A stretch of 64,000 nucleotides of DNA from Isoetes taiwanensis. Taxonomy: Eukaryota; Streptophyta; Lycopodiopsida; Isoetales; Isoetaceae. Position 1 is the first letter of the stretch. The number at the start of each line of letters is the position of its first letter. The position numbers were made by a program, and so were the translations under genes. The stretch lies in the NCBI GenBank assembly GCA_021234155.1, contig JAJEKV010000003.1, positions 22,783,569 through 22,847,568 on the forward strand, written 5' to 3'. Below the pieces are notes generated by a model. It was not told the DNA's origin. It was given only the letters and a program-made list of their open reading frames with translations, and did not search any database. This document shows, piece by piece, positions 1-64,000 of the stretch.

Positions 1-1830
1 AAAGCCTTTGCGAAGTCCACAAAGCGGCAATACAAGTCCGGTAGATGATTCCGGTGTCTTCAATCAGTGCCCCGCAGTAAAGATATGGTCAATCGTTGAG
101 TGGCGGGGTCGAAAAGCCCGCTGTGTGAGGGCTCGCGACATCCGGCCTCGCCCGCCGGATCAACCGCCGCTTCGAGAATGCCACGATACAGTTTGGCAAA
201 TCTTGAACCGACCATGATCGTCGGTGGAATTGGCGGGGCAAAGGTGTGGGTCGCCCGCCTTGTGAATGGGAACAACCCCGCTTGTGGTCCATTGCGGGAA
301 ACCCTCCCGCAATGCTCAAGGAACGTGGTAGTGAGGCCAGGCACAAGCGGTACGCCCCGCCCACTTGAGTAACTCTACCGATACCATCGAGGTCACCGCC
401 TTCCCATTAGCTAGCCGCTGTGTGCCCTCCTCAACATCCTCGCCCACGAACCAATGGGGGCCATCCTGGGGGTATGGGCGCACGCTGCCCCTCGGGCGGG
501 TCATAGAGCTGCCGCAAGTAATCGCTCCCACCGCCCGGTGTGATGTCCCCCCGTAGGGTCGGGCTAGCCTTCAAGCACTCTGCGCCAAAAGGTTCGAGGA
601 TGAGTGTCCAAAGAGTCGAACATCTCCCCCGACAAAAGGCAAGGTACCGCGCTTTTGTGTCCTTCGGGATGGGCGCAGATGCGGTGGTGGCCTCGCAAGC
701 GGCACTGGATCCGTATCGTGATTCGAAGCCGCCGCTATGTTTTTTTATCCCCGCATCAAACCATCGGTTACGAGGGAATGTTGCTGACCCCCGAGCGGCG
801 ACGCGGGGTTCCGCTAAAGCACCCCGGTCCGGCTGCATCCCGTAATAGCGAAGTCATTTGGTGCGGTCTCGCCGCTCTAGTGTGGAGGTGCACTAGTGCG
901 GGAGGGCGCCCATGAGCATCTCGGCGTAGTCCCTGCCTGCTCATAATCGAAGTCTCAACCGAGGGACGGCGAGGGGTGGCATAGTGGGGGTTCTGGCGGC
1001 TCGCCAAACCAGGTCCAAATAAAGTGGGAGGTGATTCGAAGTCGACCTCCTCATCCGCCCGTATGCTCAGGCCCACCCGGAAACGACCGATGAGATGCAT
1101 ATCTTGGCGCAACTACAAGCACATAGTCCACCACACTAGACCCTCCCCATGATTGTCCCGTCAATGCGCATGTGCACTTATGGTGAATCGGGCCACTTGT
1201 GAAAGGCCATTGCAAATTATCAAGTCAAAATGCCACATAGCAGGAGCAATTGTGCGCAAAGCGAAAGTGACTGGCTGTCATCCGACCCGCGTGGCGGGCT
1301 ACTTCTGCGGGCGTAGCTGCGAGGACATCATCGCCGAGGGGGTCAAGTCGCATGGGCTGCTCTACTCCCCGTCAGTGCATTGAAATCTCCAAGAAGGACG
1401 CCCTACCCAATCGCCGATGCCGCCTGTATGTCATCATATAGATCGACATACGGGTCCATCCTATCCGTGATCGGGTGGCTGCGATAGAAGGTGCCGTCTG
1501 CGTGAGGGAAATAACAAAGCGCCGTAAAAAGAGGGTTGCCACTGGTATTATGCACACGAACCCATAAGTACCGGTTGTGTCTGTCTGTCTTCTGGAGGGT
1601 AACCGAATGTGCCAAGGTTGTCCGGTAGTAGCAAGCCACTCCACCATGACCCCGCTTGTCCCCGCATGTGTATTGAAGACCGAGAAATGTTGGTAACCCC
1701 AAGAAATCGTAGCTTTGTGCTCAAAGATGCTCCCATGTCTCCATGAGGAAGATGAGATCCATACCGCTGCCACGGAGTTCGGGGATCCCCCCTCGCCAAG
1801 GGAAGCCTCGACAATTCCATGAGACCACCC
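1..1830 (-). pseudogene. LINE ORF2 fragment: endonuclease plus N-terminal reverse transcriptase
   Basis: The endonuclease begins near 1825 with VVSWNCRGFPW and DLIFLMETWEH (the catalytic Glu motif). It continues with GHGGVACYYR, NRYLWVRVHN and ALCYFPHADG, then DLIICNG near 1,215 and SVVDYVLV near 1,110-1,135. A linker with LEPFGAECLKASPTLRGDITPG and DYLRQLYDPPEGQ (about 690-500) leads to VGEDVEEGTQRLANGKAV (about 450) and TIMVGSRFAKLYRGILEA (about 220), the classic start of a LINE reverse transcriptase. The peptides alternate between three minus-strand frames, so there are at least five frameshifts. The YXDD catalytic box is not reached before the window ends. Family assignment is by motif order and spacing; the specific clade is not determined. 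Confidence 0.78.
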
Positions 1831-2695
1831 GGAGGCACAATTCCTATTTGTCAGCAGGGATGGTGGCGCGCAAATGAGTCGCTGGGAGGACGGGAAGCAG
1901 AGGCTGAGTGAGAAGTAGATGGAGCGGAGGCAGCATGTGGCTGAGAGGGCGTAGGCCGCGAGGGAGCGTGGGGAGTAGGAGCAGTGGAGAAGGGGGGCCG
2001 TGGTAGTAGAAGTGGGGGCCGCGGTACGGTGGGTTGGGGCTGCGGGTCCGCAGCAGTAGCAGTCAGGCCGGAAAATGTACATCCCGGGCCAACCAATCCG
2101 CGGCAAGACGCTGGCGAATGCCGACCCGACAAGCTCCCCGCTCTCTGCCTCCCGCCAGACGGGTGTGAGGTCCCGGCCCACGCATGGGGATGTCCCCTTC
2201 AACATCCGGCCCGGGCGCAATATGGCATCACGCACTGCATCCGCAACCGTGAATATGACAATGCGGTCACGTTCCGGCCGAGCCCCATGCCGCTGCGCCG
2301 AGAAATGTGAATGCCCGTCGAATGTCATCCGATCGAATGTGTGTTCGATGTTGTGGGCGCAGACTCTCCCCTCGCTGTTCTCGCATGCCTCAAACTACCA
2401 GATAGGCCTCTCCGCCGCCGGCCTCGAGTTCTCGTGGGCTCGCGGGGTCTGGGGTGGGCTAAGGCCGGTCCCGTGGCCGGGGGTGGTGGTGGTGGCCGGG
2501 ATGGCGGAGTGACTGGAGGTGGCCGGGATGGCGGGAGTGGCGGGAGAGCGGGCAAGAAGAGGGGCGGGTTGCCGGAGGCCGAGGGCGGGATAGCGTCTCC
2601 GAGCCCGCTTCGCCCCTCGGTGGAAGTCCGGAGCACAGCCTTCTGCAGAGCTCGGCCGCCGCTGGCTATCTCCCTCGCCCGCCGGGCCGCACCGA
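1831..2695 (-). other. GC-rich, proline-rich spacer of the LINE
   Basis: This stretch between the ORF1-like frame and the endonuclease is very GC-rich and codes, in minus-strand frames, for proline/serine-rich low-complexity sequence (runs such as PPPPPP near 2,500 and PRPPLLLPRPPF near 2,000). I see no conserved domain. It may be the degraded C-terminal part of ORF1 or the N-terminal extension of ORF2. Open frames on the plus strand here are a by-product of GC bias. Confidence 0.45.
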
Positions 2696-3469
2696 CTATG
2701 AACTCCTGAGGGGAGACTGGGCTCGCTCAGGATGGTTGCCCCGCAACCCCCGGAGCTCCGTGCTCGAAGCGAGAGCGCAGCTCGAGCCCCAAGACACGGG
2801 CGCGCCGAGGGCCGGGCTTGCTGTTCCGATCTTACTCAAGAGATCCCGGTTGTGTCCGGCGGCTGTGCAAGAGCTGTGCTCCCGTGCCATGGTGGTGGCT
2901 GCCTCTACCTCCGACCGGCCGAGGGGCCGGCGGACCATCGTCTCTGCATTTGGCTCCTCTCTCTGTGTCATGGTGTCCGTGAGTGATGAACCACAGAGTC
3001 TGGGGCGGGCCCGCATGTCGGCGACCTCTGCACGGCTTCTTGCCATTTCGAAGTGTGCAAGGCCAAGGCCATCTTCCACATGCGCGTCGGCGGGTCTCCA
3101 AGCACGTGATACGGTTCTTCTCGACCCGATTTGCCTTTTGAGCACATGGGATGCCGGGACTCCATCTCCAACGCCATGCCCACCCGACCCGGGCACTTTG
3201 TTAGCCTCAATACGAGCACTGTTAGCCTCCATTCCCGCTTTGACGTGGCTCCAATTCTCTGCCGAGGCAGGAGTTCCTATGTGGTCTGAGCAATTAATCC
3301 CTTCCGGCCGGGCTGGCCTCGCTGAGGGGGCCTTAGCCTTAGCCCGAGCCTCCTTCTTCATGGAGGATGACTCTCCCCTGTCCATGATGGCTGATCGGGA
3401 CCGTTTGTGCGGCGGGCCCTCGCCTTGGGTTTCCCAGGCCGGCCCATCTTCTGTGGCCATGACTCCCAA
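2696..3469 (-). CDS. LINE ORF1-like low-complexity protein
   Basis: A 257-residue open frame at the 5' end of the LINE. The N-terminal 50 residues are basic (PHKRSRSA, KKEARAKAKA), as expected of a nucleic-acid-binding ORF1 product. The rest is rich in Ala, Arg, Ser and Thr, with no zinc knuckle or RRM that I can recognise. An equally long open frame lies on the opposite strand (2736-3476), so the open length partly reflects GC content. I prefer the minus strand because the endonuclease and RT follow in that direction. It could be a neutral open stretch. Confidence 0.4.
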   Translation of the reverse strand: MGVMATEDGPAWETQGEGPPHKRSRSAIMDRGESSSMKKEARAKAKAPSARPARPEGINCSDHIGTPASAENWSHVKAGMEANSARIEANKVPGSGGHGVGDGVPASHVLKRQIGSRRTVSRAWRPADAHVEDGLGLAHFEMARSRAEVADMRARPRLCGSSLTDTMTQREEPNAETMVRRPLGRSEVEAATTMAREHSSCTAAGHNRDLLSKIGTASPALGAPVSWGSSCALASSTELRGLRGNHPERAQSPLRSS

Positions 3470-3655
3470 AGTTTGAGGGGTCTCTGGCTGCGGAAAGGGT
3501 GCCTAGAATTGAATTTGGGGACTCAAGAACGCGGGCAGAGCACCTTTTGGGCTAGTCGACATCAAGTGCAAAAATCTTTATAAATTCTCCACGTATTTAC
3601 AACCCAAATGGGAGCTGTACAATCTCAATAACCATATAGAAATGGCAGTACAATT

Positions 3656-4429
3656 TCAATATGAATATACAAGTGGCTTAACATTCTCAAATGTTAAGTT
3701 CTCATTGGAAGCAACAATCTTGCCTTTAGGTTTCCTAGATTGTGGAGGCTTTCGAGGTCCTAACACCCTTAGTTTGCCCCCAACAGTCCACTCCCTCTTG
3801 CAGCTTCTGCACGTATACCTGGGTTGGCCTTGCTTCTTATTGTTCATGTAGTCGAAGCGTGTGTTATCACTGAAACACCGAGGGCAATCAAGATGGGGCA
3901 TCTCTATCTTCTGCTTCTTCATCCTTGGAGCTGTCATTTCTTGTGGCATAGTTGCCATGCTTGCTGTTGCCTGTCCGCTTCCAAGTTGAATCGAGTTGGC
4001 AACTATCTTCCTCTTCTTCATCTTTGGAGCTGCCATTCCTTGTGTTGCTTGTTGCTCCCATGGCTGCCATTCACGCGAATACGTACAAGTGTTCCAGTGT
4101 TCACTTCCAAGTCCAATTGATGCATTGACCAAGTCATACATGGCTGTACTGGCTTCTTCTGCTTCAACTTCACTATCTCCTTTGCAGAGATTTTCTTGTA
4201 TTGATTGAAAAAAGTTGACAAAGTCCTCGTCTAGGACTTCCAACTCTTTTTCTTTTTGTGACGTTTCTAGGTCAAGCTTAAGCAAGTCTTCGTTACCTCT
4301 TTTCAACACAGGCGGTTCATCGGCATCAAGTACGTCAATAGATGCTAGGGCGTCCTTCTGGTCCAAGCTCCTCAGATAGTTGAATTCCTCCGCAGTCAAA
4401 ATAAATTCTTCGTCGTCAAGCTCCGCCAT
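3656..4429 (-). CDS. Dof-type zinc-finger transcription factor (left copy, open)
   Basis: A 257-residue frame; the ATG at 4429 ([16 protein letters not shown]) is chosen because the right-arm copy starts at the equivalent ATG, although the frame stays open 33 codons further upstream. A Dof finger lies near residues 194-240: CPRC, 21 residues, then CRSC, followed by [11 protein letters not shown]. That is the family's CX2CX21CX2C spacing with its QPRY, W and GG positions. Dof proteins bind AAAG-core sites in the nucleus. Before the finger are an acidic leader (a possible activation region), two repeats of the form AP.MKK.KI that could be nuclear localisation signals, and Gln/Thr-rich linkers. 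The finger is unusually close to the C-terminus. No intron is needed. The finger is somewhat divergent from canonical Dof (DYMNN for CYYNN), so binding specificity is unknown. Confidence 0.75.
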
Positions 4430-5875
4430 TGTGAAAGTCCTCCTTGAAAATGCTGTAATGCGACATGTGGAATGAATGGGAGTCTTATAGACCCCGTCTT
4501 GTTGCCTTGATTCCCAAGTTATCCCCATTTCTTAAAATATCTCCTAAATATATCAGTGATATTTTTGTGCTCACGTAAATATCGCAGGGGAAAGCCGTGT
4601 ACAGATGCCCTGCTGGAGCACAGAGCCGCGGCCATGGATATACCAACACAGATTGCATTCCGACGGCCATAGATGGAGCAGTTTCAAAAGGAGGAACAAG
4701 AGATGTGGTACTATTTTTCAAAGAAATGGCGTGGAATTTCTTGCCGAGGAGCATAATGCACAGAGATTTGGCTATGGCAGGTTGTAGCTCTTAAATCCAT
4801 CAGAAATCCTTGGTAATTTAGGTTTTTATGCACTTCCTTTCCTTAAAATTTCAATATTCTAATGGTTGGTAAGAATGCACCTATGGCAGTTGAATTCTTA
4901 CAGAGAAATGGCTGCAAAGCCCGTGAACTATTTTATACTGAAAGGGTGCATCTTCAAAACATGGACCACTGATGTGGTGCATCAGTCTGCATAGGCCAGT
5001 CTATGCAACCGTTATGCAGGTTTCTCTCATACAAACTCTGCAATTTAGTAGAGATTCTGAGTTTTCCATGCCTTTCATAGAAGGTTAGCATCGTATTGCA
5101 GCATGCGGGTGGCATCAATGTTTAAAGGCAAAAATAATTGGCTGGAAAATATTAGTAGTGGTTTCTGCCAATGGACCTTCATTGGGCTAGATTTTTGACC
5201 AGTTGTGGGTGCCTTCTAGTGGCTGTTTTAATTTCTGTGATTGACCAAAGAGAGATAGTGGGAGACACCATTTCTTGAATTGGTTGGGCAGATAGGGAAT
5301 TGCACAGAATATCTGAGACAGTTGGTGTGCCATGAGTGGTGCACCTATGATGTATTCAGTTTGATTATTGAATGGAAACCTTTGATATGTTCATTGAAGA
5401 GGCTACTTTATATGGAAAGCAAGAATAAATTTTTGCTTTTGGCATGTACTGTTGAAGGATTGGAGGAATAATAAAGCTCATGACATGATTGCAGCATTGC
5501 ACGTGAGCTAGAAGAATCCTCTATGAAGCCTGAAGACTCCTATGGACATACATTATGAAGGTGGTATACGGGAACTCCAAAACAAAAAGGATGATGTAAG
5601 CAGTGCAGGTTGCTTGTTATTTCAAAAGAAGATATTGAGAAACAGAAGAAGGGAAGAGTAAGACTGATGGAATGAAGAAATTCAGCAAGCGTCTGTCCAA
5701 AGGGAACTGTCTCAGTCAGTCTTTGAAACAGAGAGCTCAATCTACCGGCGGAAGGAAATGATCTGAACCAGTGGAGAAGTTATGCTAGTTATATGTCCAA
5801 GTGAGAGTGTTGGAAGGGCTGATTCTTGAAATGGCGTGGTGCGGGTGATCGATCCGCACCAACAGATACATCTTG
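4430..5875. other. Outer arm, Dof upstream region and copia-like tail
   Basis: No convincing gene. 4,430-4,800 is the Dof upstream region, AT-rich with ATATATC stretches. 5,280-5,740 has short open frames that are broken in the right arm. Near 5,790-5,815 the plus strand reads TCCAAGTGAGAG followed by TGTTGGAAG, which resembles the polypurine tract and 3' LTR start of a Ty1/copia element. The same 21-bp string occurs twice in the right arm, on either side of the SLAC1-like insertion. In this arm it is present once. Confidence 0.5.
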
Positions 5876-6690
5876 TCAATACATTTGAGTGTGAATGCAA
5901 TCGCAATATATTACTTGGCTCATAAGTAAAATAATGTAATGGTCATTGTGGACATGCGTGCATTTTATGTCTTTTATACCATATAATTTTGGCCCGACAT
6001 AATGTAACCATGCCCTTGACACAAGCCTGAGATATAACTGAAATTCTTGCAAGGCATTGGGGATGGGCCTAATGGGTTCCTCATATTTTTGTACTTGCCA
6101 ATCCAATGTTGTGGATGCAGTTCATCATGATGCAATGCAATGCACAGTTTGGATGTTCTTATACACAATTTTACGATTTGTATAGAATTGCTTTGGACTG
6201 TTGGTGCAAATCAGACTTTTGGGTATTGTATAATTGGATTGCTGATAGCAAATTTACCAGCACCATGAATCTTTTGGAGACTTTCATCTTTTGGAGGCTA
6301 AAGTGACTGGATACCTAAAGATCCGATGATGATTTGCTTGAATACTATGTCATTGCTCTGATAATATGCAGTGATTGAGCTATAATAGCATGCCAACAAT
6401 AAAGATGGCTACCTAAAGAGCTGATGATTATCTGCATTTGTACTATGTCATTTCTCTGATGCCATGCAGTGACTCAACTATAATAGCATGCCAACAATGA
6501 CGATGTCGTTGTTAGCACGCTCTCTAGGTATGTTTCTAACCTTCTTGGGCTATGGTTCATATTATAGGCAGTGCATCTGTTAAGTAGCTCGAACTCTTCC
6601 TTAGATTGCAGCTCTGCCATATCCTGTCTTTAAGCTAAATGCCTTCCCTTTGGTGTTTAGTAAGATTTTTTGTTTATTCTTTTTCCACAG
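5876..6690. other. Outer arm distal part, no gene seen
   Basis: AT-rich sequence shared with 37,205-38,050 of the right arm in inverted orientation. It contains short open frames conserved between arms only because the DNA is similar (for example the frame around 5,974-6,168, matching 37,730 onwards), and an internal direct repeat around CTACCTAAAGA (6,313 and 6,409). I recognise no protein family. Confidence 0.5.
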
Positions 6691-6714
6691 CCCCACAATT
6701 GTAGATTGTGAGAC

Positions 6715-8280
6715 AAGTTGTGGCTTAATAAGGCCCATACTTCTGTGGTCACAATGTCTAAAGCTCCATCACAAACTTAACTATCATTAAACATCTGAAC
6801 AAGCAGTAGCAGATGAGTCTTCCGCATCAAATACTTTGGGTTCCTTTCTTGAACTGCTACTTAGAGAGTTCCAGTAAAAAATTTATTTGATCTTGAATCA
6901 CATGCCGTAGATGTTCCTTCCTTCTCATTCCTGGAAATTCCTCATTTAGTTGGTTCAAGCAAAGACCACCTTAACCTATAGTTTTCTTGTTGATTGTTTT
7001 CCAACAAGCATTTTCTAGCACTCATGTTCCCGCACCAACGAGAGCAGGCAGGTCAAGTCCATGCTCTATAGCATCAGCATGAGATTAGACTAGTTCTTCC
7101 TATCAACTTTAATATCAACGTTCTGTATAGTAGAAAAAGTGTGTACATGTGCAGCATCCAAGCATTCTACTAGTACGATTCACAGCTTATGCCACATTTC
7201 ATTGAGGACTTCAGCCTTGAATTGAGAAGAACTAGCATGTAAACGGTGCAGTCTTTATTCCTTCTAATAGTTTAGAATACTCTTTGTTGCTATTATGGGA
7301 TCCTGGAGCACAGAGAGACTTTATTCGTTCGTGCCAATTGGGTGGTTTATGGGTTTACTCTTTTCTATAGACAGATTATTATCATACAATATAGTAGTGG
7401 TTAACATATTGATAGCTTAGCTTAGGGGAAATCAGAAATTTGTCATTATGCACAACATAAGAGTCATTATAAAAGTCTCAAACGTTTTTGTAGCATCTAA
7501 AACACATGAGAAGAATGGAAATGTTTTCCACAATGCCACAAATAACGCCTAAATAGCAACCAGGCTGAACTTGCATAGAATATGCCGCGCCATGAAAATA
7601 TAGAACGTGAGGAGCTTGTGGCTTAAAACGGCCCATGTTTCTGTGATTCACGGTGTCCAAAGCTCCATGGGAATCTCAAGTATTATTGAACCTCAGAACA
7701 AGCAGTAACAGATGGGTCTTCTGCATCAAATACACTTCCAAGAATCTTAACATTCATATCCATGTTCTTTTAATTTTGCCAATGAGTTTCTAATCTTCAC
7801 TTATTTAAAATAGATCAAGGACAAGAATCCCTTTTTAGGTTCCTTTCTTGAACTGCTACTTAAGGAGTTCCAGAAAAGTTTTTTGATGATCCTGAATCAC
7901 ATGCTGTAGATTTTCTAAAAGTGTAAGGCAGTTTGTGCTCTTAATAAGGTAACTTTACAGGCATTAGAAGCCATGATCCAGAGCCCTTTATTAAGTTTCC
8001 TAGCATTCAACAGATGGCCTTGCTCTGCAGCATCCAAGAATTCTACTAATACAAGTCAATGTCTATGTCACATTACATTGTGGACTTTAACCTTCACTTG
8101 AGAACAACTAGCATGCAAACAAAATCTAGAGGACTGCTCTTTTCTATAGGCAGAGGTTTGCAATGCGTCCCTACCATACATCCCTTGCAGGAAGCCTCTA
8201 ATATACAATGTGGAGTAGTGGTTAACACGTTGACAGTTGAGCTTAGGGGCAGAATCACAAAGTTCTCATTATCCATAACT
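6715..8280 (+). repeat. Two diverged direct repeats of about 0.7 kb
   Basis: 6,715-7,455 and 7,615-8,280 are diverged copies of each other. Both contain GTGGCTTAA...CCCAT, CAAGCAGTA(G/A)CAGATG, TTCTTGAACTGCTACTTA and a shared ending around GTGGTTAACA with TTGAGCTTAGGGG. No protein family is recognisable. The second copy overlaps the start of an inverted R1 repeat. Confidence 0.6.
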
Positions 8281-8965
8281 AATTTGCCAGCACGTATTTG
8301 CCATTAAGGCCAAAAATTATCTGACAAATGTGTACTCATAGGAGTAGGGAACAAGTTATACATTTTTGGGAAATAAAAGCATCGGTTACTGAGACAAGTA
8401 GATGGAGATTCCTTTGTGTCATAGATAGTAACTTGATATTGTCAAAGTGTAAGGCAATTTGTGCTCTTACATTGAATAAGCCATATATGATCGGTGCAAC
8501 TCCCATTATGAAGCTTCTAAGCTACTTGTTATAACATGCACTCTGCCCTTTGACACAACATGCTTGGTTGTAGAGCCAGAAGTGTGGTTAGAAACTGCAT
8601 TGACCTCTTCATACTTAATAAGGCTAATCTCACTTTATTTCGGGCATTAAAGCCATCATCAGTGCAGCTCGTAGTGTTAAGTTTTTAACATACTTGTTAT
8701 AACATGCAGAACTCACTCTGCCTTTGACATAACATGCATGATTTGTGGCATAAGCATTAGTAAGTGTGGCAGTCCATAAGAATGCATTGTGCGCAGGCAT
8801 GGTGCTAGAAATATACAAGTTTGCACACATAATGATTAGACTAGATCTTCCTATTATCTTCAGTAACCAAGTTTCTGTATACTAGGAAAGGTATACTACA
8901 TCTGATAGCATAGACATGAAAAGATAAAAGACCAAGCAGTCAAAATAAAAGGAAGTGAATCTGTT
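8205..8965 (-). repeat. R1 family repeat, inverted copy
   Basis: The reverse complement matches 10,725-11,460 and 22,090-22,910. Markers are AAGCTCAGCTGTCAACGTGT, TTATAACAAGTAG, the TGCCTGCGCACAATGCATTC string and the TTTATTTTGACTACTTGGTC end near 8,940. With the copy at 10.7 kb it forms a local inverted repeat around the R2 copy at 9.1-10.3 kb. No coding content is recognised. Confidence 0.65.
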
Positions 8966-9061
8966 TGAGCAAGTGAATCTGTGCCTTGTAGGGTGTTTTG
9001 TGCAGATTTTTGTTGGCAAGCAATGTTCGTCCTATTGCCCATTTTACATACCTTTCGCGTC

Positions 9062-10268
9062 ATAGGTATCTGTGAAGCAACTTAGAAAACTTGAACCAAG
9101 TTTTATTCTTATTTTCAAAAGGAAGCTGATCAAACTTAGTAGTGGCATATGGCCTGGACTAAAAACTCTGCAACATAATTGCATATATCAGATATGCATG
9201 CTATTTTAGGCCTTTGCATGGTCTTTGGATTTATTTTTTAGGTCATGCTTCTTCAAGAAACTGTTGCAGGCTTTAGGATACTTCTTTGCTTATCTATTGC
9301 AGATGTTTGCAAATATGTAGATGGTAGTTTCACTTTCGTATATTATTGGAGTAATTAGCCTGATTCATATCTATGAATCAAATTAATGCTAAAATACATG
9401 CTACATTTGTGATTTTCTATCTAATGGCAAGTGTTTTCTATTTCATTATTTTCATGCATAACAAGATAGTTCAAGAAGAAGTCTCTAGATACGGATGTAT
9501 TGGCTAAGTGCGCATGTTTTGCAATCTCGAAGGGGTCATTTTGATTTTTTTTAGTTTGATGTTGCAGGGCAGATTGGCATATGGGCCTTATATTTCAGTA
9601 AGTCATGAGGTCTATCTTCACAACCAATATTCCATTGCGGTTGCTGGCCTTTATACCAAGAAGGATTACTGTTGGGTCTTTTAAGTTAGAGCTTTTGCAG
9701 GAAGTACTTTCTGCGGAAGAAATTCTAGGTACAAGCATTCCATTTTTTTGTTTTTATTTTATATTCTACTGGCTCAAACTGTTCAATCTGCTGGATACAT
9801 ACATATAGCTACAAGACAATCTTTCATGATGTAGAGATCTGGCTATAGTGCATCAGCTCCTTTTATGCATTGCTAGCCTGTTAACTTCCCATGACGCTCT
9901 TGCAAATGGCCACCACTCTGTATAAACAAATGGCCACCACTCTATATAAATGCCATTGATCCCAATCCTGAACTCCAGCAATTTGTATATATACCCTTGC
10001 ATCCTATTCATCTAGGCAAATACAAAGTGTAACCACATTGATGGCTTACAGATCTTTTTGCATCCTTGATGAGTTAACACCTTGATCATTCTTTTATATC
10101 CAACATTAGATGCATGATATATTTGGGAAAGGGACTATAAAAATCGATTCTTATGTATATGGTCTTCTTTATCTCTATTTTGCATATTGCTTCTATTTTA
10201 GTTTCATAAATTCGAGAGTCTGAGCTGTCTGGCAGAAATAGACATGCTCGGTTACAAATACATTATGT
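9062..10268 (+). repeat. R2 family repeat, copy 1
   Basis: Direct copy of 18,281-19,412 and inverted copy of 24,155-25,330. It starts at GGTATCTGTGAAGCAACTTAG and ends near AGACATGCTCGGTT. It contains an exon-like segment (about 9,566-9,730) whose frames read AYGPYISVSHEVYLHNQYSI and, one frame over, LELLQEVLSAEEILG. These are conserved in all copies, suggesting a shared captured exon, but I do not recognise the protein. Confidence 0.65.
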
Positions 10269-10480
10269 GACAGAAATAATGCTTAATGGTTAAGCACACA
10301 TATGTGCTGACGTGGCAGCCTGTGTATTTACATAGGACCATGATTTATAGTTTAGCATATATTTAAGTTCATGTATGCCCCTAGCTAGGTTAGGTGTCAA
10401 CATGCTGTGCTCTACACGTCATATACATGACCATCTTCTGTAGCACCGAAGAAAAACAATCCAATCCATCATTTCTTTTT
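10269..10480. other. Short AT-rich spacer
   Basis: Unique-looking AT-rich sequence between R2 copy 1 and the following R1 copy. I see no gene, repeat boundary signal or RNA feature in it. Confidence 0.4.
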
Positions 10481-12240
10481 CTGAGTTCTTATACACATTA
10501 GAATTCATTCAATTCTTCTTAACATCTTTATTTAAATATATAATTTGCCGATACTATATAAAGGGAGTCCTAAAAGGGATTAGCCAGGTAATGGCACATA
10601 AAATACAATGCCACTACATCTACTGAGTGCACTACATGATGTCACAATCAGATATGTTTATGGGTCTATAGGGAATGATGTGAATGTAGTATATGATACA
10701 ATTAAGTCCCAATGCTTGGATATATAATCACCACGCTCTAAAGTCTAATCATTACATGTGAAAACTTGTATATTTCTGGCACTATGCCTGCGCACAATGC
10801 ATTCTTATGGACATAAAATGTAGACTCTAAATCACAGCCTTCCTGTCACACTTGTCAATGCTTATGCTACAAACCAAGCGGGTTATGTCAAAGGTGGAGT
10901 CAGTTCTGCATGTTATAACAAGTACGTAAAAAATATAACACAAATGAACAGACCGATCATGGCTTCTAAGCCCGAAATAAAGTGAGATTAGCCTGATTAA
11001 ATGTAAGAGCACAAACTGCTTTACGCTTGAGAAGATCAAGTTACTAGCTAAGGCATAAAGAAATCTCAATGCAGTTTCTAACCACACTTCATGCCACACT
11101 TACCAATGCCTCTACAAGCAAGCATGTTATGTCAAAGGCAGAGTGCATGTTATAACAAGTAGCTTAGAAACTTAATAATGGGAGATGCACCGATCATATA
11201 TGGCTTATTGAATGTAAGAGAACAAACTGCCTTACACTTTCACACAAAGGAATCTCCATCTAGTTGTCTCAGTAACCAGTAACCGATGCTTTTATTTCCA
11301 AAAAACGTATAACTTGTTCCTTGCTCCTAGAAGTCACATTTATCAGATTATTGGCAAACTAGGTGCGCTTAATGGCAAATACATGCTGGCAACTTAGTTA
11401 TGCTTGATAAGAACTTTGCAATTCTGCCCCTAAGCTCAGCTGTCAACGTGTTAATTGCATGAGTCCCAAGCAATATTCTTAAACTATTTTCTGGAGAAAT
11501 GACATGGGGTATATTTCCCATGTAGAGATGTTACACATGGGAGTCCAACTAAGCTGGTGTCTAAAGTCTTGAAGATGCTCTAACTCGTGTGCTTTCCTCC
11601 TAGCTCCATCTGCAAAGGCTGCCTTCTTGGACATGGCATTGGGATTTAAAGACTTATAAATTGCATCATTGCAGTTACAATTCATTCAATTGTGCTTAGC
11701 ATCTTTATTTAAATATATAGTTTGTCGATACTATATAAAGGGAGTCCTAAAAGGAATTAGCTAGGTATGGCACATAAAATACAATGCTACTATATCTACT
11801 GTGTGCACTACCTGATGTCACAATCATATGTTTATGAATCTATAGGAAATGATATGAGTGTAGTATCTGATACAATTAAATCCCAGTGCTTGGACATATA
11901 ATCACAAAACTCTAAAGTGTTTATGATAAGAAAGATAGATTTTGAGAAATCCAGCTAATTGAAAGATTTTCATTTTGATTATATTTTACCCAACTAAAAT
12001 GCCACATTTGTAGTCTTAGATCCATACGTTAATTACTCGTTTGTCCAACAGGTTTGCAAACTTTATTCTATTCTAATTTGCTTTTAGAAATTCTAATGGG
12101 ACAGAATATACCTCAGTAGTAGATTTTATGTAAGTAATGCATCTGCAGTGACGATGCCAACATAATGCTCTTCGTACTTAATATTGTTCTTGCATCCACT
12201 GCACATGAATGCCAAGATTAACATAAGATGAAACACACAA
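10481..12240 (+). repeat. R1 family repeat, long copy
   Basis: 10,725-12,240 matches 22,240-23,800 directly and 8,205-8,900 in inverted orientation. A sub-block around CTTTATTTAAATATATA and ACTATATAAAGGGAGTCC occurs twice within it (10,510-10,740 and 11,680-11,930) and again at 23,140. ACTATATAAAGG resembles a TATA box, but no gene follows it. The end near 12,150-12,240 also matches 21,390 and 23,690. Confidence 0.65.
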
Positions 12241-12392
12241 AATACAACACATATTTATGCGTGGCTTGTTGACAGCATGGGAGGCGGTCAGACATCTTTT
12301 TTGGCCATGCCCCTCTATCCACACCATATTGGAGACTCCATGGTGGTGGGCACCACTGCCTCCACACCCCTCAAAACCCCCATTGGCAGCAT
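12241..12392. other. Spacer before copia LTR
   Basis: Sequence with CACC-rich stretches leading into the probable LTR start TGTAGAATTATATG at 12,393. No gene is seen. Confidence 0.35.
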
Positions 12393-12789
12393 TGTAGAAT
12401 TATATGTGCTATGGTTTTTATAAACCATAGAGAAGCTAATGGTCATTGAATATTATTGTTTGGTAATGGTTCGATGATTTGGAATCTTACCATTAAGCAT
12501 ATTTCTAGATAACCCTAAATTCTAGCTCGGTGAACAGTATCCCGGGCCAGGTGGAAATAAAAGCTTTGATCTAGCTGCCGATTAGATCAATGAGTGGATA
12601 TGATGATGGGGTTGCCAGATTTCGGTGATCCCCTAATATATTTAAGCAGTAGTTTACATTGTACAGACAGGCAGATTGATTGTGAGAATGAATTGAATTC
12701 GTACATTCATTTTTGGCTATAGTTCAATTGTGTGACATTGATGCAATAGGATAAGGTATTGTAGTCAGTTGATAAATTATTATCTTTCA
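12393..12789 (+). repeat. Probable 5' LTR of a truncated Ty1/copia element
   Basis: A segment of about 397 bp beginning TGTAGAATTA and ending ATTATCTTTCA. It stands immediately before a primer-binding site (TTGGTATCAGAGC) and a gag frame. The TG...CA ends and position define it as an LTR. No partner LTR is present because the element is cut off at 13,611, so the exact outer end cannot be confirmed by comparison. Its start contains a small hairpin (CTATGGTTT...AAACCATAG). Confidence 0.6.
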
Positions 12790-12802
12790 TTGGTATCAGA
12801 GC
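12790..12802 (+). promoter_or_regulatory. Primer-binding site (initiator Met-tRNA)
   Basis: TTGGTATCAGAGC directly follows the LTR end. TGGTATCAGAGC is the standard plant copia primer-binding site, complementary to the 3' end of initiator methionine tRNA. Confidence 0.8.
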
Positions 12803-12813
12803 TAGATAGAACA

Positions 12814-13611
12814 ATGTCCACACGTTTTGGAGCTACATTGCTAAGTTCTGTTGAAGTATTTCAGGGGATTTGAGGCTTTCAGATATGGAAAGAAAGAATT
12901 AAAGAAGTCTTACAATTTGAAGGATTATGGCATATAATTGAGTCTAATGGTGGTGTTGATGATGAAGCTAGCAGCTCAGCAATAGGAGAGGCTTCAATTG
13001 CAAAATCTGGAGAGTCTGCTGCAAAATCTAAAGAGGTAAGTGTTAGTAGTGATAGAAAAAGTGATGACTTGAAAATAAGTCAGGCTAAGGCTATAATTAT
13101 GTGCAAGGTTGCACCAAGCATAATGTTTAAACTGAGGGATTTGAGTCCTAGAGATGCTTGGAAGTATTTACTCAAGACATATCAGACGAAAAGCTCATCC
13201 CAGATAGATGTTCTGGAAAAGGAAATTAGAAAGATAAGATTTGATGAGAAAACTGAGCTGACCACAATGTTCCATAAGTTTGATTCCCTTTGTGCAGATT
13301 TAGAGGCAGCAGGGATAACTATGTCTGTAAGTCATCAAATCTTGGCAATTTCCAAAATGTTTGCTAATTTTGGGACCTTGGCTACACTAATAAGGACTGT
13401 AGCTAGGACGAGGGAAGAGGATGAGCAGATTGCAAGGACTGAAATAGAGCAGAAGTCTGGTGTTGAAAATGAAAATGAGGATGAGGAAGATTCTGCAGAA
13501 GTGTTAGTGGTAAAAAAGGGAAAAGCCTATAATGACAGAGGTAGGCAATTGGTCCATGTTTTGGTTGTGGGGAAGTAGGGCATTTGAAATATAACTGCCC
13601 AAGAAGTGGTC
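12814..13611 (+). pseudogene. Ty1/copia gag, 5' part, truncated
   Basis: From the ATG at 12,814 (MSTRFGATLLSSVEVFQGI) the frame meets one in-frame stop at 12,871 and then continues GFQIWKERIKEVLQFEGLW. A long open stretch (13,069-13,578) follows with the copia gag pattern: PRDAWKYLLKTYQ, LEKEIRKIRF, FHKFDSLCADLEAAG. After a frameshift near 13,545 a complete CCHC zinc knuckle appears (CFGCGEVGHLKYNC, about 13,555-13,600). Gag packages the element RNA. Sequence identity with copia ends at 13,611 inside CPRSGQSS, where an unrelated LTR begins. Protease, integrase and RT are absent. Confidence 0.8.
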
Positions 13612-14166
13612 AGTCATCCAGTATGTCTAAGCCTTGCTATTATGAAAGAGAGAGCTAAAAATAAACCTTGACCTTTATTTAGAAGCAAAAAGACAAAAAA
13701 AGGTGTTGTTACTTATAAATAGAAGGACAATTTTGAGACGTGATATCTCCGCGACCACAACTCAGAAGTTGGCGATCCTTACCTTGTTGGAAAGCTCTTG
13801 AAGTCTAGTTTCCAAATTGGCTTGGTTGTCCATAGATTCCTTACGGTTTGAAAGTTATGCCGAGAGAGGTGCATAGGGGTCTAAGTTGACTATACAACTA
13901 GATCTGCTTCTTCCTATGTTGATGATGTGCCTGGCCTTACCTTCTAGTATCTTCTCTTGTTCCTTGCTTGATCATATCATTAGAAGGAGTTCATGCCAGC
14001 GGTTGGTGGCTAGAAAGAGTTTGTTCTTATACAGTCTTACGGAGTAACTTGACTTGGTGATATCTCTTCTAGTTGGTCCGGTTGGGTGGTAAAACGAGTA
14101 CTCTATGTTGTTTTACTTTCTAATAAGTTGATGAGTTTGCAAGAAGAATAGAGCATTCATAACAAT
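13612..14166 (+). repeat. 5' LTR (truncated) of the left non-autonomous element
   Basis: Matches 15,692-16,247 directly, from AGTCATCCAGTATGTC to the terminal AACAAT. The first 88 bp of the full LTR (TGATATGG...) are missing and the LTR is fused to copia gag. Confidence 0.8.
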
Positions 14167-14803
14167 TGGTATCAGAGCCCAGTTCCGGTCTTTACCAGCG
14201 GAGCTGTGGGTGATGGAAGGCGTTGGAAATTTAAGTGGCTAAGCAGCACAAGAGGTCCAAGAGGGGCAAATTACAAATAGGTTACCTCTTGTCTGGTATG
14301 AAATTGATGTTTAGGAATTGTGATTAGAATCTTTAGATATTTCTTATTGCATCCTTATGGCTGAGGTTGGTGCCTCATGGTTGGAAAGAGTTGGTGCTCT
14401 TGACCAAGTGATTGGAATGAGCGTATGCCAGGTCCACGATTGGAATGAGTGGATGCCATGTCCAAGAGATTGGAATGAGTTGGTGCTCATCCATGTGAAT
14501 AGAATGTTTGTTATTCCTGATGTTCGCAGGTCTTCTGGTTAGTGCTGGAGATTGCAAACTGGAATGGAGATTGATCAGAAGTTGGTGCTTTTGGTGGAGG
14601 TTAGTAAACATTTTGTTGAGACAAATTAAGTTGATGTTCAATTTGTGGTTTTTGGAGGCCTTCTCGAGGAACAAAGTTTATTCCTGAGAAGGGAAGGACT
14701 AATAATTGGTATTAATACTTCCTAATGGAAGGGGAAAAGATCTTTCTTGTTCAAGGTGAATGATGATATTTAACTTGAAGAACTGGAAAGGGCTGGGAAT
14801 GCC

Positions 14804-15070
14804 ATGAGGGACGCCTACTTGATGGATCAGTATGGAGATTTTTTTGTCCAAGCGCGGATCCTGCCTTGGAGGATCAGAAAAAGACCATTCCTAGGAGGGC
14901 AAGGTTGGTCCCAAGACGGGAAAGACTATGTTAATAAAGAACCATATTATTTGGTTGGGTTTGCAGGTTCTAATGTCATGATTGAGTTTTACGCAGGACA
15001 TAGAAATTGTCATGCAGGAAATTATTTGGGAGATATTCTTACCTTCTTATTTGGCACATTAGCAACCTAA
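14804..15070 (+). CDS. Short open frame inside the LTR element, unknown product
   Basis: An 88-residue frame (MRDAYLMDQYGDFFVQARIL...) also seen in the right-arm copy (30,011-30,316 on the minus strand), where it extends upstream to MFKLNDDIYLEELERAGN and runs 101 residues with a different C-terminus because of an indel. The shared segment includes RKRPFLGGQGWSQDGKDYV and EPYYLVGFAGSNVMIE. It could be a relic of gag or protease, but I cannot match it to either. The longer right-arm frame suggests the left copy has lost its start. Confidence 0.4.
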   Translation: MRDAYLMDQYGDFFVQARILPWRIRKRPFLGGQGWSQDGKDYVNKEPYYLVGFAGSNVMIEFYAGHRNCHAGNYLGDILTFLFGTLAT

Positions 15071-15218
15071 GTTTTAGGCGGCTATCGGGTAAACGTATAT
15101 TTGAGTTACATTTGCCTTAGGGGAATTCTAAGGAGGAAGTATAAGGTGTTCTTTTCTTTGTATAGTGTATAGTAAATCTTGAGACAACTAATATATCTGT
15201 AGCATAATAGTTGGACTT

Positions 15219-15545
15219 GATTATTTTCTAGTTGTGGATTCAACTAGGGTCGCAACCATGGACTTGGTTGTGGTAAATTATTTTCTAGTTGTGGACTCAA
15301 CTAGGGTTGTAACCATGGACTTGGTTATGTTATTGAATATTTCTGATTGTGGATTCAATCAGGGTTGTAACCATGGACTTGATTATGTTATTGAATATTT
15401 TTTATTGTGGATTCAATCAGGGTTGTAACCATGGACTTGGTTACGAAAATTTTTAGCCTAAAGGGCTGGACTTGGAAATTTTTAGCCTAAAGGACTGGAC
15501 TTGACAACTTTTTATTATGCGGTTGTAGCCATGGACTTGGTTGTG
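15219..15545 (+). repeat. Minisatellite of about 60-bp units in the LTR element
   Basis: Four to five units sharing GTGGATTCAA(C/T)(T/C)AGGG, then TTGTAACCATGGACTTGG. Unit length is about 59-64 bp. After them come two shorter repeats of TTTTTAGCCTAAAG(G/A)(G/A)CTGGACTTG (about 15,450-15,505). The inverted copy at 29,580-29,930 has the same organisation, so the array predates the arm duplication. Confidence 0.8.
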
Positions 15546-15603
15546 TCAAATTTGCCATATAATTTCTTGATCGAGGACGATCAATCCCGAGAAGGGGAGG
15601 AAT

Positions 15604-16247
15604 TGATATGGTTTACGGTTAAGAACTAATAATGGTGCTCGGGGGAGTGGCCTTGCATGGAACAATATTTATTGATATGATCAAGTAAGAAAGTCATCCA
15701 GTATGTCTAAGCCTTGCTATTATGAAAGAGAGAGCTAAAAATAAACCTTGACCTTTATTTAGAAGCAAAAAGACAAAAAAAGGCGTTGTTACTTATAAAT
15801 AGAAGGACAATTTTGAGACGTGACCGCGACCACAACTCAGAAGTCGGCGATCCTTACCTTGTTGGAAAGCTCTTGAAGTCTAGTTTTCAGATTGGGCTTG
15901 GTTTGTCCATAGATTCTTTACGGTTTGAAAGTTATGCCCAGAAAGGTGCATAGGGGTCTAAGTTGACTGCACAACTAAATCTGCTTCTTCCTATGTTGAT
16001 GATATGCCTGGCCTTACCTTCTAGTATCTTCTCTTGTTCCTTGCTTGATCATATCATTAGAAGGAGTTCATGTACATCAGTGGTTGGTGGCTAGAAAGAG
16101 TTTGTTCTTATACAGTCTTACGGAGTAGCTTGACTTGGTGATATCTCTTCTAGTTGGTCCGGTTGGGTGGTAAAACGAGTACTCTATGTTGTTTTACTTT
16201 CTAATAAGTTGATGAGTTTGCAGGAAGAACAGAGCATTCGTAATAAT
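15604..16247 (+). repeat. 3' LTR of the left non-autonomous element
   Basis: 644 bp starting TGATATGGTTTACGG after a purine-rich tract and ending TAATAAT. It is followed by TGAACATT, the same 8 bp that flank the complete right-arm copy. Confidence 0.8.
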
Positions 16248-16620
16248 TGAACATTGCTCTTTGGCTTATCTGGAAATACCGTTGCAGTTTATGAAGGGCT
16301 TGAGATTTCTATTGCAAAACTAAAAAACATGTTTAATCTGGAAGTACCATTGATGGGTTTATCGCACCATAGGCAGAGGGGTAGGAGATATAACAAAATA
16401 CTTAATAGACTAGGTGCTTTGGAAGGATTCTATTCCTTCTTTAGATGCCATTCGTTCAACAAGGATGGGATAGAGGAAAATGATGCCGACAATGTTGCTG
16501 CAAATGTGGCAGTCATTTAATGTTAACTATATCGAGTATCAAGTGGGGGTTCTAGGTGTGGAAAAGGAGTTGCCTCTCTCTATAGTACCTGCCCTTTGGA
16601 GAAGATTCGTGATCCCCATA
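16248..16620 (+). pseudogene. C-terminal end of LINE P, left arm (segment Q)
   Basis: An 88-residue frame (16,254-16,520) containing GLEISIAKLKNMFNLEVPL and ending DADNVAANVAVI with a stop. The first bases, ATTGCTCTTTGGCTTATCTGGAAATACCG, match the continuation of LINE P at 21,359-21,390. This is therefore the 3' end of the same LINE ORF2, separated from its body (19.5-21.4 kb) in this arm. The right-arm equivalent is 28,602-28,865. The sequence after the stop to about 16,620 is the LINE 3' region, shared with 28,500-28,600. Confidence 0.65.
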
Positions 16621-17011
16621 TAGTACCCACATGGTGGGGGAGAAAAGATGATGCTCTCTTGAGTACTGCATTGATAAAACCCTCCACATTTAGCTGTAAT
16701 TCGTTCTATCTTCCTCTACAGGGGACCACGTCTTTTATATTATAATTTAATCTAATCTCTTACCCTCAAAAAGAAGGGAAAAAAAAAATTTAACACAAAC
16801 TATGGTCACAAAATTTTAATACAAACTATCCTTCAGATTGTGAAGATCCTAGAGCATACATTATTACGAAAAAAATCTTTTATAGTTGACTAATTACACA
16901 ACAGTTTACGCTAAGTCTGTAGTCAACCTTTTGGTCATATGTCGGTCTTCGTGGTTAATTATAGGTAGCCAACAATAGTGTATGATTTACCCAAGCAAGA
17001 GAAACACTTAA
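16621..17011. other. Inner arm, non-coding
   Basis: AT-rich sequence shared with 26,530-26,895 in inverted orientation. It contains the uninterrupted counterpart (about 16,622-16,650) of the site that carries the 1.6-kb foldback-containing insertion in the right arm. No gene is seen. Confidence 0.5.
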
Positions 17012-17401
17012 ATGTATGATTTACCCAAGCAAGAAAAACACTTTTTGAACACACTAAAAACACTTATAACAAAGATTTTTTCCACAGGTCAAAATTCCTG
17101 GTCGGAAGCACATTTCGAGGCAAACAGGTGTGCATCATGCACCCGCTTCGGCTTGTATACTGAGAAAGCTTTGCAAACATTTGAAGGTGAAAGATCTTGC
17201 CAAAAGAATCATTTTCATTGTCCAGTACGCAAATATGTTGTTTTAATATATTCTTGCTATTGTTTTGATACCTTTTGCCTTGTAAGAACTAAATGTATTG
17301 CAACTCATTTTGCTATGTGGATGAACCAAAAACAAAAGATGGTGTTCAAAAGATCACAGAAGAGCATGCATCAACAAGCAATGTATCATTTTGATATCTG
17401 A
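17012..17401 (+). CDS. 129-residue open frame of unknown function, left arm
   Basis: Translated MYDLPKQEKHFLNTLK... to ...MHQQAMYHFDI, in an AT-rich region where a 390-bp open frame is somewhat unexpected. The right arm has the same frame (26,140-26,529, minus strand), also 129 residues, differing at a handful of positions. It is Cys-rich (CASC, SCQ, CPV, SCYC) with a hydrophobic stretch YVVLIYSCYCFDTFCLV. I recognise no family. It could be a conserved exon of a duplicated gene or simply a young duplicate of non-coding DNA. Confidence 0.35.
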   Translation: MYDLPKQEKHFLNTLKTLITKIFSTGQNSWSEAHFEANRCASCTRFGLYTEKALQTFEGERSCQKNHFHCPVRKYVVLIYSCYCFDTFCLVRTKCIATHFAMWMNQKQKMVFKRSQKSMHQQAMYHFDI

Positions 17402-18280
17402 AAATCTATCAAGCCTATCTTCCATTCTAGATATATGCCTGTGCAATGTGAAGGGCATATTTTTCATGCCCATTGAGGCCTATCAAAGGTAATGCTTCAC
17501 TAGACTTGCAAGAAAACTACTACTTTCAAGCAAATTTCCAAGATGTCAATACCATGGCTAAACTAGATGGTTTTGTTTCTAAGTTTACATTGCAGCCAAG
17601 GAATAGACATCAGTAGAGAGGTTCCAAATACATTCGTGGCATAGATGTTCGCAAGCAATGCATCAGTTCCACATCCTATCATATGTTAGCTGAATTCGTA
17701 AGTTTGCGCTTGCAAGACACATCATTTTTAAGTGGCAACTTTTATGCACATGTTGCAGCAATTAGGGGCATTGCAGCAATGCCAGAAAAGGCTTCCTTGA
17801 ATAGCCCTTAAGTTCTAGAGAGGCCTATATGTGGAAGGCATCAAAAAGTGATACAGTAACTTCATATTAGGTCTGACTTGTTTTAATTTCAAAACATGAA
17901 TGCTAGAGAAAATAATAAAATAGTGTGGAATGGGAATTCTGAGATGTATTATAGCTATTGTGTGAAATAACTAATCACGTTGATCTCTCTATGCACTTGG
18001 TCTTCACAATTTTTTTTTTTTTTTTTATTATTGAATTATAATATTAAAAGGAGGCTCATTGTTGTTGGCTGAAGGTGGTTACATATCCAAGTAGCCCGTT
18101 CACTCCAATGTTGCCTGATTGGCAAAGGTGTTCCTTTTAGCTGAGATGTAAAGCCTTTAGCGAGTCCACAGGGAACATCCATTTGTTCAACTCCCTGTTG
18201 TTCAGATTATCATGGTACTTGTGGAGCTATAGGGGAATGTTTTTGGTTGTAATATGCATCTCGCTTCTTTTGACAAGGTA
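17402..18280. other. Inner arm, exon-like fragment and poly-T tract
   Basis: 17,620-17,815 stays open in one frame (about RGIDVRKQCISSTSYHMLAE...LSGNFYAHVAAIRGIAAMPE), suggesting a relic exon I cannot name. A run of about 18 T lies at 18,010. The remainder shows no gene. All of it is shared with 25,330-26,140 on the opposite strand. Confidence 0.4.
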
Positions 18281-19498
18281 TCTATGAAGCAACTTAGAAA
18301 ACTTGAACCAAGTTTTATTCTTACTTTCAAAAGGAAGCTGATCAAACTTAGATGTGGTGGCACTGGACCAAAAACTTGGCAACATAATTGCATATGTCAA
18401 ATATGCATGTTATTTTAGGCCTTTGCATGGTCTTTGGATTTATTATTTAGGTCATGCTTCCTCAAGAAAGTATTGCAAGCTTTAGGATTATTTGCTTATC
18501 TATTATGTTTGTAAATATGTAGATGGTATTAGAGTGATTAGCCTGATTCATATCTGTGGATCAAATTAATGCTAAAATACATGCTACATTTGTGATTTTC
18601 TATCTAATGGCAAGTGTTTTCTATTCCAGTATTTTCATGCATAGCAAGATAGTTCAAGAAGAAGTCTCTAGATAAGGATGTATTGGCCAAGTGCTCATGT
18701 TTTGCAATCTCGAAGGGGCCATTTTGATTTTTTTTAGTTTGATATTGCAGGGCAGATTGGCGTATGGGCCTTATATTTCAGTAAGTCATGAGGTCTATCT
18801 TCACAGCCAACTTTCCATTGTGGTTGCTGGCCTTTATGCCAAGAAGGATTACTGTTGGGTCTTTTAAGTTAGAGCTTTTGCAGGAAGTACTTTCTGCAGA
18901 AGAAATTCTAGGTACATGCATTCCACGTTTTTTGTTTTTATTTTATCTTCTACTGGCTCAACCTGTTCAATCTACTGGATACATACATATAGCTACAAGA
19001 CAATATTTCATAATGCAGAGATCTGGCTATGGTGCTTCAGCTCCTTTTATGCATTGCTAGCCTGTTAACTTCGCATGACACTCTTGCAAATGGCCACCAC
19101 TCTGTATAAATGCCATGGATCCCAATCCTGAACTCCAGCAATTTGTATAGATACACTTTCATCCTATTCGTCTAGGCAAATACAAAGTGTAACCACATTG
19201 ATGGCTTGCAGATGTTACACCTTGATCATTCTTTTTTATCCAACATTAGATGCATGATATATTGAGAGAGAAAGGGACTATAAAAATGGATTCTTATGTA
19301 TATGGTCCTTTTTATCTCTATTTTGCATACTAATTCTACTTTAGTTCCATAATTTTGAGAATCTGGGCTATCTGGCAGAAATAGACATGCTCGGTTCCCA
19401 ATACATTATGGAGTTTGTTACTGCCATTAAAACAGTCACATGGACCATCATTTGAAAAAGAAGTAATCTTTTCTGTAGTAGCTCCAAAGGAATATTTG
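18281..19498 (+). repeat. R2 family repeat, copy 2 (left inner arm)
   Basis: Direct copy of 9,062-10,268 and inverted copy of 24,155-25,330. It carries the same exon-like segment (18,750-18,910: AYGPYISVSHEVYLHSQLSI, and LELLQEVLSAEEILG in the next frame). Its last part (19,360-19,498) also matches 21,845-22,010 and 24,165-24,330 in inverted orientation. Confidence 0.7.
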
Positions 19499-19713
19499 TA
19501 GGATACACAAGTTGCCAAAACTCAACCCTCTGCTAACGTCAGATATATAGCACAATTTGTAGATATGCACAGACCCCACAAGCTTTGCATTTGTGCCAGA
19601 GCTATGGCCCATGTAATGATCTGGATTTATTTGTTCACAGGTCCTTAAAAGCATCAATGATCTGGCTTAATAATTTTGCTATAAACGAACTACTAAGATT
19701 TGCTCAACACTAG

Positions 19714-20094
19714 GTGGCCATAATCAAAGCCATAGCAGTCGCTAGTTTGGTTTGCTGGAGTGGTAACTTCGAAAGGGGCTACATGAAATGTGGTCCGGCT
19801 AAGAGCTGTAGAGCAAATATGATAAGAATGATAGTGTATCATCATCACACAACTACGACAGTGTATGAAATGGTTCCTCAAGTCCGACAAGCTAGAGTGA
19901 GATATGTTGGGGCCATTCGAAGGACTAAGCCAAACTCTAAAAGTGAAACCCTTAGGCTTCTAGGAGGAACAATGTTAAGGTCATTGGTTAAAACCTATGG
20001 GCCCTATGGAAAGGTTTGGATTTATAAAAATGGCTTCATACATTTAGAAAAGGGACTCTTTGTATGTACTATCTCTTTGTATGTGGGTCCATAA
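19714..20094 (+). CDS. ORF1-like frame of LINE P
   Basis: A 126-residue frame beginning MAIIKAIAVASLVCWSGNF. The right-arm copy (32,162-32,686, minus strand) is the same for about 110 residues and stays open to 174 residues, continuing into VRQRYMMIGIHALEMYSPDA. It is basic in the middle (RQARVRYVGAIRRTKPNSK), which suits an RNA-binding ORF1 product, but no known domain is visible. The left copy has a stop or frameshift near 20,094 relative to the right. Position just before ORF2 is the main argument. Confidence 0.4.
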   Translation: MAIIKAIAVASLVCWSGNFERGYMKCGPAKSCRANMIRMIVYHHHTTTTVYEMVPQVRQARVRYVGAIRRTKPNSKSETLRLLGGTMLRSLVKTYGPYGKVWIYKNGFIHLEKGLFVCTISLYVGP

Positions 20095-20366
20095 AGGGGA
20101 AAAACTTTTGGGGTGGTATGCTCTGTTACAAGGCAAGGTGAGGCAAAGGTACACGATGATTGGCATTCGTGCTCTAGAAATGTATTCCCCAGATGCTCAT
20201 TCGAAGTGGGGTGTATCCTGACATGGGACCCCTTGCCAGAAGGGATGCTGCAGTCTCTAATCTTTGGAGAAAGATATTCCACTGCAATAAAGCTTCTTTA
20301 CTCCAAGCTTTTAGGTGGATCTGGCTGGCCCAAGTGGAGGCAAAGGACATTGACTCTTTTTGCCAC

Positions 20367-21400
20367 ATGAAGATTGCCTCTTGGAACCTTCATGGAATAA
20401 AACGCGTGTTGAAGTATGGAAGGATGTTGGCAGCCATCAGATCAATGAATTCAGACATTGTACTTTTATAGGGGCCCCGACTTCCAGATTTTGAGGCAAG
20501 ATCTATTAGCAATTGAGTAGGTAACAATTTGTCCTCATTTACCTGTGCGGCGAGGGGTACTAAAGGAGGTACCTCTATAGTTTTAAGATGGCTCCTGGGA
20601 CATCCCCAGTAATGAGAAGGATTTTTTAAGCCTGGAAGGAAGTACAACACATATTTATCCCTATGAATCCTCCTAGAGAAGCAGGAGGATTTAGTATTTT
20701 CTGGAACACAAAGATTTGGGAAAGGGGAAGGTTCCCCTTAACACTCTCCCATCTCCCATCTTCGCATCTTGATTAAGTGGAAGAATGCAGGTATCATACG
20801 GTTGCAACACCTGTGGTTAAATAGCAGATGGACTAGTTGGACGAAGCTCAAGCAGACAATTTCCTCTACTAAGGAAGGTGACAGGACAATGTTATGGGAG
20901 ATCCTGAAGAATGTCACTTATGTGTCAGGAGTTGTTGGGCCACAAGAAAGGTGGCTACTCGATGAATGTCAACATTACAGTGTGTCAAAGATCTATCAAT
21001 CTCTAGGTCAAGACGTTCCGTTAAAAGTAGAGATAAGACTGGGAATGAGTAACGTCGTGGCTAAAGCAGAAGATTCAATTCTTCATATGGATGGCCCTTG
21101 AAGGGGGGCTAAGTACAAATGTGAGTTTATATAACAAGGGTATAATAGATGTAGACAGATGTTCACTTGGATGTTCGGTTCGGGAATCCATTGGGCATCC
21201 ATGATCATGGATGCCCAATGGATCATGATCTTTTGCCCCATGATCATGGAGTACTGGCATTGGGTTAGCCCCATCATTCGTTTGTCTGTCCTCGAATTAG
21301 AATGGTCAGGACTGATATTGATCTCAGATAGAAGCTGTATTGATGCCTCACTTGTGAACATTGCTCTTTGGGTGGTCTGGAAATACCGTTGTGACGTTGC
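20367..21400 (+). pseudogene. LINE P ORF2: endonuclease start and zinc-binding C-terminus
   Basis: Starts MKIASWNLHGIKRVLKYGRM and continues SMNSDIVLL, the opening of an exonuclease-endonuclease-phosphatase domain, before a stop at about 20,469. GTKGGTSIVLR follows in another frame (about 20,550). The sequence then jumps to LINE C-terminal style segments: ISHLRILIKWKNAGIIRLQHL (about 20,740-20,820), SVSKIYQSLGQD (20,980), and a zf-RVT-like region around RCSLGCSVRESIGH (21,155-21,200). The reverse-transcriptase core is missing, so this is an internally deleted copy. Several frame changes occur. The C-terminal end (Q) is found separately at 16,254. Confidence 0.6.
21186..21223. repeat. 38-bp perfect palindrome
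   Basis: ATCCATTGGGCATCCATGA and its exact reverse complement abut with no spacer. Shorter partial repeats of the same words (ATCATGATC, CCATGATCATGG) follow to 21,250. The right-arm version at about 31,603-31,640 has one mismatch. It sits inside the LINE P zinc-finger region. Confidence 0.9.
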
Positions 21401-22080
21401 CAACAGAATGCTTTTCATACTTATCCGCTGCACATGAATGTGAAGACTAACATAAGGTGAAGCACACAAAACACAACACATAACATAGGATATAAACCTG
21501 AAAGCTGAAGGAAACGATAAGTATGATGATCAATGCAACTGGATACCTTCGAATTGAATGCCATTTCTTTCTCCTGATGGAACCCACTCCAGTAGCAGAT
21601 GGATTGATCTAGAAAAACACATGGGATTGCTCTATAATTGAAGGTACAGAAGCATCTAACCTGCAACATTAGCAAAGACCTGTTCTGACTTAACATGCAA
21701 ACTCATCTTCAAAATAACCTTGCAACACATGGAACTACTCCATAGAATTGAATGCATATTAGCTGTAAGTTCTTTCAGACCATTAACAAACAACCCTTGA
21801 GGAATATTGTGAAGTCTAAATTTTATGTGCCCATGTTTCTGTTCGAACAAATATTCCTTTGGAGCTACTATGGCAAAGATTATTTCTTTTTCAAATGATG
21901 GTGCATGTGATTGTTTTAATGGCAGTAACAAACTCCATAATGTATTGGGAACCGAGCATGTCTATTTCTGCCAGGCAACCCAGACTCTCGAATTTATGGG
22001 ACTAAAATAGAATTCATATGCAAAATAGAGATAAAGATGATCATATACATAAGAATCCATTTTTATAGTCCCTTTCCCTC
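21401..22080 (-). repeat. R1/R2 junction fragment, copy 1
   Basis: Direct duplicate of 23,690-24,380. Markers are CCATTTCTTTCTCCTGATGG, CACATGGGATTGCTCTATAATTG, TTGGAGCTACTATGGCAAAG and ACCGAGCATGTCTATTTCTG. The last third is the inverted counterpart of the end of R2 (19,360-19,498). No gene is recognised. Confidence 0.6.
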
Positions 22081-22089
22081 TCAATATAT

Positions 22090-23800
22090 CATGCTCAAAC
22101 ATATTTACTTCCTTTTATTTTGACTACTTGGTCTTTTATCTTTTCATGTCTATGCTATCAGATGTAGTATATCTTTCCTAGTATATAGAAACTTGGTACT
22201 GAAGATAATAGGAAGATCCAGTCTAATCATTACATGTGAAAACTTGTATATTTCTAGCACTATGCCTGCGCATGATGCATTCTTATGGACTATAATAATG
22301 TAGACTCTAAATCACAGCCTATGCTTATGCTACAAACCACGCATGTTATGTCAAAGGTGGAGTCAGTTTTGGATGTTATAACAAGTAGGTTAAGAACTTA
22401 ACACAATGAGCTGCACTGATCATGGCTTCTAAACCCAAAATAAAGTGAGATTGGCTTGATTAAGTGTAAGAGCACAAACTGCTTTACGCTTGAGAAGATC
22501 AAGTTACTAGCTAAGGCATAAAGAAATCTCAATGCAATTTCTAACCACACTTCATGTTAGACTTACCAATGCCTCTACAAGCAAGCATGTTATGTCAAAG
22601 GCAGAGTGCATTTTATAACAAGTAGCTTAGAAACTTAATAATGGGCGATGCACCGATCATATATGGCTTATTAAATGTAAGAGCACAAACTGCCTTACAC
22701 TTTGAGACAAAGGAATCTCCATCTAGTTGTCTCAGTAACCGATGCTTTTATTTCCAAAAACGTATAATTTGTTCCTTGCTCCTAGGAGTCACATTTATCA
22801 GATTATTGGCAAACTAGGTGCGCTTAATGGCAAATATGTGCTGGCAAGTTAGTTATGCGTAATAAGAACTTTGCGATTCTGCCCCTAAGCTCAGCTGTCA
22901 ACATGTTAATTGAATGAGTCCCAGGCAATATTCTTAAACCATTTTCTGGAGAAATGACATGGGGTATACTTCCCATATAGAGATGTTACACATGGGAGTC
23001 CAACTAAGCTGGTGTCTAAAATCTTGAAGATGCTCTAACTCTGTGCTTTCCTCCTAGCTCTATCTGCAAAGGCTGCCTTCTTGGACATGGCATTGGGATT
23101 TAAAGACTTATAAATTGCATCATTGCATTTACAATTCATTCAATTGTTCTTAGCATCTTTATTTAAATATATAGTTTGCCAATACTATATAAAGGGAGTC
23201 CTAAAAGGGATTAGCTAGGTATGGCACATAAAATACAATGCTACTACATCTATTAAGTGCACTATCTGATGTCACAATCATATGTTTATGAATCTATAGG
23301 GAATGATATGAATGTAGTATCTGATACAATTAAGTCCCAGCGCTTGGACATATAATCACCAAACTCTAAAGTGTTTATGAATCTATAGGGAATGATATGA
23401 ATGTAGTATCTGATACAATTAAGTCCCAGTGCTTGGACATATAATCACCAAACTCTAAAGTGTTTATGATAAGAAAGAAATAGATTTTGAGAAATCCAGC
23501 TAATTGAAAAATTTGCATTTTGATTATATTTACCCAACTAAAATGCCATATTTGTACTCTTAGATCTATAGGTTAATTACTCTTTGTCCAACAGGTTTGC
23601 AAACTTTATTCTGATTCTAATTTGCTTTTAGAAATTTTAATGTGACAGAATATACCTCAGTAGTAGATTTTATGTAAGTAATGCATCTGCGATGACGCTG
23701 CCAACATAATGCTCTTCGTACTTAATATTGTTCTCACATCTGCTGCATATGAATGCCAAGATTAACGTAAGATGAAACACACAAAACACAACACAAAATG
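22090..23800 (+). repeat. R1 family repeat, central copy
   Basis: Matches 10,725-12,240 directly, and 8,205-8,965 in inverted orientation, over almost its whole length. It starts with the TTTATTTTGACTACTTGGTC string. It lies near the centre of the inner palindrome and is not itself part of the mirrored arms. Confidence 0.7.
23281..23461 (+). repeat. 90-bp tandem duplication inside R1
   Basis: Two nearly identical units from GTTTATGAATCTATAGGGAA to CACCAAACTCTAAAGT, with one visible difference (CAGCGCTTGG in the first, CAGTGCTTGG in the second). The R1 copy at 10.7-12.2 kb has no such tandem. Confidence 0.85.
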
Positions 23801-24154
23801 CATGCTTTAAACTGAAAAGCTATTAAAGGAAACGATAAGTATGCTGATCATTGCAACTGGGTACCGTTGAATTGAATGCCATTTCTTTCTCCTGATAGAA
23901 CCCACTCCAATAGAAGATGGATTGATCTGGCAAAACACATGGGATTGCTCTATAATTGGAGGTACAAAAGCATCTAACCTGCAAAACATTAGCAAAAAAC
24001 TATTCTGATTTAACATGCAAACTCATCGCCAAAATAACCTTGAAACACATGGAACTGCTCCACAGGATTGAATGCATATTAGGCTTCCAGACCATTAATA
24101 CGCAATACTTGAGAAATATTGTGAAGTCTAAATTTTATGCGCCCATGTTTCTGT
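23690..24154 (-). repeat. R1/R2 junction fragment, copy 2
   Basis: Direct duplicate of the left part of 21,401-22,080 (CCATTTCTTTCTCCTGATAG, CACATGGGATTGCTCTATAATTGG). It leads without a break into the right inner arm at 24,155. Confidence 0.6.
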
Positions 24155-25330
24155 TTGAACAAATATTCCTTTGGAGCTACTACAGAAAAGATTACTTCTT
24201 TTTCAAATGATGGTCCATGTGACTGTTTTAATGGCAGTAACAAACTCCATAATGTATTGGGAACCGAGCATGTCTATTTCTGCCAGATAGCCCAGATTCT
24301 CAAAATTATGGAACTAAAGTAGAATTAGTATGCAAAATAGAGATAAAAAGGACCATATACATAAGAATCCATTTTTATAGTCCCTTTCTCTCTCAATATA
24401 TCATGCATCTAATGTTGGATAAAAAAGAATGATCAAGGTGTAACATCTGCAAGCCATCAATGTGGTTACACTTTGTATTTGCCTAGACGAATAGGATGAA
24501 AGTGTATCTATACAAATTGCTGGAGTTCAGGATTGGGATCCATGGCATTTATACAGAGTGGTGGCCATTTGCAAGAGTGTCATGCGAAGTTAACAGGCTA
24601 GCAATGCATAAAAGGAGCTGAAGCACCATAGCCAGATCTCTGCATTATGAAATATTGTCTTGTAGCTATATGTATGTATCCAGTAGATTGAACAGGTTGA
24701 GCCAGTAGAAGATAAAATAAAAACAAAAAACGTGGAATGCATGTACCTAGAATTTCTTCTGCAGAAAGTACTTCCTGCAAAAGCTCTAACTTAAAAGACC
24801 CAACAGTAATCCTTCTTGGCATAAAGGCCAGCAACCACAATGGAAAGTTGGCTGTAAAGATAGACCTCATGACTTACTGAAATATAAGGCCCATACGCCA
24901 ATCTGCCCTGCAATATCAAACTAAAAAAAATCAAAATGGCCCTTTCGAGATTGCAAAACATGAGCACTTGGCCAATACATCCTTATCTAGAGACTTCTTC
25001 TTGAACTATCTTGCTATGCATGAAAATACTGGAATAGAAAACACTTGCCATTAGATAGAAAATCACAAATGTAGCATGTATTTTAGCATTAATTTGATCC
25101 ACAGATATGAATCAGGCTAATCACTCTAATACCATCTACATATTTACAAACATAATAGATAAGCAAATAATCCTAAAGCTTGCAATAGTTTCTTGAGGAA
25201 GCATGACCTAAATAATAAATCCAAAGACCATGCAAAGGCCTAAAATAACATGCATATTTGACATATGCAATTATGTTGCCAAGTTTTTGGTCCAGTGCCA
25301 CCACATCTAAGTTTGATCAGCTTCCACAAG
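24155..25330 (-). repeat. R2 family repeat, copy 3 (right inner arm)
   Basis: Inverted copy of 18,281-19,498. The exon-like segment with the LELLQEVLSAEEILG frame is at 24,745-24,900. The junction near 25,325 lacks about 115 bp found in the left arm; the deletion ends share AGCT/GAAGC-type microhomology. Confidence 0.7.
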
Positions 25331-26139
25331 TACCATGATAATCTGAACAACAGGGAGGTCAACAAATGGATGTTCCCTGTGGACTCGCTAAAGGCTTTAC
25401 ATCTCAGCTAAAAGGAACACCTTTGCCAATCAGGCAACATTGGAGTGAACGGGCTACTTGGATATGTAACCACCTTCAGCCAACAACAATGAGGCTCCTT
25501 TTAATATTATAATTCAATAATAAAAAAAAAAAAAATTGTGAAGACCAAGTGCATAGAGAGATCAACGTGATTAGTTATTTCACACAATAGCTATAATACA
25601 TGTCAGAATCCCCATTCCACACTATTTTATTATTTTCTCTAGCATTCATGTTTTGAAATTAAAACAAGTCAGACCTAATATGAAGTTACTGTATCACTTT
25701 TTGATGCCTTTCACATATAGGCCTCTCTAGAACTTAAGGGCTATTCAAGGAAGCCTTTTCTGGCATTGCTGCAATGCCCCTAATTGCTGCAACCTGTGCA
25801 TAAAAGTTGCCACTTAAAACTGATGTGTCTTACAAGCGCAAACTTACGAATTCAGCTAACATATGATAGGATGTGGAATTGATGCATTGCTTGCGAACAT
25901 CTATGCCACGAATGTATTTGGAACCTCTCTACTGATGTCTATTGGCTGCAATGTAAACTTAGAAACAAAACCATCTAGTTTAGCCATGGTATTGACATCT
26001 TGGAAATTTGCTTGAAAGTAGTAGTTTTCTTGCAATTCTAGTGAAGCATTACCTTTGATAGGCCTCAATGGGCATGAAAAATATGCCCTTCACATTGCAC
26101 AGGCATATATCTAGAATGGAAGATAGGCTTGATAGATTT
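25331..26139. other. Inner arm, non-coding
   Basis: Counterpart of 17,402-18,222 with scattered differences, including a shorter poly-A tract near 25,522. The exon-like stretch at 25,740-25,930 carries the same relic as 17,620-17,815. No complete gene is seen. Confidence 0.4.
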
Positions 26140-26529
26140 TCAGATATCAAAATGATACATTGCTTGTTGATGCATGCTCTTCTGTGATCTTTTGAACACC
26201 ATCTTTTGTTTTTGGTTCATCCACATAGCAAAATGAGTTGCAATACATTTAGTTCTTACAAGGCAAAAGGTATCAAAACAATAGCAAGAATATATTAAAA
26301 CAACATATTTGCGTACTGGAGAATGAAAATGATTATTTTGGCAAGATCTTTCACCTTCAAATGTTTGCAAAGCTTTCCCAGTATACAAGCCGAAGCGGGT
26401 GCATGATGCACACCTGTTTGCCTTGAAATGTGCTTCCGACCAGGAATTTTGACATGTGGAAAAAATCTTTGTTATAAGTGTTTTTAATGTATGCAAAAAG
26501 TGTTTTTCTTGCTTGGGTAAATCATACAT
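26140..26529 (-). CDS. 129-residue open frame of unknown function, right arm
   Basis: The mirror copy of the frame at 17,012-17,401, same length and same ends (MYDLPKQEKHF ... MYHFDI). Differences include HTL for NTL, TCQ for TGQ, KAN for EAN, TGK for TEK, QNN for QKN and SPV for CPV. The frame has survived without a stop in both arms. No family is recognised. Confidence 0.35.
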   Translation of the reverse strand: MYDLPKQEKHFLHTLKTLITKIFSTCQNSWSEAHFKANRCASCTRFGLYTGKALQTFEGERSCQNNHFHSPVRKYVVLIYSCYCFDTFCLVRTKCIATHFAMWMNQKQKMVFKRSQKSMHQQAMYHFDI

Positions 26530-26895
26530 TTAAGTGTTTCTCTTGCTTGGGTAAATCATACACGACTGTTGTCTACCTATAATTAACCACGAAGACCGAC
26601 ATATGACCAAAAGGTTGACTACAGACTTAGCGTAAACCGTTGTGTAATTAGTCAACTATAAAAGATTTTTTTCTGTAATAATGTATGCTCTAGGATCTTC
26701 ACAATCTGAAGGATAGTTTGTATTAAAATTTTGTGACCATAGTTTGTGTTAATTTTTTTTTTCTTCTTTTTGAGGGTAAGAGATTAGATTAAATTATAAT
26801 ATAAAAGACGTGGTCCCCTGTAGAGGAAGATAGAACGAATTACAGCTAAATGTGGAGGGTTTTACCAATGCAGTACTCAAGAGAGCATCATCTTT

Positions 26896-27336
26896 CCAAC
26901 ACATAACTACCATTGACATTAATTAACACAACCATTAGGTCCAGCAAATTTAAATTAAAATCCCCCTTAAACCCCCTTTGGTTTGGGTGCATATTCACAC
27001 GGGGGGTGACTCCGGGCAACGAGAGCTGTTGGATAGGCATATTCACCCCTTATTCCTTAATCTACACTGTACGTAAAGTTCCTCGTTTGTGGGGTATGCA
27101 AGTACAAAATTTGCTATACTGTATAACAAGATTCGCAAAATACTATAAGATTTCAAGCGGAATACTATATGGTGTTGATTTAAATGACGTGTAAAATATA
27201 CAATTATGAGGGCTCTCATTTCACGTCACCCGTGTGAATATGCACCCAAACCAAAGGGGGTTTAAGGGGATTTTCATTTAAATTTCTTTGGACCCAATGG
27301 TTGTGTTAATTAATGTCAATGGTAGTTATGTGTTGG
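26896..27336. mobile_element. Foldback (long terminal inverted repeat) element
   Basis: Inverted repeats of about 112-115 bp (26,896-27,010 and 27,225-27,336) enclose about 215 bp. The outer ends read CCAACACATAACTACCATTG and its exact complement; the inner part pairs GGTTTGGGTGCATATTCACA with its complement. Long arms with a short centre fit a foldback-type or Mutator-like miniature DNA element. No target duplication is clear. The open frames across it follow from the repeat. Confidence 0.7.
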
Positions 27337-28089
27337 TTGTTAATGTCAATAGTTGTTATGTGTTGGTTGTTATGTGTTGGGGGATTTAATTTTAATATGT
27401 TGGATGTTAATGGTTTGTGTTGCAAAAAAAAAAAATTTGGCCCCTTCGGGGCCTTAGGGATGTCACACCCCCCCCATGTGACAAAAATTTTAGAATTCAA
27501 ACCAGAAAAAAACTAGAATTCATTTGAGGCTTTCATCACCTGTAGCTTTTGAATTTCATCACAATAAAACAAATAAAACATAAGTAAAAGTTACCATAAA
27601 GATAGAGCAGATTGATCCCATTATTCTGAAAGTCATAAAGTTTGCAACACCCATACACAAACATTTTTTTCAACTGGAATTTAACTTGACCTTTGGCCTC
27701 CATGGATTCTTGTGGTGAGAAACCAAAGTGGGAAACTTTTCTGCTTGTTAGCACAAGGATCTAGAAGCCTTGGAATTTGCTTAATAACTGCCTCAAAATC
27801 TAAAAATGCATGGTAATTTTTGCAAGCTTCATTCAAAATGAGCCATAAAACAATATCTAATAGCACAATCCTCAGATAATAATCGGTGGTAGGATGTGAA
27901 AGCCTACCAAACCCGACTAAAAAAATTGCTGTTTTAGCATAAATAACTTAACCAAACATATCCATATCATACACTATAAAAAGATCTCGGAGAGAGCTTT
28001 CCAAAGCAATAAAAATCATCTCAAACAGAGCTCGGATCGAAGTTATGATAAGAAATGTGTTCTTGCGGTTAAACCGCACTACATGCGCC
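27337..28089. other. AT-rich middle of the 1.6-kb insertion
   Basis: Begins with short tandem words (GTTATGTGTTGGTT repeated) and contains GAATTCATTTGAGGCTTTC and CCTGTAGCTTTTGAATTT, also present at 56,705-56,750. No gene or domain is recognised. Confidence 0.45.
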
Positions 28090-28355
28090 CTTCAAGCCCT
28101 TCATGTGCCCATTATGCACCACACACAAAAAGAGGGCTTTTGTTGTGAGCCATTGGTTGTTGACCATTATGCACCACACGAAAAAAAAAAAGCTTTTGTT
28201 GTGAGCCATTGATTTTCAAGCCCTTCATGTGCCCATTATGCACCACACACACAAAAAGAGGGCTTTTGTTGTGAGCCATTGGTTGTTGACCATTATGCAC
28301 CACACGCACAAAAAAAGGGCTTTTGTTGTGAGCCATTGGTTGTTGACCATTGAAA
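28090..28355 (-). repeat. Tandem repeat array (about 60-bp units in 125-bp pairs)
   Basis: Units share CCATTATGCACCACAC, a poly-A or CACA stretch, GGGCTTTTGTTGTGAGCCATTG. Alternate units begin AGCCCTTCATGTGC or GTTGTTGACC, giving a higher-order period of about 125 bp. The 86-residue minus-strand frame across it (repeating NGQQPMAHNKSP) is a translation of the array, not evidence of a protein. Confidence 0.8.
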
Positions 28356-28601
28356 AAAAAGGCTAAAATCAATGGCTCAGAAATGGTGCACTCTAGATGT
28401 ACGCATTAGTACATCCATTTGAATACATCACGAAATCATAGGAAAACCTTAGTGAAAAGCGTACAAAAACACAAAGAAAACCCCCTGTTATTATGCTACA
28501 TATTGGGGATCACGAATCTTCTCCAAAGGGCAGGTACTATAGAGAGAGACAACTCCTTTTCCACACCTATAACCCCCACTTGATACTCGATATAGTTAAC
28601 A

Positions 28602-28865
28602 TTAAATGACTGCCACATTTGCAGCAACATTGTCGGCATCATTTTCCTCTATCCCATCCTTGTTGAGCGAATGGCATCTAAAGAAGGAATAGAATCCTTC
28701 CAAAGCACCTAGTCTATTAAGTATTTTGTTATATCTCCTACCCTTCTGCCTATGGTGCGATAAACCCATCAATGGTACTTCCAGATTAAACATGTTTTTT
28801 AGTTTCGCAATAGAAATCTGAAGCCCTTCAATGCATAAACCGCAACGGTATTTCCAGATAGCCAA
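28602..28865 (-). pseudogene. C-terminal end of LINE P, right arm (segment Q)
   Basis: Counterpart of 16,254-16,520 (IAKLKNMFNLEVPL ... NVAANVAVI, stop). In this arm Q is separated from the LINE P body (31,473-32,930) only by the LTR element, so the LINE was evidently continuous here before the LTR element inserted. Confidence 0.7.
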
Positions 28866-28878
28866 AGAGCAATGTTCA

Positions 28879-29528
28879 ATTGTTACGAATGCTCTGTTCT
28901 TCCTGCAAACTCATCAACTTATTAGAAAGTAAAACAACATAGAGTACTCGTTTTACCACCCAACCGGACCAACTAGAAGAGATATCACCAAGTCAAGCTA
29001 CTCCGTAAGACTGTATAAGAACAAACTCTTTCTAGCCACCAACCATTGATGTTACATGAACTCCTTCTAATGATATGATCAATTGAGGAACAAGAGAAGA
29101 TACTAGAAGGTAAGGCCAGGCACATCATCAACATAGGAAGAAGCAGATTTAGTTGTGCAGTCGACTTAGACCCCTATGCACCTTTCTGGGCATAACTTTC
29201 AAACTGTAAAGAATCTATGGACAAACCAAACCCAATCTGAAAACTAGACTTCAAGAGCTTTCCAACAAGGTAAGGATCGCCGACTTCTGAGTTGTGGTCG
29301 CGGAGATATCACGTCTCAAAATTGTCCTTCTATTTATAAGTAACAACACCTTTTTTTGTCTTTTTGCTTCTAAATAAAGGTCAAGGTTTATTTTTAGCTC
29401 TCTCTTTCATAATAGCAAGGCTTAGACATACTGGATGACTTTCTTACTTGATCATATCAATAAATATTGTTCCATGCAAGGCCACTCCCCCGAGCACCAT
29501 TATTAGTTCTTAACCTTAAACCATATCA
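28879..29528 (-). repeat. 3' LTR of the complete non-autonomous element
   Basis: 650 bp. In the sense direction it starts TGATATGGTTTAAGG and ends AACAAT. Direct partner of 30,897-31,464 and inverted copy of 15,604-16,247. Confidence 0.85.
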
Positions 29529-29579
29529 ATTCCTCCCCTTCTCGGGATTGATCGTCCTCGATCAAGAAATTATATGGCA

Positions 29580-29930
29580 AATTTGACACAACCAAGTCCA
29601 TGGCTACAACCGCATAATAAAAAGTTATCAAGTCCAGTCCTTTAGGCTAAAAATTTCCAAGTCCAGCCCTTTAGGCTAAAAATTTTCGTAACCAAGTCCA
29701 TGGTTACAACCCTGATTGAATCCACAATAAAAAATATTCAATAACATAATCAAGTCCATGGTTACAACCCTGATTGAATCCTCAATCAGAAATATTCAAT
29801 AACATAACCAAGTCCATGGTTACAACCCTAGTTGAGTCCACAACTAGAAAATAATTTACCACAACCAAGTCCATGGTTGCGACCCTAGTTGAATCCACAA
29901 CTAGAAAATAATCAAGTCCAACTATTATGC
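29580..29930 (-). repeat. Minisatellite in the LTR element, right copy
   Basis: Inverted copy of the array at 15,219-15,545, with CCAAGTCCATGGTTACAACC repeated at intervals of about 60 bp. Confidence 0.75.
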
Positions 29931-30010
29931 TACAGATATATTAGTTGTCTCAAGATTTACTATACACTATACAAAGAAAAGAACACGATAGCCGCCTAAA
30001 ACTTAGGTTG

Positions 30011-30316
30011 CTAATGTGCCAAATAAGAAGGTAAGAATATCTCCCAAATAATTTCCTGCATGACAATTTCTATGTCCTCAATCATGACATTAGAACCTGC
30101 AAACCCAACCAAATAATATGGTTCTTTATTAACATAGTCTTTCCCGTCTTGGGACCAACCTTGCCCTCCTAGGAATGGTCTTTTTCTGATCCTCCAAGGC
30201 AGGATCCGCGCTTGGACAGAAAAATCTCCATACTGATCCATCAAGTAGGCGTCCCTCATGGCATTCCCAGCCCTTTCCAGTTCTTCAAGATAAATATCAT
30301 CATTCAACTTGAACAA
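30011..30316 (-). CDS. 101-residue open frame inside the LTR element, unknown product
   Basis: Starts MFKLNDDIYLEELERAGNAM and runs through RKRPFLGGQGWSQDGKDYV to YLAH. It is the longer version of the frame at 14,804-15,070. It is not recognisable as gag, protease, integrase or RT. It may be a relic of a gag-like protein in a non-autonomous element. Confidence 0.4.
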   Translation of the reverse strand: MFKLNDDIYLEELERAGNAMRDAYLMDQYGDFSVQARILPWRIRKRPFLGGQGWSQDGKDYVNKEPYYLVGFAGSNVMIEDIEIVMQEIIWEIFLPSYLAH

Positions 30317-30883
30317 GAAAGATATTTTCCCCTTCCATTAGGAAGTATTAATACCAATTATTAGTCCTTCCCTTCTCAGGAATAAACTTAGTTCCTCGAG
30401 AAGGCCTCCAAAACCCACAAATTGAACATCGACTTAATTTGTCTCAACAAAATGTTTACTAACCTCCACCAAAAGCACCAACTTCTGATCAATCTCCATT
30501 CCAGTTTGCAATCTCCAGCACTAAACAAAAGACCTGCGAACATCAGGAATAACAAACATTCTATTCACATGGATGAGCACCAACTCATTCCAATCTCTTG
30601 GACATGGCATCCGCTCATTCCAATCGTGAACCTGGCATACGCTCATTCCAATCACTTGGTCAAGAGCACCAACTCTTTCCAACCATGAGACACCAACCTC
30701 AGCCATAAGGATGCAATAAGAAATATCTAAAGATTCTAATCACAATCCCTAAACATCAATTTCATACCAGACAAGAGGTAACCTATTTGTAATTTGCCCC
30801 TCTTGGAACTCTTGTGCTGCTTAGCCACTTAAATTTCCAACGCCTTCCATCACCCCTGACTCATTTACCGGTAAAGACCGGGC

Positions 30884-30896
30884 GGGCTCGATACCA
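30884..30896 (-). promoter_or_regulatory. Primer-binding site (one-base deletion)
   Basis: TGGTATCGAGCCC adjoins the 5' LTR. The left-arm copy keeps TGGTATCAGAGCCC, so this copy has lost one A. Pairing with initiator Met-tRNA would be weakened. Confidence 0.75.
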
Positions 30897-31464
30897 ATTG
30901 TTATGAATGCTCTATTCTTCTTGCAAACTCATCAACTTATTAGAAAGTAAAACAACATAGAGTACTCGTTTTACCACCCAACCGGACCAACTAGAAGAGA
31001 TATCACCAAGTCAAGTTACTCCGAGGAACAAGAGAAGATACTAGAAGGTAAGGCCAGGCACATCATCAACATAGGAAGAAGCAGATCTAGTTGTGTAGTC
31101 AACTTAGACCCCTATGCACCTTTCTGGGCATAACTTTCAAACCGTAAGGAATCTATGCACAACCAAGCCAATCTGGAAACTAGACTTCAAGAGCTTTCCA
31201 ACAAGGTAAGGATCGCCAACTTCTGAGTTGTGGTCGCGGAGATATCACGTCTCAAAATTGTCCTTCTATTTATAAGTAACAACACCTTTTTTTGTCTTTT
31301 TGCTTCTAAATAAAGGTCAAGGTTTATTTTTAGCTCTCTCTTTCATAATATCAAGGCTTAGACATACTGGATGACTTTCTTACTTGATCATATCAATAAA
31401 TATTGTTCCATGCAAGGCCACTCCCCCGAGCACCATTATTAGTTCTTAACCTTAAACCATATCA
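30897..31464 (-). repeat. 5' LTR of the complete non-autonomous element
   Basis: 568 bp. The sense start TGATATGG at 31,464 is intact, unlike in the left arm. It abuts AATGTTCA and the LINE P sequence. Confidence 0.85.
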
Positions 31465-31472
31465 AATGTTCA

Positions 31473-32930
31473 CAAGTGACGCATCAATACAGCTTCTATC
31501 TGAGATCAATATCAGTCCTGACCATTCTAATTCGAGGACAGACAAACGAATGATGGGGCTAACCCAATGCCAGTACTCCATGATCATGGGGCAAAAGATC
31601 ATGATCCATTGGGCATTCATGATCATGGATGCCCAATGGATTCCCGAACCGAACATCCAAATGAGCATTTATCTACATCTGTTATATCCTTGTTATATAA
31701 ACTCACATGTGTACTTAGCCCCCCTTCAAGGGCCATCCATATGAAGAATTGAATCTTCTTGGAGCTGATGGATTTCCAAGAATTGGCTAAAACTGCTTTA
31801 GCCATGACGTTACTCATTCCCAGTCTTATCTCTACTTTTAACGGAACGTCTTGACCTAGAGACTGATAGATCTTTGACACACTGTAATGTTGACATCCAT
31901 TGAGTAGCTCCTATAAAAGCACAATGTCTGAATTCATTGATCTGATGGCTGCCAACATCCTTCCACGCTTCAACACGCGTTTTATTCCATGAAGGTTTCA
32001 AGAGGCAATCTTCATGTGGCAAAAAGAGTCAATGTCCTTTGCCTCCACTTGGGCCACCCAGATCCACCATAAAAGCTTGGAGGAAAGAAGCTTTATTGTG
32101 GTGGAATATCTTTCTCCAAAGATTAGAGACCGCAGCATCCCTTCTAGCAAGGGGTTCCATGTCAGGATACACCCCACTTCGAATGAGCATCTGGGGAATA
32201 CATTTCTAGAGCATGAATGCCAATCATCATGTACCTTTGCCTCACCTTGCCTTGTAACAAAGAATACCACCCCAAAAGTTTTTCCCCTTTATGGACCCAT
32301 AACTCTCTTAGGGACCCACACATTGAGATAGTACATACAAAGAGTCCCTTTGATAAATGTATGAAGCCATTTTTATAAATCCAAACCTTTCCATAGGGCC
32401 CATAGGTTTTAACCACTGACCTTAACATTGTTCCTGCTAGAAGCCCAAGGGTTTCACTTTTAGAGTTTGGCTTAGTCCTTTGAATGGCCCCAACATATCT
32501 TACTCTAGCTTGTCGGACTTGAGGGACCATTTCATACACTGTCGTAGTTGTGTGATGATGATACACTATCATTCTTATCATATTTGCTCTACAGCTTTTG
32601 GTCGGACCACATTTCATGTAGCCCCTTTCGAAGTTACCACTCCAGCAAATCAAACTAGCGACTGCTATGGCTTTGATTATGGCCACCTAGTGTTGAGCAA
32701 ATCTTAGTAGTTCGTTTATAGCAAAATTATTAAGCCAGATCATTGATGTTTTAAGGACCTGTGAACAAATAAATCCAGATCATTACATGGGCCATAGCTC
32801 TGGCACAAATGCAAAGCTTGTCGGGTCTGTGCATATCTACAAATTGTGCTATATATCTGACGTTAGCAGAGGGTTGAGTTTTGGCAACTTGTGTATCCTG
32901 CATCATTATGATGCAGGTCGAATGGAGACT
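31473..32930 (-). mobile_element. LINE P, internally deleted, right-arm copy
   Basis: Minus-strand counterpart of 19,499-21,360. It has the ORF1-like frame (32,686-32,162, 174 residues), the ORF2 start near 32,015 (MKIASW..., with one base missing), and the C-terminal region with YQSLGQDVPLKVEIRL, KKIQFFIWMALEGGLSTH and CSF.C..RESIGH (zf-RVT pattern). About 0.5 kb present in the left copy (20,470-20,970) is absent here, so this copy is more deleted. It is interrupted at 31,472 by the LTR element; the remaining C-terminus is at 28,865. Confidence 0.68.
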
Positions 32931-33465
32931 CAAAATGGACGATCTTCAATTTTCAATGAAGAACAAAGCCCTTTTTGTGCAGGTAGAATGGATCAAGATA
33001 AGGATCAAGAATTTGGGGAGGGGGGGATCCGACCTTGCATGCATCTATACAGAGTTGCAAGTAGTTTTTTCTTTATGGATGTTTTTGTTTGATGGATTGA
33101 GAAGAGGATCACGTGAATATGTAAATGTTTGCTCTAAGAAAACTTGTCAAGTCTACCTTGATAGACACATGTTGAGTATATAACTGCTAAAGGATCTCAG
33201 TCTTGGCTCTAAATCTATCTCTGATTTCGGCAATTCCAGTGCAAATCTTTCATTTGTTCCCTTGCCAAATACCTCTTTTTGGGTTGCCCTTAGAGGGGCA
33301 AACCCTCGCTAATGTGGTTTTTTGACATATTCTAAATATATGCTGATTATGACTAGAATATGCCAAAAACTGCTTCAAACTGCCTGTTTCCAGTAAACTG
33401 TTAGTCACCTTGTTGCGGTCGCTACTATTCGAATTGCTTAACCGGAATGAATTTTTGATGCTTGC

Positions 33466-33655
33466 AAGGTACTGGACTCGAAAGTTATTGAAAGTTTTGG
33501 AGTTCTTTACGCCTTTCCAGAAACAGGAAGAGTGTTGGCGATGGTAGAAGTTCTTGACGCATTTCCATTAGGGCAGATTGATGCCCTTCAGCAGCTCTTC
33601 CTTGCAGGAAATACTTTGGTGATTACACAAACATGGATTGGAAGCCAGGTTAACG
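33466..33655 (+). pseudogene. Exon-like segment of unknown gene
   Basis: Frame reading LDSKVIESFGVLYAFPETGR, VLAMVEVLDAFPLGQIDALQ, LFLAGNTLVITQTWIGSQ, bounded by TTGCAAG (possible acceptor) and AGCCAG followed by GTTAAC (possible donor). The second copy at 52,680-52,840 is frameshifted. It may be part of the SF1-like gene that follows or of another gene; I do not recognise it. Confidence 0.35.
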
Positions 33656-33734
33656 TAGGTTCTATTTTTTCGCTGAGATTTTGTGGTCAGAGTTTTCAAC
33701 CTATCTTTGCCATCACGTATTAATAACAAAAACT

Positions 33735-35560
33735 TGAAGATGGCACTAAAGTCAGGAATGAAGTTTGTGATTCCTAAAAACAAACTGTCAGGATCTCCTG
33801 TCCCCATTGCATGAGATTCTAGAAAAGTCGATGCAACAAACGCTAGTGTTTAAGGAGATCCATTGCAGTCTCGGCGAAAGACAAGATGTGGTGTTGATTT
33901 GATTCAGGACCCCGCTGTCAAGAGGGCCGAGCACTTGTGCTATAGGTTGTTGATTTAAACTTAATGTCAAAAAAAGGACTTATATTTGATTGTTGCATGT
34001 CTTGTGATGTTTTCTATTTCCTTTGGATTAGGTCTTGTCTTGATTTATCTCTATGCTCCTCGACCATGCCAAATATTATTCCATGCAGAAGTAGTAGATT
34101 GAAATGTTGTTGATTAATTGATTTTGTAGGTTGGCCGATTACCATGAAAGTTGCCTGATGGCTTGTGAATGTCCTGTGGTATTTTAATTGTTCATTTGAT
34201 GGCCAAAAGATCTATGCTGACTCATATCGTGCTAGGTTGAGGAGATTTAAGGACTGTTGGGTATTTGGAAATGGATTCACCACCTACCTATTTCATTTTG
34301 TTTTGATGCGCAAAAAATTATATACATACAACCTCAATTTATTTGGTGGGGAGGTGAATATACAAATAATTGGAAGGTTGGGATTATAGAATGGCAATGA
34401 ACTGAGGGGATGGCATCCAAGGGAGTAGATATTGAACAAGATATGGGGAGCTTATTGAATGATGCAAGCTTGTTAGTTTTCCTACAGTTTAGCATCAAAT
34501 CTCTCTGACATTGTGAAAATGAGGCTAATTTTGTGTATCAACCAAATGAGGATTTATCTCAAACTAGTTTTGTGGTTGGTTTTCATCGTTACTTCATTGA
34601 GAAAAAAGAGCTCAACTGCAGCTCGTTTTGAACGAAGTAAAATTATATTCTTGGAGCCAGGAGGAACTTCACTTTTGCAGATTTGAAGCACGACTCCTCT
34701 GTCCTAAAGACTGTCTTTTCGAGCAATCGCTTGTATCGATTTATGCAGAAAGTTGAGCAATAGAAGCAAATAAATTATTCGATTCTTCCCCCAGAGACAC
34801 ATGGGTTATTCTACGAGGATCCCATAAATTCTTGCACTGAACTTGATTGTTGAGTGCTGTTTTTAAACTTTCTTGTGTTGTCATGTTTGGGCCTCCTATT
34901 CTAGGTGTCATATAGTGAGCAGACTCGTGTTGAGCAGACTCTTGTTGTCTAGGTACGAATTTTGAGCAGACTCGTGTTGAGCAAATTGCACAACTGGAGA
35001 TGGAAAATTTGGAGGCTAATGCGAATGAACTGCCATGCTCGCTAAAGCTTAGGCAGATCCCTTGTATTTGTATCTTCTTTCTCTCCTTAGAAAAGAAGAC
35101 AGGAGCGGTTGAAGTTAGAGAAACGAGAGGCAATAGGTGAGTTTTTGACAGCTATTATTGTGCACATATGTGATCCTTCTTGCAGATAAGCGTGTAATAT
35201 TTTTGCACATGTGGGCATGTGTTTTCTCTGGGTGCCATCTTGTCCATGTACCTATATGCTAGTTTGATTTGAAGTGAATGCATGTTGTTAAACCTGTCGT
35301 ACAAGCCCCCACCATTTGATTTGAAGTGAATGCATGTTATTAAACTTGTCGTACAAGCCCCCACCTGGGCACGTGCCCATTTTGAAGGAAGATAAATTGT
35401 ACATTCCATCCAGTAAATGTTGTAGGATTTGCCATCTTTTGCAAATGAGAATGAGTGGAAATTGTATGTCAAATTATATTGGGTCATGCAAGTGAAGAAA
35501 TATCAAGGATACAACTTTATAAGACAGATCCTTGGACCACGTGGAAACACACAAATGGTA
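33735..35560 (+). pseudogene. SF1/branchpoint-binding-protein-like KH gene, decayed copy 1
   Basis: Exon-like pieces in order: SGMKFVIPKNKLSG (33,758, then a stop at PIA), DLIQDPAVKRAEHLCYR (33,895-33,945), TRVEQIAQLEMENLEANANE (34,970-35,030), RRQERLKLEKREAIG with a GTGAG donor (35,093-35,140), and KKYQGYNFIRQILGPRGNTQM with a GTAAG donor (35,494-35,558). The last piece is the start of a KH domain with its GPRG loop. In plants this order belongs to SF1-type splicing factors that bind the intron branch site. Stops and frameshifts, and loss of the rest of the KH domain, make it a pseudogene. Confidence 0.6.
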
Positions 35561-35805
35561 AGTTGCTTCATATGATTATTGTTTATTCTGAAGTAGTGTG
35601 TATGTACTCGCCATTGTGAATACTCATTATTATGTAGTCCACTAACTATGATAAAAAGTACAGCCATGGGAGAGTTGATGCAATGTCATCTAACCTTTGT
35701 AAATTAAATTAATTCGCCTTTCCAAAAAGGTATTCCATGATGAAGCCTTGATAAATTCGTTGCCCATGTCACGCCTATTAAGAAAAAACTCTGTGGCAAT
35801 TTTCA

Positions 35806-37204
35806 ACCAAAGGTGATAACAATATAAGTCATTTTTTAATTTTATTAATGGACACAATTTCAAGCCGACATAGAAACACTTCGTTTAGTTCCCAAAAGGG
35901 TGTTCCACGACGAAGGCTTCAACCAAAAGGTCATAACAATTCAACTATTAAATGGGCAGAATTTTGAGCCCAAACATAGAAACAAAGCATGGTTTAATTC
36001 ATTGGTCCCTATACAGAACCTTATCGACAATCCGCCCAATATCATAAGAAAACATAGTATAGTTTGGTTGATTGATCACAATGCATGGATAGCATGAACC
36101 TTATACCATGTGATATAGAACTGGCAATGCTACTTTAAAAACCCCATTGGTACCTTGCAAACAACCAGTATGCAAGGATCTGGAGAATGGCTGCTAAAAA
36201 AATCTAGAATGCAGTGTAAATGACACTGACATTCTTGTGGTCAGTCAGTATATCATCATTGGAGGACGTTATAATTTCGTGAGCGGTAGGCAGTGTCGAT
36301 TTCAAGGGTTCCATGACATACCTAGACCACAAATCAAATGTGAATGATCTCCTCAAATTAAAATTGCTGTTATTTATTCACCCATTAATGTCCCTTCAAA
36401 ATCCATCAAGACCTGCTTTTCTATTATTAGGAGGCCAGAACATACATAAACTGTAACCAAATATCAGACATAAAATGAAACGCATACCTCTGGAATGAGT
36501 TTGACTCTTCTACCAACAACGTTTTAAAAAGAACATAATTTTGTTACTGTTGTAATTGCATAACCCTGGATAATAGACACAATTCTGTCAGTAACGATAG
36601 TATACAACCTCAAGATAGAGAATAATACAGACATAACCTATGCAATAACATTGCTAAGATATGGGTATAGTCAAATTTCTACCATCATAAACGCCATTAC
36701 TACCACCTTATCTTAAGAGGGCTCTTTCTGAGCATTTTGAATTGGAGAGATGATATGTTGTAGGGGAATTTGCTAAGCCCTGTTCCATATAAGTACCATA
36801 GAGATATCATGGTCATGATCTATAAAGCCCAAAAATAGTTTGTCTTGACATCATATGAATATAAAACCTAATCAACAGCAACTAATTCAAGATGAGCGAA
36901 TGGTCTAAGAACATCTCAACTGGGCGGCAAAGAAACAATGGTTACTGCACACTGCACGGCTTTGCATTTCAATTTTGACGGGCTGTCAATTCTTCCTCGA
37001 GGCAACCCTGCAAAAAAAATTATAGAGGTGTAGATGTGCTTATCTATGCACAACTCCGCAAGCCAAAGTGCAGAGAGCATCCAAAGTGGATCAAAACAAC
37101 AAAAAACATGTCTTAGCATTTCAATTTCAACGAAATGTCAATTCTTCTTCGAGGCAACCCTGCATCATGAACATGTCTTCTTGTGTTGCATCATCAACGT
37201 ATCT
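35806..37204. other. AT-rich spacer with small internal repeats
   Basis: No gene supported. Short local repeats occur: CCAAAA(A/G)GGTATTCCA(T/C)GA versions at 35,722 and 35,893, and two copies of a 60-bp word ending GTCAATTCTTC(C/T)TCGAGGCAACCC (36,987 and 37,138). The open frames here are short and featureless. Confidence 0.45.
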
Positions 37205-38098
37205 TAAAAGCAAAGTAAAAAGAATAAACGAAAAATCTTACTAAACACCATAGGGAAGGCATTTAGCTTAAAGACAGGATGTGACACAGCTGCAATCTAA
37301 GGAAGAGTTTGAGCTACTTAACAGATGCACTGCCTATAATATGAACCATAGCCCAAGAAGGTTAGAAACATACCTAGAAAGCGTGCTAACAACATCTTCA
37401 TTGCTGGCATGATATTGTAGTTGAGTCACTGCATAGCATCAGAGCAATGACATAGTACGAATGCAGATAATCATCATCTCTTTAGGTAGCCATCTTTATT
37501 GTTGGCATGCTATTATGGCTCAATCACTGCATATTGTCAGAGCAATGACATAGTATTCAAGCAAATCGTCATCAGACCTTTAGGTAGCCAGTCACTTTAG
37601 CCTCCAAAAGATGAAAGTCTCCAAAAGATTCATGGTGCTGGTAAATTTGCTATCAACAATCCAATTATACAATACCCAAAAGTCTGATTTGCACCAACAG
37701 TCCAAAGCAATTCTATACAAATCATAAAATTGTGTATAAGAACATCCAAACTGTGCATTGCATTGCATCATGATGAACTGCATCCACAACATTGGATTGG
37801 CAAGTACAAAAATATGAGGAACCAATTAGGCCCATCCCCAATGCCTTGGCAAGAATTTCAGTTATATCTCAGGCTTGTGTCAAGGGCATGCTTACATTAT
37901 GTCGGGTCAAAATCATATGGTATGAAAGACATAAAATGCACGCATGTCCACAATGACCATTACGTTATTTTACTTGTGGAGCCAAGTAATATATTGCAGT
38001 TGCATTCACACTCAAATGTATTGACAAGATGTATCTGTTGGTGCCAGATCGATCACCCAGACCCTGCCATTTCAGTGAATTAGCAGCAAGAACACGCC

Positions 38099-38119
38099 CT
38101 TCCAACACTCTCACTTGGA
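38099..38119 (+). repeat. 21-bp direct repeat, left flank of the SLAC1-like segment
   Basis: CTTCCAACACTCTC followed by ACTTGGA, identical to 41,465-41,485. The left arm has the string once (5,797-5,817, reverse complement). On the minus strand it reads as AAGTGAGAG then TGTTGGAAG, like a copia polypurine tract joined to an LTR start. Confidence 0.85.
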
Positions 38120-39176
38120 GACTTGCTTCATCCTAGTGATGGTAGGCAAAGGTTATGTTTGCTTTCTCAATTGTGGCTATAATTTGAATTCCTTATGGCT
38201 ATCATGAGTTCCAAATAATTTGGTGTCTAAGTTCTGCGAGACTTTTGCATCACATGGGGTGCATCTTTGACATGAGTATTAGGTCTACTTATTCACTAAG
38301 ATTCAAAGGAGCTTTGTGGTGAGTCACAACTCTGCACATGCCCTTTTCCAAAAGGGTCAATGAAACAACCACCTTTTAAAATTGTTACTAGTGCCGGCAC
38401 CATAACTAATATGTTTTAATTTTCAACGTTACATGTGATAAGCCATATTGAGTTCTAAAGTTTGGCCTCCCTTTTTTCACAATCAAAACAGTATACGAGG
38501 TAGGACATTCCAAGTGTTAAATTGCATGAGGCATCTTCCTTATTGCCGGGCTGTATGTAATGAAGTGCTGAGTACTTGCACACTTGGAACCTGCCGGCCT
38601 GGCTCCGTTTGTTTCATCGAGCCAATGAAAGGAACCATTTTCCTGGGATGCACTTTGAGATGTTCTTATAAATCACTGTCTTCTCAAGATAAGTTCACAC
38701 TGTCTTCTCAACATAATTCCTTGAGGAACTTGTATGTTCACTGTCTTCTTCTCAGCATAATTTTCTTGAGGGACTTGCTCACTCTTCCTGTAGATTCTGG
38801 TTTGTTGTTGTATCCTAAAACAACATTGATATCTGCTTGAAAATAGACATTTGATGTCCAAATGGTCAAATTGTGCAAACTACTCTACAGCATATAGCAG
38901 GGCACCCTCAATTGTTGCGAATGGTGATTGTAATTTGTTCCAATTTTCATATATATATTTTATAGACGTAAATAAGTCGTCACAATGACTAAAAACCAGT
39001 AACTTCAGAACCCAACTTTCAGAACAGCCTTGGCACTTTAGGCCCTCATTAGAGCAACCCTCATCCCTTCTGTGGATGCAAGATTTACACCTTGTTTTGG
39101 TATGTGTGTGTGGCTCCATGGGTCCATTTTCTGTAGAAATATGAAGCATAGATATAGAAGTGATGCCTTGGTATAC
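38120..39176. other. Downstream flank of the SLAC1-like gene
   Basis: AT-rich. It contains a small local repeat around CACTGTCTTCTCA...CATAAT (38,665-38,770). No second gene is recognised. Confidence 0.4.
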
Positions 39177-41277
39177 TTAAATGCTCTTATCAATGATCTT
39201 TGCAGCCATTTCATTCGAATCAGAATGTGGTACACTTTTCAAGCATCCAAACAATTTCATAGTGTTTTGAGATCCTCTGTCTACATAAGTGCTATAGTTT
39301 CCACTGCCAAGTTCTTTTTGTGGTTTCCTAGTGATGGCAATTGCCATATCATTAGGAAATAGTGTGCCCCAGAAGAAGTGCATCAAGGTTGATATGAAAA
39401 AAAGAAAGACAGTGATAGCTGACAGTAGGCAAAGCAGAATTGCCATTGTGTCACAGGATGCAAAACCTTATGGGCATATCTAAGGGTGGCAAGGGAGAGC
39501 TCTGTCATTGGAAATGTGTATGCCCACCATGCAATGGAAAATCTGTTATACAATACATAGTATTTGAAGAAAATCAACAAGTTTATATGAAATGCAGCTT
39601 AAACAAAGATCATTACTTGTATCCTCGGAAAAAGTTGACTCGGACTACCTGAAACATAGAAAGCAGACAAAAATGAGGATATATGTACACATGCTCAACT
39701 CTGTTCTGTTAGTTACAGGAAACTTACAAGTGAACAGTAGAGGAAAAGAGCAGTAAAATATGCCAATCTACATGGATATCCATAGTCACCGGTAATGTTT
39801 TCCCAAGCGAGACTTGCTGCACTTGGAGCTGCAAGAAACAAGAAGAAAACAGGATGCAACTCTCTTGGAAGAACTTCATTGGTAGGTAGTCTTTGATAAA
39901 GAGTCACAAAGAGAACTATATAGTGAGCGAGTCCCACTGCCCAGAAGAATACTGCCACCTCTTTCCATCCAACTGTAGCAAACAAAAGCGCACCTACAAA
40001 ATTGCCGACAACTGACAAATGTGAAGAAGGATTTGCCACTTTTGACAGCCTCCTATCCCTCCAGAAAGCCATTCTCCATATATTTTCAATTCTAAAACAA
40101 AAATGGGAACCATCAAGATGCACCATGTTGCAGAATGAGCCGAATCTGTAACCATGGAAGGAACTCCCAAAGCTAAAAACATTCCACTTATCCAACGTGC
40201 AAAGAAGAAGTTTACACGCACTGGATGTTGATATTCTCGTCGCACAGCTTCTAAGTAGAAGATGCACTTTAGCATGTATGTGAAAAAGATGAGAAGAAAT
40301 GCAACAAGTGCCAAAGACCATAATACCACATGGATAGAAGAAGGTACATGTAGAAACTTTGTGGCTGAATTCAATGTCAATTGTTTCCAAAGGATGGCTT
40401 GGCTGCCAAGACCAAGACAAATCCCATAAGAACTAATAGGTAATCGGAGAAGGAAAGGCCACTGCTGGTCTTTTGGTAGGAGAATATCCTCGGATCCCTG
40501 AATCAAGTCGCTGATATTAGAGAAATTTCTACTAGCCTTTAAAATAGTCTAACTTTGTACTTGGATTTTAAATGGGCAATGTCAAAGTCACCAATCAGTT
40601 TTTACCATCTGTGAAGCATACGCTATGATGTAATATTCTTTTCTAAATGCAGACGAACCTTTAATTCTTCAAGCTCCGCTCCTTGTAGTGCATCAAAATA
40701 ACGACCTGTAGGCAGATTACTTGGAACATCAGGACACGTCTCAGGCACATATGGTATGGCATCCAACTTTTCACCAGGATCTTTATCTTTCAATCTGGAC
40801 AACTGCTTTTCTAATGCAGGTTTCAGGCTAGAAGACCTTGTTCTAAAGTACCCATAACTTTCGCTGTCTCCGCTGTGTGAGGAGTTGTGTGAGGAGTTGG
40901 TGAACTTCTTGCTGCCTCTAGGTGTTCCATGATCTGACTTCGAAGAAAAGCTTGGCCTCTCTGAAGGAACAGATGTTCCTTCCAAACCAGTATCCCCTGC
41001 AATATAATTGCCATTTGTCTCCATGTGGATTCTGACCTCGTGTGAAGGGTCTATAGCAACTGTAAGTATCTGGAAGAAGTTTATCATCAAACGGATGAGC
41101 TTCATTTCTAGAATATTCTTCATTGTCGGACATAAATGAAATAGGAGGAGAGGAAGGAGATCTTGGATGTATTGTTGGGTTACAAGCTCCTGGTGAAGGA
41201 AAACAAAAATTTGATGGCAAATCTATGTCAATTCCATGCTTTTCTGGAGGCTCCTTAGTATTATGTTCATCAGCCAT
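39177..41277 (-). pseudogene. SLAC1-like: S-type anion channel, SLAC1/SLAH family, four exons, frameshifted
   Basis: Start ATG at 41,277 (MADEHNTKEPPEKHGIDIDL). Exon 1 (41,277-40,659) codes the cytosolic N-terminus, with FRTRSSSLKPALEKQLSRL and RYFDALQGAELEELK. Exon 2 (40,497-39,728) codes most membrane helices: EDILLPKDQQWPFLLRLPI, GICLGLGSQAILWK, KCIFYLEAVRREY.HPVRVNFFFA, NPSSHLSVVGNFVGALL, LFVTLYQRLPTNE. Exon 3 is only 32 bp (39,648-39,617, VVRVNFFRGYK). Exon 4 (39,542-39,177) has FSIAWWAYTFPMT and TLFPNDMAIAIT. GT-AG sites and phases fit at all three introns. Plasma-membrane channels of this family release chloride, nitrate or malate, for example during stomatal closure. Single frame shifts near 41,070, 40,056 and 39,446 break the frame; these could be true decay or assembly indels. 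SLAC1 versus SLAH cannot be decided here. Confidence 0.85.
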
Positions 41278-41464
41278 GTCTAACTACGTTAACAACAAGA
41301 AATAAGCAATCAGATAGTCTGAATCATCAGGAATAAAGAAAGGTTTGAACAGCCTAAGGGGTGTTAAAACAATGCAACTAGAAAGACAGGAACAATCAAC
41401 GGACAGATGGACACAAGAGAATAATCCCAGACACACAAGACACCACAAGGAAGTGTGTTTATTA
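41278..41464 (-). promoter_or_regulatory. Upstream region of the SLAC1-like gene, LTR-like start
   Basis: On the minus strand it begins TGTTGGAAGTAATAAACAC directly after AAGTGAGAG, then CACACTTCCTTGTGGTG... to the ATG. The beginning has the look of a Ty1/copia 3' LTR following its polypurine tract, so the gene may lie behind part of an LTR. No second LTR was found to prove this. Confidence 0.35.
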
Positions 41465-41485
41465 CTTCCAACACTCTCACTTGGA
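41465..41485 (+). repeat. 21-bp direct repeat, right flank of the SLAC1-like segment
   Basis: Identical to 38,099-38,119; continues into CATATAACTAACATAAC as in the left arm. Confidence 0.85.
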
Positions 41486-42800
41486 CATATAACTAACATA
41501 ACTTCTCCACTGGTTCAGATCATTTTCTTCCACCGGATCTGAATAGATTGAGCTCTCTGTTTCAAAGATTGACTGGGACAGTTTTATCACGTTTCCTTTG
41601 GAAAGACGCTTGCTCAATTTCTTCATTCCATCAGTCTTACTCTTCCCTTCTTCTTTTTCTCAATATCTTCCTTTGGACTAACAAGCAAACTGCACTGCTT
41701 ACATCATCCTTTTTGTTTTGGAGTTCCCGTATCCATAGGAGTCTTCAGGCTTCATAGAGGATTCTTCTAGCTCACATGCAATGCTGCAGATTTCTGAGTG
41801 AGTCTGCAATCATGTCATGAGCTTTATTATTCCTCCAATCCTTCAACAGTACATGCCAAAAGCAAAAATTTATTCTTGCTTTCCATATAAAGTAGCCTCT
41901 TCAATGAACATATCAAAGGTTTCCATTCAATAGTCAAACTGAATACATCGTAGGTGCACCACTCATGGCACACCAACCAATCTGCCCAACCAATTCAAGA
42001 AATGGTGGCTCCCACTATCTCTCTTTGGTCAATCACAGAAATTAAGAGAGTTGAATTAAAATAAACCCCAGCCACTAGAAGGCACCCACAACTGGTCTAA
42101 AATCTCCATTGGGAGAAACCACTACTAATATTTTCCAGCCAATTATTTTTGCCTTTAAACATTGATGCCACCCACATGCTGCAATACGATGTTAACCTTC
42201 TATGAAAGGCATGGAAAACTCAGAATCTCTACTAAATTGCAGAGTTGTATGAGAGAAACCTGCATAAGGGTTGCATAGACTGGCCTATGCAGACTGATGC
42301 ACCACAGTGGTCCATGTTTTGAAGATGCACCCTTCCAGTATAAAATAGTTCACGGGCTTTGCAGCCATTTCTCTGTAAGAATTCAACTGCCATAGGTGCA
42401 TTCTTACCAACTTCGCTGATATAACCATTAGAATATTGAAATTTTAAGGAAAGGAAGTGCATAAAACCTAAATTACCAAGGATTTCTGATGGATTTAAGA
42501 GCTACAACTACAACCTGCCATAGTCAAATCTCTGTGCATTATGCTCCTCGGCAAGAAATTCCACGCCATTTCTTTGAAAAATAGTACCACATCTCTTTTT
42601 CCTCCTTTTGAAACTGCCCAATCTGTGCTGGTATATCCATGCCCGTGGCTTTCCCCTGCGATATTTACGTGAGCACAAAAATATCACTGATATATTTAGA
42701 AGATATTTTAGGAAATGGGGATAACTTGGGAATCAAGGCAACCAAGACTCCCATTCATTCCACATTTCGCATTACAGCATTTTCAAGGAGGACTTTCACG
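41486..42800. other. Right outer arm between the insertion and the Dof copy
   Basis: Inverted counterpart of 4,430-5,800. Open frames seen on the left (for example 5,280-5,471) are not preserved here, which argues against them being genes. The immediate Dof upstream region (42,640-42,800) is well conserved between arms. Confidence 0.5.
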
Positions 42801-43533
42801 ATGGCGGAGCTTGACGACGAAGACTTTATTTTGACTGCGGAGGAATTCAACTATCTGAGGAGCTTGGACCAGGAGCAGCTCCTACTTTAGACGTTCTTGA
42901 TGATGAACACCTCTCTGACGAAGACTTATCTGAGGAAGACATCATTAGGCTTATGGATGAATTAGGTGGCTTATTGGTAGAGGACAAAGCGCCATCATTG
43001 GATGGCTTGTTTGCAGAAGACCTAGATGAGGACTTTGTCAACTTTTGTCAGTCAATAGAAGAAAATCTCTGCAAAGGAGATAGTGAAGTTGAAGCAGAAG
43101 CCAGTATAGCCATGCATGACTTGGTCAATGCATCAATTGGACTTGGAAGTGAACAGGCAACAGTAAGCACATGGAACACTTGTACATATCCGCGTGAATG
43201 GCAGCCATGGGAGCCAACTCGATTCAACTTGGAAGCGGAAGAAGAGGAAGATAGTTGCCAACTCGATTCAACTTGGAAGCGGACAGGCAACAGCAAGCAT
43301 GGCCCCATCTTGATTGCCCTCGGTGTTTCAGTGATAACACACGCTTCGACTACTTCAACAATAAGAAGCAAGGCCAACACAGGTATACGTGCAGAAGTTG
43401 CAAGAGTGGGGGCAAACTAAGGGTGTTAGGACCTCGAAAGCCTCCACAATCTAGGAAACCTAAAGGCAAGTTTGTTGCTTCCAATGAGAACTTAACATTT
43501 GAGAATGTTCAGCCACTTGTATATTCATATTGA
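42801..43533 (+). pseudogene. Dof-type zinc-finger gene, right copy, frameshifted
   Basis: The ATG at 42,801 opens [20 protein letters not shown], then shifts frame near 42,880. The next frame is acidic (LDVLDDEHLSDEDLSEEDII..., LLVEDKAPSLDGLFAEDL) and differs from the left copy in this stretch. It rejoins it at [21 protein letters not shown] second shift follows near 43,290. The Dof region then reads CPRC, 21 residues, CRSC, but KREWTVGGK is reduced to KSGGK: four residues including the conserved Trp are gone. A tandem duplication of ACTCGATTCAACTTGGAAGC (43,218 and 43,261) accompanies the second shift. As written it cannot make a working Dof finger. Confidence 0.75.
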
Positions 43534-43632
43534 AATTGTACTGCCATTTCTATATGGTTATTGAGATTGTACAGCTCCCATTTGGGTTGTAAATACGTGG
43601 AGAATTTATAAAGATTTTTTGCACTTGATGTC

Positions 43633-43960
43633 CTTTGTTTGTTTTTTGCACTTGATGTCCTTTTATTTTGACTACTTGGTCTTTTATCTTTTCATGTCTA
43701 TGTCTATGCTATCAGATGTAGTATACTGTTTCTAGTATATAGAATAGGAAGATCTAGTCTAATCATTACGTGTGCAAACTTGATATATTTCTAGTACTAT
43801 GCCTCCGCACAATGCATTCTAATGGACTATCAAAATGTAGACTCTAAATCACAGCCTTCCTGCCACACTTACAAATGCTCCTGCTATAAACCAAGCATAT
43901 TATGTCAAAGGCGGAGTCAGTTCTGCATGTTATAACAAGTAGGTTAGAAACACTAATAGA
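43633..43960 (+). repeat. R1 family fragment
   Basis: TTTTATTTTGACTACTTGGTC to TATAACAAGTAGGTTAGAAAC matches 22,110-22,400 directly. It adjoins the end of the right outer arm. Confidence 0.65.
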
Positions 43961-44700
43961 ATATAATATAATTTGTCATGTTTTCTTTAACGAAAAATAT
44001 ATTAACAAGCATTTTTTTAATTTCCATTACATAATATGACTAGTTATGGTTGCCGGGCTCTAGTAAGAAGTTCGAGAGCCTACTTGCATGCATGTAGTGT
44101 CAAAAGATATAATGTCACAATATCTCATCAATTTTTTACTATGAAATAGTTTGTGCATGCTGTAAGACAAAGATATTGTAATACGGTAAAGTCGTTCATA
44201 GATTATGGCGCTGATGCTGATGTTTCTGCAATTTCAACTGAACTATGTGCCACTTCATTACATCATGCCTCTGGGTTAGGCATGTATGCTCGTCCCTTGC
44301 CATGAAAGAAGATTTGGCATTAGTCTTGTATATATAATTCTTCATCATTTTTTAATGATCACAGAGATTATAATGTGATGTTTTTGTATCAAGAGGTCTG
44401 GAGATAAACCTCTTCGTATCTAGAGAAAAATCTAGATCATGGAACTGTAGATCCAACCAGGAGTGTCCTTGCACTATTTGACATGATTGAAAAAAATCTT
44501 CCACTGGTTAATTACAGCAAACAATTGGACAGTGAGACCTCATAAGCTGGTATAGACCATAGACTCAGTCTGTATCATTTTGCCCAAAAAATTTTCTTGG
44601 CACGTTTCATGTCAATGTTCTAGCAATCACAGCATCCAACAAGAGACTGATCCACAAGAAAAAGAGAATCTATTTAGAGTAGCTTGCTGAACAAATCTGA
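43961..44700. other. AT-rich sequence, nothing recognised
   Basis: No open frame of note, no repeat shared with the rest of the window that I can see, no RNA gene signal. Confidence 0.4.
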
Positions 44701-44704
44701 TTCT

Positions 44705-45240
44705 CCTTTCTAAAGATAAAGGATAAAGATAAAGATAAATATATTCACAATATCATAAAGACCTAGCAATCCAGGGCAAGAAGAATTACAAACTCACATA
44801 GACACACCAAGTAACAAACCTCCCTTATTTGCCACGCTGCTAATTTTGTTGAAGGTATCTGAAAAAATAGACATCTCATGCTGCCATCTACTGATTTCAT
44901 AAGCTGGACACAAGATCAAGAAGTGTTGTTCATCCTCTATTTTCTCTGAACCACATATCTTGCATCTTCTTTTGGGCTTCTGGATTCTATGCCATTTACC
45001 ACATTCAATTTGCAGGTGATAGAACTATCCCAGAATGCAACCGATAAAACTATCCAAAAGATAATGGCCAAAGGCATACATGACCATACAGTTAGCCAAT
45101 GCATTACGGGAATATACCCCATCTGGATGTAACTTAGTTGAAAGGAGAACATATTGCTTGATGCAGCCTGCTTGAAACGAACAATTCATGCATAAAGAAT
45201 TTGGGATAAAACTTTATTTACTATGAGAATCTGCAATTTT
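44705..45240 (-). pseudogene. LINE ORF2 C-terminal fragment (zinc-binding tail)
   Basis: On the minus strand, WDSSITCKLNVVNGIESRSP leads after a frameshift into RCKICGSEKIEDEQHFLILCPAYEISRW (44,967-44,885), the CX2C...HX4C pattern of the zf-RVT tail of plant LINEs. It ends GGLLLGVSM and a stop near 44,806. A TTTATCTT-type simple repeat at 44,740-44,710 may be the LINE 3' end. The RT domain is missing, as in a 5'-truncated insertion. The upstream 45,150-45,360 is weakly coding. Confidence 0.65.
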
Positions 45241-45589
45241 CCATCAAAATATAGCCATGTTGATACTAAAGGGGACCGTACTATTTCGGGCAAAGATCCG
45301 GAATGTTGATGCCATTATCAAATGCGTAACATAGTTGATCATGAGCTTCCTTTTCCGTGTTTTGAGAGCCCCAAGTCATCTGTTTAACATATTGTTCTCA
45401 GCTAAGGGTATACAAGAGGAATAATTATTAAGTACTGAAACTAACCGTGCCTAGTGTGACTTCACTGATGACAAGGTCGGAATTATGCTGTTGCAAATGA
45501 GCCACTTTGCATGCTTAAAAAAAGTTGGTCTTGTGGTTAAGACATTTACAAACAGATCGGATGCTGTCATGTGGTATGACGAAATACAT

Positions 45590-46246
45590 ACAAGTAGGTA
45601 ACAAACAATTTTTTTTGCCTTTGTTATTTCGAGGTGTTTAGGGCATTATAAAGGAGACGGCCAAGAGGAAAAGATTGGAATTCAAGAGTGATGTGTATTT
45701 GACATCCGATTGTTTTAAGATTCCCAACCACAAGAAAAACGGGATGAGCTCACCAAGCAATACAAAGGAAACACATCTATGTTCTAATGGTTAATTGGAT
45801 GGGCAATCTCCAGTTAGACCAGTACAACAAGGAGGTTGGATCTCCACACCAAATGGGACATAGAGAACTTCTTAATGTTTGACACTCAGACCAAGGTTCA
45901 TACTGGACCAAAGGTGGCCAAGTCAAGGCAATTGGCATTGGGTGTATGCCGACCGTATTCAAAGGCTGAGGAAATGGATGTCAGGTTTGCATCTGTGTGG
46001 AGGAGAGATATTGTTGAGGTAAGAGGCCTGCCTTTCTCTATTCACCATATGATCTGTGAGGGTCAAGTTGATGGAAAAAAATACATGCAAGATCATTATT
46101 TGACTTCTTTGCTAACGCTGTACATGTGACATGCAAATTGATTATAATAATAAAGAATTCGAGGAAGAATAGAATTGGATATGTTGTAGAACACTATTGT
46201 CAACATTAGTTAGTTTGTTATGATTAATTGTTTCTATAGTATATGC
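45590..46246 (+). repeat. R3 repeat, copy 1, with 97-residue open frame
   Basis: Direct copies at 50,680-51,370 and 55,343-55,945. The open frame (45,836-46,129) reads LHTKWDIENFLMFDTQTKVH, then GPKVAKSRQLALGVCRPYSK, FASVWRRDIVEVRGLPFSIH. The same frame stays open in all three copies. In the other two it starts earlier at MWICTTRRLDLHTKW, a segment missing here because of a 28-bp deletion near 45,823. I do not recognise the family. Confidence 0.6.
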
Positions 46247-46423
46247 CTTGATTGCCTCTCTTTATATTGGTCCTATGCCTGGCAATAGAGCTTTTTTCGG
46301 TTTAGGATTTGCAGGCAATGGTTATCAAAGTACAGTTGCTAAGAAGGAAGTTTGCTTAATTTTGAAACTCTCTGAATTAGTTCGACAATCATTTTTCTGA
46401 AATTAGGCCTCAACTTTTTGCTT
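46247..46423. other. Left flank of the copia insertion (R4)
   Basis: TTGATTGCCTCTCTTTATAT to GAAACTCTCTGAATTAG matches 58,287-58,410. Together with the right flank (50,480-50,670, matching 58,615-58,790) this shows that the copia element landed in an R4 block whose counterpart is near 58.5 kb. Confidence 0.6.
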
Positions 46424-46428
46424 TGATA

Positions 46429-46580
46429 TATTTGTGTGTAAAGCTAGTGAGAAATAAGACGCTCTAGGTAGATGAAGTGTTGTGTGTGAGCACAATAATG
46501 ACCTATATAGGTCTAGGGTGACATTAGGGTTAGGGTACCATGTCACGTGTAGGGTTAGGGTTAGGTTTCCTCATGTAATA
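46429..46580 (-). repeat. 3' LTR of the copia element
   Basis: Ends are TATT...AATA rather than TG...CA. It holds TTAGGGTTAGGG (46,524-46,536 region), CACGTG (46,544-46,549) and AGGGTTAGGGTTAGG (46,551-46,565). Confidence 0.92.
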
Positions 46581-46599
46581 CTCCTCCTGAAACTGAACC

Positions 46600-47340
46600 C
46601 TAACAACAAAAAAAGAAATAGCAGAAAGAAAACATTGGTGGTTCTTCATGCACCCTTAAAGACCGCTTCATCCGGCCGAAGTTTAGTGCCACTGAAAGTG
46701 GTTTTGTCAGCCCATCAGCTAGTTGCTTGCGTGTAGCACAATACTGCAGAGTTATGATGGTATTATCGAGCTGCTCCCTCATAAAGCATAACTGAGTGTC
46801 TAAATGCTTTGTTAAGGGATGGTATTTCTGATCTTTGGTCAAGGCGATAGCCCTGCATTATCCACTAGCATAGTGGCTTCCTTTGACTTGTACTCCCATA
46901 TCATGAAAAAGAGTGAGCATCCGTGTCATTTCTTGAAATCTCGCGGCACGGTGTTTTCAATTCTCGCTTCGGTAGTGCCGAGGCTCATCAGAGATCGCTT
47001 TTAGAGGCCCACGTAATTGGACTTTTCCCAAAGAAAGAGACAAATCCGCGGTAGACTTCCTTGTTTCATAGTCATGGGATGCAAAATCTGACGGTGTAGA
47101 AGGACAACACATGCGCTTTGATTTTGAAAGTAAGTAATTCCTTCAAACATGGTGCCTTGCAAATATGATAGAATTCCGCTTTGTCGCTCTCCGCTGACTC
47201 ATCTTTGGGTGTTGCATAAACCGGCCGACTTGCCCAAACCGCAAACACGATATCCGCCTAGTAATGGTGATATAGATGAGAGATCCAACTAATTGTCGAA
47301 ACAATTTTGTATCACATGATTCACCATTAGTGTCCAAGGT
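46600..47340 (-). pseudogene. Copia RNase H and RT C-terminus
   Basis: KLFRQLVGSLIYITITRRIS and GQVGRFMQHPKMS (47,310-47,200) are the conserved end of copia RT. KYHPLTKHLDTQLCFMREQL, TLQYCATRKQLADGLTKPLS (46,830-46,680) is the RNase H end with the ADGLTKPL motif. The pieces are in different frames. Confidence 0.82.
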
Positions 47341-47399
47341 AAGTTTATTACCTTGTTCGTATGGAGCGTGAACCGGCTTGATGCATCCATATGAAACTG

Positions 47400-48431
47400 C
47401 CTAACACTTCCTTTATGTATTTGGTCCGAGTGAGCATAATGGAGGTGTCTTTTTGCCATACTTCAATTCCTAGGCAATAATGTAAAAGTCCTAGGTCTAT
47501 GACCTCAAAGGAGCGTGCAAGATGCTTTTAAAAAGCAATGGTAGATGTTGCATCCCCCGTGATGATTGAATCATCCACATAAAGAACCAAAATACATATT
47601 TTAGCATCAGCTTTTTATAATAGAGACTAGGATCCCCCAAGGACCGTTTGAAGCCAATGTTCAATAAAAAGCATTGATCTTGTTGTGCCAACATCTCGGG
47701 GCCCGCCGGGAGGGCCATACAAGCTTTTCTCGGAGGTGGTGCATAAGTGATTCTTCTCCCTTTTTCACAAATCCCTGAGGTTGCTCCATATAAATGGTTT
47801 CCTGCAGGTCTCCATTTAAAAAGGCACTTTTAAAGTCTAGCTGATAGATGGGCCAGCCTGTACTGGCAGCCAATGCAATAGCTGCTCGAATGGTAGGCAT
47901 TCTGGTGACAGGGGCAAAAACATCTGTATAGTCAATGCCAAATTCTTGGGCATATCCCTTGGCCACAAGTCTGGCCTTGTGCTTTGCTATGCTGCCATCG
48001 GAGTTGTATTTGGTCCGATATACCCATTTTTTCCCAATGACATGTTGGCCTGCTGGTTTGGGAGTAAGCTGCCAAGTGCCTTGCTGCATAAGCATGTCAT
48101 ATTCGGCTTGCATAGCTGCATTCCAGATGGGAATGGCAGCTGCTTGCTTGTAGGTGGCAGGATCTGATGTAGAAAGAAGTTGAGTCATGAGGGCATAATT
48201 GCAAAAGCCTTTGTTGCAAGCAAGTTGCTGCTTTGCCTTGAGCCTCTCGGATCTTCGCACAACAGTAGGAGGCATGGCAGATGATGGTGGAACTGGAATA
48301 TGAGGATGGAGTGGGTTCCAATCCAGGTTATATGCCTCATCTATTGAAGCATTTTCAATAGTAGAGTGATCCGGAGGATCTGGTGTGTTTGTAACACATG
48401 GTTGATCCTCAACTTCATCATGAAGACTCAT
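47400..48431 (-). pseudogene. Copia reverse transcriptase
   Basis: The open part (48,431-47,661) starts in the linker after integrase (RRSERLKAKQQLA). It then has WNAAMQAEYDMLMQQGTWQL, GKKWVYRTKYNSDGSIAKHK, ARLVAKGYAQEFGIDYTDVF, APVTRMPTIR, YQLDFKSAFLNGDLQETIYM and EQPQGF, all standard copia RT motifs. After a frameshift the catalytic box LYVDDSIITGDA is found near 47,590-47,555. RT copies the element RNA into DNA. Confidence 0.9.
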
Positions 48432-48599
48432 AGATGAGTCCGAATCTTGAGGTGCAAAAGATGCTCAAGAGGAATAGTTCTTTGGTGGATCTGTAGCTTT
48501 TTTGTAGCGTAGATGATGCTGTGCTCAAATAAATGTGAATCATTTGGAGCTGAAATTCTTCTTTTAAAGATGGCTCTTCATCATAATATGATGCACTTT

Positions 48600-49260
48600 C
48601 CACAAAATCTACACTTCATGGCGATCGAATACATGCCTTGGTTTTTGGATCATATAGTTTCCATCCTTTTTGGCTGATAGGATACCCTATAAAGATGCAC
48701 TTAATTGCCCTAGGATGTAATTTTTCCATACTTCTTGAGCTTCTCTTGAGGTATGGTGAATATGCCAAACAGCCAAAGATTCGTAGATTATCCACATTTG
48801 GTTTGCGCCCATAGGCTAACTCATATGGAGTGCCGGGTTGGATTTGCTAGAGTTGGAGCTCTATTAGCCAAATAGGGTCGGTCAGAATAACCGCTTCCCC
48901 AAAAATGTGATGGAAGATTTTTGTGAATGAGCATTGTCCTTACAAAATTCTCGTGAGCGCTTCGATTCTTTTTTTCTCAAGAACGCCATTTTGGGCATGG
49001 GCATATGGTACCGTGGAGCTCTCTTCTTATTTGGCGCGTGAAAGGTAAGCATCAAGTAAGCGTAAGCAAGTCTCCAGCAGAGGTAGCCGAAGTCGCTTGC
49101 CAATTTCTTATAGGCCTTACATTGAACCCTGTAGTGCCCCCGCGGACTCCACAAAGTGCCGCAAGTAGCTTGAGCGCTTTCAAAGATATGATAAGGTAGA
49201 TCCAAAGGTTGTCTCGCAAAGACTCTTTCCTTTATCTTTGTGTGCATGAGCATAATTCAA
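48600..49260 (-). pseudogene. Copia integrase remnant
   Basis: AHAQNGVLEKKNRSAHENFV, RTMLIHKNLPSHFWG and YLANRAPTL (about 49,000-48,850) match the end of the copia integrase core (usual form QNGVAERKNR). NLWLFGIFTIPQEKLKKYG and GYPISQKG-like pieces follow (48,790-48,650). Multiple frameshifts. No clear protease or HHCC region is seen upstream, so that part is deleted or unrecognisable. Confidence 0.72.
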
Positions 49261-49322
49261 TTGTTGAATCTTGATACGCTTTGGAATTTTGTAACTCGCA
49301 TCTAGAAGGACAGCTTTGAAGA

Positions 49323-49839
49323 TCATGAAAGGACCATGTGACACCCTTTTGAGTTTGAATACTCACCACCGTTGAGAATAGGAAACTTCCATGGCGTATA
49401 GCATAATGAGAGTAAGATCTTCATCCTCCAATTTCCCTCCTCGCACATATGACTTCTTCCTTGAGAGCACGAATTTTCTCGAATGTAATCGCCAAAGATC
49501 TTTACATTCCTCAATGGTAAGTGTTTCCATTTGCCTGTTTGAAATGCTTTACTCGCCTAATCCTTTCAAGGCATATGTCTTCTCAAGATAATCCCATGCT
49601 TCTTGAAAGGTTGTGAAGCCAAAGAAGTCCGCCGCCCGATGTCCGGAATACGAGCATGAGAAGATGATCAAGGGCGCCACATCCGCCAAGGCGATGTAGC
49701 ATCGCCAGGCGCACCACCCCGGGTTTAAATACGCCTTTAGTTTAAGCAAACCAAGGTAAACTTTGAAGAAAGCTTTCCATCCTTGAAAATTGGTGCCATC
49801 AAGTTGAGGATTGGGATCCAATTTCCATGGGTCCAACAT
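49323..49839 (-). pseudogene. Copia gag remnant
   Basis: Opens MLDPWKLDPNPQLDGTNFQG, WKAFFKVYLGLLKLKAYLNP, the usual start of copia gag, and continues FTTFQEAWDYLEKTYALKGL to 49,549. A later piece reads GGKLEDEDLTLIMLYAMEV in an alternative frame (about 49,450-49,390). No zinc knuckle is seen, so the gag C-terminus is lost. Confidence 0.75.
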
Positions 49840-50219
49840 ATTGCTGCAAATGTGATTGAGAGATGGCTAGATCTACTCAATTTTCAACAAATTCTAGCAA
49901 AGCTAGATGGATTTTTTGAATTATGATCCTGCTTGGATCTATCAGATCTAGGTGCTGTGATGGTGATTCCTCATGAATCCACTTCTGAGTGAAAAGATTT
50001 ACAAATCAATCAATCAGAAAAGTTACCTTGGCAAGATAACCTGACTTCATCCAATTTCTTCAAAAAAGAACTCACATAATAAAACATCTTTTGGAGCTCA
50101 AGCTTGCCGAGAAGCCAATACTAGGCAATCCGACCTAGATCCCCGCTTTTGAAGAAAAAAAAGGCCTTTCTCCCTCCTCTCTCCTCTCTCCTCTCTCACG
50201 AGATAAGGCTCTGATACCA
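49840..50219 (-). promoter_or_regulatory. Copia leader and primer-binding site
   Basis: Untranslated leader between the 5' LTR and gag. TGGTATCAGAGC (50,219-50,208) is the initiator Met-tRNA primer-binding site. A CTCTCTCCTC-type pyrimidine tract on the plus strand lies at 50,170-50,198. Confidence 0.85.
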
Positions 50220-50371
50220 TATTTGTGTGTAAAGCTAGTGAGAAAGAAGACGCTCTAGGTAGATGAAGTGTTGTGTGTGAGCACAATAATGACCTATATA
50301 GGTCTAGGGTGACATTAGGGTTAGGGTACCATGTCACGTGTAGGGTTAGGGTTAGGTTTCCTCATGTAATA
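50220..50371 (-). repeat. 5' LTR (promoter LTR) of the copia element
   Basis: In the sense (minus) direction it reads TATTACATGAGGAAACC, CTAACCCTAACCCTA, a G-box CACGTG (50,335-50,340), a further CCCTAACCCTAA, then CCTATATAGG (50,293-50,302), a likely TATA box. The order of telomere-like box, G-box and TATA box suggests an inducible U3 promoter. Confidence 0.85.
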
Positions 50372-50376
50372 TGATA

Positions 50377-50679
50377 TAGCTACATGGGCCGTCAACACGA
50401 TCATCACATATTGAATTGGCATTGCTTTGTAAAGTGCATGCATATGCTTATTGTTCATCTTGATTGTTATACTTCTGTCTAAATGCTGACATCATGGTTG
50501 CCAACTTGATAAAGTACTGCAAAGTGAGTTATTTATGTTCTTTCCATCCATTTGTGATTGTATATTTATTTTAATACGTTGAAGACGTTATGTTGAACAA
50601 ATATGGCATTGTATGCTTAGATGAAGCTCATTGTTGCAATATGATATTGCAAAAATGATCATGAGCCACGTTGCATGCA
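50377..50679. other. Right flank of copia (R4)
   Basis: GGTTGCCAACTTGATAAAGT to GCTCATTGTTGCAATATGAT matches 58,620-58,790. No gene. Confidence 0.55.
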
Positions 50680-51370
50680 AGTACATACAAGTAGGTAACA
50701 AACAATTTTTTTTTGGATTTGTTATTTCGAGGTGTTTAGGGCATTATAAAGGAGTCGGCCAAGAGGAAAAGATTGGAATTCAAGAGTGATGTGCATTTGA
50801 CATCCAATTGTTTTAAGATTCCCAACCACAAGAAAAACGGGATGAGCACACCAAGCAATACAAAGGAAACACATCTATGTTCTAATGGTTAATTGGATGG
50901 GCAATCTCCAGTTAGACCAGTACCAATCATTTAAAGATGTGGATTTGCACAACAAGGAGGCTGGATCTCCACACCAAATGGGACTTAGAGAACTTCTTAA
51001 TGTTTGACACTCAGACTAAGGTTCATACTGGACCAAAGGTGGCCAAGTCAAGGCAATTGGCATTGGGTGTATGCCGACCGTATTCAAAGGCTGAGGAAAT
51101 GGATGTCAAGTTTGCATCTGTGTGGAGGAGAGATATTGTTGAGGTAAGAGGCCTGCCTTTCTCTATTCACCATATGATCTGTGAGGGTCAAGTTGATGGA
51201 AAAAAATATATGCAAGATCATTATTTGACTTCTTTGCTAACGTTGTAAATGTGACATGCAAATTGATTATAATAATAAGGAATTCGAGGAAGAATAGAAT
51301 TGGATATGTTGTAGAACACTATTGTCAACATTAGTTAGTTTGTTATGATCAATTGTTTCTATAGTATATG
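50680..51370 (+). repeat. R3 repeat, copy 2, with 103-residue open frame
   Basis: Almost identical to copies 1 and 3. The open frame 50,937-51,248 begins MWICTTRRLDLHTKWDLENF and ends LTSLLTL. An overlapping frame reads VNWMGNLQLDQYQSFKDVDL, HNKEAGSPHQMGLRELLNV before a stop, so it is unclear which frame, if any, was coding. No family is recognised. Confidence 0.6.
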
Positions 51371-51935
51371 CAATTTGTTGCCGATGAGAGATGGCTAAAG
51401 GATGTTGATTGTTTGATCCTTTGTACTCGACTTACCGACGATTGCAACGCATCACCTAGGAGATAGACTATTGAGCCTAGCACGCTAAGTTCCCCCTAGT
51501 AGTCTCTCCACACCATGGGTCCGCTTGTCACTGTGACAAGTCCTCACTTGTACATCCCCGACAAATCCCGCTACCCACAACCACCTGTGGTCAAATCCCG
51601 CTATCCACAATCGTCTGTGGTCCTATGCACGGGTCGCATATAATTGGGAATTTTTGAGACCAAGCTAGAAGCACCATCTACAATCGCTTTTAGAGCTCTA
51701 CCTTTCCTCATACACAAGAGGTGCAAAAAATGACCAACCATCATCATAGAAGATCCATAACTTGATAAATAACACTAGAAACGCAGCCCCGATAAAGGTG
51801 CCGAGCATTTGTGGACATGTGGAATGGTTATTGTAATGGACTTCGTAGGTTGTACATGTAGTTTGTCCTATAAATGGAGTGTCTGTGAAGAGTTTACAAT
51901 TTAGGAAGATGAGGCAAGTCAAATATAACCTCTGA
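51371..51935. repeat. R5 repeat, copy 1
   Basis: Direct copy of 55,940-56,385 (TTGCCGATGAGAGATGGCTA, GTCTCTCCACACCATGGGTC, CATATAATTGGGAATTTTTG). It includes small repeats of AATCCCGCTA(C/T)CCACAA. The minus-strand frame 51,922-51,698 has a hydrophobic stretch (TFIGAAFLVLFIKLWIFY) shared with the second copy, but I cannot assign it. Confidence 0.6.
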
Positions 51936-52186
51936 GAGAACTAAAACTTGTCAAATATAACCCCGGGAAGCATATTACGCCGCTTTCGCATGTTATAACA
52001 AGTTAGTTTTGTGGTTGGTTTTCATCAAATTCATTGAGAAAAAAGAGCTCAAATATAAAACTGCTCTAAACGAAGTAAAATTATTTCTTGGGGCCAGGAT
52101 AGAACAAAGCATTTTTGTGTAGATAGAATGGATTAAGATAGGGCTCAAAATGGTTGTGGGTACAGATTTCCTTTTTTTTTTTTGGA

Positions 52187-52205
52187 GGGGGGGGGGGGGG
52201 GGGGG
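52187..52205 (+). repeat. Poly-G run (19 G) after poly-T
   Basis: Eleven T (52,172-52,183 region), then GGA and an uninterrupted run of 19 G, then GGGG-rich DNA. Copy 1 of the block has only a short G-rich stretch at the equivalent place (33,014-33,027), so the run expanded here or reflects sequencing trouble. Confidence 0.85.
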
Positions 52206-52679
52206 AGGGGAGGAGGGACAAGCAAAGAACCCGATCTTGCATGCATTTATACAGAGTTGTAAGTAGTTTTTTCTTTATGAATGTTTATGTGACTGGATTA
52301 AGAAGACGATCATGTAAATATGCAGATGTTTGCTCTAAGAAAACTTGTCAAGACTACCTTCATAGACACATGTTGAGTATATAACGCTAAAGGACCTCTC
52401 AGCTTTGGCTCTAAATTTATCTATGATTTTGGCAATTCCAAAGGTAAATCTTTCATTTGTTCCCTTGCCAAATACCTCTTTTTGATTGCCCTTAGAGGAC
52501 AAACCCTCGCCATATGGCTTTTTTTGGCATATTCTAAATATATATTGAAATATGACTAGAATATATAAAAACAGCTTTCAAATTGGTTGTTTTCAAGAAA
52601 CCTGCTGCCACCTTATTGCCGGTTGCTACTGTTCGACCGCTAACCGATATGAATTTTCGATGTTATGCAAGGTAATGTG

Positions 52680-54925
52680 ACGGACTCAAAATTTATCGTA
52701 AGTTTTTGAGATCTTTACGCCTTCCGAGAAACAGAAGAGTGTTGGCGATAGTAGGAGTTCTTGACGATTTCCATTAGGGAAGATTGATGCCCTTTTAGCA
52801 GCTCTTCCTTGCGTGAAATTCTTTGGTGATTACACAAACACATGGATTCGGCCGTGTAAGCAGAGGTTCTATTTTTTCGTTTCATACCGAGACTCGCGGA
52901 TCAGAGTTTTGAACCTATCTTTGCCATCATATATTAATAACAAAAACTTGAAGATGGCTCCAAAGTCAGGAATGAAGTTTGTGATTCCTAAAAACAAGCT
53001 ATCACTTGTCCCCATTGCACGAGGTTCTACAAAAGTCGATGCAACAAACGTTAGTGTTTAAGGAGATCCATTGCGCCTTGGCGAAAAGACAAAATGGGGT
53101 GTTGATTTGACTTAGGACCCCTCGCTGCCAAGAGGGGCAAAAGCACTTGCGCTTATAGGTTGTTGATTTAAACTTAATGTCAAAAAAAGGACTTATATTT
53201 GATAGTTGCATGTCTTGTGATGTCTTTTATTTCCTTTGGATTGGGCCTTGCCTTGATTTATCTCTATGCTCCTCGACCGTGCCAGATATTATTCCAAGAC
53301 ATGCAGAAGCAGAAGATTGAAATGTTGTTGATTAATTGATTTTATAGATTGGCCAATTGCCATGAAAGTTGCCTGATGGCTTGTGAATGTCCTGCGTTAA
53401 TTGTTCATTTGATGGCTAGAAGATCAGGAAATCCTAGAGCACTAGAATCCTATGCTGACTCATATCGTCCTAGGTTGAGGAGATTTAAGGACTGCCATTA
53501 GAAGTCTTTAAGGCCCGTGATTTGGATATTTGGAACAACCCGTCTATCCGTGAGGAGGTGAATATAAAATATAACTGTAAGGTTGGGATTATAGAGTGGC
53601 AATGATACTCGGGTGATGGCATCCAAGGGAGTAGATATTGAACAAGATATGGGGAGCTTATTGAATGATCAAAGCTTGTTAGTTCTGCTATATTTCCATG
53701 CTACAGAGCATCAAATCTCTCTGACATTGTGAAAATGAGGCTAATTTTGTGTATCAACCAGATGAGGATTTATCTCAAACTAGTTTTGTGGTTGGTTTTC
53801 ATCATTACTTCATTGAGAAAAAAGAGCTCAACTGCAGCTCGTTCTGAATGAAGTAAAATTATATTCTTGGGGCCAGGAGGAACTTCACTTTTGCAGATTT
53901 GAAGCACGACTCCTCTATCCTGAACACTGCCTTTTCGATCAATCTCTTGTATCGATTTGTGCAGAAAGTTGAGCAATAAGTTTAATAAATTATTCGATTC
54001 TTCCGCTAGAGAAAATCCCTATAACACATGGGTTATTGTTATGAGGATCCCATAAATTCTTGCACTGAACTTTATGGTTGAGTGCTGACTTTGAACTTTC
54101 TTATATTCTCATGTTTCTTACGTCATATGGTGATGTTATTGCATGTCTAGTACAAACTTTGAGCAGACTCGTGTTGAGCAAATTGCACAACTAGAGATGG
54201 GAAATTTGGAGGCTAATGCGAATGAACTACCATGCTCGCCATCACCACCATCGACCTATGACTCAAATGGGCAATAAACTCATACACGGGAGGTAAGCTT
54301 AGGCAGATCCCTTGTATTTGGGTGGTAACTGATGTTGGTGGTAGGCACTTATTGTTATCTTTCTCTCCTTAGGAAAGACGACAGGAACGGTTGGAGTTAG
54401 AGAAAAGCATGTAATATTTTTGCACATGTGGGCATGTGTTTTCTCTGGGTGCCATCTTGTCCATGTATCTATATGCTAGTTTGATTTGAAGTGAATGCAT
54501 GTCGTTAAACCTGTCATACAAGCCCCCACCCGGGTACATGCCCATTTTGAAGGAAGAGAAACTGTACATTCCAGTAAGTATGTAAGATTTGCCATCTTTT
54601 GCAAATGAGAATGAGTGGAAATTGTATGCCAAATTATATTGGGTCATGCAGGTGGAGGAATATCAAGGATACAACAAGGAAACTGGGGAGTTCATTCAGC
54701 CTCCAGAATGGAAAGTGGCGGGCTTGATTCCGCTCAGCAGGTGAAGAACAGGTAAAGAGAAGCAAAATTGGTTTCTCCCCAGTTTCCTTGTTGTGGCAGC
54801 CTAGAACTGGGTCGCAGATTCCACGACCTGCTCCCAGCTCCCGCCGGTCACGGGAGCCCCTGGAATCAGCTCCCCAGATTCCATGCCACCATACAACCAG
54901 ATCCTTGGACCATGTGGTAACACAA
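52680..54925 (+). pseudogene. SF1-like KH gene, decayed copy 2
   Basis: Pieces in the same order as copy 1: MAPKSGMKFVIPKNKLSLVPIARGSTKVDA (52,954-53,045, starting at ATG), KTKWGVDLT (53,090), TRVEQIAQLEMGNLEANANE, SPSPPSTYDSNGQ, stop, THTRE with a GTAAGC donor (54,166-54,292), RRQERLELEK (54,377-54,410) and a KH start EEYQGYN (54,655), interrupted by an insertion and resumed as QILGPCGNT (54,899-54,925). The YDSNGQ.THTRE segment is typical of SF1-type splicing factors. The GPRG loop has become GPCG. Not functional. Confidence 0.6.
54671..54794. mobile_element. 124-bp miniature inverted-repeat element in the KH exon
   Basis: Perfect 20-bp terminal inverted repeats, ACAACAAGGAAACTGGGGAG at 54,671-54,690 and its complement at 54,775-54,794. 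It lies in a GC-richer insertion that continues to about 54,893. The word ATACAAC occurs on both sides of the whole insertion (54,669-54,675 and 54,892-54,898) and may be a 7-bp target duplication. The first copy of the block lacks all of it. Confidence 0.65.
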
Positions 54926-55188
54926 GAAATATATAGAAATGGCAAGTTGCTTCATATAATTATTGTCTATTCAAAAGCAGTGTGTATGTACTCGCCATTG
55001 TGAATACTCATTATCATGTAGTCCACTAACTATGATAAAAAATACAGCCATGGGAAAGTTGATGCAATGTCATCTAAACTTTGTAAATTAATTCGCCTTT
55101 CCAAAAAGGAGTTTCATGATGAAGCCTTGGTAAATTCGTTGCCCATGTCACACCTTTTAAGAAAAAAATTGTGTTGCAATTTTCATCA

Positions 55189-55342
55189 AGTCATTTATTA
55201 ATTTATGGGAAATTTACTAAAATAACCTTAATTGTTGACTTAATTCCCAAAAAGCCCTTTGTATTTTTGAAATTCCCAAAATGCCAAGACATAGAAACAA
55301 CCTATACTACTTTAGAAACAACCTATACTACTTTCCGATACG
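55189..55342. other. Short AT-rich spacer
   Basis: Contains a tandem of GAAACAACCTATACTACTTT (55,294-55,333). No gene. Confidence 0.5.
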
Positions 55343-55945
55343 TAAGGATTGGAATTCAAGAGTGATGTGTATTTGACATCCGATTGTTTTAAGATTCCCA
55401 ACCACAAGAAAAACGGGATGAGCTCACCAAGCAATACAAAGGAAACACATCTATGTTCTAATGGTTAATTGGATGGGCAATCTCCAGTTAGACCAGTACC
55501 AATCATTTAAAGATGTGGATTTGCACAACAAGGAGGCTGGATCTCCACACCAAATGGGACTTAGAGAACTTCTTAATGTTTGACACTCAGACCAAGGTTC
55601 ATACTGGACCAAAGGTGGCCAAGTCAAGGCAATTGGCATTGGGTGTATGCCGACCGTATTCAAAGGCTGAGGAAATGGATGTCAAGTTTGCATCTGTGTG
55701 GAGGAGAGATATTGTTGAAGTAAGAGGCCTGCCTTTCTCTATTCACCATATGATCTGTGAGGGTCAGGTTGATGGAAAAAAAATATATGCAAGATCATTA
55801 TTTGACTTGTTTGCTAACGCTGTATATGTGACATGCAAATTGATTATGATAATAAAGAATTCGAGGAAGAATAGAATTGGATATGTTGTAGAACACTATT
55901 GTCAACATTAGTTAGTTTGTTATGATCAATTGTTTCTATAGTATA
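55343..55945 (+). repeat. R3 repeat, copy 3, with 132-residue open frame
   Basis: Direct copy of 50,754-51,370. The open frame 55,513-55,911 is longest here because a one-base insertion in the A-run (GGAAAAAAAATATATG, 55,775-55,790) changes the C-terminus to ...YARSLFDLFANAVYVTCKLI. No family is recognised. Confidence 0.6.
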
Positions 55946-56384
55946 TGCAATTTGTTGCCAATGAGAGATGGCTAAAGGATGTTGATTGTTTGATCCTTTG
56001 TACTCGACTTACCGACGATTGCAACACATCACCTAGGAGATAGACTATTGAGCCTAGCACGCTAAGTTCCCCCTAGTAGTCTCTCCACACCATGGGTCCA
56101 GTTGTCACCAGACAAGTCCTCACTTGTACATCCCCGACAAATCCCGCTACCCACAACCAGGCCTGTGGTCAAACCCGCTATCCACAATCGTACAGGGTCC
56201 TATGCACGGGTCGCATATAATTGGGAATTTTTGGGACCAAGCTAGAAGCACCATCTACAATCGCTTTTAGAGCCTACCTTTCCTCATACACAAGAGGTGC
56301 AAAAAATGACCAACCATCATCATAGAAGATCCATAACTTGATAAATAACACTAGAAACGTGTGCCCGACAGTGCCGAGCATTTG
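55946..56384. repeat. R5 repeat, copy 2
   Basis: Direct copy of 51,371-51,800 with small deletions. It runs directly into the half foldback block at 56,395. Confidence 0.6.
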
Positions 56385-57745
56385 TGGACATGTGCAAAAT
56401 ACAATTATGAAGGCTCTCGGCCGCCCCACGCCACCCCCGCGGTGAATATGCACCCAAACCAAAGGGGTTTAAGGGGATTTTAATTTAAATGTGTTGGACC
56501 CAATGGTTGTGTTAATTAATGTCAATGGTAGTTATGTGTTGATTGTTAATGTCAAATGGTTGTTATGTGTTGGTTGTTATGTGTTGGGGGATTTAATTTT
56601 TATATGTTGGATGTTAATGGTTTGTGTTGCAAAAATTTTTGGCCCTTTCGACCTTAGGACGCCCCCCGGTGACAAAAACTTTAGAATTCAAACCGTAAAA
56701 AAAACTAGAATTCATTTGAGGCTTTCATCACCTGTAGCTTTTGAATTTGATCACAATAAAACAAATAGAACATAAAGTACAATTTACCATAAAGATAGAG
56801 CAGATTGATCCCTTATTCTAAAAGTCATAAAAAACCCCCTGTTATTATGCTACATATTGTTACTTCCGCTACAACTATTTCTCTTTCACAATGACACCAT
56901 TGTTTATCAATCCATATGATTTTGGATGCTCCATCTCTAGCTTAAAGGTAATGCATGATTCACCTTACGGTTTGATTAAAGTTACAAACCTACAATCTAA
57001 ATGCATCCTTGTGGCCACTGTTTGACTGATCTACGTGACATGGAAAAGGGCGTGGAATAATCCGCCTGTTGTGTGCATAAGAATCCATTTGTTGATTGAA
57101 GCTAAAGGCTGGCTACTATGAACAATCCCCAGCCGTGAATATCCAAGAGTTGGAAGCAAACAGAGGGCCTAAACTTGAATCAGCAAAGAAATCTTAGGAA
57201 GGAAACAAAAGGGGTTTTTGCAAAGACTACATTGTAGAATCAGAAACCAATACCTTGTAAAAAAACATTATGCTAATCAAGAAACATTAAAAACAAATAC
57301 CTTTGTAAGTGTGAGCAAAAAATCCATCTCGCGGGTAGTAAAATCCACTCCCGCAATAAGAATCCAAGAGGGCAAGTACACATGCATATGCACACATGCA
57401 CATACATGCACACATGCGCATGCACTTGCACTTGCACTTGCACTTGCACTTGCACTTGCACTTGCACTTGCACATGCACAATACACATGCACATGCACAC
57501 ACATGCGCATGCATGTGCACATGCACATGCATACACATGCACGTTGTTCATGCACAAACACATGCAGAAAGACAACAACCCCTGATTGTTCCCACCAACG
57601 AAAAATCAACGCCCATAAATGGTGCACTCTAGAAATACTATTTAGTACACCTCAACGAATACAACAACGAAATCATAGAAAAACCATGTGAAAAAACGTA
57701 TAAAAATCTAAAAGTAACCCCCTGTTATTGTGCTACATATTACCC
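56385..57745. repeat. Second copy of the foldback-containing block (half foldback)
   Basis: TACAATTATGA.GGCTCTC and GAATATGCACCCAAACCAAA to GTCAATGGTAGTTATGTGTT match 27,200-27,336, so only the right half of the foldback is present. The GAATTCATTTGAGGCTTTC part and the ending GTGCACTCTAGA...CCCCCTGTTATTGTGCTACA match 27,510 and 28,390-28,500. The tandem array of the first copy is absent; a TTGCAC microsatellite stands in the corresponding interval. CCCCCTGTTATTATGCTACA also occurs at 56,833, hinting at an internal rearrangement. Confidence 0.65.
57375..57545 (+). repeat. TTGCAC / ATGCAC compound microsatellite
   Basis: Eight perfect TTGCAC units (57,426-57,473), flanked on both sides by ATGCAC/ACATGC-type repeats. 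All overlapping open frames (His-Leu, Cys-Thr, Ala-Leu repeats) are translations of the microsatellite. Confidence 0.95.
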
Positions 57746-58285
57746 TCTTGGTACCGACCATTCTGATGGGATTCCAAGAATGCAATAAAAGGGAATCTGT
57801 CAGTAGACATAACTTGTACCTAGGCTATGCACAAAAGAAACTGGCAAAGGGCATCCCCTTTTAATTGGTAACATTCCTGCCGACTAAGTACGAGAATGCA
57901 GCTTAATATTTGGTGTGATCTTTTGATATTCAACCCATTGTTTGCATTCGCAAACGAATTACGTTCTAAAGCTGCTCACATACAAATACTTTGAATGTGG
58001 ATGGAGGAAAACTTTTTTTCTCTTGAGCAACCAGAAAAAATATATATTTTGCTTTTGTCTTTATAGAAGTCTCACTCTCTCATATGGTCTATTTGCGCAT
58101 CCTTGTATTAAAGCCATTTGCGCTCGTTGATCTTGGAGTTCAATAGGCGATTTGAAGTTCTCAAAAAATCTATTCCCAATAGTACATGGTAATCTCAAAT
58201 TATCCAAATTGTCACAAAATGTTAATTGAAATTCTTAGACCACTACCGGCGCTTTCATTTAATGCCTCCATGCAATTATGTAATC
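57746..58285. other. AT-rich sequence, nothing recognised
   Basis: No gene, RNA or clear repeat found. Short open frames only. Confidence 0.4.
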
Positions 58286-58800
58286 CTTGATTGTCTCTCT
58301 TTATATTGGTCCTATGCCCGCAATAGAGCTTTTTGGGTTTAGGATTTATGTGCAATGGTTATCAAAGTACGCTTGTTAAGAAGGAAGGTTTGTTTAATTT
58401 TGAAACTCTCTCACCGGGGCCAAACAGAAGAGTTTTGGCGATAGTAGGAGTTCTTGACGCAGCTTCTGACAAATCCTAAATATCTAAATCCTTATCCCCC
58501 AAACCATAAAGTCCTTAAATTTGTGGTGTGATGATAAGGTTGATAGCATTGCATGCTCTTTTTATGAGCCACATATTGCATCCTTTTTTTTAGAATCCAT
58601 AATATGATAAAGTGTAACATGGTTGCCAACTTGATAAAGTACTGCAAAGTGAGTTATTTATGTTCTTTCCATCCATTTGTGATTGTATATTTATTTTAAT
58701 ACGTTGAAGACGTTATGTTGAACAAATATGGCATTGTATGCTTAGATGAAATGCTCATTGTTGCAATATGATATTGCAAAAATGATCATGAGCAATGTAT
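58286..58800. repeat. R4 repeat, copy without the copia element
   Basis: 58,287-58,410 matches the left flank of the copia element and 58,615-58,790 matches its right flank. A piece of the 2.9-kb block (GTTTTGGCGATAGTAGGAGTTCTTGACG, 58,433-58,460, as at 52,740) lies between them. Confidence 0.6.
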
Positions 58801-59587
58801 TTTTCTTTCTATATATTGGCATTACCCATTTTTAACTACACATCTATGGTGGCACTATCCATGTATAATGCGCATTTATGGTAACTAAAATTAAATACAC
58901 GTACATATGCTCCTCTCAACGTGATGTTGTGCCTAGCTCAACGTGTCTTTTAACAAATTAAAATTTTAACTAATACTAATTCCATATGGTAAATACTTAA
59001 TCAAACTTATGAATCATCAATATAGGTGCAACATAACCAACTAAATCAACTTTAATATTGTACTAGAATGGTGTTCAGCCGCTGTCGGGCATAAGTCCAG
59101 AGCTTCAATAATGTTTTGGCCACAATGAAAAGCGTGCATCCTATTAAAATAACTGATTTGGTCTTTTGATGCGATCTTTGTTGGTTCTCACCATATAACC
59201 GATGTGGTCTTTTGTTAATTCTCACCGCATTTGAGAATAAATCAGATGTGTATGACATGTTTCAACATGAGGATGCCAATATGTTGCAAATAATGGTGCT
59301 CAGCCAGTTGTCGGGCATAAGTTGAAACCTATGTGAAGGATAACCTATTCAAATTTTAACTCTTTGTCATAAATGTAACATAATGAAGCAAATCCATAGG
59401 AAAATTATCATTTGTTCTCAAATTTTTGTCATAAATCTAACATAATGTGACCTTTCTATTATTGTGGTAAAATTTTCTTTACATAGTAATGGTGTCCAAA
59501 GGTAATAGAAACTAAGATATCTCTAGAATTTAAGTGCCTATTTCATCTCAGAGAATCTCTTTGTATACTACATTAGGTGTAAACCTC
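58801..59587. other. AT-rich spacer with a local repeat
   Basis: Two copies of AATGGTG(T/C)TCAGCC...TGTCGGGCATAAGT (59,068 and 59,292) and repeats of CATAA(A/T)..TAACATAATG (59,369 and 59,430). It may include the 3' end of the Helitron, but I could not identify a CTRR end with a hairpin. Confidence 0.4.
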
Positions 59588-60993
59588 CTATTGTTTTTTA
59601 GCGCCGCTCCTTGTCTCGAGGTGTCTTGAATATATACCTTCACTCCGTGTTGTGTGGTGCACCTTGAGAATGCGACATAGAGCTGGCCATGTATGAAAAC
59701 CGGGCGCTGGTAGGTAGATGCCAACGGAGGTCATGGACCGCCTTGCGAATTTGTTGATTGTCATCGAATGCGAGTCGACGGGAACCGCTTCGCTTGAAGG
59801 GGAGGAGGTCACCGCCCGATGGCTCTAGAGTTATCCTTGGTATGAGGACCCGCGGTTCCTTTGTAGGTGCCCCGGATTATCTCTCGCATCTATGATTCTT
59901 GCGCGCTTTGATGACGTTGGCGTGGTGCCATTGCGTAGACCGCCTTTTGGGTTCATGTTTCGAGTAGGATGATGATGGTCCGGCCCTTGATGTGCAGCTT
60001 TGGCGCGGTGGCATGCCGGAAGGGGTTAGGTGGTTGATGAACTCGATTGGGAAGTCCCCTTTGTAGCATCTTCGCTTTCCGCAATGATGTTGTCTACGCC
60101 GATATATATATATGGAGTTGTCCATTCAACCTTAAGAGGACCTTATCGCTGATCTTCGCCGTTCTTCATTCTTTGGTGCCGTGGATGGCTTTTGTCATAC
60201 AACATGTGCACATTTGCCTCCGCTATTTCGTCAAGATGCCGCCAATCAAGTCGCCTTCCACAACACATTCTTCGGTATCTCAACCAAGTCGCGGAGCCCC
60301 TCGACTCATTATGCATCCGCTCCCATTACCGGAGACGAAAGCAGCCAATTTGAGAAGATTTGTTCGCCTTTTTCCCACCCGCGATATTTTGTGTCACCTT
60401 GTGGGTCCCGGGTTAGTCCACAAAGGTTCCGCTTTTGACACATTTCGAGATGACTTCCGCCCTTTGTTGCACGCTTTGACCACGTGCAACGGCCGCCGAA
60501 AGTCGCCACCGGTGAGCATTATCATTCCCCAAACGGCCTATCATCCCCGGGCGGATCTCGCGAAAAGCCTCGCCGACGGCGGTGGAGTGCATGCGTAAGC
60601 GCCATTCCCATTTCGGCCCCATACCATGATGCTTGCCTTTCTAAGTACCGCTTGTTGGCTTGTTGCACGAAGGCGGATGTTGCCTCTTGTGTCGTTGAGT
60701 GGTAACTTGAACGCCGAATGGACCGCTTTGTGCTCCCTTCAAGAGGAGGTCTGGCAATGCCCGCCCAAGCCAATCGATATAACACCAACACCACATCCTC
60801 TTAGTATACCGACAGGCTGTTGAAGAGGAAAGTCTTGCCCGCGGCCTCCCGGCCGGCCCACATTGATACATGGGGCTTGATGTTGGTTGATTGCATCAAG
60901 GATAATGTCGGCTATGTGCCTTTGCTCCCCGCTGAGCTTGCCGTAGTTTTCCCTGGGCCCCTCTTCAACCTTTTCTCGCATCGGTCTGTTCAT
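59588..60993 (-). pseudogene. Helitron Pif1-like helicase domain
   Basis: KLSGEQRHIADIILDAINQH begins the domain at 60,940. A damaged Walker A follows (GRPGGRGQDF, about 60,858-60,830; the family has GPGGTGKT, so the Lys is missing). The RRSSYHSTTQEATS and PPGDDRPFGE region (60,700-60,525), a VARGQ motif (about 60,480) and INHLTPSGMPPRQSC...KHEPKRRSTQWH (60,050-59,930) come next. Last is VGIYLPAPGFHTWPALCRIL, KVHHTTR (59,730-59,650), the damaged form of the VYLP..VFSHGQLYVALSRV ending. Frameshifts lie between all of these. Confidence 0.8.
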
Positions 60994-61141
60994 TTGGGAA
61001 ATTGCCTAGAATGTCTAGCTGTGGTTCTCGTAGTCCAAGTCGCCGACATGTGCGTACCGCCATCCGAAAAAATTTCGCCAATGTCTTTTAATGCATTGTT
61101 GTAAGCTTGCTCTTGTGGCATTTGTCGCCGGTAATCTTCCG

Positions 61142-62150
61142 TCAGTCGCCTTGAAGAGCTCCCATAGCCGTGATTGGATCTTGTGGGTCATTGTACGTGC
61201 AAATGAATGCTAATGTTTGGCGAAGCCGCTTTGGCATCCGAAAAGTTGCTCGCGATCTTCGAAAGTGTTTTCTCCCACTGGCATCGCCTTCCAAAGAAGT
61301 TTCCAGCCTTTTGGCGCCTTCCTTTGAAAGTTGAACATAGTTTTCCATTGACGGGTGCGCATATCTTCGGCTGGTCGCGACCCTTTGATATGTAGCAATG
61401 TAAGACGGCTTAAGGTAATAGCGGTCACCATCCTTAGGGCTCACATTGTACATTCGCGGTGATGAGCTTGAACTTTCCCCTTCCTCTTTTTCCGTGACGC
61501 CCGGGCGCCAGAAATGTGTAGTGCCGGGGATTTCCGGGTAAGTGTATTCACGCGGCAAAATTGGTCGTTTGTTGAGCTCAAACCATGCGTCAAGATTGTT
61601 TGCTTTTGCATCCGCCGCCGATGGCTTGTCTTTTCTTGGCCTTCTTGATAATACACGCCTTGGTTGTTTGGCGATGAACAGTAGTCCGTGGTAACGTGGT
61701 GGGAATTGCCATGCATCCCCGAACCCATATAACCTCCACATGGCTTCACCGCAGACGATCTCGATCAAGGTATTGCTCCACCCGTCCCAATTGAATGTGG
61801 ATGTTGATTCCCCGAGAGGTTCTACAGCTGACCTTGATGGATGCTCGATCATGCCCTTTGTGGATATACTTGTAGATATACTTTACGCCTCCCAACGCCA
61901 AACACCGCTTCTACATTGATATGTGCTTCGTATTTTTCAAGCAGCCATCGATTATGGGGAACTATCCATCTGTTGTCAATAGGCGTGTTGCCCCTCATGA
62001 AGTGGCTCAGATCCCGCCTTTTCAGACTCCGGGTAGCCATTTGCAACCGACTTTGGTATTGTCATTAAATGTCTTTGGATATCCCTTTGTGCATTCCTTT
62101 ATTGGGTCTGCCTTCCTTGGCTTGCATGCAAGGTGCGCTTAGTTGAGGGT
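61142..62150 (-). pseudogene. Helitron region between Rep and helicase
   Basis: CGEAMWRLYGFGDAWQFPPR, ANNLDAWFELNKR, REYTYPEIPGTTHFW, RMYNVSPKDGDRYYLKPS and PITAMGALQGD (61,750-61,150) are typical of the segment before the helicase. Further upstream come RGNTPIDNRWIVPHNRWLLE, KYEAHINVEAV (62,000-61,890) and KECTKGYPKTFND (about 62,085), which follow the HUH endonuclease in plant Helitrons. Confidence 0.8.
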
Positions 62151-63699
62151 CCCCTGCATGGGCCGTGGGACCATATGCTTGATGACGATCTCTCGCAGTT
62201 GGGGTTTTCTTCGGCCCGGCACCTCAAAGACTCGCGGATGTCCGGGCTAATGGCGCCGCTTATCCCGGATCTTGTCTTGTTGCTCGAGAATCATGAGAAG
62301 GTGGCAGGCGGCAAGCCTCGCTTTTTGAACTCTATAGTGTAAGTGTGCCTTCACCTTGCCCAAGATATCATTCTCAAGAGGTCATGAAAGAACTCTTTGA
62401 GCTTTGTGTGGAATACGCAGACAACCAAACCTGGCCTATCATGCTACCGTTGTCCAGAAGCAAGTTGTGTCTAATCTCTATCCAATTTGGGTTGGATGTA
62501 AATGTTACAAAGAGGTCGGCTTTGCCAAATCTTCTCGGATCAAGGCCATTGAATCCTGATAGTTTTGTTCCATTGCCCCTGCCGCCAAAGGTGTGAGGAG
62601 GGCGGATGACCGCCTTGCCGGATCTTAAGCCTCTTTGCTCGGCCGTGGTCTATGTAGTCAATAAGGCCTTTGGTACAACTCCTGGTCACAAAGGGAAAGA
62701 ACTTCCTTTGGTTTTGCTTGATCCAGATTTTAGTTCATTTGCCTCCACTCGAAAAGTAGACATCAACAATGAATTGTTGTGTTAGCTTGCCCGCACAAAG
62801 CAGTGGATTGCAAGCTAATCTCCCCGATTGCCAACCGGAATTGTAGAATTGAAGCATGCTTACATTTTCATGTTTTCTTGAAGACGTTGATGTGGAAGAT
62901 GTTTCTCGCTTTCTTGATTCCTATCCTCCAGCCTTGGTCACCAAAGGGGAAGAGAATGGGATAAACCAAGGGATCAAGGTTTGGGTTTGTGATTGGTATT
63001 TTCTTGAGGCCGCCATCCTTTTGGTGTATGCAGATGTCCCTTTATCGAATGGTGGCTCTCCGCCCCGCATTGACAAATATAACATGACTTCGCTTTGAGC
63101 ATGCCGGGTTATACCTCCTAAGGTCCGTGTTTCGAAAGTGTTAAAGTACATCTTGACGCCCCGCCACCCTTCTTCACGGACTGTTGTGCATGTTTTCACA
63201 TCATGCATCATCATGAGGGCTGCCGATAGGGGCTGATATTATGTGAGCAAGGCATCCAGCTTCTTTCGTGGTTGGTTGTCACAATTTTCATTCGTGGATT
63301 TTGAGCTCGTGTTTCATGTGCAAAATCGGCATCTAGAATATAGAGTCGCGGAATATGTTGGTGCTTGTAACCATCTAAGATAAGCCGGACCTACTCTATG
63401 GTAGGTTTGTCCTTGGATCTTGAAACAAGATGGTCCGTGGGCCTTGAACCGCCGATGTTGGCGCCAAAGGATGCAAAGGCAAGAGCACTATTGTAGGCCC
63501 CGATGTGTTGATGGAAGTTACGCTTTTTGGATGTTGATGGCTCAATAGGCTCAATGAGATGGGGGATTGGTTGTAGGGGTTCTAACTTGATTTGTCCATC
63601 ATGGCGTTAGCTTGTACCATCATCCTTGAATGCAAGTGCCCCACAAAGGTATGCATTCCCTATTCAATGAACCGCAATGGTGTCGTTTCTACTTGTCCG
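62151..63699 (-). pseudogene. Helitron Rep N-terminal half, poorly preserved
   Basis: Lies where the Helitron N-terminal and HUH endonuclease domains belong. I cannot locate the HUH motif or the two catalytic tyrosines with confidence. Short minus-strand peptides (for example MMMHDVKTCTTVREEGWRGV, 63,214-63,150; TRTLGGITRHAQSEVMLYLS) look like the conserved Helitron N-terminal region but are frame-broken. Confidence 0.5.
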
Positions 63700-63975
63700 A
63701 CTTCAAGTGTCCTTGCTATTCAGATGTGGGTGGTTGAGCTCGCCATCGACGTTGATATTGTGCAAGTTCATCCAACCGTTGTTGATGCTCTTCTTCTCGC
63801 TTCTATGGCAGCTTGTTGGGCTCTCCTTTGAATTGATATTGGGCGAAGTTCGCCAATCTTTGTTGATGTTCTTCTTTCCGCTTTCGTAGCAACCCGTTGG
63901 GCTCTCCCGCATAGCCGATATTGACGCCTTTGTCTAATCTTTGTCGACGCTGGGCTTCGCTTTTCAGAAAGCAAA
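63700..63975 (-). repeat. Tandem coding repeats at the Helitron N-terminus
   Basis: Two to three units of about 78 bp. On the minus strand they read KREEEHQQRLDELAQYQ, RKRKEEHQQRLANFAQYQFK and RRQRLDKGVNIGYAGEP, a charged heptad-like repeat. Coiled or highly charged leaders of this kind precede the Rep domain in plant Helitrons. Confidence 0.6.
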
Positions 63976-64000
63976 GATGTTGTAGCTTCCTTTTTTTGTA

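Follow-up and report, generated by a model that had tools for sequence, protein, structure and literature searches.

Does the mirrored sequence in this stretch of DNA, 64 kb in length and referred to below as the window, go back to one decayed palindrome, to several inverted duplications, or to two similar loci joined in opposite orientation during assembly? The window has a G+C content of 40.7% and contains no N (the A, C, G and T counts total 64000). Judged from its gene content (Dof, SLAC1, Copia fragments and nested repeats), which is that of a plant, the DNA is eukaryotic and plant-like. For the Pfam scan, 20 frames plus 10 more, some of them longer versions of the same frames, were picked from 71 frames of at least 90 aa and from stop-to-stop lists; matches above the curated cut-off were obtained for 6/10, 0/10 and 3/10 across the frame sets. 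These include a Copia-type gag (12874-13575) in the left interval described below, a Copia-type reverse transcriptase (47661-48431) and an SH3-like piece of a Copia-type retroviral polymerase (48619-48846). An Rfam scan of the window returned no match, and ARAGORN, run with the bacterial code, found no tRNA in it.

Self-BLAST of the window yielded six inverted pairs scoring 610 to 3655 bits, compared with a best inverted match of 0 to 49.1 bits per shuffle in 20 first-order Markov shuffles. The mirroring of an outer and an inner pair of arms, as described in the first-pass annotation, is thus well above chance level, and the arm ends given there hold to about a dozen bases. Likewise, the left (6691-13611) and right (32903-37216) intervals between outer and inner arms had been called unrelated, and no hit was found between them at E 0.01 with a word size of 7. 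The left interval is not unique sequence but carries repeats related to the centre, 9064-10267 matching 18276-19410 and 10742-12251 matching 22220-23795. A block at 33029-35805 also has other copies within the window. Three features had gone unnoticed: a 3345-bp block in the right outer arm, a 1.6-kb insertion in the right inner arm and a third inverted pair, here called R.

The outer arms (3558-6684 / 37217-43632) are inverted copies in two parts. Part 1 occupies 3558-5816 on the plus strand and matches 41465-43632 on the minus strand, while part 2, at 5796-6684 (plus), matches 37217-38119 (minus). On the right, the two parts are separated by the 3345-bp block (38120-41464), which the left arm lacks. 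Left part 1 contains an open 290-aa frame on the minus strand with a Dof zinc finger (3656-4528; PF02701, 74 bits, E 1.1e-20). The same domain is found on the plus strand at 43255-43533 in right part 1, where the frame is broken and split over several pieces. Part 1 shows 71 substitutions at 1932 compared sites (3.7%) when a dense patch at 4230-4345 is left out and 122/2044 (5.97%) when it is included; part 2 shows 40/886. The BLAST identity of 81% for part 1 is misleading as a measure of age, because it counts the gaps of 23 indels. By eye, the flanks of the outer arm ends (3557/3558 and 43632/43633) do not match.

The inner arms (13612-19499 / 24159-31465) are likewise inverted copies, aligned as the pairs 14040-16618/31023-28504, 16644-18225/26895-25323, 18333-19499/25325-24159 and 13612-13964/31376-31024. 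Each holds a nested LTR element followed by two blocks, P and Q. The right copy of the element (28877-31465, minus strand) has terminal repeats of ∼570-650 bp in a direct pair and AACAT on both flanks, a target-site duplication when compared with an empty site at 21355-21391, its exact ends being ambiguous by a few bases; both are features of an LTR retrotransposon. In the left copy (13612-16249, plus strand), the first LTR is cut at 13612, and the direct repeats, 13612-14168 and 15692-16249 (the second reaching back to ∼15603), are 94.8% identical by self-BLAST. After the first LTR, the left copy reads TTGGTATCAGAGCC, which we take to resemble an initiator-Met tRNA primer binding site; the right copy differs there. 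No Pfam family was found in the single frame scanned per copy (30011-30316 and 14774-15067). The element sits at the identical place relative to P in both inner arms.

Left P (16250-18225, plus strand) is an inverted match to 25323-26895 and 28504-28876, since right P (25323-28876, minus strand) carries a private 1.6-kb insertion (26896-28503). Block Q, proximal to the centre, is located at 18333-19499 (plus) and 24159-25325 (minus). A third copy of Q, at 9064-10267, spans 18276-18332, which is part of 102 bp missing on the right, so that the right arm has most simply lost these 102 bp. The ends of the inner arms do not resemble repeat termini: 13612 lies inside an LTR, and 19499 and 24159 lie inside a longer repeat, because 23693-24406 as a whole resembles 21392-22094.

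The third inverted pair, R, extends over about 19500-21362 / 31465-32900 (19497-21362 / 31465-32902 in the self-BLAST). Its left copy (19500-21391, plus strand) reads across the unoccupied LTR site and just into P: a single AACATT is followed by 29 bases (21363-21391) corresponding to the beginning of P, and 21355-21391 matches both 28878-28843 and 16248-16284. The right copy (31465-32900) is on the minus strand. Between left R and right Q lies a spacer of older multi-copy repeats (21392-24158, plus strand), comprising the repeats 21392-22094 and 22220-23795 already mentioned. Block order therefore differs between the two sides. Along the plus strand, the left side reads outer arm, interval, LTR element, P, Q, R, spacer; along the minus strand from the outside, the right side reads outer arm, interval, R, LTR element, P, Q, spacer, so that left R falls in the centre and right R in the right interval. 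Since left R keeps the empty site while both inner arms carry the insertion, the inner duplication postdates insertion of the LTR element. The inner arms would most simply be copies of one another made after that insertion, with left R outside the event. As the left order is a rotation of the right order, re-insertion of a circle was also considered; it was rejected in view of the empty LTR site in left R and the greater divergence of R (3.26% vs 1.48%).

The block-wise comparison of divergence that had been suggested for ordering the events was carried out using substitutions per compared site as ages, with two dense patches set aside and the reduced counts entered by hand. For the outer arms, 4230-4345 was omitted; the inner arms were counted without block Q and without a cluster of 13 mismatches in ∼34 positions at 14174-14207. 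The short LTR1 stretch 13612-13964, outside the inner count, has 6/353 on its own. Divergence amounts to 3.94% for the outer arms (111/2818), 3.26% for R (45/1382), 3.21% for the LTR pairs within each element copy (36/1123), 1.48% for the inner arms (60/4044) and 0.26% for Q (3/1167), the innermost ∼1.2 kb of the inner arms. Outer and inner arms differ strongly (Fisher, p = 2.4e-10), and R, the LTR pairs and Q each differ from the inner arms as well (p = 9.7e-5, 3.9e-4 and 2e-4, respectively). Together with the nested element and its empty site in left R, this supports the earlier proposal of two or more inverted duplications. No difference is seen between the outer arms and R (p = 0.3), which may, on these counts, stem from one event, nor between R and the LTR pairs (p = 1); divergence being equal, it is the empty site that places R before the LTR insertion. 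With everything included, the inner arms show 76/5245 over the three inner alignments, and inclusion of the patches (5.97% for outer part 1, 1.88% for the inner alignment of LTR element plus P) leaves the age order unchanged. The mosaic appearance of both patches suggests that third sequences were copied in, blurring the ages. The longest mismatch-free run between the arms is 697 positions (p = 0.0011 under uniform placement); arm-to-arm conversion and a second, later copying event are both possible and both fit the near identity of Q.

A difference between the mirror axes, with midpoints of 23,595 for the outer ends and 21,829 for the inner edges, had been taken as evidence of two events. The values were reproduced, but the shift arises mainly because private insertions displace the coordinates. 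Inward of the 3345-bp block, the outer-arm midpoint is 21,950-21,958, and beyond the 1.6-kb insertion the midpoint is 22,494-22,561. Because these insertions account for most of the shift, the axis argument for two events is weak and was dropped as proof. The midpoint of R (26,200-26,414) lies away from the outer-arm value of 21,950, which tells against a common origin of R and the outer arms, unless the younger 5.9-kb left copy and the unequal intervals are considered.

Taken together, we give a probability of roughly two in three to the reading that this is plant nuclear DNA in which a younger inverted duplication was stacked on an older one, with later insertions, deletions and possible conversion. 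An older inverted duplication would have copied a block with a divergent Dof/SLAC1 gene pair, giving the outer arms, and perhaps R in the same event, with the inner junction of R at 21391/21392. The LTR element, in which no gene was recognised, now sits at the R/P boundary of the right copy, left R retaining the empty site. Subsequently, as the common nested insertion indicates, the segment LTR element-P-Q was probably copied in inverted orientation to 13612-19499, beside left R, and Q would later have been homogenised between the arms or copied again. Finally, the arms would have decayed apart: the right one gained the 1.6-kb insertion, lost ∼100 bp and saw its Dof frame broken, and the SLAC1-containing block was either lost on the left between 21-bp direct repeats or gained on the right. 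A counterpoint to stacked duplications comes from the further copies of Q and of spacer sequence at 9064-12251: all three blocks, P, Q and R, may belong to dispersed repeats, and the two R arms may have inserted independently. In addition, as the intervals lack homology, an older palindrome requires that large parts were replaced. We propose no function for the structure, which we regard as a side product of repair in DNA rich in repeats.

By eye, the inner junctions 19499/19500 and 21391/21392 share no exact base with their alternative flanks, the first showing an imperfect TGT/TGC. Given this lack of a shared base, the breaks were more likely healed by end joining, perhaps aided by templated synthesis, than by pairing-primed fold-back, even though later change at the junctions could have erased homology. 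In the part considered here, a study of fold-back inverted duplications among human CNVs counts 13 junctions with 2-8 bp of inverted microhomology and 3 with repeat homology of ∼300 bp (PMC3907307). The arrangement it describes, in which a few kb of spacer lie between the inverted copy and the other arm, recurs in the window, in which the inner arms enclose a 4.7-kb spacer (19500-24158) containing R and the older repeats. In contrast to those cases, short inverted homology is found at neither spacer-arm junction, the host is a plant and the arms are old enough to have diverged.

Among the alternatives, the joining by the assembler of two similar loci, paralogous or haplotypic and opposite in orientation, survives best, although we consider it unlikely. 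The inner arms differ by only ∼1.5%, as recent paralogues or alleles might. On the other hand, the arms are asymmetric, with private differences of 1.6 kb, 3.3 kb and ∼100 bp; block order differs, R lying inside on the left and outside on the right; divergence varies from block to block, and the window is free of N. A missed-adapter hairpin would yield near-identical, symmetric arms, whereas those observed are ∼1.5-4% apart with private indels and a permuted R, making a simple hairpin artefact improbable. Sequence evidence of this kind speaks against such an artefact but leaves untouched the joining of two paralogous loci that have diverged.

Somewhat more doubtful is a single inverted duplication that decayed, its intervals replaced by transposons and its inner part kept alike by gene conversion. 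The axis corrected for the 3345-bp block (21,950) falls within ∼130 bp of the inner axis (21,829), Q is nearly identical, and the intervals do contain a Copia gag fragment and repeat fragments. However, conversion would have had to affect the 5-kb inner arm while sparing R and the outer arms, and one mirror event does not give a left R with an empty LTR site in a permuted position. We regard as equally doubtful the more specific idea of a young plant palindrome in which conversion spreads outward from the spacer and an inverted-duplicated Dof/anion-channel pair has lost a different gene in each copy.

Chance insertion of same-family transposons in opposite orientation, with no duplication of the locus, is highly improbable, for although the window contains other copies of Q, of a spacer block and of the 33029-35805 block, the inner arms carry a common nested insertion at the same place and end unlike repeat termini, and the outer arms contain gene sequence. 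A transposon with long terminal inverted repeats was also rejected: the inner ends do not look like element termini, the outer-end flanks are unmatched, and symmetric ends with a target-site duplication, as in a terminal-inverted-repeat DNA transposon, are not found.

Palindromes on the willow W chromosome, described in the section consulted as spanning 200 kb with conserved stretches of 20 kb, offer a plant parallel (PMC7023750): they too are inverted repeats with internal LTR elements, and part of the arms is more alike than the rest. Conversion was tested there against a sister species, whereas the present case is a single window with no outgroup. Inverted duplication, LTR insertion, short-repeat deletion and arm conversion have each been described already, and the locus is of an ordinary class, a worked example of known processes rather than a new kind of structure. 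It is of interest mainly to students of genome turnover or assembly checking, as a compact case: within a single window, successive inverted duplications can be put in order from a nested insertion, its empty site and the divergence of each block.

The block private to the right outer arm (38120-41464) has no further match anywhere in the window. An exact 21-bp direct repeat bounds it (38099-38119 and 41465-41485); the left arm has one copy of this repeat, at 5796-5816. Inside it, on the minus strand, lies a SLAC1/SLAH-type anion channel gene or pseudogene (39386-41277), spread over several reading frames and apparently interrupted by one or more introns. PF03595 matches fall on 39994-40506, 39713-40420 and 39386-39598, and the PDB matches of the channel pieces are to plant SLAC1 and SLAH3 chains; the putative N-terminal piece, up to 41277, has no family match and is placed by position. 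The frame changes at ∼40,050-40,090, and the apparent intron extends from ∼39,720 to 39,590. The flanking repeats raised the possibility of a processed, retrotransposed SLAC1 copy, which is unsupported: what looks like an intron separates the coding matches in 39713-40420 and 39386-39598, and the 60 bases at the 38120 end showed no poly(A). Either deletion from the left arm between the direct repeats or gain on the right would produce the observed pattern. In maize, the portion of the report drawn on here notes short direct repeats of 3-24 bp at 10/16 gaps left by deletions in duplicate genes (PMC2893956); as in those genes, one duplicate here is without the sequence and keeps a single repeat copy, though the maize duplicates are homeologs after polyploidy and those in the window arose by inverted duplication.

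The two inverted copies that form the outer arms (3558-6684 and 37217-43632) are approximately 96% alike away from a divergent patch at 4230-4345, inside the Dof frame carried on the minus strand of the left arm (3656-4528). There, 51 of the 112 sites compared with the right outer arm (around 42,980) are different. By eye, both the patch and its right-arm counterpart are open and acidic. The difference looks like the result of sequence copied in from a third Dof-family gene. Within the right outer arm (39386-43533), the SLAC1-type anion-channel sequence, on the minus strand, lies beside the plus-strand copy of the Dof frame and is divergently oriented from it; the two therefore constitute a head-to-head gene pair.

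In the inner arms, the inverted copies at 13612-19499 and 24159-31465, mismatches are clustered: 13 of the 76 fall within 34 bp (14174-14207, compared with the right copy near 30,860-30,890), a count that depends on the alignment. This cluster is located immediately past LTR1, the first repeat of the nested LTR element, at the presumed primer binding site.

The left outer arm starts where a G+C-rich segment (1-3557) ends, with a G+C content of 56-67% over 1-3000. Where the outer arm stops on the right, it abuts a fragment (43633-43951) of a repeat that is also present in the spacer (22110-22392) and in the left interval between outer and inner arms (10742-10933). Near this fragment, the terminal bases of the arm appear by eye to be present a second time.

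Two frames resemble a LINE endonuclease by eye, the minus-strand ORF at 1403-1702 and, at its end, which resembles the start of such an endonuclease, the frame at 20193-20471 within the left copy of the inverted pair 19500-21362/31465-32900; a Pfam scan returned no match for either. At 50768-56397, LTR-like direct repeats of approximately 1.05 kb each, separated by 29 substitutions over 1051 positions, enclose a block with a relative at 33029-35805 (77-87% per BLAST piece) that is devoid of LTR-like repeats. A long imperfect hexamer array, CACATG, extends over 31.3 copies at 57379-57566.
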